Program-made: the position numbers and the translations under genes | Notes under the pieces: generated by a model | What the model saw: the letters and a program-made list of their open reading frames with translations, nothing else | Told to the model about the DNA's origin: nothing | The model's database searches: none | In this document: positions 1 to 34,139 of the stretch, in pieces | Layout of the letters: each line of letters starts with the position of its first letter | Numbering within the stretch: the first letter of the stretch is position 1 | Assembly: GCA_903925015.1 (NCBI GenBank) | Contig: CAIYDY010000088.1 | Location: 1-34,139, forward strand | DNA length: 34,139 nucleotides | Reading direction: 5' to 3' | Source of the DNA: an uncultured Acidobacteriia bacterium | GTDB lineage: Bacteria; Acidobacteriota; Terriglobia; Bryobacterales; Bryobacteraceae

Positions 1-1002
1 CCCGAACTTTGCGGAAATGCAGAGGACCGGGGCGTATTCGAGGAACTTGACGTGGTCACGGAGCTCCGCTTCGAACTCGCGCTTCTTGCCGTCCGAGATC
101 AGATCCCACTTGTTGACGCACAGGATGACAGACCGGCCGCCCTCGTGGGCGTACCCGGCGATGGTGGCATCCAGCGCAACAACGCCTTCGGACGCGTCCA
201 TGAGCACGATCACGACGTCCGCCATGCGGATGTTGCGGCGCGCCATGATGACGGACAGCTTTTCGGCCATCTCGTTGGTCTTGCCCTTGCGACGGATTCC
301 CGCAGTGTCGATGAACGTGTAGTGGACGTTGTTGTGGATGATCTCCTCATCCACGGCGTCGCGCGTGGTGCCCGCGATGGGGGAAACAATGGCCCGTTCC
401 TCGCCGATCAGCGCATTGAGGAGCGTGGACTTCCCGGCGTTGGGGCGTCCGATGATGGCGACGCGGATCGACTTGATCTCTTCGGGCTTGGTCTCCTCGG
501 GTTCGATGCCGAGCGTGACGAAGTCCAGGAGGTTTGCCACGCCGTTGCCGTGTTCGGCGGAGACGGGGAAGATTTCCTTGATGCCGAGGCGGTAGAAATT
601 GTGGACAAGGTCCTCGGTGCGGCCGGTGTCGGCCTTGTTGACGGCGAGCACGGTCGGCTTGCCGAGTTTGCGGAGCATGGAGGCCAGTTCGAGGTCGGCT
701 GCGGTGATTTCACTGCGGCCATCGACGACGAAGATGACTTGGACGGCGCTTTCGAGCGCGACGCGGGCCTGTTTCAGGATCTGGCTCGGAATATATTCGG
801 CATCACTGACGACAATTCCACCCGTATCGATCAGCTCGAACCGTCGGCTGTCGTGTACTGCCATTCCATGGAGGCGGTCCCGCGTGATGCCGGGCTCGTC
901 GCCCACAATGGCACGCCGCTGGCCCGTTATCCGGTTGAAGAGGGTGGACTTGCCGACGTTCGGCCTGCCCACGATGACGATCGCGGGAAGTTCATTCGGC
1001 AT
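1..1002 (-). CDS. der: Ribosome biogenesis GTPase Der (EngA), C-terminus cut by window edge
   Basis: Der is an essential tandem GTPase that acts in maturation of the 50S ribosomal subunit. The 334 visible residues contain both G domains. The first P-loop is GRPNVGKST (residues 12-20), followed by a DTGG G3 motif and an NKAD G4 motif. The second domain has GRPNAGKST near residue 182, DTAGIR, NKWDL and a closing SAKFG. Two G domains in tandem identify Der rather than Era or TrmE. The family is usually about 440-490 residues, so the C-terminal KH-like domain lies outside the window. The start codon is ATG at 1002, giving MPNELPAIVIVGRPN. A TACAAT box sits 9 nt upstream with no Shine-Dalgarno, so the mRNA may be leaderless. 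The next gene, an aldolase, is co-directional and ends 34 bp upstream. Confidence 0.96.
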   Translation of the reverse strand, partial: MPNELPAIVIVGRPNVGKSTLFNRITGQRRAIVGDEPGITRDRLHGMAVHDSRRFELIDTGGIVVSDAEYIPSQILKQARVALESAVQVIFVVDGRSEITAADLELASMLRKLGKPTVLAVNKADTGRTEDLVHNFYRLGIKEIFPVSAEHGNGVANLLDFVTLGIEPEETKPEEIKSIRVAIIGRPNAGKSTLLNALIGEERAIVSPIAGTTRDAVDEEIIHNNVHYTFIDTAGIRRKGKTNEMAEKLSVIMARRNIRMADVVIVLMDASEGVVALDATIAGYAHEGGRSVILCVNKWDLISDGKKREFEAELRDHVKFLEYAPVLCISAKFG

Positions 1003-1011
1003 TCAGATTTT

Positions 1012-1017
1012 ATTGTA
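1012..1017 (-). promoter_or_regulatory. Candidate -10 box of der (possible leaderless start)
   Basis: TACAAT on the minus strand lies exactly 9 nt before the der ATG at 1002. Transcription would start at or within a few bases of the start codon. There is no Shine-Dalgarno sequence in the 9 nt. I see no convincing -35 box, so this is a motif and spacing argument only. The same box and spacing recur before the gene at 4855. Confidence 0.4.
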
Positions 1018-1036
1018 GCAAGGTTTGGGGTACTCG

Positions 1037-1711
1037 TTACTCGTACTCAACCCCCAGCGCCTTCAACTTCGGGCGCAGTCCGTAGAAATCCAGCCCCAGT
1101 TCGCCGTTGCGGAGCCGCTCACGCGTTTGGGCTTCCTTCGCCAAGCGGATTTCGGCGGCCTTGGCGACTGCGGCGGCGTGTTCACGCGCTACCACCACCA
1201 CGCCGTCGGCGTCGCCGATCACCACGTCCCCCGGATGAACCACGGCACCCGCGCAGACTACGGGGATGTTGACCGACCCGGCGGTATTCTTGACCGTCCC
1301 TTGCGCCGAAATTGCCTTCGCCCAGACGGGAAAGCCCATTTCCGTCAATTCCGCCGTGTCCCGGATTCCGGCGTCGATGAACAGGCCAGGTATCCCGTGC
1401 GCCTGGCAGGAGACGCCGAGCAGTTCGCCAAACATACCGTCTGTCGATTCCGAGGTCGTGGTCACCACTAGCACGTCGCCCGGTTGGCATACTTCGACCG
1501 CCGCGTGGATCATCAGGTTGTCCCCGGGCTGCGAGGAAACCGTGACCGCTGTCCCGGCGACTCGCGCGGTGGGGTAGATCGGGCGCATATAGGGTTTCAT
1601 CAGGCCCGTGCGGCCCTGCGCCTCGTGAACGGTGGCAACCCCTTGCCGTCCCAAGGTCTCGACGATGTCCCGGTCTGGTCGTTCGATGTTGCGAACAATC
1701 CTGTGCGTCAT
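1037..1711 (-). CDS. RraA/LigK-family 4-carboxy-4-hydroxy-2-oxoadipate aldolase / oxaloacetate decarboxylase
   Basis: This 224-residue protein belongs to the RraA-like fold family, close to LigK/GalC/ProA-type class II aldolases. Those enzymes split 4-carboxy-4-hydroxy-2-oxoadipate into pyruvate and oxaloacetate at the end of protocatechuate 4,5-cleavage and gallate degradation. Visible hallmarks are PGDN (62-65), HAAVEVCQPGDVLVV (69-83), GELLG (95-99) and IDAGIRD (112-118), where Arg117 and Asp118 match the substrate/metal site. The length fits the family. It starts at ATG 1711, only 6 bp after the PIG-L hydratase stop at 1718, so the two are almost certainly co-transcribed. The neighbouring galB-like gene catalyses the preceding step of the same pathway, which supports the aldolase call over a plain RraA ribonuclease regulator. 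Substrate is inferred. Confidence 0.82.
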   Translation of the reverse strand: MTHRIVRNIERPDRDIVETLGRQGVATVHEAQGRTGLMKPYMRPIYPTARVAGTAVTVSSQPGDNLMIHAAVEVCQPGDVLVVTTTSESTDGMFGELLGVSCQAHGIPGLFIDAGIRDTAELTEMGFPVWAKAISAQGTVKNTAGSVNIPVVCAGAVVHPGDVVIGDADGVVVVAREHAAAVAKAAEIRLAKEAQTRERLRNGELGLDFYGLRPKLKALGVEYE

Positions 1712-1717
1712 GGAAGT

Positions 1718-2443
1718 TCAGTCCAACTCCGAGGTCGTCTGGGGATAGACCCGTTGAAAAGCCTCGGCGTATTTCACGTCCCTCGGGGCCCCGTTGCGGA
1801 CGGCCTGGGCACCTCGGCGCCTGCCCAAATCCGTGTAGTACTCCCACAAGTGCTTTTGGGCTTCCATCGACTCCATCGACGCGTTTTTCGTCTCCCACAC
1901 CGGAGTCACGTTGAGCAGGACCTGCGGCTTCCATTCGCACTGCTCGGGCTGGTGCGGCTCGAACAGGAAGACCGGCGGGGCGTTGATCGGTTTGCCCACC
2001 TTCGACGGATACCCCAGCGCCTGGGCGTACACGCGGGTCTGGAGTGTCAGGTTGTTGGCCGTGGGATGGTCCGGGTTGTAGGGGTCGAGGAAAGAGTGCG
2101 TGAGGACAAACTCCGGCTGCAGTTCGCGGAACTCGTCCACCATGGCGTCAATGGTCTGCTGCGACGGGACAATCGGATAGTCGCCAGAATCGAAGAAGCG
2201 GATTTCGGCCCCCAGAATTCCGGCCGCGCGGGTTGATTCCGCGCGTCGAATCTCTTTGACCCGCTCGACAGTCATGCCCGGAACCTTCCACGCCCCTTGG
2301 CTTTCACCGCGCTCCCCGAACGAGAGGCACAGGATGCGCACGCGGTATCCCCGGCTGGCGTAAAGGGCGATTGCGCCACCGGCGCGCCATACGAAATCTG
2401 CCGCGTGGGCGCTCACCACTAGCACTGTTTTTGGATTGGACAT
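1718..2443 (-). CDS. galB: PIG-L (LmbE-like) family protein, probable 4-oxalomesaconate hydratase (GalB-like)
   Basis: This 241-residue protein has the PIG-L/LmbE zinc-hydrolase fold. The first metal motif reads SAHAADFVWRAGG (11-23), with His13 and Asp16 in place of the usual AHPDD, and a second one reads NPDHPTA (123-129). The AHAADF variant is what I associate with GalB, the PIG-L-type 4-oxalomesaconate hydratase of Pseudomonas putida gallate catabolism, rather than with GlcNAc deacetylases. GalB makes 4-carboxy-4-hydroxy-2-oxoadipate, the substrate of the aldolase encoded 6 bp downstream. The start at ATG 2443 has an AGGGGA Shine-Dalgarno 6 nt upstream. It follows the DUF6282-type gene by 18 bp. 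The family call is firm. The hydratase assignment rests on the motif and the pairing. Confidence 0.78.
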   Translation of the reverse strand: MSNPKTVLVVSAHAADFVWRAGGAIALYASRGYRVRILCLSFGERGESQGAWKVPGMTVERVKEIRRAESTRAAGILGAEIRFFDSGDYPIVPSQQTIDAMVDEFRELQPEFVLTHSFLDPYNPDHPTANNLTLQTRVYAQALGYPSKVGKPINAPPVFLFEPHQPEQCEWKPQVLLNVTPVWETKNASMESMEAQKHLWEYYTDLGRRRGAQAVRNGAPRDVKYAEAFQRVYPQTTSELD

Positions 2444-2461
2444 TGGATTCCCCTGGAGTTA

Positions 2462-3388
2462 CTACTCGACCAGCGACGTCGGATTGGTCACGGCCATGGC
2501 AGTGATTTCGGCGGACGTAAAGCCGGCATCCATTAAGGTCTGCGCAAACATGGCAAAGCCCTCCGATACCGGCGGGTTGACCTTCTGGCCCAAGTCCGTC
2601 GAGATGACGCAACGTTCGGGCCCCACCTGCCGAATTGCCTCGAACACGCACTCCCATGTCGCTTTGCCGGTATACATGGTTGTAAAGCAATGCTCGATGA
2701 GAGCGCCGCAGTCCGCCAACTCAACCTGTTCGGCCGTCGTGAGATTTTGGGACGGAAACTCGGCGTGGGTGACGAGGATTCGGCGCAATCCCAAATCCTT
2801 GCCCTCCCTGACCAACGCGCTGATTTCGGCGCGGCCCAAGTGCCCTGTCGCGAGTACCATGTTGTGTTTTCCGATCAGTTCGAGGCATGTCCGGGCAGAA
2901 TCGTTGAGTCCACCTTCGTCCGCCAACACTGTCATTGGAGCGGGCGCGATTCCGGTGGCTGCCAGCTCCAACTGGATCTTGGCCCAGAAAGGCAAATGCT
3001 TCGTGGTGCCGTCGGGACGACCCGCGGTTTCGTTCGCGGCATCGACGGTGGGCATCCAGACAATCTTGCATCCCGACCGGCCAGCGAGCTCCACTGCGAC
3101 CGGGTTGAGCCCGCCCACTGCATGGTTGAGCGCGATTGCGCCGTAGCAATGGATACCGGGGACAGCTTTGGTCACTACCTGAGCGCGTTCGGCAGTTGGG
3201 AAATAGTGCGATTTCAGGACGAAGCCTTTGAGGCCTTTGTCGAGAAACTCACGGGCGAGGTCGAGATCGTCGATCCGCCGTTCGATGACGTCCGGGGCGA
3301 CATGGACTTGAAGGTCGTAGCCGCCTTCGATGGCCCTCCAGGCTTCCCCAGATGGGTGTAGATTCGTGGCGTGGGGCGTGATTGGCAA
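2462..3388 (-). CDS. DUF6282-type TIM-barrel protein of unknown function (amidohydrolase-like)
   Basis: The protein resembles the DUF6282 group (formerly annotated as cytosolic proteins), probably a metal-dependent TIM-barrel hydrolase. The core begins with GGYDLQVHVAPDVIERR, a D-x-x-H-x-A-P-D motif typical of the first strand. Other conserved-looking blocks are LKSHYFPT, ATGHL, VTHAEFPSQ and ISTDLGQ, supplying several His and Asp residues suitable for metal binding. I chose the TTG at 3388 (308 residues) because a TTGACA/CATACT promoter sits directly upstream and would place the transcript start at about this codon. An in-frame GTG at 3481 would lie upstream of that promoter. It is the first gene of the galB/aldolase unit (18 bp gap), so it may act on a cyclic or lactone intermediate of aromatic breakdown. 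That role is unproven. Confidence 0.72.
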   Translation of the reverse strand: MPITPHATNLHPSGEAWRAIEGGYDLQVHVAPDVIERRIDDLDLAREFLDKGLKGFVLKSHYFPTAERAQVVTKAVPGIHCYGAIALNHAVGGLNPVAVELAGRSGCKIVWMPTVDAANETAGRPDGTTKHLPFWAKIQLELAATGIAPAPMTVLADEGGLNDSARTCLELIGKHNMVLATGHLGRAEISALVREGKDLGLRRILVTHAEFPSQNLTTAEQVELADCGALIEHCFTTMYTGKATWECVFEAIRQVGPERCVISTDLGQKVNPPVSEGFAMFAQTLMDAGFTSAEITAMAVTNPTSLVE

Positions 3389-3393
3389 AACGG

Positions 3394-3423
3394 AGTATGA
3401 CAGGCGTGGCGGAGGGGTGTCAA
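3394..3423 (-). promoter_or_regulatory. Sigma-70-type promoter for the DUF6282/galB/aldolase unit
   Basis: On the minus strand a perfect -35 TTGACA (3423-3418) is followed after 18 bp by CATACT (3399-3394), which matches TATAAT at 4 of 6 positions. The TTG codon at 3388 lies 5 nt further on, so a transcript starting here would be leaderless or nearly so. The receptor promoter at 7514 uses the same perfect -35 and 18-bp spacer. Confidence 0.55.
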
Positions 3424-3582
3424 GCAGTTGTGACCTCCGATTATCAATCTGGATGCCCTCGTCGTGGGGATCAGGCGGCACGGCAAAGAGGACGAAGGGG
3501 GGCTTCGGCAGCCATCCGCATCAACAGCGTGGGGAGGAAGTCCGTCCTGGGCTGTGGGTGGGGGCAACGAGGCTGCCGTTCC

Positions 3583-3645
3583 ATTGACGAACTTCAGGCT
3601 GGCCCGGATCAAGTGGACGATGCAGGTCTGGGCCAGCGTGTAAAC
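3583..3645 (-). mobile_element. Relic of an IS256-family transposase
   Basis: On the minus strand this short segment encodes VYTLAQTCIVHLIRASLKFV. It closely matches the QTCIVHLIRNSL block of the catalytic region of IS256-family (transposase_mut) transposases. Neither flank continues the transposase: upstream and downstream translations do not resemble the family, and I see no terminal inverted repeats. It is therefore a deletion remnant of about 60 bp, not a functional element. It lies in decayed DNA beside a tandem repeat. Confidence 0.6.
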
Positions 3646-3666
3646 ACTGCCTCTATGATTCCTCGG

Positions 3667-3736
3667 CTCGGCTGGACTGGCTCGGCTGGACTGGCTCGGC
3701 TGGACTGGCTCGGCTGGACTGGCTCGGCTGGACTGG
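3667..3736. repeat. Five perfect tandem copies of a 14-bp unit
   Basis: The unit CTCGGCTGGACTGG is repeated five times without mismatch, starting at 3667, 3681, 3695, 3709 and 3723, preceded by a partial CTCGG at 3662-3666. The 14-bp period is not a multiple of three, so it is unlikely to be a protein repeat, although all frames stay open through it. The perfect identity suggests recent slippage and a potentially variable copy number. It lies between the IS256 relic and the duplicated junction. Confidence 0.97.
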
Positions 3737-3790
3737 TGATGCTTCTGGACAGCCGCGCCCACAAACTCCACGGTTAGGATAGTGGGACCC

Positions 3791-3992
3791 GGGCAGCTCC
3801 CTCAAAATGGGCGAACAGGCCGCATCTGCCAAGGGCAACCAAGCTTTCGAACTCCTCCACCGCTGCGAAAACCGTTACACCCGAGCGTACGAACGCGCAG
3901 AGCGGACCCAGATGTCATTCCGCAAATTACGTCACGAACATGGTCCCGCCACCGACCACTGCGGCACCCGCCGCGTCAAGGGATGGCAGTAG
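3791..3992 (+). pseudogene. Degenerate partial copy of the gene at 4855-5619
   Basis: The translation GSSLKMGEQAAS, then NQAFELLHRCENRYTRAYERA and ATDHCGTRRVKGWQ, parallels GISLRMREQAAS, NHAFELLHRYETRYARAYERA and ATDHRSTRRLKRWQ of the intact gene. The first 113 or so residues are absent, and two internal stretches (the linker after EQAAS and the Pro/Thr-rich tail) are deleted. No promoter or full-length start is visible, so this is a 3'-end fragment. It continues directly into a copy of the phoD 3' end, exactly as in the intact locus. Confidence 0.8.
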
Positions 3993-4011
3993 CGCCTGAA
4001 CCGGGCCAAAC

Positions 4012-4152
4012 CTGATGCCCCAACCCCTACCCGTGCGCCGGCAATTCCTTGCTATAGAGCGACTGCCCGTCCAAATCCCGCAGGGTCACCGTCAGAGACT
4101 TCGTCTTGTTGCTGATCCCGACCTAGCCAAAGAATTGGTACTTCGTCAGAAC
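4012..4152 (-). pseudogene. Degenerate copy of the phoD 3' end with a premature stop
   Basis: On the minus strand the segment reads LTKYQFFG, then an in-frame TAG, then VGISNKTKSLTVTLRDLDGQ and SLYSKELPAHG followed by the natural stop. The intact PhoD-like protein (5631-7154) ends with the same residues but has Glu where this copy has the stop, and Ala in place of one Ser. Nucleotide identity over about 135 bp is very high, including the 5' flank of the stop codon. Homology ends abruptly near 4150 (versus 5757). What precedes it on the minus strand is unrelated to phoD. Confidence 0.85.
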
Positions 4153-4839
4153 GCCAAGAATGACCGCGCATCGACCATTCGCGGAGACACCAGGTAAAGG
4201 CTGGCCGGTCGTCGGCCCCAAGGTAGCGTTTCGCAAACGGCACAAGGTGGGCCCGCAGCCGCTCGATGTCGCGCCCTGAAATCCTTCAAGGCATTGCTGC
4301 CGGGTGCCGTGTTCCAACTGTTGAAGCTCTTCGACCGTCCCAGCCGAAACCACGCGCTGCCGGTGAATTTCCCGATTGGCCGTCCGTTCATTCGTGCTCA
4401 CGGGGCGGCTCCCTCGTCTGGATTTCCTTCGGGTGCTTCGGCTCGTTCGCCCTTTACAGGGGCCAGTGGAGGGGCTTGCGGAACGTCATGTCGACTGCCG
4501 TCACCGTCTCGTTGTCGATCCGGCCTCATGCAACGTGCATGTGTTCATGGCCGGTCTGGCGGCGTCGAGGGCATTGGCGATCTGGTTCTTGGGCTTGGGC
4601 TAGCCCTGGGCGAACCTGCACTGCTTCGACTCTTCAGCAGGTCCAGGAACTCGGCATGTCCAATCTCGCATTGGCTCCATAGCGAACTTGCGCAATGACT
4701 CGCTCCTCCGATCTGATCCGGTCACAGCCGGCCAAGAAATATTTTCAGCCCCTGCAACCCCAACAATCCATTACGAAACAGCCCTTGATCCCGATCAAAA
4801 ACAGAACCCCAATAGTTCGTTTTAGCACCCCCTGCGCAC
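4153..4839. other. Gene-poor, decayed stretch without recognisable product
   Basis: About 690 bp lie between the phoD relic and the next gene. Reading frames of up to about 140 codons exist on both strands but overlap one another, lack convincing ribosome-binding sites, and have compositions rich in Arg, Ser, Pro and Cys, as expected of non-coding high-GC DNA. I could not match any to a family. Minus-strand frames just upstream of the phoD relic (4153-4401) look like coding sequence broken by frameshifts, but I cannot name a parent. Confidence 0.5.
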
Positions 4840-4845
4840 TACAAT
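4840..4845 (+). promoter_or_regulatory. Candidate -10 box of the gene at 4855 (possible leaderless start)
   Basis: TACAAT is followed by 9 nt and then the ATG at 4855, with no Shine-Dalgarno sequence. Box and spacing are identical to those before der (TACAAT, 9 nt, ATG). The -35 region is poor (TTCGTT with an 18-bp spacer). Confidence 0.42.
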
Positions 4846-4854
4846 CGCGACGCG

Positions 4855-5619
4855 ATGGAAACCATGAACCAAGCCAACACGAACCAAGCAGACACCACCC
4901 AAACAGCCAAGCCAAGATCCGAAGCCCAAATCGCCGCCTCCCGCGCCAACGGTGCCAAATCCCGCGGCCCCGTCACCCCCGAAGGCAAGGCCATCTCCGC
5001 CAGGAACTCCCTCCGCCACGGCATCCTCGCCCAAACCGCCATCATCGATTCCGAGGACCCCGGCCAGCTCCAGGTCCTCTTCCTCGAACTCTACGAAACC
5101 TGGGACCCCGCCGACGAGCACGAGCGCAACCTCGTCGACACCATGGTGCTCTCGATTTGGCGGCGCACCCGCATCCTCGGCATGGAGGCCGCCGGCATCT
5201 CCCTCCGGATGCGCGAACAGGCCGCCTCCAGAATAATCAAACCCGGCACCGTGCCGCCCAACGGCCACACCACCGGCTACCTCGCAGTCACCTCCCTGGC
5301 CGAGGAAAACCACGCCTTCGAACTCCTCCACCGCTACGAGACCCGCTACGCCCGCGCCTACGAACGCGCCGCCCGCAGCCTTATCGCCTACCGCAAATAC
5401 CGCCAAACCGAGTCGGACCATATACCGGAGCCCCAAGACACTGCTCCAGAGTCGGCCCCGGTCGCCGAGCCAACCACCACAACCGCAGCCCCAACCCAAT
5501 TCAAAAATTTGCCGAACAAACCCAAGCCAGCCACCGACCACCGCAGTACGCGCCGCCTTAAAAGGTGGCAAAAGCGCCACGGCGACCAGCACCCCGGCCC
5601 GAACCAAGAGCAAAATTGA
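4855..5619 (+). CDS. Hypothetical protein with a conserved GAKSRGPVTPEGK motif
   Basis: I cannot assign a function to this 254-residue protein. The N-terminal third carries ASRANGAKSRGPVTPEGKA then ARNSLRHGIL (about residues 23-60), a motif I associate with a common uncharacterised family in acidobacteria and planctomycetes, often multi-copy. The middle is predicted helical and charged (DEHERNLVDTMVLSIWRRTR; FELLHRYETRYARAYERA). The last 65 residues are a Pro/Thr/Ala-rich tail ending in a basic RRLKRWQKRHG segment. There is no signal peptide or membrane segment. Codons are strikingly C-ending compared with neighbours. The ATG at 4855 was chosen for the TACAAT box 9 nt upstream; ATG 4864 is an alternative. 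It is convergent with phoD (11 bp between stops), and a decayed 3' copy lies at 3791-3992. Confidence 0.75.
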   Translation: METMNQANTNQADTTQTAKPRSEAQIAASRANGAKSRGPVTPEGKAISARNSLRHGILAQTAIIDSEDPGQLQVLFLELYETWDPADEHERNLVDTMVLSIWRRTRILGMEAAGISLRMREQAASRIIKPGTVPPNGHTTGYLAVTSLAEENHAFELLHRYETRYARAYERAARSLIAYRKYRQTESDHIPEPQDTAPESAPVAEPTTTTAAPTQFKNLPNKPKPATDHRSTRRLKRWQKRHGDQHPGPNQEQN

Positions 5620-5630
5620 TGTTCCAACCC

Positions 5631-7154
5631 CTAACCGTGCGCCGGCAATTCCTTGCTATAGAGCGATTGCCCGTCCAAATCCCGCAGGGTCACCGTCAGC
5701 GCCTTCGTTTTATTGCTGATCCCGACCTCGCCGAAGAACTGGTACTTTGTCAGGGGACTGGCATTTCCCTGCCCCTTCGGCGGGCACTTCTGGTACACGA
5801 CCTGAATCCCGAACGTATTGTCCGTCGCGTTCGGGCCAAACGCACCCGCGTTCAGCGGACCGCTCACGAACTCCCAGAACGGATCGAAATCCGTAAACTT
5901 GGCCTTGGCGGGATCATAATAATGCGCAGCCGTGTAATGGACGTCCGCCGTCAGCCAAACGGTGTTACGGATCTTCTGCCGCTTGATATACCGGAGCACG
6001 TCCGCAATTTCCAGTTCGCGACCCAGCGCCGGACCATCCCCGTTCGCGCTGTTTTCGAAAATCGGCCTGTCCTGTTTGTCCTTGCCGTCGGCCACCACCA
6101 ATCCGATGGGCATGTCCGCCGCGATCACCTTCCAGACCGCTTTCGAATCGCGAAGACCCTGCTTCAGCCAGTCCAGTTGGGGCTTGCCCATGTAGACCGT
6201 GTCCTCGCCCGCCTCGGCTTGCAGGTTGTAGTTGTTCGGGCCGCGGTAGGTGCGCATGTCCACCACGAAAACGTCCAGCAGCGGTCCGTAGGAAATCTTG
6301 CGGTACACTCGCTCGGATTCCTCCGGCGTCGTCCGCAACGGCGCGTAGCTATGAAACGCCCGCTGCGCCCGTGCGATCAGCAAGGGAAGGCTTTTCACCT
6401 TGTACAAGGGGTTGTCGCTGAGATCCTTGGAAGGCGAAAAGTTGTTCAGCACCTCGTGGTCGTCCCACTGCCACACCTGCGGAACATCGGCCAGGAAGCG
6501 GCGGAAATTGGCGTCCATCAGGTTGTAGCGATGGTTGCCGAAGTATTCGTTCTGTGTCTCCGCGACCTTGCTCTTCTCCTCGGTGACGATGTTCCGCCAA
6601 GTCGCGTCGCCCACTTTCACCGTCGCTTGGAGGGGATTGTCGGCGTAGATCGTGTCGCCGGAGTGGATGAAGAAATCAGGCTCCGTCCGACGCATGGCCT
6701 CATAGATTTTCATGCCGCCGATGTCGGGATTGATGCCCCAGCCTTGGCCCACATTGTCGCCGGACCAAAGGAATTTGATGTCGCGGCCGGGTGCCGGAGT
6801 GCGGAAGGATCCTGCAATCGGTTCGGCCAATTTGCCGTTGGCGCTGAGGTCCTCAAACTGGATCTGGTATTCGATGCGCTGTCCGTGTGGGAGATCAGTC
6901 AATTCCAGTCGACCGGTGAAGTCGGAACCGTCCAGACAATACGGTCCTACCCGGCGTTGCCAAGCGCTGGAACCGGACGCCCGCCACGCAGCGTGGAGCC
7001 GGGTGGGACCGTCGGCGCGTGCCCACAACATTGCCCGACCGGGAATTACGTCACCTGCGGTGACCGCCACGGGCCTGTTTTCCGGGCCAGCTGCCCTCAA
7101 AGCAGAAGCCGCGCCGACGGCAGCCAGGGAACGTAGGAACTCACGACGTTGCAT
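5631..7154 (-). CDS. phoD: Tat-exported PhoD-like alkaline phosphatase / metallophosphoesterase
   Basis: This 507-residue protein is a PhoD-family phosphatase, a periplasmic or secreted Ca/Fe-dependent phosphomonoesterase or diesterase. It begins with a twin-arginine signal, MQRREFLRSLAAVGAASALRA. An N-terminal Ig-like PhoD domain follows (GDVIPGRAMLWARADGPTRL onwards). The metallophosphatase domain shows WSGDNVGQ, FFIHSGDTIYAD, WQWDDHEVLNNF, VFVVDMRTYRG and VWLTADVHYTAAH, which supply the expected Asp, Asn and His ligands. The length fits the family. The start is ATG 7154, the first codon giving a proper Tat n-region. It stands alone between a small secreted-protein gene and a convergent hypothetical gene. 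Its last 45 codons are duplicated at 4012-4152. No Pho box was recognised. Confidence 0.93.
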   Translation of the reverse strand: MQRREFLRSLAAVGAASALRAAGPENRPVAVTAGDVIPGRAMLWARADGPTRLHAAWRASGSSAWQRRVGPYCLDGSDFTGRLELTDLPHGQRIEYQIQFEDLSANGKLAEPIAGSFRTPAPGRDIKFLWSGDNVGQGWGINPDIGGMKIYEAMRRTEPDFFIHSGDTIYADNPLQATVKVGDATWRNIVTEEKSKVAETQNEYFGNHRYNLMDANFRRFLADVPQVWQWDDHEVLNNFSPSKDLSDNPLYKVKSLPLLIARAQRAFHSYAPLRTTPEESERVYRKISYGPLLDVFVVDMRTYRGPNNYNLQAEAGEDTVYMGKPQLDWLKQGLRDSKAVWKVIAADMPIGLVVADGKDKQDRPIFENSANGDGPALGRELEIADVLRYIKRQKIRNTVWLTADVHYTAAHYYDPAKAKFTDFDPFWEFVSGPLNAGAFGPNATDNTFGIQVVYQKCPPKGQGNASPLTKYQFFGEVGISNKTKALTVTLRDLDGQSLYSKELPAHG

Positions 7155-7236
7155 GAGTCTATTTTCGCAGCCTTTATGGCCGGAACCACCTGTTACGGGG
7201 TTGTAACCCAGCGCCGGCCATTCGCGCAGTCACCAA

Positions 7237-7380
7237 CTACTTGTTGTCGGGTTTGCCGACCTTTTTCCGCTTCTTTTCCTTGCCGGGTTTGCCGGGCTTG
7301 CCGGGCTTGTTCTTGCCGGCTTCGGCGAAAGGAGTGAGGACGAGGCCAAAGCCGATCGTCATCGCGATGAGTTTCTTCAT
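7237..7380 (-). CDS. Small secreted Lys/Gly/Pro-rich protein (47 aa)
   Basis: The protein has a clear Sec signal, MKKLIAMTIGFGLVLTPFAEA, followed by a very basic tail built on GKP repeats (KNKPGKPGKPGKEKKRKK). The mature part would be only about 26 residues, positively charged and probably disordered. It could bind phosphate, nucleic acid or envelope polymers, but no function is known to me. The start at ATG 7380 is preferred over longer in-frame starts because it opens the signal peptide and has AGGAG 12 nt upstream. It lies 82 bp upstream of phoD on the same strand. Confidence 0.6.
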   Translation of the reverse strand: MKKLIAMTIGFGLVLTPFAEAGKNKPGKPGKPGKEKKRKKVGKPDNK

Positions 7381-7513
7381 GTGTGGGGGGATCTCCTGAA
7401 ATTTGACGATGTAGCCGCCGCGTTCATTGCGGCAAGCTCCACTCAGGACAAACCCAAACGGGGGGACGCAAGTTGCGGTCACCGACCCCAAAAAATTTGA
7501 ATGCAGTGTACTA

Positions 7514-7543
7514 TTGACAGCCTAGCCGGGGTCTTGCTACTAT
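7514..7543 (+). promoter_or_regulatory. Sigma-70-type promoter of the receptor-QHNDH operon
   Basis: A perfect -35 TTGACA (7514-7519) is followed after 18 bp by TACTAT (7538-7543), which matches TATAAT at 5 of 6 positions. Transcription would start near 7550, leaving a leader of about 180 nt before the GTG at 7731. The sequence CAGCCTAGCC occurs twice, at 7518-7527 (overlapping the -35) and 7574-7583. That could be an operator pair, but the spacing of 56 bp is not otherwise supported. Confidence 0.65.
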
Positions 7544-7552
7544 CACAGAACT

Positions 7553-7571
7553 TGGTACGCAGGAAGTACCA
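7553..7571 (+). promoter_or_regulatory. Hairpin at the 5' end of the operon leader
   Basis: TGGTAC (7553-7558) and GTACCA (7566-7571) form a perfect 6-bp stem with a 7-nt loop, starting within a few bases of the predicted transcription start. It may stabilise the 5' end of the mRNA or act as a protein-binding site. There is no T-run, so it is not an intrinsic terminator. Confidence 0.4.
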
Positions 7572-7664
7572 GGCAGCCTAGCCCCACGTTCCATAGACGC
7601 GGGCCCCACCGTCCACCGTCAGGACACTTTTCGATCCACGTCCAGCTCCCCGTCGTCCGCCCCC

Positions 7665-7730
7665 GGTTTGGGTGGCGCGGTCTTCTGGACCAAACCTCAA
7701 CCATTTTCTCTTCTCTTCTGGAGGTGGGTT
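7665..7730 (+). promoter_or_regulatory. Possible switching leader around the receptor ribosome-binding site
   Basis: GGTTTGG (7665-7671) can pair perfectly with CCAAACC (7690-7696) across an 18-nt loop. ACCTC (7694-7698), overlapping the second arm, is complementary to GAGGT (7721-7725), part of the GGAGGTGGG Shine-Dalgarno of the receptor gene. The two pairings are mutually exclusive, so the RNA could hide or expose the ribosome-binding site. This is seen by eye only. The 5-bp pairing is weak. Confidence 0.3.
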
Positions 7731-10700
7731 GTGAATAAAAGTGTATTGACTCTCAAGATTCTGCCGCTCGTCATGGCGATGGCTTTTGTTTCGCCTGGGT
7801 TCGGGCAGTCCACATATGGCTCCTTCGTCGGAACAGTCGCCGACGCTTCCGGAGCCGTTCTCCCAACGTGCGTTGTGAGCGCGATCAATAAAGATACCGC
7901 CGCCCAGCGCAAAACCGTAGCCGGTCCAGACGGCAGCTATTCGCTCGTAAACATGGAACCCGGCAATTATGAAATCGAGATCGAATCGCCCGGCTTCCAA
8001 AAAGCGGTATTCAAGGGCCTGCAACTGGCATCGCGCCAGACCCTCCGCGTCGACGCATCCTTATCGGTAGCCACCCAGACCCAAACCGTGAGCGTCAACG
8101 AAGTGGCCGATTCCATCATTACCACCGACGTATCCAGCATCTCGTCCACCAAGACGGGCAAGGAGCTTCTGGACCTGCCCATCGCCATCGGTTCGCGCGG
8201 CGGCGGCTCCACCAGCCCCATTTCGACCCTGACAACCCAGGCGGGTGTGCAGACCGACGGCAGCGGCAATATTTCCGTCGCCGGTGCCAAGCCCTCCATG
8301 TTGTCCGTCAGTATCGACGGCATCAGCAGCGTCAGCCCCCGCAACAGCTCCCCCATCAGTGAACTTTTTCCCTCCTTCGGTGCGATCGCGGAGATCCGGG
8401 TGAGCGAGATCAACAACGCCGCGGAGTTCGGTGGTGTCAGCGATATCACAACCACGTCGCGCGGGGGGACCAACCGATACCACGGCGGCATCTTTGAAAA
8501 CGTCCAAAATACGGCATTCAACGCCCGGAACCTGTTCAGCAGCACAGTGCCGAAACTGGACATGAACGATTTCGGCGGATACGTCGGCGGCCCGGTCAAC
8601 GTGCCGGGCGTGTACCACGGCAAGGACAAGACATTCTTCTTCGCGAGCTATGAAGGCTTGCGGCTTGCCAAGGAGTCCGTGCTCAACCAAAGTGTGCCCA
8701 CCCCCGCCCTCCGCGCTGGAGACCTGTCCGCCTACAAGGCGTTCAAAGACCCGCTCTCGGGGAGCCCGTTCCCGGGGAACATCATTCCGGTGTCCCGGAT
8801 TTCCCCCATCTCGCTGAAGGCGCTGGACATCTACTACCCCCTACCGAACACTGGCGCGCCGGGTGCGCTTTCGGGCAACTACGCGCAAAACTTCCCCACC
8901 CCAATCGCCAGCAACCAAGGCGACATCCGGCTGGACCAGACCATCAGCTCCAAGCAGTCCGCGTTCGCCCGGTTCACCTACAAGCGCCGAGCCGTTCTGA
9001 CCGCTCCGACAACCTCCGTTTTCGCCGGTGCCACCAACGCGCCGGAGAATGATTTCGGCCTGACGGCCGCCCACAACTTCGTGATCAGCTCGCGGTTGAT
9101 CAATGAGGTCCGAGCCGGATTCAACGGCATCCATTCAGCCTCCGGGAACAAGACGGTCGCCACCGCCACCATCAACGCTCTTGGGCTGACAGGCATCCCC
9201 GATCCGCCTCCCGGCAGCGGCGGCCCGTCCTTTGCGATCACCGGCTTCCAGACCGGAGCTTTCGGGGCGTCCTCCATCTCAAGGGGCGACACCGCTCAGG
9301 TTCTCGACAACCTCACCTTCATCAACGGTCGCCATACCCTGAAGCTGGGCGGCGACTACCGCCACATGACAGCCTTTTTCAACAACGTTTTCGCCAGCAA
9401 CCGGGCCAGCACCTACACCTTCAACAACTCGGTCACCAGCGGATTGATCGGCAATGCCTACGCATCGTTCCTGCTGGGCGTGCCCGACTCAACGGGCGTG
9501 GCCACGGTCAAGAATGGAGATACCTCCTCCTACGGCAATTCCTACGCCTTCTACGTGCAGGATGATTGGAAGGTGACCTCCCGGCTGACCGTCAACTACG
9601 GTTTGCGCTGGGAATACCACCCGCCGTTCAACGACAAGCTCAACAATCTGGCCAACTTCCTCACGGACTACACTTCGGTGGTCAATGGCGTGACGGTGCA
9701 CGGCGCGGTGGTGGTGCCGGATGCGGGCATGAAGTGGATCAACCCGGATTTCGCGGCATCCATTGCGCCGACGCCAATCATCACGGCCACCAAGGCCGGG
9801 ATTCCGCAGAGTCTCCACTACTCGTCCAAGACCGGTTTCGCTCCCCGCATCGGCTTCGCGTGGCGTCCGTTCGGCAACGACAAGACAGTCATCCGGGGCG
9901 GCTACGGCAAGTACGTCGAAACCCTGCTCAGCGCCCTGATCACGGCAGGTTGGGCCGTGGCGGCCAGCGAGGTTGGTTCGTACACGAATAGCATCGTGAA
10001 CGGTAAGCCCGCCTTTGCCTTCCCCTATGCTTTCCCGTCCAATTTGTCCCAGCCGGGCGTCGCCACCTTCGAGTATTCAAGTGCCCTACATTATAAAGAT
10101 CCATACGTGCAGCAGTGGAATCTGACGTTGGAAAGGGACTTGGGCTGGCAGACGGCGTTGCGCGCCAGCTATGACGGAAGCCATGGCTCCGACATAGGCT
10201 ACAGCATCAACGTGAACCAAGTTCCGGCGAACACCAGTGGATTCAACTCCGTGAAGAACTCGGCTCCATACCCGATCTGGGCGCACATCACGCAATACGT
10301 GAACGGCGCGCGGACCAATTACAACGCCGCCACCTTTGCGTTGAACAAGCGGTTCTCGAAGGGTCTGCAGTTCCAGAATTCCTACGTTTTCGCCAAGAAC
10401 CTCGGCAATGGAGCGGGTTACGCACCGACAAGCTTCACGGGCGAGGCGGGAGGTCGCGTCACCGATCCGCAGAACATCGGCTTGGATTACGGCAATGTGG
10501 CTTTCACGCACCGGCACCGGTTCCTGAGCACCTTCGTCTATGAGTTGCCGTTCGGTCGCGGGCACACCTTCCTGAACACGGCAAACCCGCTGGTGGAGAA
10601 AGTAGTTGGGGGCTGGCAGCTTTCGGGCGTTCTGCTCATGCAGACCGGACCCTTCCTGACGGTTACGGCATCGGGTGCCGACCCGCTGGGAACGAACTTT

Positions 10701-11087
10701 CCGAATTTGGAAGGTGCCGGTCGCGCCGACATCGTGGCAGGCGTCTCTTCCCTGCCCAGCAGTCAGACCATCCGCAACTGGGTGAATCCGGCCGCCTTCG
10801 CGATTCCGGCCAATAACATCGGACGGGGCGGGAACTCGGCCATTGGTTCCGTGGTCGGGCCGGGGACACAAGCGGTTTCGATCTCGCTGTTCAAGACGGT
10901 CAAGCTGATGGAGTCGGCATCCCTGCAGTTGGGCTGTGCGGTTTCCAACGCTTTCAACCACCCCAACTACGGGTCACCTGCCTTGAACCTCAGCAGCGCA
11001 TCCAGTTTCGGGCAGATCACCAGCCTGCAGTCGCAGGAAAATGGCGGCCCGCGCAGTCTCCAGATAACCGGGAGGATTACATTCTAA
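7731..11087 (+). CDS. Oar-like TonB-dependent outer-membrane receptor with carboxypeptidase-regulatory-like domain
   Basis: This 1118-residue outer-membrane protein probably imports or exports a bulky substrate. It begins with a signal peptide (VLTLKILPLVMAMAFVSPGFGQ). A CarboxypepD_reg-like beta domain follows (GSFVGTVADASGAVLP, TVAGPDGSYSLVNMEPGNYE, about residues 28-115). Next come a plug-like region (VSNI-type segment GNISVAGAKPSMLSVSIDG and GGTNRYHGGIFENV) and a long beta-barrel ending in a terminal Phe (SLQITGRITF). This is the Oar layout typical of acidobacteria. GTG 7731 is chosen because GGAGGTGGG lies just upstream. The open frame reaches back to 7668 without a signal peptide. Its stop is 2 nt before the alpha-subunit ATG, so it is the first gene of the amine dehydrogenase operon. 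An amine-related ligand is inferred from context only. Confidence 0.92.
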   Translation: MNKSVLTLKILPLVMAMAFVSPGFGQSTYGSFVGTVADASGAVLPTCVVSAINKDTAAQRKTVAGPDGSYSLVNMEPGNYEIEIESPGFQKAVFKGLQLASRQTLRVDASLSVATQTQTVSVNEVADSIITTDVSSISSTKTGKELLDLPIAIGSRGGGSTSPISTLTTQAGVQTDGSGNISVAGAKPSMLSVSIDGISSVSPRNSSPISELFPSFGAIAEIRVSEINNAAEFGGVSDITTTSRGGTNRYHGGIFENVQNTAFNARNLFSSTVPKLDMNDFGGYVGGPVNVPGVYHGKDKTFFFASYEGLRLAKESVLNQSVPTPALRAGDLSAYKAFKDPLSGSPFPGNIIPVSRISPISLKALDIYYPLPNTGAPGALSGNYAQNFPTPIASNQGDIRLDQTISSKQSAFARFTYKRRAVLTAPTTSVFAGATNAPENDFGLTAAHNFVISSRLINEVRAGFNGIHSASGNKTVATATINALGLTGIPDPPPGSGGPSFAITGFQTGAFGASSISRGDTAQVLDNLTFINGRHTLKLGGDYRHMTAFFNNVFASNRASTYTFNNSVTSGLIGNAYASFLLGVPDSTGVATVKNGDTSSYGNSYAFYVQDDWKVTSRLTVNYGLRWEYHPPFNDKLNNLANFLTDYTSVVNGVTVHGAVVVPDAGMKWINPDFAASIAPTPIITATKAGIPQSLHYSSKTGFAPRIGFAWRPFGNDKTVIRGGYGKYVETLLSALITAGWAVAASEVGSYTNSIVNGKPAFAFPYAFPSNLSQPGVATFEYSSALHYKDPYVQQWNLTLERDLGWQTALRASYDGSHGSDIGYSINVNQVPANTSGFNSVKNSAPYPIWAHITQYVNGARTNYNAATFALNKRFSKGLQFQNSYVFAKNLGNGAGYAPTSFTGEAGGRVTDPQNIGLDYGNVAFTHRHRFLSTFVYELPFGRGHTFLNTANPLVEKVVGGWQLSGVLLMQTGPFLTVTASGADPLGTNFPNLEGAGRADIVAGVSSLPSSQTIRNWVNPAAFAIPANNIGRGGNSAIGSVVGPGTQAVSISLFKTVKLMESASLQLGCAVSNAFNHPNYGSPALNLSSASSFGQITSLQSQENGGPRSLQITGRITF

Positions 11088-11089
11088 AT

Positions 11090-12913
11090 ATGCCCAGCAG
11101 AAGTAAGGTACTTGCACTCGCGGCTACAATCGGGCTCCTTGCCTCGGCTCCCGTCAGCTACGGACAGGGCCGGGGAGGCGGACGCGCCGGTGGAACGGCT
11201 GCCCGCACGGGTCCGGCAGTGGAATCGGAGCCGGGGATTCCCGTCACAGACCCGCTGACCATCGCCAAGTGCGCCAGTTGCCACACCAAGGACGACAAGG
11301 GCAATCTGAGCCGAATCTCCTGGACCCGCACCACTCCCGAGGGCTGGCAGGAGGCGATCAAGCGCATGGTCCGCCTCAATGGTCTGACCCTCCAACCCGC
11401 TGACGCCCGCATGATCGTGAAGTACCTGAGCAACAACCACGGACTGGCTCCGGAGGAAGCCAAACCGGTCATGTATATGACCGAGCACCGGATTCAGGAT
11501 GAGGCGAATCCGAATGAATCGGTGCGTTCCACCTGCAACACCTGCCACGCGCTGGGTAGGCCGTTCCAGTGGCACCGCACCAAAACGGAATGGACTCTGC
11601 TGGCGGATATGCATTCGGCGCTGTATCCTCAAGCGGATTCGGCATTCCGACGCAATGGCTTCGGACGCGGTGGTGCCGGGGCTGCTGCTGGCGGAGCTGC
11701 GGGTGGTGGTGGTTTCGGTGGTGCTCCTGCCGTGGCGGCTGCCCCGGCTGCCCCCGTTTCCCTCGACATCAGCCTCGACTTCTTGGCCAAGAGCTACGGC
11801 CTTCACACTCCCGAATGGGCAGCTTGGAAGGCCCGGATGCGTACTCCCAAGCTGGCTGGAAAATGGCTCGTCTCGGCGCACGTCCCCGGCAAGGGAAACT
11901 ACACGGGTGAGCTAACCGTGACCGCCGGTCCCACGGAAGACGAGTTCAAGACCGCACTGAAGATGCAGCCCGTCCTCGGTGGTGCCGCAATCTCCCGCAC
12001 AGGCACTGGCTTGGTCTACACTGGCTACTCTTGGAGGGGCCGGTCCGCAGGGGCCACCCTGCCTGCCAAACCCGCTCCGGATGACCTCAATCGAGAAATG
12101 CGCGAGGCGATGTGGATCTCGCCGGACCAGACTTGGGCTGAGGGCCGCTGGTTCTGGGGGGAGTATTCCGAGTTCGGCGTCGATGTAAAGCTCCGCAAGG
12201 CGTCCGCGGATCCCCAGCTGCTCACCTTGGACCACCCTGCCCTCAAGGCTGGATCGTCGGGCCAGCGCGTCAAGATCATCGGCAACTCGCTCCCGGCCCA
12301 GGTGAAGGCGTCGGATCTGGAATTCGGCTCCGGCGTGACCGTCAAATCGATTGTTTCGCACACCGCTACGGAGATTGTCGCCACGGTCGATGTGGCTGAG
12401 AAAACCGCTCCCGGAAAACGCGATTTGGTGTTGGGGTCGTCTATATTGGAAGGCGCCTTGGCCGTATACGACAAGATCGACTACATCAAGGTGATGCCTG
12501 AAACCGCCCTTGCCCGGCTCGGTGGCGACGAGAAGGACGTCCATCCCCGTGGCTACCAGCAGTGGGAGGCAATCGCCTTTAGCAGCGGCGCGGACGGCAA
12601 ACCGCGCACCGCCGACGATGTGGAGATTGGTCCCATCGACGTGACCTGGTCCGTGGAGGAGTTTTACGCTGTCCTCGGCGACGACGACAAGGAATTTGTC
12701 GGCAGCCTGAGCAACACCGGCCTGTTTACCCCGAATATCGATGGCCCCAACCCGCAGCGCAAGTTCGGACGCAACAACTACGGCGATGTATGGGTTGTTG
12801 CAACCGCCAAGAACGAGAAGGACAAGGACGGCAAGCCGCTCAACGCCAAGTCCTATCTCATCGTCACCGTACCGACCTACATCCGCTGGGATCAACCCGA
12901 GGTTTCCCGATGA
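11090..12913 (+). CDS. qhpA: Quinohemoprotein amine dehydrogenase alpha subunit (diheme)
   Basis: The alpha subunit of QHNDH carries two c-type hemes that accept electrons from the CTQ cofactor in gamma and pass them to a periplasmic acceptor. The 607-residue precursor has a Sec signal (about 1-26), then heme motifs CASCH (61-65) and CNTCH (149-153). The C-terminal part forms the Ig-like/beta domains (LAGKWLVSAHVPGKGNYTGE; LKAGSSGQRVKIIGNSLPAQ; TWSVEEFYAVLGDD). Known alpha subunits are near 500 residues. The excess is explained by a Gly/Arg-rich mature N-terminus (27-41) and a Gly/Ala-rich insert at about 189-223 just after the heme domain. ATG 11090 is 2 nt after the receptor stop, and its TGA overlaps the qhpD ATG (ATGA). 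The identity is strengthened by the adjacent qhpD, gamma and beta genes. Confidence 0.93.
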   Translation: MPSRSKVLALAATIGLLASAPVSYGQGRGGGRAGGTAARTGPAVESEPGIPVTDPLTIAKCASCHTKDDKGNLSRISWTRTTPEGWQEAIKRMVRLNGLTLQPADARMIVKYLSNNHGLAPEEAKPVMYMTEHRIQDEANPNESVRSTCNTCHALGRPFQWHRTKTEWTLLADMHSALYPQADSAFRRNGFGRGGAGAAAGGAAGGGGFGGAPAVAAAPAAPVSLDISLDFLAKSYGLHTPEWAAWKARMRTPKLAGKWLVSAHVPGKGNYTGELTVTAGPTEDEFKTALKMQPVLGGAAISRTGTGLVYTGYSWRGRSAGATLPAKPAPDDLNREMREAMWISPDQTWAEGRWFWGEYSEFGVDVKLRKASADPQLLTLDHPALKAGSSGQRVKIIGNSLPAQVKASDLEFGSGVTVKSIVSHTATEIVATVDVAEKTAPGKRDLVLGSSILEGALAVYDKIDYIKVMPETALARLGGDEKDVHPRGYQQWEAIAFSSGADGKPRTADDVEIGPIDVTWSVEEFYAVLGDDDKEFVGSLSNTGLFTPNIDGPNPQRKFGRNNYGDVWVVATAKNEKDKDGKPLNAKSYLIVTVPTYIRWDQPEVSR

Positions 12914-14358
12914 CCGCAACCGCAATGCAAACGTATACCCTGGGCGAATTCCACCAGTTCGAAGGGGGCGGACGACGCTTCCTGTATCTGGTACCAGCCG
13001 GAGCTATTTTCGAGATGGACGAAGCGGTGGCAACCGTGATCGGACTCCTCAAACAAGGCCGCGCCGCCCACGACGACCTCGTGGGCCGGGTGGCCGCAAA
13101 GGGCTTCTCGTTTGCCGATGCCGACGAACTGGTGACGGAACTATCCCGAGCCCGCGTCATCGTTGGCGAGGACTACGTGAAAGCGCCCCTCGATCCCCCG
13201 CCCGCAGATTTTCCGTTGCAAAGTCTCGTCATGAACCTGACCAACCAATGCAACCTCTCCTGCACTTACTGTTACGAGTTCGGTGAGGACAAAGTCGCCA
13301 CACCCGAAGGCAAGCCCAAATTCATGGACCTGCCCACGGCCAAGGCCTCCGTCGATTTCCTCCTTTCGCAATCCAGCGGTCGGAATACGGTACACATAAC
13401 CTTTTTCGGCGGCGAGACATTGATGAACTTCCCGCTCCTGAAGCAGGTGGTGACCTACGCCACCGAGCGCGCCACAGAGCAGGGTCGGGGCATCGATTTC
13501 AGCCTGACCACCAATGCCACGCTGCTGACGCCTGCCATCATCGAATTCCTCTCGGAAAACAAGATCGGCGTTACCGTCAGCATGGACGGTCCTGCGGATT
13601 TGCACGACAAACTCCGGGTATTTTCCAACGGCAAGGGCAGTTACGAGATGATCGCCCCCCGTGTGAAGGCGCTCATCCAAGGCCACCGGACCCGGCCAAT
13701 CACCGCGCGGGTGACGCTCACCAACGCCGTTACGGATGTTCTGCGTATCTACAAGCACTTGAAGCACGACCTCGGCTTCCATGAGGTTGGCTTCGCGCCG
13801 GTGACCACCTCGCCGGATCGGCTCTACTCGATCAACGAGCGCGGCATGGATGGCGTCCTCGACGACTTCCACAAGCTGGCCGACGAATATCTCGAATACG
13901 CCCTCCGTGGCGAAATGCACGGATTTTCCAACGTCAGCGACACGATTGCCGAACTCATCCAGGGTGTGAATAAATCCCACCCTTGCGGCGCGGCGCTGGG
14001 CCTCCTGGGCGTCGGCCCCTCCGGGGACATCGCGCCCTGCCACCGGTTTGTCGATTCCGACACCCATTCCCTCGGCAACATTGCTACCGGCGTGGACCGG
14101 GAAAAGCAGGCCGACTTCCTCAACCGCGGGCACGTCAACAACAAGTACGACTGCCAAACCTGCTGGGCCCGTCCGCTTTGCGCCGGAGGCTGCCACCACG
14201 AAGCCTTCGTCCGCTACGGCGACACCGGCCACGCCAATCTCCACTATTGCGACTGGATTCGCGATTGGACCGACACCTGTTTACGGATCTACGGCACCAT
14301 CAGTGCCCACAATCCAGAGTTCCTCGAACAATTTGCCGAAAGGAAGGCACTGAATTGA
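12910..14358 (+). CDS. qhpD: Radical SAM/SPASM thioether-forming maturase of the QHNDH gamma subunit
   Basis: QhpD introduces the intra-peptidyl Cys-to-Asp/Glu thioether bonds into the unfolded gamma subunit in the cytoplasm, using S-adenosylmethionine. The 482-residue protein (known QhpD is about 476) has an N-terminal RRE-like region (1-95), the radical SAM cluster motif CNLSCTYC (Cys114, Cys118, Cys121), FFGGETLMNF as the GGE motif, and a SPASM domain with Cys359, Cys377, Cys415, Cys418, Cys424, Cys428 and Cys447 for two auxiliary [4Fe-4S] clusters. ATG 12910 overlaps the alpha stop (ATGA); Met6 is an alternative start. The TGA at 14356 overlaps the TTG start of gamma. The position between alpha and gamma matches the proteobacterial cluster. 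Confidence 0.95.
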   Translation: MTATAMQTYTLGEFHQFEGGGRRFLYLVPAGAIFEMDEAVATVIGLLKQGRAAHDDLVGRVAAKGFSFADADELVTELSRARVIVGEDYVKAPLDPPPADFPLQSLVMNLTNQCNLSCTYCYEFGEDKVATPEGKPKFMDLPTAKASVDFLLSQSSGRNTVHITFFGGETLMNFPLLKQVVTYATERATEQGRGIDFSLTTNATLLTPAIIEFLSENKIGVTVSMDGPADLHDKLRVFSNGKGSYEMIAPRVKALIQGHRTRPITARVTLTNAVTDVLRIYKHLKHDLGFHEVGFAPVTTSPDRLYSINERGMDGVLDDFHKLADEYLEYALRGEMHGFSNVSDTIAELIQGVNKSHPCGAALGLLGVGPSGDIAPCHRFVDSDTHSLGNIATGVDREKQADFLNRGHVNNKYDCQTCWARPLCAGGCHHEAFVRYGDTGHANLHYCDWIRDWTDTCLRIYGTISAHNPEFLEQFAERKALN

Positions 14359-14732
14359 AACACCTGAAAAGCCTGAACAGAAAGGCCCGGCGGATCGACG
14401 GCATCGTGTCGTCGATGCAGGTCGCGGCGGCAAAGCAAGCCGCTGGCGATCCGCTACTCGACGAAGACATCGTCGCCCTGCAGAACCAGCCGCAGCAACG
14501 CCCGCACGTCCCCATGGGTTGCGCGCTCGCGTTTTCACCGGGTTGGGAAGTGGATTCCGCCGGTGGGACCGCCGGACTCTGCCAGCCGGTCGAGCGCGAC
14601 ATCTACGACTGCTATGTCACGTGCTTCTGGCCCGCACAGGTTCCGGACCATCTCAACAATTACCCCGATTGGGCGAGCAAGTGCGCCACGGCTACCAAGG
14701 ACTGGCGCAACTTGGATTTGGTCTTCCCATAG
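14355..14732 (+). CDS. qhpC: Quinohemoprotein amine dehydrogenase gamma subunit (CTQ-bearing, cross-linked)
   Basis: This 125-residue precursor becomes the catalytic gamma subunit. All cross-link positions known from the Paracoccus/Pseudomonas enzyme are kept with the same spacing: Cys56-Glu65, Cys76-Asp82 and Cys90-Asp98 for the three thioethers, and Cys86 with Trp92 for cysteine tryptophylquinone. Asp82 matches the catalytic base. Hallmark blocks are SPGWEVDSAGG, LCQPVERDIYDC, FWPAQVPD and DWRNLDLVFP. Residues 1 to about 49 would be leader (MKHLKSLNRKARRIDG at the start), roughly 20 residues longer than the 28-residue leader I recall for Paracoccus. Cys110 is an extra cysteine. Translation starts at TTG 14355, overlapping the qhpD stop (TTGA), with AAGGAAGG upstream. 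No in-frame ATG precedes residue 21. Confidence 0.93.
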   Translation: MKHLKSLNRKARRIDGIVSSMQVAAAKQAAGDPLLDEDIVALQNQPQQRPHVPMGCALAFSPGWEVDSAGGTAGLCQPVERDIYDCYVTCFWPAQVPDHLNNYPDWASKCATATKDWRNLDLVFP

Positions 14733-14776
14733 GAAGACCGTCCGTTCAACAGAGAGCTAAAAACCCAAGGAGGACT

Positions 14777-15886
14777 ATGAAACGACTACTGGCGTTGTTT
14801 GCGATGACGTGCGCCGTTTTGTGCGCAGGCACCCTTTTCAGCGGCTCCTACCCGAATGTGATCCTCGTAATCGATGAGGCGCAGGGGAAGGTCGTCGACA
14901 CCATCAAGCTGGAGACGGGTCTCCCGACCAATATCCGGATGTCGCATGACAAGAAGCTGCTATATGTGTTCACCAACGACCACTCGGGCTTCGAAGTCGT
15001 GGACATCGCCTCCCGCAAGGTCCTGAGCCACTTCGTGTTGAACGATTCGACCCACAAGTACCGGACCCAGGGCGGTGCTCCCGATCCCCAAGGCAAGTTT
15101 CTTTACGCCACCACCACCAAGTACTCCAAGCTGATCGACCGTTATGAGATCGGCAAGGCGCAGTATTCGATCATCGATATCGCGCAACAGAAGATCGTGA
15201 AATCGGTGGACCAGCCAACCGAGCCCAGCCCGGGTGAGGCGGGTGCTGCTGGTGGTGGGGGCGGCGGCGGTGGCGGACGCGGCGGCGGGTTTGAAGTTTC
15301 GCCCGACGGCAAGTACCTCTACCAGTTCGGTGCCAACGTGAAGGTGCTCAAAGCGGAGGATTTCAGCGAGGTGGAAACGATCCCGCTCGGCTTGCCGGAC
15401 TCCCCCAACGCGGAGGGTCTCGCCATCGCCGGTACCCAAGATGGCTTGGGCCAGGCCGACCAGCGCGTCTCGCTGTTCACGTACTCCGATCCATTCGTTC
15501 ACAACAAGGTGTTCGGTCTGGCGACCTTTGACCTCAACAAGCGCAAGTTCGACTTCAAGCCAATCGGTCCGGCACCTATGGCCATGACCTATCTTCGTGT
15601 CGCTCCCGACATGAAGGAGGCTTACTCCGTGATCGTCAACGGTACGGGCGGCAACAGGCGCTGCGAGTTCTGGGCGATTGATGTTCCAACCACCAAGCTT
15701 GCCCGGACTGCTGAGGTTCCGTGCCGTTCCCGGTTCAGCTTCGGCATGTCCGCCGATGGCAAGAAGCTGTATATGTACGGCGCTGGTTATGAAATCGAGG
15801 TGTACGACGCCAAGACGCTCAAATTGGAAACGATTTGGGATCTTGGCCATGACATGACCATGAGTGGGTTGGTCACGCTGCCTTGA
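14777..15886 (+). CDS. qhpB: Quinohemoprotein amine dehydrogenase beta subunit (beta-propeller)
   Basis: The beta subunit is a seven-bladed propeller that, with gamma, forms the amine-binding active site in the periplasm. The 369-residue precursor has a Sec signal (MKRLLALFAMTCAVLCAG) and repeated blade-like segments such as YPNVILVIDEAQGKVVDTI, SGFEVVDIASRKVLSHF, YSIIDIAQQKIVKSV, KYLYQFGANVKVL and KKLYMYGAGYEIEVYDAKT. A Gly-rich insert (GAAGGGGGGGGGRGGG, about residues 153-172) breaks the propeller between blades and is not something I know from the Paracoccus protein. ATG 14777 follows AAGGAGG, a strong Shine-Dalgarno, 44 nt after the gamma stop. Its TGA overlaps the next gene's TTG start. 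Beta-propeller sequence alone is unspecific. The call rests on position and blade pattern. Confidence 0.9.
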   Translation: MKRLLALFAMTCAVLCAGTLFSGSYPNVILVIDEAQGKVVDTIKLETGLPTNIRMSHDKKLLYVFTNDHSGFEVVDIASRKVLSHFVLNDSTHKYRTQGGAPDPQGKFLYATTTKYSKLIDRYEIGKAQYSIIDIAQQKIVKSVDQPTEPSPGEAGAAGGGGGGGGGRGGGFEVSPDGKYLYQFGANVKVLKAEDFSEVETIPLGLPDSPNAEGLAIAGTQDGLGQADQRVSLFTYSDPFVHNKVFGLATFDLNKRKFDFKPIGPAPMAMTYLRVAPDMKEAYSVIVNGTGGNRRCEFWAIDVPTTKLARTAEVPCRSRFSFGMSADGKKLYMYGAGYEIEVYDAKTLKLETIWDLGHDMTMSGLVTLP

Positions 15887-17190
15887 GGCATGCCGTCGTA
15901 TTGCTTCTGTATGCGGCGCTGGGGTTTTCGCAATCCCGGCGCGAGCCCACGGTGGCGGCCCGCCAAGCCTTGGATCTACTCCTGGCTGCAAAGTATGCAG
16001 AGCTGCAGCCCATGTTGACTCCGTTGGGTCGCGAGAGGTTGACGCCGGAATTCCTGCGGGACAAAGTTGGTGTCGAGATCAAGAGCTTCGGTAACTTGGC
16101 CGGTGTCGGGACCCCGGTGACGGCGGTCGAAGGCAAAAACACCCTGGTCAGCTTTCCATGCCGCTTTACCGCGACAACGGTAAATATCCAGCTCACAGTC
16201 AATGACGCGTCGCAGATTGCGGGGCTTTACCTACGTCCGGCGGAAGCGCCCCTGCCGCCGCAACGCCAGCAGCCCTCCTATAGCAATAGGGCCCGGTTCG
16301 CCGAGCGGGAGGTTTCCATTGGAATCGATCCTTGGAAGCTGGGCGGTACCCTGGCCATGCCGAAGGGCGCGGGTCCATTTCCGGCAATCGTGCTGGTGCA
16401 CGGCCCAGGCCCGAACGACCGCGACGAGACACTCTACTCCAACCGTATTTTCAAGGATTTGGCCGAAGGGCTGGCCTCGCAGGGGATTGCGGTTTTGCGC
16501 TACGACAAGCGCACCAAGGTGTATGGGGAGAAGATGGCCGACCTCGATTACACCGTGGAGCAGGAAACGGTTGCCGATGCTGTGCAGGCTGTGGCGTTCC
16601 TGCGGTCGCAGCCTGGCATTGATCCCGGACGCGTCTCATTGCTCGGCCATAGCCTTGGCGGTTATCTCGCTCCGCGCATTGCGGCCAAGGACTCAAAACT
16701 AGCGGGTATCATCCTGCTGGCGGCCAACGCGAGGCCGATCGAGGACGTAACATTGGACCAGTTCACCTATGTGGCGAAGCTTGGCGGCGCATCCGCTCCG
16801 GAAGTACAGAAGCGGTTGGAGTTATTGAAGGGCGAGGTTGCGAAGGTAAAGTCGTTGGGTCCCGGAAAGCAAAATCCGCCGGTCGTGATGGGGCTCCGTA
16901 GTACCTATTTGCTGGATCTGAAGGGCTATGATGCGCCTGGCAGCATCAAACGGACGGGTCTACCTGTTCTGGTGTTGCAAGGGGAGCGCGACTTCCAAGT
17001 GACCATGGCGGATTTCAGCCTTTGGAAAGCCGCTTTGGGAGCTGCGGCGACTTACAAAGCCTATCCAGCCCTGAACCACCTGTTCATAAGTTCCCAACAG
17101 AAGAGTACTCCAGCGGAGTACCGCGTTCCAGGCAATGTAGCTCCCGAAGTGATAGCGGACATCTCAGCTTGGGTAAAACGCGCAAAATGA
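15883..17190 (+). CDS. Secreted alpha/beta hydrolase with N-terminal DUF3887-like domain
   Basis: This 435-residue exported serine hydrolase starts with a signal peptide (RHAVVLLLYAALGFSQ). A DUF3887-like region follows (about 25-115, AARQALDLLLAAKYAELQPM). The hydrolase fold has the oxyanion motif VLVHGPGPNDRD, the nucleophile elbow GHSLGG (Ser257), Asp370 in GERDFQ, and His399 in ALNHLF. It would hydrolyse an ester or amide in the periplasm; the substrate is unknown. The TTG at 15883 overlaps the beta stop (TTGA), the same overlap type seen between qhpD and gamma. Its TGA overlaps the next gene's ATG. It is thus tightly embedded in the amine dehydrogenase operon, although not part of the classical set, and might release or process amine substrates. 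Confidence 0.87.
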   Translation: MRHAVVLLLYAALGFSQSRREPTVAARQALDLLLAAKYAELQPMLTPLGRERLTPEFLRDKVGVEIKSFGNLAGVGTPVTAVEGKNTLVSFPCRFTATTVNIQLTVNDASQIAGLYLRPAEAPLPPQRQQPSYSNRARFAEREVSIGIDPWKLGGTLAMPKGAGPFPAIVLVHGPGPNDRDETLYSNRIFKDLAEGLASQGIAVLRYDKRTKVYGEKMADLDYTVEQETVADAVQAVAFLRSQPGIDPGRVSLLGHSLGGYLAPRIAAKDSKLAGIILLAANARPIEDVTLDQFTYVAKLGGASAPEVQKRLELLKGEVAKVKSLGPGKQNPPVVMGLRSTYLLDLKGYDAPGSIKRTGLPVLVLQGERDFQVTMADFSLWKAALGAAATYKAYPALNHLFISSQQKSTPAEYRVPGNVAPEVIADISAWVKRAK

Positions 17191-18485
17191 TGAACCGTCG
17201 TCAATTCCTTGCCCTCGGCGCGGGTCTTCCCCTGGTAAACGCCGCCGAAGCGCCAGACCATACGCTGCGCATCAGCGAAGTGACCGTGGATCTTGGCCGG
17301 AAGCATACGGTCAAGACTCTGGCTTACAACGGCCAGGTTCCGGGTCCGCTGCTCCGGATGAAGGAAGGGCAGCCGACCACGGTCGATGTGGTGAATGAAA
17401 CCCGCGACCCGGAGATGGTCCATTGGCACGGCTTCCATATTCCGCCGGAAGTGGATGGGGCGCACGAGGAAGGCACCCCGATGGTGCAGGGGCGCGACCG
17501 GCGTTCCTATTCCTTTGTCCCGACGCCCTCCGGAACGCGCTGGTACCACACCCACGCGATGGCCGGGCACAACCTGAAAATCGGCAGCTATTCGGGTCAA
17601 TTCGGGATGGCGATTGTCGAGCCGAAAGAGAATCCGGGCCGGTATGACCTTGAGGTTCCGATCCTGCTCCATGAGTTTGATCCGTACTTTGCGGCCGCCA
17701 CCGACATGGACCTGACCTACAGGCTCTTCACGGTGAACGGCAAGATGCTGGGTTCGGGAGAGCCCGTCCGGGTCCGCCCCGGCCAAAGGGCTCTCTTCCG
17801 CATCGTCAATGCCAGCGCGACTTTGGAGCATACCCTGGCACTGCCCGGACACACCTTCCGGGTGGTAGCGCTGGATGGAAACGCTGTGGCCTCGCCCCGA
17901 TCGGTGCCGACCGTGCGGTTGAGCCCCGGCGAGCGGATTGACGCTGTTGTGGAGATGAAGGCACCGGGCGCGTGGATCTTTGGCGAGGTGGATGCTGCGC
18001 AGCGGAATGCGGGTGCCGGGATTGTCGTCGAGTATTCGGGGTCGGTAGGCAAGCCGCAGTGGACGGCTCCGCCTGCTTTCCGATGGGACTACAGCCTGTT
18101 TGGCACCGCCGCCGAAGCGCCAAAGTCCGATGTGCGGATTCCGTTGGTAATCGAGCCGGGAAAGAACGGCAATCTCTGGGCGATCAATGGAAAATCATGG
18201 CCGAATACGGACGAGATCGTGCTGCGTCCGGGTCGTAGAAACCGGTTGGTCTTTGAGAACCGAGCCGAGATGGACCACCCCGTACATCTGCACCGCCACA
18301 CCTTTGAAGTTGTGGTCCTGGCAGGAAAGCCAATGTCCGGCGTGTTCAAGGACGTAGTCTTGGTTCCGGCCAAACAGACGGTGGAAGTGGAAGTTGCGCA
18401 GGTCGCCCCGGGTCCGTCCTTGTTCCACTGCCACCAGCAGTTTCATATGGATTTTGGGTTTATGGCCCTGATGCGCTCCGAGTGA
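17187..18485 (+). CDS. Tat-exported multicopper oxidase (laccase-like)
   Basis: This 432-residue three-cupredoxin-domain multicopper oxidase couples one-electron substrate oxidation to reduction of O2 to water. A twin-arginine signal (MMNRRQFLALGAGLPLVNAAEA) exports it folded. Copper motifs are HWHG (79-82), HTH (121-123), HPVHLH (364-369) and HCHQQFHMDFGFM (414-426). Cys415, His364 and His420 make the type 1 site. The residue ten after the Cys, where CueO-type enzymes have Met, is Phe425, as in high-potential laccases. There is no Met-rich insert as in CueO. ATG 17187 (or 17190) overlaps the hydrolase stop. It is last in the operon, and its 3' end overlaps qhpE tail-to-tail by 43 bp. A role as terminal electron acceptor for the dehydrogenase is an inference. 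Confidence 0.93.
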   Translation: MMNRRQFLALGAGLPLVNAAEAPDHTLRISEVTVDLGRKHTVKTLAYNGQVPGPLLRMKEGQPTTVDVVNETRDPEMVHWHGFHIPPEVDGAHEEGTPMVQGRDRRSYSFVPTPSGTRWYHTHAMAGHNLKIGSYSGQFGMAIVEPKENPGRYDLEVPILLHEFDPYFAAATDMDLTYRLFTVNGKMLGSGEPVRVRPGQRALFRIVNASATLEHTLALPGHTFRVVALDGNAVASPRSVPTVRLSPGERIDAVVEMKAPGAWIFGEVDAAQRNAGAGIVVEYSGSVGKPQWTAPPAFRWDYSLFGTAAEAPKSDVRIPLVIEPGKNGNLWAINGKSWPNTDEIVLRPGRRNRLVFENRAEMDHPVHLHRHTFEVVVLAGKPMSGVFKDVVLVPAKQTVEVEVAQVAPGPSLFHCHQQFHMDFGFMALMRSE

Positions 18486-19078
18486 TCCCTGGCCAGAAAG
18501 CCGGACACATTCGCGACCGCAAAGCTGATGCCTTGGAGGTTTCGTTCCACCGGAATTCCAGGTGCGGGCCGTGGGTACCCGGATGCCGCGAGTCCGTTGG
18601 CAACGCGCCGATACTGGTCGCGGGGGCATGTCAAATCCAGCAGGACCCCCGAAACACCCGGCATGCAGCCCGGAAACTGGGGGATTCCGTCCGATTCAAG
18701 CGCAGCCACCAGCTGGACTCCGGCCTCAGCCGCGCGGGCGACCAGAGGGGCGAAATGGGCGGCGTGGGCCGGGTTGGCCGTGCCGAGGCTCAGATTGACG
18801 ATGTCCATCTGCTCGTCCAAGGCCCATTCAATTGCCCGCAACAGGCACCGGGCATTGGTGCGCAGTGATTCGTGGAAGACTTTCACGGCGAAGTAGTCGG
18901 CATCGACACCGACGGCCTTCTCCTGGATTGCCGCCATTACGGCTGTTCCGTGGCCGAGATGGTCCAGATATTCGCCCTCGGTGACAATCCCGGCTCCAGT
19001 GATCGAGACGCCTCCTGCCACGCGTCCGATGTGGGGGTGGGCGGGGTTGACGCCGCTGTCGATCACCGCGACGCGCAT
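18443..19078 (-). CDS. qhpE: Subtilisin-like serine protease QhpE (gamma-subunit leader peptidase)
   Basis: QhpE removes the leader of the cross-linked gamma subunit. This compact S8 protease of 211 residues has the triad Asp7 (VAVIDSGVN), His43 (DHLGHGTAV) and Ser185 (GISFAVANVSG), with no signal peptide or propeptide, as expected for a cytoplasmic processing protease. The usual oxyanion-hole Asn region (AAxNxG) reads AALESDG (125-131), without Asn. ATG 19078 gives MRVAVIDSG, has GGGAG just upstream and overlaps the ABC transporter's 3' end by 16 bp. A longer in-frame start at 19132 would add an unneeded Arg-rich extension. The identity as QhpE rather than a generic subtilase rests on its place with qhpF and qhpG beside the dehydrogenase operon. 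Confidence 0.88.
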   Translation of the reverse strand: MRVAVIDSGVNPAHPHIGRVAGGVSITGAGIVTEGEYLDHLGHGTAVMAAIQEKAVGVDADYFAVKVFHESLRTNARCLLRAIEWALDEQMDIVNLSLGTANPAHAAHFAPLVARAAEAGVQLVAALESDGIPQFPGCMPGVSGVLLDLTCPRDQYRRVANGLAASGYPRPAPGIPVERNLQGISFAVANVSGFLARDHSERIRAINPKSI

Positions 19079-20712
19079 ATCTCCCGCATTTGGGCGCGTC
19101 CGCCTTGTAGAGTTATCAGGTAGTCCGCGCATTCGGCCAACGCCGGGCGATGGGTGATCACAATGAGGGTCGCGTCCGGCAAGGCTTGGCGCAGGTTGAC
19201 GGTGACCAGCTTCTCCATCTCCGTATCGAGGGCCGAGGTGGGCTCGTCCAGAATCAGTACGGACGGCTTGCGGATCAAGGCACGGGCGAGCGCGACCCGT
19301 TGGCGCTCGCCCACGGAAAGCGCCATGCCGCGCTCCCCAGTCGGGGTCTGGTAGCCCTGCGGCAATCGGGCGATCAATTCGTCGAGACCCGCCAACCGGC
19401 CCGCTGCCGCAATCTGCTCGACCTGGGCCGAGGGGTCTCCCCAGGCGATGTTCTCCGCGATGGTCGCGTTGAAGAGATACGGCGACTGGTCCACCAGCAG
19501 GACATGGCGGCGCAAGTCGGCGAGCCGGAGGTCGCGCAGGTCCAGCCCGTCGATCAGGATTCGGCCTTGATCGGGGTCCAGATAGCGTGTGAGCAGATCG
19601 GCCAACGTCGACTTTCCCGTGCCGCTGGGCCCCAGAATGGCGCAGAAGCTTCCGGCGGGGATGGTGAGGGAGATGTCATTGAGTACCGCATTCCGGTCGT
19701 GCCGAAGGGAGACCGATTCAAGCCGGATCGAGTCCAGAATGCCCCCCAGGGGCAACGCACCGGGCTTTTCGACCACTTCGGCGGGTGTGTCGAACAATTC
19801 GAACAGGCGCGCGAGCGAGACCCGCGCCGAGGCGAGGCTTGCGGTCAGGCTCATTAGGTTTTGGACCGGCGACAGCAATCGCGTGTGGTATGCCATGAAT
19901 GCCACAAGCGTACCGATCGTCATTTCACCCTGGATGATCATCCAGCCGCCGTAGAGGAATACCGTCGAGGTGGCCACCGCCAGAATTGTGCCGGGAACCG
20001 CCCCGGTGAGGAAGGAGGTCATTTGGACCTCCAGCATTGTGTCGATAAACGAGTCGTTGCGCTTTCTGAACCGCTCGGCCTCGTGCGCCCCGGCGTGCAG
20101 CGACACCACGACCCGCATGCCAAGGATCGATTCCACGAAGAAGCTCCCCAAATCCGCACTGCGCTCCCGTAGGGTTTTGGTGAGGGCGGTCAGCTTCCGC
20201 TGGTACTTGAGAAACGCCAGCACACAGGCCGGGATCAGGATCACCCCTGCGAAGAAGAGTTTCCAGCTGAGCCAGAGCATCATCACGATGGCACCGACCA
20301 GGAACGCGATGTTGCTGAGCACCGAGAGTACGGCGTCGGCCGAGACTCGCTGCACCTCGCCCGCGTCGTTGTTCAGGCGCGACATCAAATCCCCCAGCCG
20401 GTTTCCGGCGTAGAATCGCGGCGAGAGGGTTTGCAGATGGCGGAACAACGCCAGTCGCAAGTCGAAAAGCATGGCCGCGGAGATACGGACATACCGATAG
20501 CTGGAGAGGATGTTCAGGACGAAATTCAGGACTGTGGCCCCGAACAGCAGGGCGGTAATCCATGCCAGTGCCCGCATGTCCCTGGGCATCAGGGCGCGGT
20601 CGATCAGGAGCCTCGAAACGTAGGGCTGGAACAAGCCCAGGGCCGTGGCACCGAGGCTGATGGTCAACACCAGCAGCAATTGACGGGTGTACGGACGAAG
20701 GTATGCCGCCAA
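19063..20712 (-). CDS. qhpF: ABC exporter QhpF (fused membrane-ATPase half-transporter)
   Basis: This 549-residue half-transporter has six predicted membrane helices in residues 1-300 (for example QLLLVLTISLGATALGLF and LSNIAFLVGAIVMMLWL), followed by an ATPase domain. Walker A is GPSGTGKST (361-369), the Q-loop Gln409, the signature LSVGE (465-469), Walker B VLILDE (485-490) and a VITHR switch. It would work as a homodimer. In the Paracoccus cluster QhpF exports the processed gamma subunit, and the linkage to qhpE and qhpG supports that role here. The start is TTG 20712. No ATG or GTG lies between it and the upstream in-frame stop at 20758, so the start is tentative. It precedes qhpE with a 16-bp overlap. 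Confidence 0.88.
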   Translation of the reverse strand: MAAYLRPYTRQLLLVLTISLGATALGLFQPYVSRLLIDRALMPRDMRALAWITALLFGATVLNFVLNILSSYRYVRISAAMLFDLRLALFRHLQTLSPRFYAGNRLGDLMSRLNNDAGEVQRVSADAVLSVLSNIAFLVGAIVMMLWLSWKLFFAGVILIPACVLAFLKYQRKLTALTKTLRERSADLGSFFVESILGMRVVVSLHAGAHEAERFRKRNDSFIDTMLEVQMTSFLTGAVPGTILAVATSTVFLYGGWMIIQGEMTIGTLVAFMAYHTRLLSPVQNLMSLTASLASARVSLARLFELFDTPAEVVEKPGALPLGGILDSIRLESVSLRHDRNAVLNDISLTIPAGSFCAILGPSGTGKSTLADLLTRYLDPDQGRILIDGLDLRDLRLADLRRHVLLVDQSPYLFNATIAENIAWGDPSAQVEQIAAAGRLAGLDELIARLPQGYQTPTGERGMALSVGERQRVALARALIRKPSVLILDEPTSALDTEMEKLVTVNLRQALPDATLIVITHRPALAECADYLITLQGGRAQMREICASR

Positions 20713-20826
20713 CCGCCTATAAGTGCTCCAAGATGCAGTGGTGGAAGAGTCCGTAGTCTATGTTTAGCAAACTTGGGGGCCTTAGTCCAAGCGCAAAGTT
20801 TTGATCCTCCGTATCAGCGGAGACGT

Positions 20827-21819
20827 TTACGAGACCGGTTCAAGGTCGAAGCCGTTCAGCCGGAAGGCGTTCGCGGGCGGGGGCTGGCGGTTGCACCAGG
20901 CGATTCCGTCACACGCAGCTTGGGTTTGTTCTTTCCACCAGGGGCTTTCACCGCCGGACTCGTAGAATCCGCGGCACATTTCCAGATGTTTTCGGAAGCC
21001 AGCCATCAGTCGGCTCTGGTAGTGCCTCAGCAACGCGGATTGGTCGCCGCCACTTGCAGCCGCACGGAGGACAGCGCTGGCGAGGATTGCTTCCCGGACG
21101 GCATGCGCGGTTCCATCGCCGCAAATCGGATCAAATGCCATGGCGGCCGATCCGCACGCCAGCCAGTCAGGTCCGCAGACCGGCGACAGCATCCGCGGGG
21201 AGCAGGGAAAGCGGACACCGTGTGATCCAATTCGTTCGATTTGGCCGACTACCAGCTGACTGTTTCCCAGCATTTCGACTGGATCGCCGCCCACTGCGAT
21301 TAGCCATGCGGAACCGGGAGCGATGGTGATGACGAAGAGCCAGCCATTCTCCGTCGACTCGATCCAGCAGGCGTTGGCGGCGGCGGAGTCCCTCAGCTGG
21401 ACGGCAACGGCGGAAGCCATTCGGGAGCCGAAGCGCTGATCCATCGCACATGTCGAGGGTGCCGAGGCCGAGTGGATGGTCCAATCCGGGACCAGGTCGG
21501 TTGGATCGGCATTGCCTAGTCCGGCAAGCAGTTGCTCTTCTGAAACGACCACGGCCGAATGTTCCAGTGTGACGGGAAGTGCATCGGCTCCCCACTGGAC
21601 AATCCGCTTGGCAATTCGTGGCAGTCCATGAAGCAGGTCGGGGTTGTCAAAAGCATCGCGGATCAGATTGGCGGCGCCATCGGCGATCATGATCGCGGGT
21701 ACCGACGGTCGTGGAGTCGCTTCGAAGGAAACCTGCCAGTTTCCTCGGCCCAAGAGATGCGCGCAGCAGCGGGATGCTATCCCCTCCCCGTGAATCCTGA
21801 CTCGCCGCCCATCCAGCAT
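20827..21819 (-). CDS. qhpG: FAD-dependent monooxygenase QhpG (tryptophan hydroxylation for CTQ)
   Basis: QhpG is a single-component flavin monooxygenase that hydroxylates the gamma-subunit Trp on the way to the quinone. The 330-residue protein starts with a Rossmann beta-alpha-beta, RRVRIHGEGIASRCCAHLL, where GxGxxG reads GEGIAS with Ser as the third position. It continues with RPSVPAIMIADGAANLI and later the second FAD motif WLACGSAAMAFDPICGDG (about 216-233), which parallels the GDAAxxFDPxxGxG motif of halogenase-like flavoproteins with Ser in place of Asp. ATG 21819 begins just before the Rossmann strand; no good Shine-Dalgarno is visible. The open frame runs on upstream to about 22518 but has no family features. 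It is 114 bp upstream of qhpF. The specific function rests on context. Confidence 0.82.
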   Translation of the reverse strand: MLDGRRVRIHGEGIASRCCAHLLGRGNWQVSFEATPRPSVPAIMIADGAANLIRDAFDNPDLLHGLPRIAKRIVQWGADALPVTLEHSAVVVSEEQLLAGLGNADPTDLVPDWTIHSASAPSTCAMDQRFGSRMASAVAVQLRDSAAANACWIESTENGWLFVITIAPGSAWLIAVGGDPVEMLGNSQLVVGQIERIGSHGVRFPCSPRMLSPVCGPDWLACGSAAMAFDPICGDGTAHAVREAILASAVLRAAASGGDQSALLRHYQSRLMAGFRKHLEMCRGFYESGGESPWWKEQTQAACDGIAWCNRQPPPANAFRLNGFDLEPVS

Positions 21820-21862
21820 GAAACCCAAGGATAACGCGCCTTGTGTGCCACACGTGGGATCC

Positions 21863-21988
21863 ATGCAGCTTGGCAATGTTGCGGACACCATAAGCGTTAC
21901 GGCGGAAGCAACGCCGATCCAACTTTCCAGTTCTGAAAAATCGCAAGCCATCGACGGGAACCAGTTGAATGCGGTGACACTCGGTGGA
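21863..21988 (+). pseudogene. Fragment of an Oar-like TonB-dependent receptor (pre-plug region)
   Basis: The plus-strand frame reads LGNVADTISVTAEATPIQL, then SSSEKSQAIDGNQLNAVTL. This is the characteristic stretch between the carboxypeptidase-regulatory-like domain and the plug of Oar-type receptors (VTVTAEA..QTSSSEK..I.G.Q). Nothing before or after it matches the family, and the frame becomes unrelated at about 21990. It is not a copy of the receptor at 7731, whose equivalent region differs (VSVNEVADSIITTDVSS). It is a relic of another paralogue, lying just upstream of qhpG on the opposite strand. Confidence 0.62.
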
Positions 21989-22382
21989 GATGCTGCTGGG
22001 CGTGGGGAACGGTGCCGGACTGGACTTGGCCCTCGCGTTGTTCCGGTCCGGGGACCGGGCACGGGGACTGGCATTGTTGGAGGGGGCGGGCAAGTCGGCC
22101 TGAAGCTTCGGCCTATGTGCGGGTGCGCACAGATATGCTGGTGGTTTCGGGAAAGCCCGTGGACGCTCTGGCGGCAGTTCTCAAGGCGCGGGGCCGGGCA
22201 GGGGCATCCAAGTTGGCGATTGAAAGGGGCGAAGACACTTGGGGCCGCGACGGGCCAGTGATGAGCTGGTTGGGTTTGTGGGTGCGATTGGGGCGGCGTG
22301 GTAGCGCTAGTCCCACCGAAGGAGGCGAGCTGCGGCCGGGACAGGTATGCGGCGACCTGCCCCGATACGCTTTTTGTAGATG
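21989..22382. other. Intergenic debris with a possible decayed TPR-like stretch
   Basis: Between the receptor fragment and the DUF1552 gene I find no intact gene. On the plus strand one frame reads LDLALALFRSGDRARGLALL before a stop at about 22100, and a second frame continues with VDALAAVLKARGRAG (near 22160-22205). Both resemble tetratricopeptide helices and could be one gene split by a frameshift, but the match is weak. No promoter or terminator was recognised. Confidence 0.3.
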
Positions 22383-23732
22383 CTATACCTTGCCGAAAAT
22401 CGATCCGCTCAAGGTGCTGGTGCTGTCGGAGAACGATTCCTTCTCGATGCCCATGGACCGCAGGATGCTCAGGTACACGTTGGACATCTGGGTCTCGACG
22501 CCTGCCGGACTCTTCCAATACTGTCCATGCTTGAGGCCCATGTTGGCTCCGCCTGCGATCAGTGTGGGCAGGTTGTGGGAGTTATGCGTGGTGCTGGCAC
22601 CGCTGCCGAACATCACAATGCTGTTGTCTAGGACACTGCCTGAGCGGTCCTTGTATCCATCCATCCGCTGCAGGAAATGCGCGATCTGGTTGCTCAGGAA
22701 CAAGTCGTACTTGGCGAAGTTCAGCTGGCCTTCCTTGTCCGTGGCGTGCGACAGGTTGTGGTGGGTCTTGGCCAAGCCGAGTTTGATCGGGAACGTGTCG
22801 CTGATGCCCATGCCGTCCTCGCGGTTCAACATGAAGGTTACGGTCCGGGTGATATCGGCGTCGAACGCGAGCGCGATCAGGTCGAACATGTTGCGGTAGA
22901 ATTCAGCCGGTTCGCCCTCGTTGGTCACGTCCAAGTTGAGGTGGGAGTAGTCTTGCTTCTTCAGCGGGATGTCGATCCACTTTTCGGATGCCACCAGTTG
23001 CGATTCCACCTCGTTGAGCGAGGTCAGGTACTGGTCCATGCGCTCGCGGTCGCTCTTGCCCAATTGCTTGTCGAGCGCTTTGGCACTTTCGGCGACTGCG
23101 TCGACCAGCTTGATCCGGCGGACCAGGACGTCGTGTTCGGACTTCAGCGAAGTGTGGTCTCCGCGGACCAGGCGGTCGAAGACCCGGCGGGGGTTGTTCT
23201 CCGCGGGAATCGGGCGTCCGTCAAACCCATAGGAAATGGTGCCGGTACGCGACAGGTAGCCGGAGCCCGCGTCGATGGACAGAACCAGCGACGGCCGGCG
23301 GCAGAACTGCTTGGTGTTGGCGGCGACCCCCTGATCCAAGCCGACCGTATTGTATGTACCGGGTTTCGGATTGTAGAGAGGCGCGCCAGTCAGCCACATG
23401 TCGGAGCACGTGTGGGGATCGGACTTCGGGCCGCTCGGGTGGTACAGCCCGCCCATGAAGCTGAGCTTCTTCCGGAACGGCTCCAGTGGTTGTGTCGAGG
23501 CACCGAAGACGAACTCGCCGTCCTTTTCCTTGGTCGGGAACCAGCTCCATTCGGGCAGCTCATGCTCGGTCTTGGGCAACGACATGCCGTTGGCCGTGTA
23601 GATGGCGCAGAAACGGCGCGGGGCCTGGTCGGTGACCTCGGCACCCATGGCGTCCAGCACGGGTAGAGCCATGGCAACGCCTCCCAATCCCTGGAGGAAT
23701 GCGCGGCGGTCGAGTCGAAGAGAGCTTTTCAT
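22383..23732 (-). CDS. Tat-exported DUF1552 protein
   Basis: This 449-residue protein belongs to the DUF1552 family, abundant in planctomycetes, acidobacteria and myxobacteria and of unknown function. It has a twin-arginine-type signal ([20 protein letters not shown]). Family features include [60 protein letters not shown] and [20 protein letters not shown]. The domain is related to sulfatase/DUF1501-like alkaline-phosphatase folds, with several His and Asp residues that could bind metal. It follows the DUF1592-type giant gene by 38 bp, the pairing normally seen for this family, so the two probably act together in the envelope. ATG 23732 starts the signal; AGGAC lies a few bases upstream. Confidence 0.93.
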
Positions 23733-23770
23733 GGTACCGTCCTAATCCTAAATTCTACTATCCCGTAGTG

Positions 23771-26700
23771 CTATTTTTCGAGGAACATTTTGCTGCTGAC
23801 CACATAGTGGACCATGTCCTTCATGCGGTAGCCGTCGGCCTTGAGTTTGAGCTGGTCGCGCTTCAGGAAGTCGAGTTCGCTGTAGCTAAGGGTCCTGCCG
23901 CATGCGTAGGTTGCCAGATGCTTCAGGAAGCTGAATGCCACCTGGTCGATGCGGTCTTCCGCCAAATAACGCTTTAGGTCGTTGGCGCCGGAAACCTCGG
24001 TTTTGTCGGGCAGGGTGGAGCGGGAATCCACCGATTGCTGCTTCAGACGGCCACCGGCGTCGAACTCTTCGAAAGCCACTCCCCATGGGTCGATTTTCGC
24101 GTGGCATTGCTGGCAACCAGGCTGGTTGCGGTGCTGCTCAATCCGCTGCCGCAACGTGAGATTCGGGTTTTCCTTCAGCGTGGGCACGTTTGGCGGGGGA
24201 TCGGCTGGTGGTTCGGAGATGATCTTCCTGGCCAGCCATGCGCCACGCTTTACCGGGTTGGACTCCCGGCCGTCGGAAAGGCCAGCCATAATCGCCGCTT
24301 GCGTCAACACGCCGCCAAGTTCCGGGCGTCCATGCTCGATAGCCACGAACTGGAAGCCGCTATCGGTCTTTTCAGGCATGCCGTAATAGCCGGCCACGCT
24401 TTCGTTGGCCACGATGAAATCCGACTTGATCAAATTCTTCACCGGCAGGTTGTTTCGCAGCAAGTAGTCGACGAACTGGATCGGCTCCTGTTTGAGCTGG
24501 GTGCGGGTGTGGGCAGTGAGGGTCGGGTAGCGTTTCTTGTCCGGCTCCAGCACCGCGAACTTCTCCAAGTTGAGCCACTGGGACGCGAATTCCTTGGTGA
24601 ACTGGGAGAACTTGGCATCTTTGGCCATGCGCTCCACCTCGGAATCCAGGTGGCTACGGAGTGTCCCGGCGGCGGCCAGCCCCAACGTCGTGCGGTCGGG
24701 AGGTGCATTCCATAGGAAGTAGGACAACTTGGAGGCCAATTCGTACGACTCCAGCGGCTCTGGGTCCGGCGTGTTGCTTTTTTCGACGAGGAAGAGGAAT
24801 TGGGGTGAGGTCAGCAGGACTTGCAATGTGTCCTTGATGCTGTCCTGGAAGTTGCGCCCCGAAGCGGCGGACTTCGTGTAGATGTCGACCAGCGCGGTAA
24901 CTTCCGCTGCGCTGGCCGGACGACGGTACGCTCGCGTGGCGAATGAACGGAGGATCTCCTGCGCGTAGGCCTTTTCGTCGGACTTGCGGGCGGAATCGAT
25001 GAAGATGTTCTTATGCGAGACCGGGGGCCACTGGTCGTAGAAAGGGCCTTCGAATTCCACGGAGCGGACCAGCATGCGCGGCATGTCGCGGCCATCGGTG
25101 TACTCACTGCGCACGGCGATTTCGCGCACACCTGCCAGATAGTTCACGTTGTCGTGTTCGACTTCGGTAGCCGGATAGTTGCGGATGGCACCTTCGAACA
25201 CATACTTGGCCAAGTTCGTGCCCGCGACCGCTTGGGGAGCGCCCACCGGGGCGAACGTGCTGCCGCAATCGCGGCGGAATCCCAAGTGTACGCCAAGTTT
25301 TGGTGTCCGCTTTTCAAAGGCCAGGAATTTCTTGGCTAGATCGTTTTCGACAGCCAGAGGTGTGAAAACGATCTTGTCCACTTCCGACATTCCGGCGTAC
25401 TTGGCGCTGATCGCCAGCGGACCGGCCGGTAGACGGACAGCGAGGAACGCGGGCTGCTGCAAGGTGCCGATGAACTCCCTGTCGCCCAGATTGAGCGTCA
25501 GCTCCATGGGCCTCTCGGCGTCGGGGGCTTTGACAAACTGCTTGCCGGGCTGGACCAGGGCTTGGAGTTCGGCCTCGCCCAACGCGCGGCGGTAAACACG
25601 GACTTGGTCGATGTCGCCTCGGTAGTGCAGTCCCTCGGCAAGGCGGCCAATTTGGAGATCCAGCTTGGGATTGTCGAGGTTGGCGGCGCTGATCTCACCT
25701 TTGCCCACCGGGTAGCCGTTCACGTAGATCTTGGAAAGTTGCTGGCCGCGATGGACAATTGCCGCGACGTGCTGCCATTCGCCGGCCTTGATCGCACCGC
25801 GTTGGGATGAGATCGTGCCTGCGGATTTCCCGTCGGACCCGATCGCGTCGAGGCGGAGAATGCCCCGGTTGTCCGGCAGTTCGAGCACCCAGCCCTGCTT
25901 GCCGGCTTTCTCCTCGGTTGAGCCGCCACGTGCAATGATGCTAGCCCGGCGCAGTCCCTGGGGCTTGATCCATGCCGCGACTGTGAAATCGCCGTCGGCC
26001 ACATTCAGCGCATCGGTTCGCGGTACGGTCACGAAATCGGTATCGGCCTTGATGCCCACCGCCTTGCCAAACGGGGACTCGGACAACTGGGCCTTACCCT
26101 CCAGTTTGCCCGAGGGCCAGCCCACGGCCAAGCCTTCGGTTAGCTTGGAGGCATCCGGTGCGGGTGGGTTCAAGTTGGCCGCAACAACGTGCGCGTCCAC
26201 CTGGTAGACCCCGGCTTTGGGGATGACGGCTGTTTGCGACTTTGCCGGTTGAACCGTGATAGCCCCCGGGGTTGGTTTGCCTTCGAGGTCGTCCTTTTTG
26301 TCCTTTTCGATCTTGTCGATCAAGAGCCCATCGTTGTATTTCGCCGCCAGGATGGTGATCCTAAAGCGACCGTCGTCGGGGAGTTCACGGGTCGAGATCT
26401 TGAAGTTTGCCTTGGGGCCGTACGTACCGTCGGCACCGAACAGTTCATCGTTGGGGATGGCCGGACGCAGCAGGAGGCCTTGGGGCACGGTTGAGTAGGC
26501 TTGTCCCTTGGGATAGCCGCCGCTTCCGCGCATGTCGGCATAAACCACGTGGTAAATGCTGTGGTATTCGCGCCAGCCGCGGACAGTATCGTTGCCTTGG
26601 TAACCCTCAATAAACCGATAGTCGGTCTGCATCGGGTGGGGGGTGAAGGCGAACGGTTTGGCAGGGACGGGCTGGGTAATCAGCACATCCTCGTTCTTGA

Positions 26701-27448
26701 GCAAAGCACTGCCGGCTCCAAGGATCAGTTCTTCCGGGAAAGGTTTCGGGTTAACCTTGGCGCCGAGCTCCACCTTGAAGTCCTGAACGGCTGGCTTCTT
26801 CGACGGATCGACCAACGCGCGTTTCAGCGCCTCCTCAGCGATTTCAAAATAGGATTCGAGCAGGAGTGGGGAGAGGTGGAGTGTCTCCTGGTTATTGACG
26901 AAACCATCCTTGGAGACTGCGTCCGGCGGTAGGCCGGTCGTCAGGTCGTCCTCGAGGTGCAGGAGTTCCCGCAGCGTGTTGCGGTATTGCGCGACGGTGA
27001 GGCGTCGGACCAAGCCGTTTTTCGGTGACGGGCGCAGCCGTGCGATCTCAATATTCTGCTTGATCCAGTCGACGACCTGCTTCCGCTCCTCTGGCGTGGG
27101 CTGGTGCTGGTCCTTGGGCGGCATGCTGCCACCCGCGACGCGGGCCCGGATGCCTTCCCAGACCTTCACTTGGCGGTCGTCGAAGGTGGTGTCGAGTTGG
27201 TCGACGCGGACGCCCGCCATGGCGTTGTCCGTGTCATGGCATTGCATGCAGTTCTGCTTGAAGAACGGTTTGACCGTCTGTTCAAACGCGAGTTGGTTGG
27301 CTGTAGGCGGCGGGGGCGCTGCGGTGGCGACGGAGGTGCGGGTCGCCCATGCGCCGATTGCGATGGCGGCGAAGGCCAAAATCCACGCCGTGCGCGGGTT
27401 CAGATAACGATTACTGGTGGAGATGCGGGCGCGTGATTTTGGCTTCAT
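23771..27448 (-). CDS. Diheme DUF1587/DUF1595/DUF1592/DUF1588/DUF1585 protein with a LamG domain
   Basis: This 1225-residue envelope protein starts with one membrane or signal helix ([16 protein letters not shown]). A cytochrome-c-like domain with CMQCH (67-71) follows, then DUF1587 ([16 protein letters not shown], near 148). A LamG/concanavalin-like domain inserts at about 471-634 ([47 protein letters not shown]). After it come DUF1595 ([10 protein letters not shown], near 830), DUF1592 ([20 protein letters not shown], near 900), DUF1588 with a second CxxCH ([12 protein letters not shown], Cys1112) and DUF1585 at the end. Function is unknown; redox plus glycan or protein binding is suggested by the domains. 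It pairs with the DUF1552 gene 38 bp downstream. ATG 27448 is preceded by TACCAT at 11 nt and no clear Shine-Dalgarno. Confidence 0.92.
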
Positions 27449-27503
27449 GCGAAACCGTTATGGTATCACCGGCGCGATGGCGCTAGAGGCAGGTAGACGA
27501 CAT

Positions 27504-29549
27504 CTACTTCAAGATACTGAACATGTTCGAGAAGTCGTCCGTCCACATGCGGAAACCGGGGCGGGGTTTGAGCAGCCTTCCGCTCCTCAAGGATTCCGGC
27601 AGCTCCATCGACGGGTCCACCAGCAGTGCCCAGCCTGACGCATTGCAGAGTTCGTCGTTCTCGTCCGGGTCCAGGTCGAATACCAGCGGCTTCTTGTGGA
27701 AGTAGTTGGCGGCGCGCTCCATCACCGGCTCCAGGTCCAGATATCGGTTCGAGATGTTCACCGCCAGGATCCCGCCCGGCTTGATGTGTTGGAAGTAGCT
27801 GGCGAAGGCCTCCTGGGTGATCAAGTGGACCGGGACCGAGTCGCCTGAAAACGCATCCATCACGAGCAGGTCGAACTTGTCAGCCGGATTCGTTGTAGGC
27901 TCCCGTTCCAAAACCAGTCGGCCGTCACCGATTGCCACTTCCGTCTTGGCCGGAGTATCACCTAGGTAAGTGAAGTAGGTCTTAGCGAAATCCAGCACCA
28001 GGGGATTGATTTCGTAGATCTTGAATGTGTCGCCCGCCAGTCCGTACGGTGCCAGGGCACCCGCTCCGAGTCCCAGAATCGCCACGTGCCAGGGAACTCC
28101 GACTGGACGGGACCGCATGGCGTGCCCGATGCCGCTGGCCTCGCAGAAATACGCCACGGGCGTACGTCTGAGTTTGGGAGCCAGCATTTGAATGCCGTGG
28201 TTGATGCGGCCGTGGAGCAGTTTGCGGTCGGCGTCGGAATCCGTCTTGGGATCACCTTCGTCCTCGATGCGCAGTTCCCCGTAGAAATTGCGCGCGATTG
28301 CCCGGTAGCCGGTGACGGTGTTCTTGGTCAGGACGGACAGCGTTACTACGTAGCCCAGGAGTCCGGCCAGCAGAAGGCCCTTGTAGACGGGTTTTGGATT
28401 TTCCCGGAAAAGCAGCAGGACGGCCAGTGCGGCAAGCGCGGCCAGTCCGATGGGGAATTCGTAGTACGCGTTGAAAATGTGCGGGGCGGCCAGGCCGACG
28501 AACAGTCCACCAACGGCTCCACCGACGGAGACCATCACGTAGAAGCCGGTCAGGCGGCTGGGATGGGGTTTGAGGCGAACCAGTTCCCCATGGCAGACCA
28601 TGCAGCAGACGAAGAGCGAGGCCGAAATCAGCGCGATGGTTGGACCCATGTGGATTTTCATCGACTTCGGTCCGAGGAAGAACGCGAAACAGCCGAGCGC
28701 GGCCAGCAGCAAGGGGAAGAAGATCTTGCGGTTGTAGTATTTGGTCGATTCGAAACAGAGGATGAACGTGAGCAGGTAGAGGGCAAGAGGCACCACCCAC
28801 AGGAACGGGATCGCGGCGACGTCCTGCGTCAGAAAGGTGGTTACGGATATCAATAAGGTGGAGGCGATGGCCGCGAGGCCGATCCACAGCAGTTGCAGTC
28901 CGAGCGTGGGTGCCTCGCCCTGCTTGGCGATTTTCACCTGGGTGCCGTGCGAGCGCGCTGCCATCCATGCCGTGGTGGAGCAGAGGACGGCAAACACCAG
29001 GTATGTACCGGACCAGACATAGCTCTGCATCTTGACCGAGAGATTGGGCTCGATCAGGAATGGATATGTGAGCAGTGCCAACATCGAGGCCAGGTTCGAG
29101 AGCGCGAAAAGGCGGTAGGGGACGGTTCCGGCCCGGCGTGCGTACCAGGATTGCAGCAGCGGGCTGGTGGTGGAAAGAATCATGTAGGGCAGCCCGATGG
29201 TGACGCCGAGCAGGCCCAGGATCAGGAAGGTGGGGTTGCTGTCCGCCGTAGGTTTCCAAGAGGGATTCGGCATCACGGGCAGCACGGCCAGGCTCACGAC
29301 CAAGAGGAGCGTGTGCACGGTGGCTTGGCGGGTTCCGGGCATTTCATGGAGCAGGTGGGCGTAGAGATACCCGGCTAGGAGCACCAGCTGGAAGAAAAGC
29401 ATGCAGGTGCTCCAGACGGCGGAGGTGCCGCCGAACCAGGGGAGGATCATCTTGGCGATGATCGGCTGCACTTGGAATAGGAGAAAAGCCGAAACGAAGA
29501 CAGTCAGGGCGTACAGATAGGCGTCCCAGCGGGCGCGTGTGCTTTCCAT
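27504..29549 (-). CDS. Membrane protein fused to a spermidine-synthase-like domain
   Basis: This 681-residue protein has an N-terminal polytopic half with about ten predicted helices (YALTVFVSAFLLFQVQPII; STCMLFFQLVLLAGYLYAHLL; GGAVGGLFVGLAA). The cytoplasmic C-terminal third is a Rossmann methyltransferase/aminopropyltransferase-like domain: AILGLGAGALAPYG (near 490), IYEINPLVLDFA, GDGRLVLE, LLVMDAFSGDSVPVHL and FQHIKPGGILAVNISN. Such proteins are annotated as fused MFS/spermidine synthase. True spermidine synthases have a GGGDG loop, here GLGAG, so polyamine synthesis should not be assumed. ATG 29549 opens the first helix. It is transcribed alone or with the small ORF at 29602-29730. Confidence 0.9.
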   Translation of the reverse strand: MESTRARWDAYLYALTVFVSAFLLFQVQPIIAKMILPWFGGTSAVWSTCMLFFQLVLLAGYLYAHLLHEMPGTRQATVHTLLLVVSLAVLPVMPNPSWKPTADSNPTFLILGLLGVTIGLPYMILSTTSPLLQSWYARRAGTVPYRLFALSNLASMLALLTYPFLIEPNLSVKMQSYVWSGTYLVFAVLCSTTAWMAARSHGTQVKIAKQGEAPTLGLQLLWIGLAAIASTLLISVTTFLTQDVAAIPFLWVVPLALYLLTFILCFESTKYYNRKIFFPLLLAALGCFAFFLGPKSMKIHMGPTIALISASLFVCCMVCHGELVRLKPHPSRLTGFYVMVSVGGAVGGLFVGLAAPHIFNAYYEFPIGLAALAALAVLLLFRENPKPVYKGLLLAGLLGYVVTLSVLTKNTVTGYRAIARNFYGELRIEDEGDPKTDSDADRKLLHGRINHGIQMLAPKLRRTPVAYFCEASGIGHAMRSRPVGVPWHVAILGLGAGALAPYGLAGDTFKIYEINPLVLDFAKTYFTYLGDTPAKTEVAIGDGRLVLEREPTTNPADKFDLLVMDAFSGDSVPVHLITQEAFASYFQHIKPGGILAVNISNRYLDLEPVMERAANYFHKKPLVFDLDPDENDELCNASGWALLVDPSMELPESLRSGRLLKPRPGFRMWTDDFSNMFSILK

Positions 29550-29601
29550 GCGGTTTCTGTTAGTTTAACCGCAACGTTGAGATCTGGTGCTGGTTGACGC
29601 G

Positions 29602-29730
29602 CTAAGACCCCCCGCGCTCAGGGCCCCAGTCTTCCAGCGGGTCGGGGCGAAGTCCCTCTTCGCGGTTTTCTCGCTTTTCCTGTTCGAGGCGCTTCTTCAG
29701 TTCCTCGCGTTCTTCCGCACCGTCGGCCAT
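29602..29730 (-). CDS. Small charged ORF (42 aa), unknown
   Basis: The frame from ATG 29730 to TAG 29602 encodes a highly charged helix, MADGAEEREELKKRLEQEKR, then ENREEGLRPDPLEDWGPERG. The Glu/Lys/Arg heptad-like pattern and the DPLEDWGPE tail look like real protein rather than chance. Acidic tails of this type occur in small uncharacterised proteins of related bacteria, as far as I recall. TAGAAT lies 6 nt before the ATG, suggesting a leaderless transcript. It sits between the haloperoxidase terminator-like hairpin and the fused spermidine-synthase gene, on their strand. No function is known. Confidence 0.55.
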   Translation of the reverse strand: MADGAEEREELKKRLEQEKRENREEGLRPDPLEDWGPERGGS

Positions 29731-29752
29731 AACTTGATTCTAATCCAAATGC

Positions 29753-29785
29753 GCGGGGAGGCCCGAAACGGCAGAGTCTCCCCGC
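29753..29785 (-). terminator. Hairpin downstream of the haloperoxidase gene
   Basis: GCGGGGAG (29753-29760) and CTCCCCGC (29778-29785) form a perfect 8-bp GC-rich stem with a 17-nt loop that itself holds a small CCG/CGG stem. It starts 11 nt beyond the haloperoxidase stop (29797-29799). There is no long T-tract after it on the minus strand, so termination may be inefficient or the hairpin may protect the 3' end. Confidence 0.5.
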
Positions 29786-29796
29786 CCGGCTGGTGT

Positions 29797-31443
29797 TTAC
29801 CGGATTGGGTCGAAATCCGGGTCGTTGTAGAAGTCCGTTAGCTCCCCATCGCCCGAGACCAGAACTCGACCGTCAGGCCGCACCTCGACCATGTTGCCGT
29901 CGAAGTTGCGGTACTGCCAGAATGGCGCTTCGTCGTAGTCCATGCTTTCACGCCGCAGGATGATTGTGGCGATCTTTTCGCCGAGACGCAGGCTACGCGT
30001 GTTGTCGGTGCGCCAGTGGACACCGCCCATGCTGCGCCCCAGTGCCACGTTGGCGGCGAGCTTATTCAGTTCGCCCTCAACCGTCAGGTATGCGGCATCG
30101 GCACCCATGTACTCGGGCAGCACGTCTGATCCGTCGATGTCCGGGGCGACCAATCTTCCCGGTGCGCCGGTGACGGGATGGACTTGTCCCTTCACGACGT
30201 CTGACATCTTGGCGCTTCCATTGAACCAAGCTTTCAGAATTGTGACGCAGGCACCAGCGACGGTGGCGTGGCCAGCGCCGTATGCCGGATGGTCCGGGCT
30301 GCCAGCCGAGAACGCCAGGGGAAGGAGAAAGTTCTGCGGCTTGCTGCCATCTGCCAAGGTGCGGTCGAAGATGGCCTTTGCGCCATCCGTGGTAAAGACC
30401 CAGTCCGGCAGCCCGATTGCCGTACCCTTGCGCTGTGCCTCCATCAGACCGCCGTACGCCTCCGGACGCTGGCGCAGGTAGACACCCCACTTCTGGTGCC
30501 ATACGATCCGCAGGGCGCGTGCCGCGACTTCGGAGACCAGGGCCAGGAGGTGCGGTCCGCCAAGGGTGCCGAAGCCGAGTTGGTTGGTGATCCGACCGTT
30601 GCCGTAAGGATTGCCCTTGCCGACCGGCGCACCCCAGTTGTTGAGGAGCAACGCCGCGTTGAAGTAGGCTTGGTGCAGCGCGTCCTTGTTGACGAACCGT
30701 GCCAGGTCGCGCATATTGCGGATCCGCTTCAGCGCGCCGGGTTTTGTGGGATCCCTATAGTCGGCCTCGTAGTACGGTGCCCCAGTGTTGTCATTGGGAT
30801 AGTCCTTGTTGTCATCGCCCGTGCCCGTGTTTTGGGCGTGCAACCAAGAGTCCCAAGTCTCCAGATAGTTGACCCCGGCCTTGTAGGGATACTGCTTCTG
30901 CAGGATCACCTGGGTTCCATAGGCGATGTCGTTCAGGAAAAACTGGCTGACCAACGGACCCTTGTCCTCGCCCGGAAGACCGGCGCGGAAGACGTTCTGG
31001 GCGTTCAATACCGGCGGCACGTCCACGCAGGGGATGACCGAGCCTGCACCCCGGTTGAAGGCCGCCTGCATGTCGACCACAGCCTGTTGGATATCGGCAT
31101 CGGCGTCGCTGAACGAGGCGAACGGCTTGTCGCGCAACAAGGCCATCCAGTAAAGCTCGGTCATTTCGGCTGCCGTGCCATCGGACAGGGCGGATGGCGG
31201 GTCCGGCATGGACATTTGCCTCGGATCGGGACCCAGATTGCCATCGTGCGCCCAGCCGCCTCTCGGATTGACCAGCTTGGCTGCACCGGTGGTTTGGGGC
31301 ACGTCGGCGAAATCGCCGCCGGTACTGCAAATTTTCTGGAACTTGGTGAACGCGACCGGGTCAACCAAGCCGGTGGTCATGTCGTGGGAGAGCGTCTTGT
31401 GGAAGAATCCGACGCCGGGGAGTGCAGCGTTGTTGGGAGTCAT
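29797..31443 (-). CDS. Vanadium-dependent haloperoxidase (PAP2-related, algal bromoperoxidase-like)
   Basis: This 548-residue protein has the three vanadate-binding blocks of vanadium haloperoxidases, which use H2O2 to oxidise halides. They are KWGVYLRQRPEAYGG (Lys318, Arg326), DHPAYGAGHATVAGA (His392) and ALGRSMGGVHWRTDN (Arg470, His476). The KWx6RPEA.GG form and the LGRSMxGVHxRxD form match red-algal and cyanobacterial bromoperoxidases rather than fungal chloroperoxidase. The usual Ser-Gly-His reads Ala-Gly-His here. There is no obvious signal peptide. ATG 31443 has GAGGA a few bases upstream, and a GTG lies four codons earlier. The frame continues to 31623 but without family features. The gene is divergent from the M20 peptidase (104 bp apart) and is followed by a terminator-like hairpin. 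Confidence 0.92.
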   Translation of the reverse strand: MTPNNAALPGVGFFHKTLSHDMTTGLVDPVAFTKFQKICSTGGDFADVPQTTGAAKLVNPRGGWAHDGNLGPDPRQMSMPDPPSALSDGTAAEMTELYWMALLRDKPFASFSDADADIQQAVVDMQAAFNRGAGSVIPCVDVPPVLNAQNVFRAGLPGEDKGPLVSQFFLNDIAYGTQVILQKQYPYKAGVNYLETWDSWLHAQNTGTGDDNKDYPNDNTGAPYYEADYRDPTKPGALKRIRNMRDLARFVNKDALHQAYFNAALLLNNWGAPVGKGNPYGNGRITNQLGFGTLGGPHLLALVSEVAARALRIVWHQKWGVYLRQRPEAYGGLMEAQRKGTAIGLPDWVFTTDGAKAIFDRTLADGSKPQNFLLPLAFSAGSPDHPAYGAGHATVAGACVTILKAWFNGSAKMSDVVKGQVHPVTGAPGRLVAPDIDGSDVLPEYMGADAAYLTVEGELNKLAANVALGRSMGGVHWRTDNTRSLRLGEKIATIILRRESMDYDEAPFWQYRNFDGNMVEVRPDGRVLVSGDGELTDFYNDPDFDPIR

Positions 31444-31547
31444 TTTGGTCCTCACTGAATCTAGCGCAGGGTGGAGGAAAAAGGGGACACACTTTCGCAA
31501 GTCTTTTTCTCCTGCGTCCGAAGCATTCCAATGCGACAATACATCCC

Positions 31548-32924
31548 ATGCGATACCTGATTGCCCTCGTTTGTATTTCCGCTTTCGCCGCCGACAATAT
31601 GCCGCCCGAAAGCGAGCGCGCACTTGCCCGGCAGATCTACAAGGAGATGGTGGAGGTGCAGTCGGGTTTCACCACGGGTACAACAACTCCGATTGCCGAA
31701 TCCGTCGCTGCGCGGTTTCGGGCTGCGGGATTCTCTGCCTCCGACATCTTCGTTGGCGGCGCGATCCCGCGAAAGGCGAACGTCGTGGTCCGATACCGGG
31801 GCACGGGCGTGCGCAAGCCGATCCTGTTGGTGGCGCATATCGACGTGGTCGAGGCCAAGCGCGAGGACTGGACCACCGATCCGTTTGTCTTCCTCGAAAA
31901 AGATGGATATTTCTATGGCCGCGGGACAGCCGACGACAAGGCACAGGCGGCGGTCTGGGTGGCTACTCTACTGCGGATGAAGCGCGAAGGGTACAAACCG
32001 GACAGGGATCTGATCCTGGCCTTGACGGCGGACGAGGAGGGCGGCGGCCCCTACAACGGCGTCGATTGGCTGCTGCAGAAGCACCGGGATCTGATCGAGG
32101 CCGAGTTTGCGATCAACGAAGGCGCTCGGGGCATGCTGGTGGACGGCAAGAAGGTGGAGCACGACATCGGACTCGCGGAAAAGCAGTTCGCGAATTTGCG
32201 CCTGGAGGTCCGTAACAAAGGTGGCCACAGCGCTCGGCCCGTACCGGACAACGCGATCTACCATCTCGCCGGGGCACTCTATCGCTTGTCCACCTTCGAG
32301 TTTGGCTTTCATTTGACCGATATCACCAAGGCCTACTTCCAAAAGATGGGCCAAATGGAGAGCGGGGCATTTGCGAAGGACTTGGCTGGAGTGGCCGCAG
32401 GTGATGAAGCGGCGATGCGCCGGGTGGCGGCTGCGTCGGCCCCGCTGAATGCGATGATGCGGACGACATGTGTGGCGACGATGCTCGAAGGCGGCCATGC
32501 GACCAATGCACTCCCGCAGCTGGCTGCCGCAAACGTGAATTGCCGGTTGCTGCCGGACGATAACTTGGATCGCGTGGTGGCCGAGATCACGAAGGCGATC
32601 TACGACGACCAGGTGAAGGTGACCGTCTCGCTGAACGAAGGCGCGAGTCCGGCGTCGCCGCTCCGCACAGATGTTCTGAAAGCCTTCGACCGGATTACCG
32701 ACACGATGTGGCCAGGGGTTGTTGCAGTGCCGACGATGGCTGTGGGCGGGTCCGACGGGCGGTATTTGAGAATCGCCGGAATTCCCACCTATGGCGTGCA
32801 GGGGTTCTTCATCGACCGCGACGATGTGCGTGCTCATGGCAGGGATGAGCGTATGCTGGTCAAGTCGTTCTACGAGGGGCAGACGTTTCTATACGAATTT
32901 GTGAAGGCTCTGTCAAGACCATAG
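31548..32924 (+). CDS. Secreted M20-family metallopeptidase
   Basis: This 458-residue di-zinc peptidase of the M20 (ArgE/DapE/carboxypeptidase) family has a short signal, MRYLIALVCISAFAA. Metal and catalytic residues are visible in LLVAHIDVVE (His97, Asp99), YGRGTADDKA (Asp129) and ALTADEEGGG (Glu163 as base, Glu164 as ligand), with NEGARG after it and VRAHGRDERM near the end. The dimerisation (lid) domain starts around NLRLEVRNKGGHSARPVPDN. It would cleave peptides or acylated amino acids in the periplasm. ATG 31548 is chosen for the signal peptide. GACAAT lies 7 nt upstream with no Shine-Dalgarno, so a leaderless transcript is possible. Confidence 0.93.
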   Translation: MRYLIALVCISAFAADNMPPESERALARQIYKEMVEVQSGFTTGTTTPIAESVAARFRAAGFSASDIFVGGAIPRKANVVVRYRGTGVRKPILLVAHIDVVEAKREDWTTDPFVFLEKDGYFYGRGTADDKAQAAVWVATLLRMKREGYKPDRDLILALTADEEGGGPYNGVDWLLQKHRDLIEAEFAINEGARGMLVDGKKVEHDIGLAEKQFANLRLEVRNKGGHSARPVPDNAIYHLAGALYRLSTFEFGFHLTDITKAYFQKMGQMESGAFAKDLAGVAAGDEAAMRRVAAASAPLNAMMRTTCVATMLEGGHATNALPQLAAANVNCRLLPDDNLDRVVAEITKAIYDDQVKVTVSLNEGASPASPLRTDVLKAFDRITDTMWPGVVAVPTMAVGGSDGRYLRIAGIPTYGVQGFFIDRDDVRAHGRDERMLVKSFYEGQTFLYEFVKALSRP

Positions 32925-32925
32925 A

Positions 32926-32975
32926 TGGCCTCCGCAGCTCCAGGCATATAATTATGGATGGCCGACGGGAGGCCA
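32926..32975 (+). promoter_or_regulatory. Promoter and inverted repeat before the Gfo/Idh/MocA gene
   Basis: A perfect -10 TATAAT (32947-32952) predicts a start near 32959, 25 nt before the ATG at 32984. I see no good -35. TGGCCTCC (32926-32933) and GGAGGCCA (32968-32975) form a perfect 8-bp inverted repeat flanking the -10 box. The second arm contains the GGAGG Shine-Dalgarno of the next gene. The repeat may be an operator, or may hide the ribosome-binding site in transcripts that read through from the M20 gene. Confidence 0.5.
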
Positions 32976-32983
32976 CTACGTTC

Positions 32984-34139
32984 ATGGAACTGAACAGACG
33001 ACACTTCTTTTACGGCTCTCTGCTTGCCGGTGCCATTCCAACAGCCGGATTCGGGAGCACCCCCTCACTCAAGGCTTTGGGCTACAAGTCGCCCAACGAA
33101 AAACTGAACATTGCCTCCATCGGCGCGGGCGGCAAGGCCGATAGCGATATCACGGGCTGCAACAAGGAAAATATCGTCGCGCTTTGCGACGTCGACGAGG
33201 CTCGGGCTGCCAAGAAGTTCAAGGAATACGAGAAGGTACCCAAGTTCTCCGATTTCCGAAAGATGCTCGACAAGGAGCATAAGAACATCGACGCGGTCAT
33301 CGTCACGATTCCGGATTTCATGCACGCCACTGCGGCGATTTCAGCCATGCAGCTGGGCAAGCACGTTTACGTGCAGAAGCCGCTGGTGCGGACGGTTTGG
33401 GAAGCCCGCGCCATGCTGGAGGCGTCGAAGAAATACGGCGTCGCCACGCAGATGGGCAACCAGGGCTACTCCAACGAAGGCACCCGCCAAGTTGCCGAAA
33501 TCCTCTGGTCTGGTGCCATCGGCGACGTGAAGGAAGTCCACGCGTGGACTGATCGTCCATGGTGGCCGCAGGGCGTGACCGAGATTCCCGCTCCTACGCC
33601 GACCCCGGCAACGCTCGACTGGCAGTCTTGGTTGGGAAGCGCCGCTGACCGTCCTTTCACTACGGGCGGCGAGGGCTATCCGAACCAGTACGGCAACTTC
33701 TACCAGCCGTTCAACTGGCGCGGATTCTATGACTTCGGCTGCGGCGCACTCGGTGACATGGCGTGCCACATCCTGGGCGCACCGAATCTGGCGTTGCGGC
33801 TGGGCACATCCGCCCCGACGACGGTGGAGTGCATCAGCAAGGAAGGCACCAGCAACTTCATGTTCCCGAAGAAGTCGGTGATCAAGTACACCTTCCCGGC
33901 TCGGGGCAGCATGCCGCCGGTGACGATTTTCTGGCACGACGGTCTCAAGGAAAGCCCCAAGATCGACGGTGTTCCATCGGGCGAACTGCTTGGCGACTTG
34001 CCGTCACGTCCGCGCAGGGCCAGCGATCCGCCGCGCACCCCCGCGGCTTCCACGGGCTATGTCGGCCGAGTGTTCAACTGGGCCGCTTATGAGGATGCGA
34101 TTGCTCCCGAGACCCGCCCGACCCAGCCCAACGGCAGCC
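32984..34139 (+). CDS. Tat-exported Gfo/Idh/MocA-family oxidoreductase, C-terminus cut by window edge
   Basis: The 385 visible residues form an NAD(P)-dependent Gfo/Idh/MocA oxidoreductase exported through Tat (MELNRRHFFYGSLLAGAIPTAGF). Exported family members in acidobacteria and planctomycetes are thought to act on sugars or sugar acids in the periplasm, probably with tightly bound cofactor. The Rossmann fold shows NIASIGAGGKADSDI and VALCDVDEARAAKKF. The usual catalytic EKP reads QKP (HVYVQKPLVRT). The C-terminal domain includes FNWRGFYDFGCGALGDMACH, with the conserved D-x-x-x-H motif. ATG 32984 has GGGAGG upstream and follows the predicted transcript start. An in-frame ATG at 32954 would lie before that start. 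The gene continues past 34139. Confidence 0.93.
   Translation, partial: MELNRRHFFYGSLLAGAIPTAGFGSTPSLKALGYKSPNEKLNIASIGAGGKADSDITGCNKENIVALCDVDEARAAKKFKEYEKVPKFSDFRKMLDKEHKNIDAVIVTIPDFMHATAAISAMQLGKHVYVQKPLVRTVWEARAMLEASKKYGVATQMGNQGYSNEGTRQVAEILWSGAIGDVKEVHAWTDRPWWPQGVTEIPAPTPTPATLDWQSWLGSAADRPFTTGGEGYPNQYGNFYQPFNWRGFYDFGCGALGDMACHILGAPNLALRLGTSAPTTVECISKEGTSNFMFPKKSVIKYTFPARGSMPPVTIFWHDGLKESPKIDGVPSGELLGDLPSRPRRASDPPRTPAASTGYVGRVFNWAAYEDAIAPETRPTQPNGS

Follow-up and report, generated by a model that had tools for sequence, protein, structure and literature searches.

The window analysed here, a 34,139-nucleotide stretch of DNA from a soil bacterium of the Acidobacteriota, contains a full set of qhp genes for a quinohemoprotein amine dehydrogenase (QHNDH): the genes for alpha, QhpD, gamma and beta, together with those for QhpG, QhpF and QhpE. 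The genes of the cluster, each with the evidence for its assignment, are as follows.

7731..11087, plus strand: Oar-type outer-membrane receptor (Pfam carboxypeptidase-regulatory domain and PF25183 barrel; tree; co-occurrence)
11090..12913, plus strand: qhpA, QHNDH alpha (TIGR03908; match to 1jmx_A/1jju_A; two CxxCH haem motifs)
12910..14358, plus strand: qhpD, radical SAM/SPASM thioether-forming maturase (TIGR03906; conserved cysteines)
14355..14732, plus strand: qhpC, gamma precursor with a long leader (NF037958; alignment to 1jmx_G/1jju_C; 102-row alignment)
14777..15886, plus strand: qhpB, beta-propeller subunit (TIGR03907 below cut-off; weak 1jmx_B match; position common to other qhp loci)
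15883..17190, plus strand: secreted alpha/beta hydrolase, EstD-like (Pfam Hydrolase_4; NF041096 below cut-off; recurrence after beta)
17187..18485, plus strand: three-domain multicopper oxidase, MCO (Pfam Cu-oxidase, Cu-oxidase_2 and Cu-oxidase_3; PDB matches; alignment)
18443..19078, minus strand: qhpE, subtilisin-like leader protease (NF049966 just below cut-off; catalytic motifs)
19063..20712, minus strand: qhpF, ABC exporter (Pfam ABC_membrane and ABC_tran)
20827..21819, minus strand: reduced qhpG, 330 aa (NF049967 below cut-off; AF2 model; Foldseek 7ctq_A; changed GD motif)

A sequence-only reading of this DNA had placed the three subunits and QhpD, QhpE, QhpF and QhpG in one stretch, and profiles, locus position and co-conservation agree with it. 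The order that it gave for the plus strand is borne out at the junctions: the Oar stop codon (11085-11087) is separated by 2 nt from the alpha ATG (11090), alpha and qhpD overlap in ATGA, qhpD and gamma in TTGA, beta (starting at ATG 14777) and the hydrolase gene also in TTGA, and the hydrolase and MCO genes in ATGATGA. The qhpG-qhpF-qhpE genes do run in the opposite direction, on the minus strand and convergent with the Oar-to-MCO unit, with a 43-nt tail-to-tail overlap between MCO and qhpE. The receptor lies directly before alpha as described, but its frame had been started at 7514, and the best start is GTG 7731 behind GGAGG. The absence of a regulator resembling qhpR is likewise borne out by a Pfam scan of 20 window proteins, none of which is a DNA-binding regulator; nor is there an aldehyde dehydrogenase among these 20, and in both respects they differ from the qhp genes of Paracoccus denitrificans and Pseudomonas putida.

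The alpha and gamma candidates both fall within the QHNDH families, over the curated cut-offs (alpha 536.6 bits against 274.35 for TIGR03908, gamma 129.6 against 50 for NF037958), and QhpD scores 638.4 bits against 453 for TIGR03906; these three matches are far beyond chance. Alpha matches the solved chains 1jmx_A and 1jju_A and has two c-type haem sites, the CxxCH cysteines of which are present in 88/88 and 87/87 of the rows with letters there. The QhpD CxxxCxxC motif is likewise present in 94/94 such rows, and seven later cysteines in 91/91. Beta (71.4 bits, cut-off 223.2 for TIGR03907; weak match to 1jmx_B), QhpE (154.7 bits, just below the cut-off of 165 for NF049966) and QhpG are divergent and score under the cut-offs, so that their assignment also leans on place and co-conservation. 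A beta model derived from the window finds beta in 90 loci, and the Asp, His and Ser motifs of QhpE are present in 8/8 aligned sequences. QhpF has ABC exporter domains; its top NCBIfam match is MsbA, under the cut-off of that model, and no QhpF-specific profile is among the best 25 of the 192 families listed.

We regard it as highly improbable that the cluster is decayed or silent and yields no active enzyme. Such a state might be suspected from the three proteins under NCBIfam cut-offs and from the lack of a regulator among the 20 proteins scanned, but the frames are open throughout all cluster genes, residues needed for catalysis or ligand binding are retained, and the divergent forms recur, conserved, in many loci.

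The cluster shares the subunits, the alpha-qhpD-gamma-beta order and the QhpD/E/F/G set with P. denitrificans and P. putida (1jju, 1jmx), as outlined in PMC7876137. This order is present in 88 of the 91 loci possessing all four genes. The sequence-only reading had noted that the CTQ enzyme is described mainly from proteobacteria; a complete QHNDH in an acidobacterium is supported, gamma is found in 29/396 genomes of the phylum, and the operon is already described as widespread, in >1300 species (PMC7876137). The extended layout is no isolated case, as it recurs in the genus of the window and in other acidobacteria, where Oar, hydrolase and MCO are conserved neighbours of qhp genes; the refuting condition set in the sequence-only reading, that they are never co-located with them, thus does not apply. 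For the locus counts and a second tree, 13 duplicate and 3 non-qhp loci were dropped first and 20 loci were dropped before clustering, with the near-duplicates L046/L047, L060/L081 and L072/L074/L075 retained.

CTQ is one of few cofactors built from a protein's own residues, and to our knowledge QHNDH structures have been solved from two bacteria only. The window gamma has the four cysteines, Glu/Asp crosslink partners, Trp and leader of the P. denitrificans and P. putida gammas, and when aligned to 1jmx_G/1jju_C it keeps all known crosslink and CTQ residues (Cys37/Trp43 and three Cys-Asp/Glu pairs). Unlike those systems, the window has a fifth gamma cysteine, a longer leader, a reduced QhpG, and the extra Oar, hydrolase and MCO genes. 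The fifth cysteine and the reduced QhpG are points beyond the sequence-only reading. In an alignment of 102 gammas, which includes at least six repeated loci (L120-L124 repeat named loci; L054/L097), crosslink partners are present at C+9, C+6 and C+8 in 102/102, and the fifth cysteine, six residues before an Asp, in 93, the exceptions being nine classical-type gammas. In 1jju/1jmx numbering these residues are Cys61 and Asp67, and both solved enzymes have Ala in place of the cysteine.

Gammas of this clade might carry a fourth thioether, Cys61-Asp67, such that QhpD would set four crosslinks rather than three, although we consider this doubtful. The AF2 model of gamma is poor (mean pLDDT 45.8) and was set aside, as it cannot place Cys61 relative to Asp67; it shows a low-confidence helix across this stretch, and since i/i+6 contacts are disfavoured within a helix the fourth crosslink is made less likely. 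A disulfide linking Cys61 with either alpha or beta also appears unlikely from the alignments, because neither subunit has an invariant extra Cys column: alpha has none beyond the four haem cysteines, and in beta one column is Cys in 38/84 rows. One QhpD cysteine, present in 84/91 rows, was considered as an exact tracker of Cys61 and rejected; it is Gly in four classical loci and in L084, L091 and L092, and the gammas of these last three have Cys61 despite the QhpD Gly. With the Cys61 clade, the number of crosslinks that QhpD is able to set becomes testable; qhp-bearing isolates with Cys61 include Edaphobacter modestus, Sphingobium algorifonticola and Acetobacter nitrogenifigens.

The window QhpG scores 61.1 bits against NF049967 (cut-off 240), which places it outside QhpG by that model; it is a QhpG-like protein of reduced form, with 330 residues against 432 for 7ctq, a difference of ~100. 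It resembles the peptidyl tryptophan dihydroxylase QhpG (7ctq) in gene context and in the overall fold of its AF2 model, which is confident (pLDDT 92.9) and has 7ctq_A as its best Foldseek PDB match (E 4.7e-17, TMq 0.76, rmsd 5.0), with many other flavoprotein monooxygenases matching nearly equally. The DPLSGNG loop of 7ctq reads DPICGDG in the window protein. GoxB and LodB, maturases of other CTQ enzymes, are weak matches (41.9 and 39.5 bits, far under the cut-off of 400), and neither LodA nor GoxA is among the 20 window proteins scanned. The Asp of the GD motif at the FAD site, present in 7ctq, is replaced by Ser, Thr or Ala in 23/23 aligned reduced QhpGs, and the third Gly of GxGxxG by Ala or Ser in the same 23. 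The latter change is not a hallmark of the reduced form, as the full-length proteins of L107 and L117 also have Ala.

These replacements and the shortened length could mean that the reduced QhpG has given up flavin hydroxylation and serves as a scaffold for QhpD and gamma, with tryptophan hydroxylation left to some other enzyme of this bacterium, and a different type of hydroxylase is present in sister loci (see below). We think this unlikely, the more so as the third-Gly change extends to full-length proteins. The model retains the QhpG-like fold, the reduced form is conserved and adjoins qhp genes, and the genome has no other QhpG over the cut-off, though another match (78 bits) outscores the window protein (58.5 bits in that search). 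The shrunken QhpG makes testable the minimum flavoenzyme able to dihydroxylate tryptophan.

Twelve sister qhp loci without QhpG contain an uncharacterised gene, X, and in 11 of them it adjoins a gene, U, for a UbiU-like hydroxylase; no locus was found with both QhpG and X. UbiU and UbiV are described as O2-independent hydroxylases (PMC6747719), with the cysteine pattern CXnCX12CX3C in UbiV. The U protein of a sister locus, which is not encoded in the window, is matched to E. coli UbiU by hhalign (E 5.8e-19) and retains the C-x6-C motif; three U proteins scanned score 89-96 bits with the UbiU profile (cut-off 440), and no PDB match was found for U. X was considered as a UbiV and rejected, as hhalign gave no match (prob 0.5), and it resembles UbiV only in size, place and cysteine spacing (C...C-x18-C-x3-C). 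Nor does X match U by hhalign (prob 4.6), or have a credible match in Pfam, NCBIfam or PDB; in the plasmid collection there was one partial match, to a Roseburia hypothetical protein (34% of the query, 31% identity).

Whole genomes with X were also searched for QhpG (E<=1e-9). A partial match of the reduced-QhpG type (model positions about 151-343) was found in none of nine genomes with X and was detected in the positive controls G187 and G225; it is also present in G865 and G866, whose loci have no module. Genomes with X do have long QhpG-model matches under the cut-off, up to 183 bits (G259), 162 (G863) and 130 (G745), against only about 200 bits for the two full-length QhpGs from this phylum that were scanned, so a distant full-length QhpG may be present elsewhere in these genomes. 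With QhpG reduced here, X and U present where QhpG is missing, and no locus with both kinds, hydroxylation looks modular, and we tentatively propose that tryptophan hydroxylation in CTQ biogenesis could be an exchangeable module: a classical QhpG, a stripped QhpG whose flavin site is altered, like that of the window, or, at sister loci, a UbiU-like Fe-S protein that with a new partner would make the quinone without O2. An Fe-S hydroxylase candidate where QhpG is missing makes such O2-independent tryptophylquinone formation testable. The reduced QhpG and the cluster's own receptor suggest greater variety in the qhp pathway than is apparent from the few examples studied.

The qhp-linked Oar receptors, 22 different sequences including that of the window, form one clade. 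In a tree of 52 rows a branch with SH-aLRT 100 sets the 23 linked rows apart from the rest, among them 17 paralogues of the same genome as the window; L040 and L214 are on one contig with one common Oar. Of 43 matches, the eight that scored under 300 bits were excluded, and 17 of 29 own-genome paralogue loci were used, the rest having no long enough frame on the strand that was read. Both this and the second tree are quick trees, arbitrarily rooted, with SH-aLRT as the sole branch support. An Oar relative at E<=1e-250 is present in 13/220 genomes of the class, and 12 of these have gamma, with the Oar within about 5 kb; these are 12 of the 27 gamma-bearing genomes (Fisher p about 1e-11, ignoring kinship), the other 15 having no Oar relative at this threshold. 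G359 has a tandem Oar pair without gamma, and tblastn found no qhp genes beside it in the 20 kb read. Receptors of the Oar kind are common, with 185 matches in the window's own genome, so that single adjacencies prove little. By its phylogeny and co-occurrence, the linked receptor is inherited together with the qhp cluster. Edaphobacter modestus and Paracidobacterium acidisoli are cultured strains in which it adjoins qhp genes.

The hydrolase scores 341.5 bits against NF041096 (EstD-like; cut-off 600), and its next-best match in its own genome is 36 bits. Read by eye, the MCO has a twin-arginine-like leader and Phe as the T1 axial residue; there is one other MCO place in the genome. The hydrolase and MCO genes follow beta in seven other loci, none of them titled as a cultured strain, with the hydrolase once elsewhere in L214, and both are absent from most qhp loci. 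Because Oar is missing from 15/27 gamma genomes and the hydrolase and MCO from most loci, none of the three is required for QHNDH. It could be that the qhp core works as in Paracoccus and that the three are co-transcribed passengers with no functional tie to it: many qhp loci of this phylum have none of the three, Oar-type receptors are very numerous in the genome, and both MCOs and EstD-like hydrolases are known from many unrelated functions. We hold this to be the less probable reading, though not a far-fetched one: the linked Oars are separate from the 17 paralogues, the class-wide co-occurrence with gamma is strong, and translational overlaps in a recurrent order tie the hydrolase and MCO to beta.

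From sequence, we think it probable that the cluster is a complete, working QHNDH system of lineage-specific type. Observations against a working system are that beta, QhpE and QhpG are under their cut-offs and that the reduced QhpG lacks one FAD-motif residue. By the known pathway, QhpD would make the gamma thioethers, the reduced QhpG would dihydroxylate the CTQ tryptophan, QhpE would remove the gamma leader and QhpF export gamma, the alpha haems would finish CTQ, and the three subunits would come together in the periplasm. The neighbourhood alone suggests, as in the sequence-only reading, a chain in which Oar may import the substrate amine itself or a conjugate too large to pass through porins, the hydrolase may cleave an ester or similar conjugate to free the amine, and QHNDH may deaminate it, with electrons perhaps passing from the alpha haems, directly or via a carrier, to the Phe-axial, high-potential-type MCO for O2 reduction. 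A receptor dedicated to the cluster suggests that, for some QHNDHs, the amines used need active uptake. A sister Oar on contig C158 was considered as part of a second CTQ system and rejected, as its neighbours, judged by eye, resemble genes for an aminotransferase and a reductase. In a proteobacterial branch, where part of the large ORFs was scanned, a canonical TonB receptor lies within 4 kb of qhp genes in 5/6 loci.

The sequence-only reading had proposed a complete quinohemoprotein amine dehydrogenase (QHNDH) system in an acidobacterium, and this is borne out: the cluster is genuine and conserved, an acidobacterial variant of a system already known. Its most consequential feature is that the part that builds the cofactor differs from that of the studied enzymes. 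The proteins named in that reading were scanned against Pfam and NCBIfam profiles; the alpha subunit, QhpD and the gamma subunit widely exceed the curated NCBIfam cut-offs, the beta subunit, QhpE and QhpG match the correct models with scores under the cut-off, and QhpF contains ABC exporter domains. The known chemistry of these four maturation proteins is taken from PMC7876137. The window gamma aligns with the solved structures 1jmx_G (E 3.7e-24) and 1jju_C (E 2.1e-23) and has, in their numbering, Cys7-Glu16, Cys27-Asp33, Cys41-Asp49 and the CTQ pair Cys37/Trp43. All 102 aligned gammas keep the four cysteines, and each has acidic residues at the correct distance from the crosslink cysteines.

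The source genome (6.33 Mb, 97% complete), of which the window is one entire contig, carries the genes as a unit in the order Oar-alpha-qhpD-gamma-beta-hydrolase-multicopper oxidase (MCO), with gaps of 2 nt between Oar and alpha and 44 nt between gamma and beta and overlaps at all other junctions; the MCO gene also overlaps qhpE tail-to-tail. The nearest named relatives are acidobacterial MAGs (QhpD identity 98% for locus L031 and 90% for L032, titled Bryobacterales). Two flanking stretches were also annotated.

Window 5631-7154, minus strand: PhoD-like phosphatase, upstream of the cluster
Window 22383-27448, beyond qhpG: a DUF1552 protein together with a large cytochrome protein of planctomycete type (DUF1587/1592/1588/1585/1595)

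The gamma family (NF037958) is present in 29 of the 396 phylum genomes scanned, in 27 of the 220 class genomes, and in none of 14 control genomes. Loci were assembled from 60 named loci found by a QhpD scan, 29 genome stretches and 24 further stretches, 12 of the latter being contigs already among the named loci as judged by QhpD. All four of qhpA, B, C and D are found in 91 of the 103 deduplicated loci, and 88 of these 91 share the A-D-C-B order. The literature on QHNDH and Acidobacteria, in the portions that we examined, does not describe an acidobacterial qhp operon. In a 100-row QhpD tree nine loci (L049, L051, L053, L058, L059, L060, L081, L082 and L130), with eight Pseudomonadota titles and one Novosphingobium plasmid, and including Sphingobium, Sphingomonas, Novosphingobium and Acetobacter, group together (support 100) within a larger branch of 35 rows (support 98) whose remaining members, the mistitled L054 excepted, are acidobacterial. 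This nesting points to transfer of qhp genes from acidobacteria to proteobacteria, as judged from a tree with an arbitrary root and with two of the titles being MAGs. L054, which has the same genes as L097, is titled as a Bordetella parapertussis MAG, very likely wrongly, since its length and the genes compared agree with those of an acidobacterial contig. Some genomes have two QHNDH sets close together that belong to different QhpD branches (L043:17278-21435, with L212, and L214:3247-14813).

The gamma subunit has a fifth cysteine at position 61 (window residue 110), where the 1jju and 1jmx gammas have alanine. It is present in 93 of the 102 gammas, a sample weighted towards this clade by the search for loci, which used the window's own QhpD and looked within its phylum. 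The nine gammas that lack it are classical in type and come from five loci of the class to which Sphingobium belongs and from Pseudomonas, Paracoccus, Cupriavidus and Leisingera plasmids. An aspartate follows at +6 in all 93, the same spacing as in the known Cys27-Asp33 crosslink, and the boldest reading is that Cys61 and this aspartate could form a fourth thioether. The aspartate is also found in classical gammas and thus has another role there, and the alpha and beta alignments show no invariant cysteine as a partner for Cys61. The thioether is no more likely than a free thiol or a local structural role for Cys61.

The window QhpG is a reduced form of 330 aa, and similar proteins occur in loci titled Bryobacterales and Acidobacteriaceae and in the proteobacterial branch (30 rows above 350 bits, the next row scoring 143). 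Its AlphaFold model (pLDDT 92.9, pTM 0.91) has QhpG (7ctq_A) as the top Foldseek match in the PDB (E 4.7e-17, TMq 0.76, 16% identity), with other flavoprotein monooxygenases just behind. The DPLSGNG loop of 7ctq is DPICGDG in the window protein, and in all 23 aligned reduced QhpGs the aspartate of the GD motif is replaced by serine, threonine or alanine. The third glycine of GxGxxG is likewise alanine or serine in all 23, but was dropped as a mark of the reduced form since alanine also occurs in some full-length relatives. The source genome has no QhpG match above the cut-off of 240; the best score is 78 bits elsewhere in the genome, and the window gene scores 58.5.

The 99 loci with near-complete QhpD divide, counting QhpG from 300 bits, into 31 with the reduced QhpG, 28 with a full-length QhpG (four of them classical), 12 with a gene that we call X, and 28 in which none of these is within reach. 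Two kinds of module never occur in one locus, an exclusivity that is more limited at the level of whole genomes. X (about 300 aa) directly follows qhpB in 10 of the 12 loci, and in 11 is adjoined by a second gene, U. Coordinates of the pair are given for six loci.

L062:12978-14923, X-U
L066:5260-7244, X-U
L095:11680-13654, X-U
L116:11559-13594, X-U
L226:11490-13399, X-U
L231:11512-13421, X-U

The pair is also found in L055, L064, L068, L092 and L220, and L063 has X without U. The X label requires nine changes on the QhpD tree, counted also against loci without a visible module, so that repeated gain or loss of X is probable. U is a Peptidase_U32 protein (115-117 bits in three proteins scanned) with UbiU and TrhP as its closest NCBIfam models, and aligns with Escherichia coli UbiU at E 5.8e-19 (hhalign). 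PMC6747719 describes UbiU-UbiV as hydroxylases that work without O2 and bind [4Fe-4S] clusters through CX6CX16CX38C and CXnCX12CX3C cysteines. U keeps the CX6C, and the cysteines of X are arranged as C...C-x18-C-x3-C. The libraries searched contain no credible relatives of X, and no paper in the literature library searched joins U32 proteins with tryptophylquinone or with amine dehydrogenase. X-U is a candidate for replacing QhpG independently of O2, and would give these sister loci a third kind of hydroxylation module.

The Oar receptor gene belongs to the qhp cluster in a large subset of loci. There are 185 Oar-type matches in the source genome (some falling in the same gene), the best paralogue being 38% identical, whereas the best segments of linked Oars from other loci reach 44-98% identity. 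Taking deduplicated loci with an Oar at least 44% identical gives 23, two sharing one Oar; in 13 of these (window included) Oar precedes alpha and points the same way, and in the others it is on the opposite strand or farther away. In a 52-row tree a branch with SH-aLRT 100 separates 23 linked Oars (22 different) from all other rows. At E<=1e-250 Oar is matched in 13 of the 220 class genomes, 12 of which are among the 27 with gamma (Fisher p about 1e-11, kinship ignored), and in these 12 the two genes share a contig within about 5 kb. The remaining genome, G359, has two tandem Oar genes (L217:5304-12575), one of them near the qhp-linked type, and no qhp gene was found near them in the 20 kb read. 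Of six loci examined in a proteobacterial branch, five have a canonical TonB receptor no more than 4 kb away, which in L051, L082 and L130 comes directly after qhpE. These receptors lend weak support to a receptor link because those three placements may reflect one event and canonical TonB receptors are common in sphingomonads.

The hydrolase and MCO belong to the cluster in a smaller subset than Oar, following beta in that order and in the same direction in eight loci: the window, L031 (where the sequence stops within the MCO), L032, L033, L035 and three contigs from genomes of the window's genus (L037, L043 and L057). Read by eye, the MCO keeps its copper ligands and has a twin-arginine-like start, and we propose that electrons could pass to it from the alpha haems. 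In fungal laccases a phenylalanine ten residues past the T1 cysteine goes with high redox potential; the alignment has phenylalanine at this place in all seven MCO copies that reach it and in the paralogue from the source genome.
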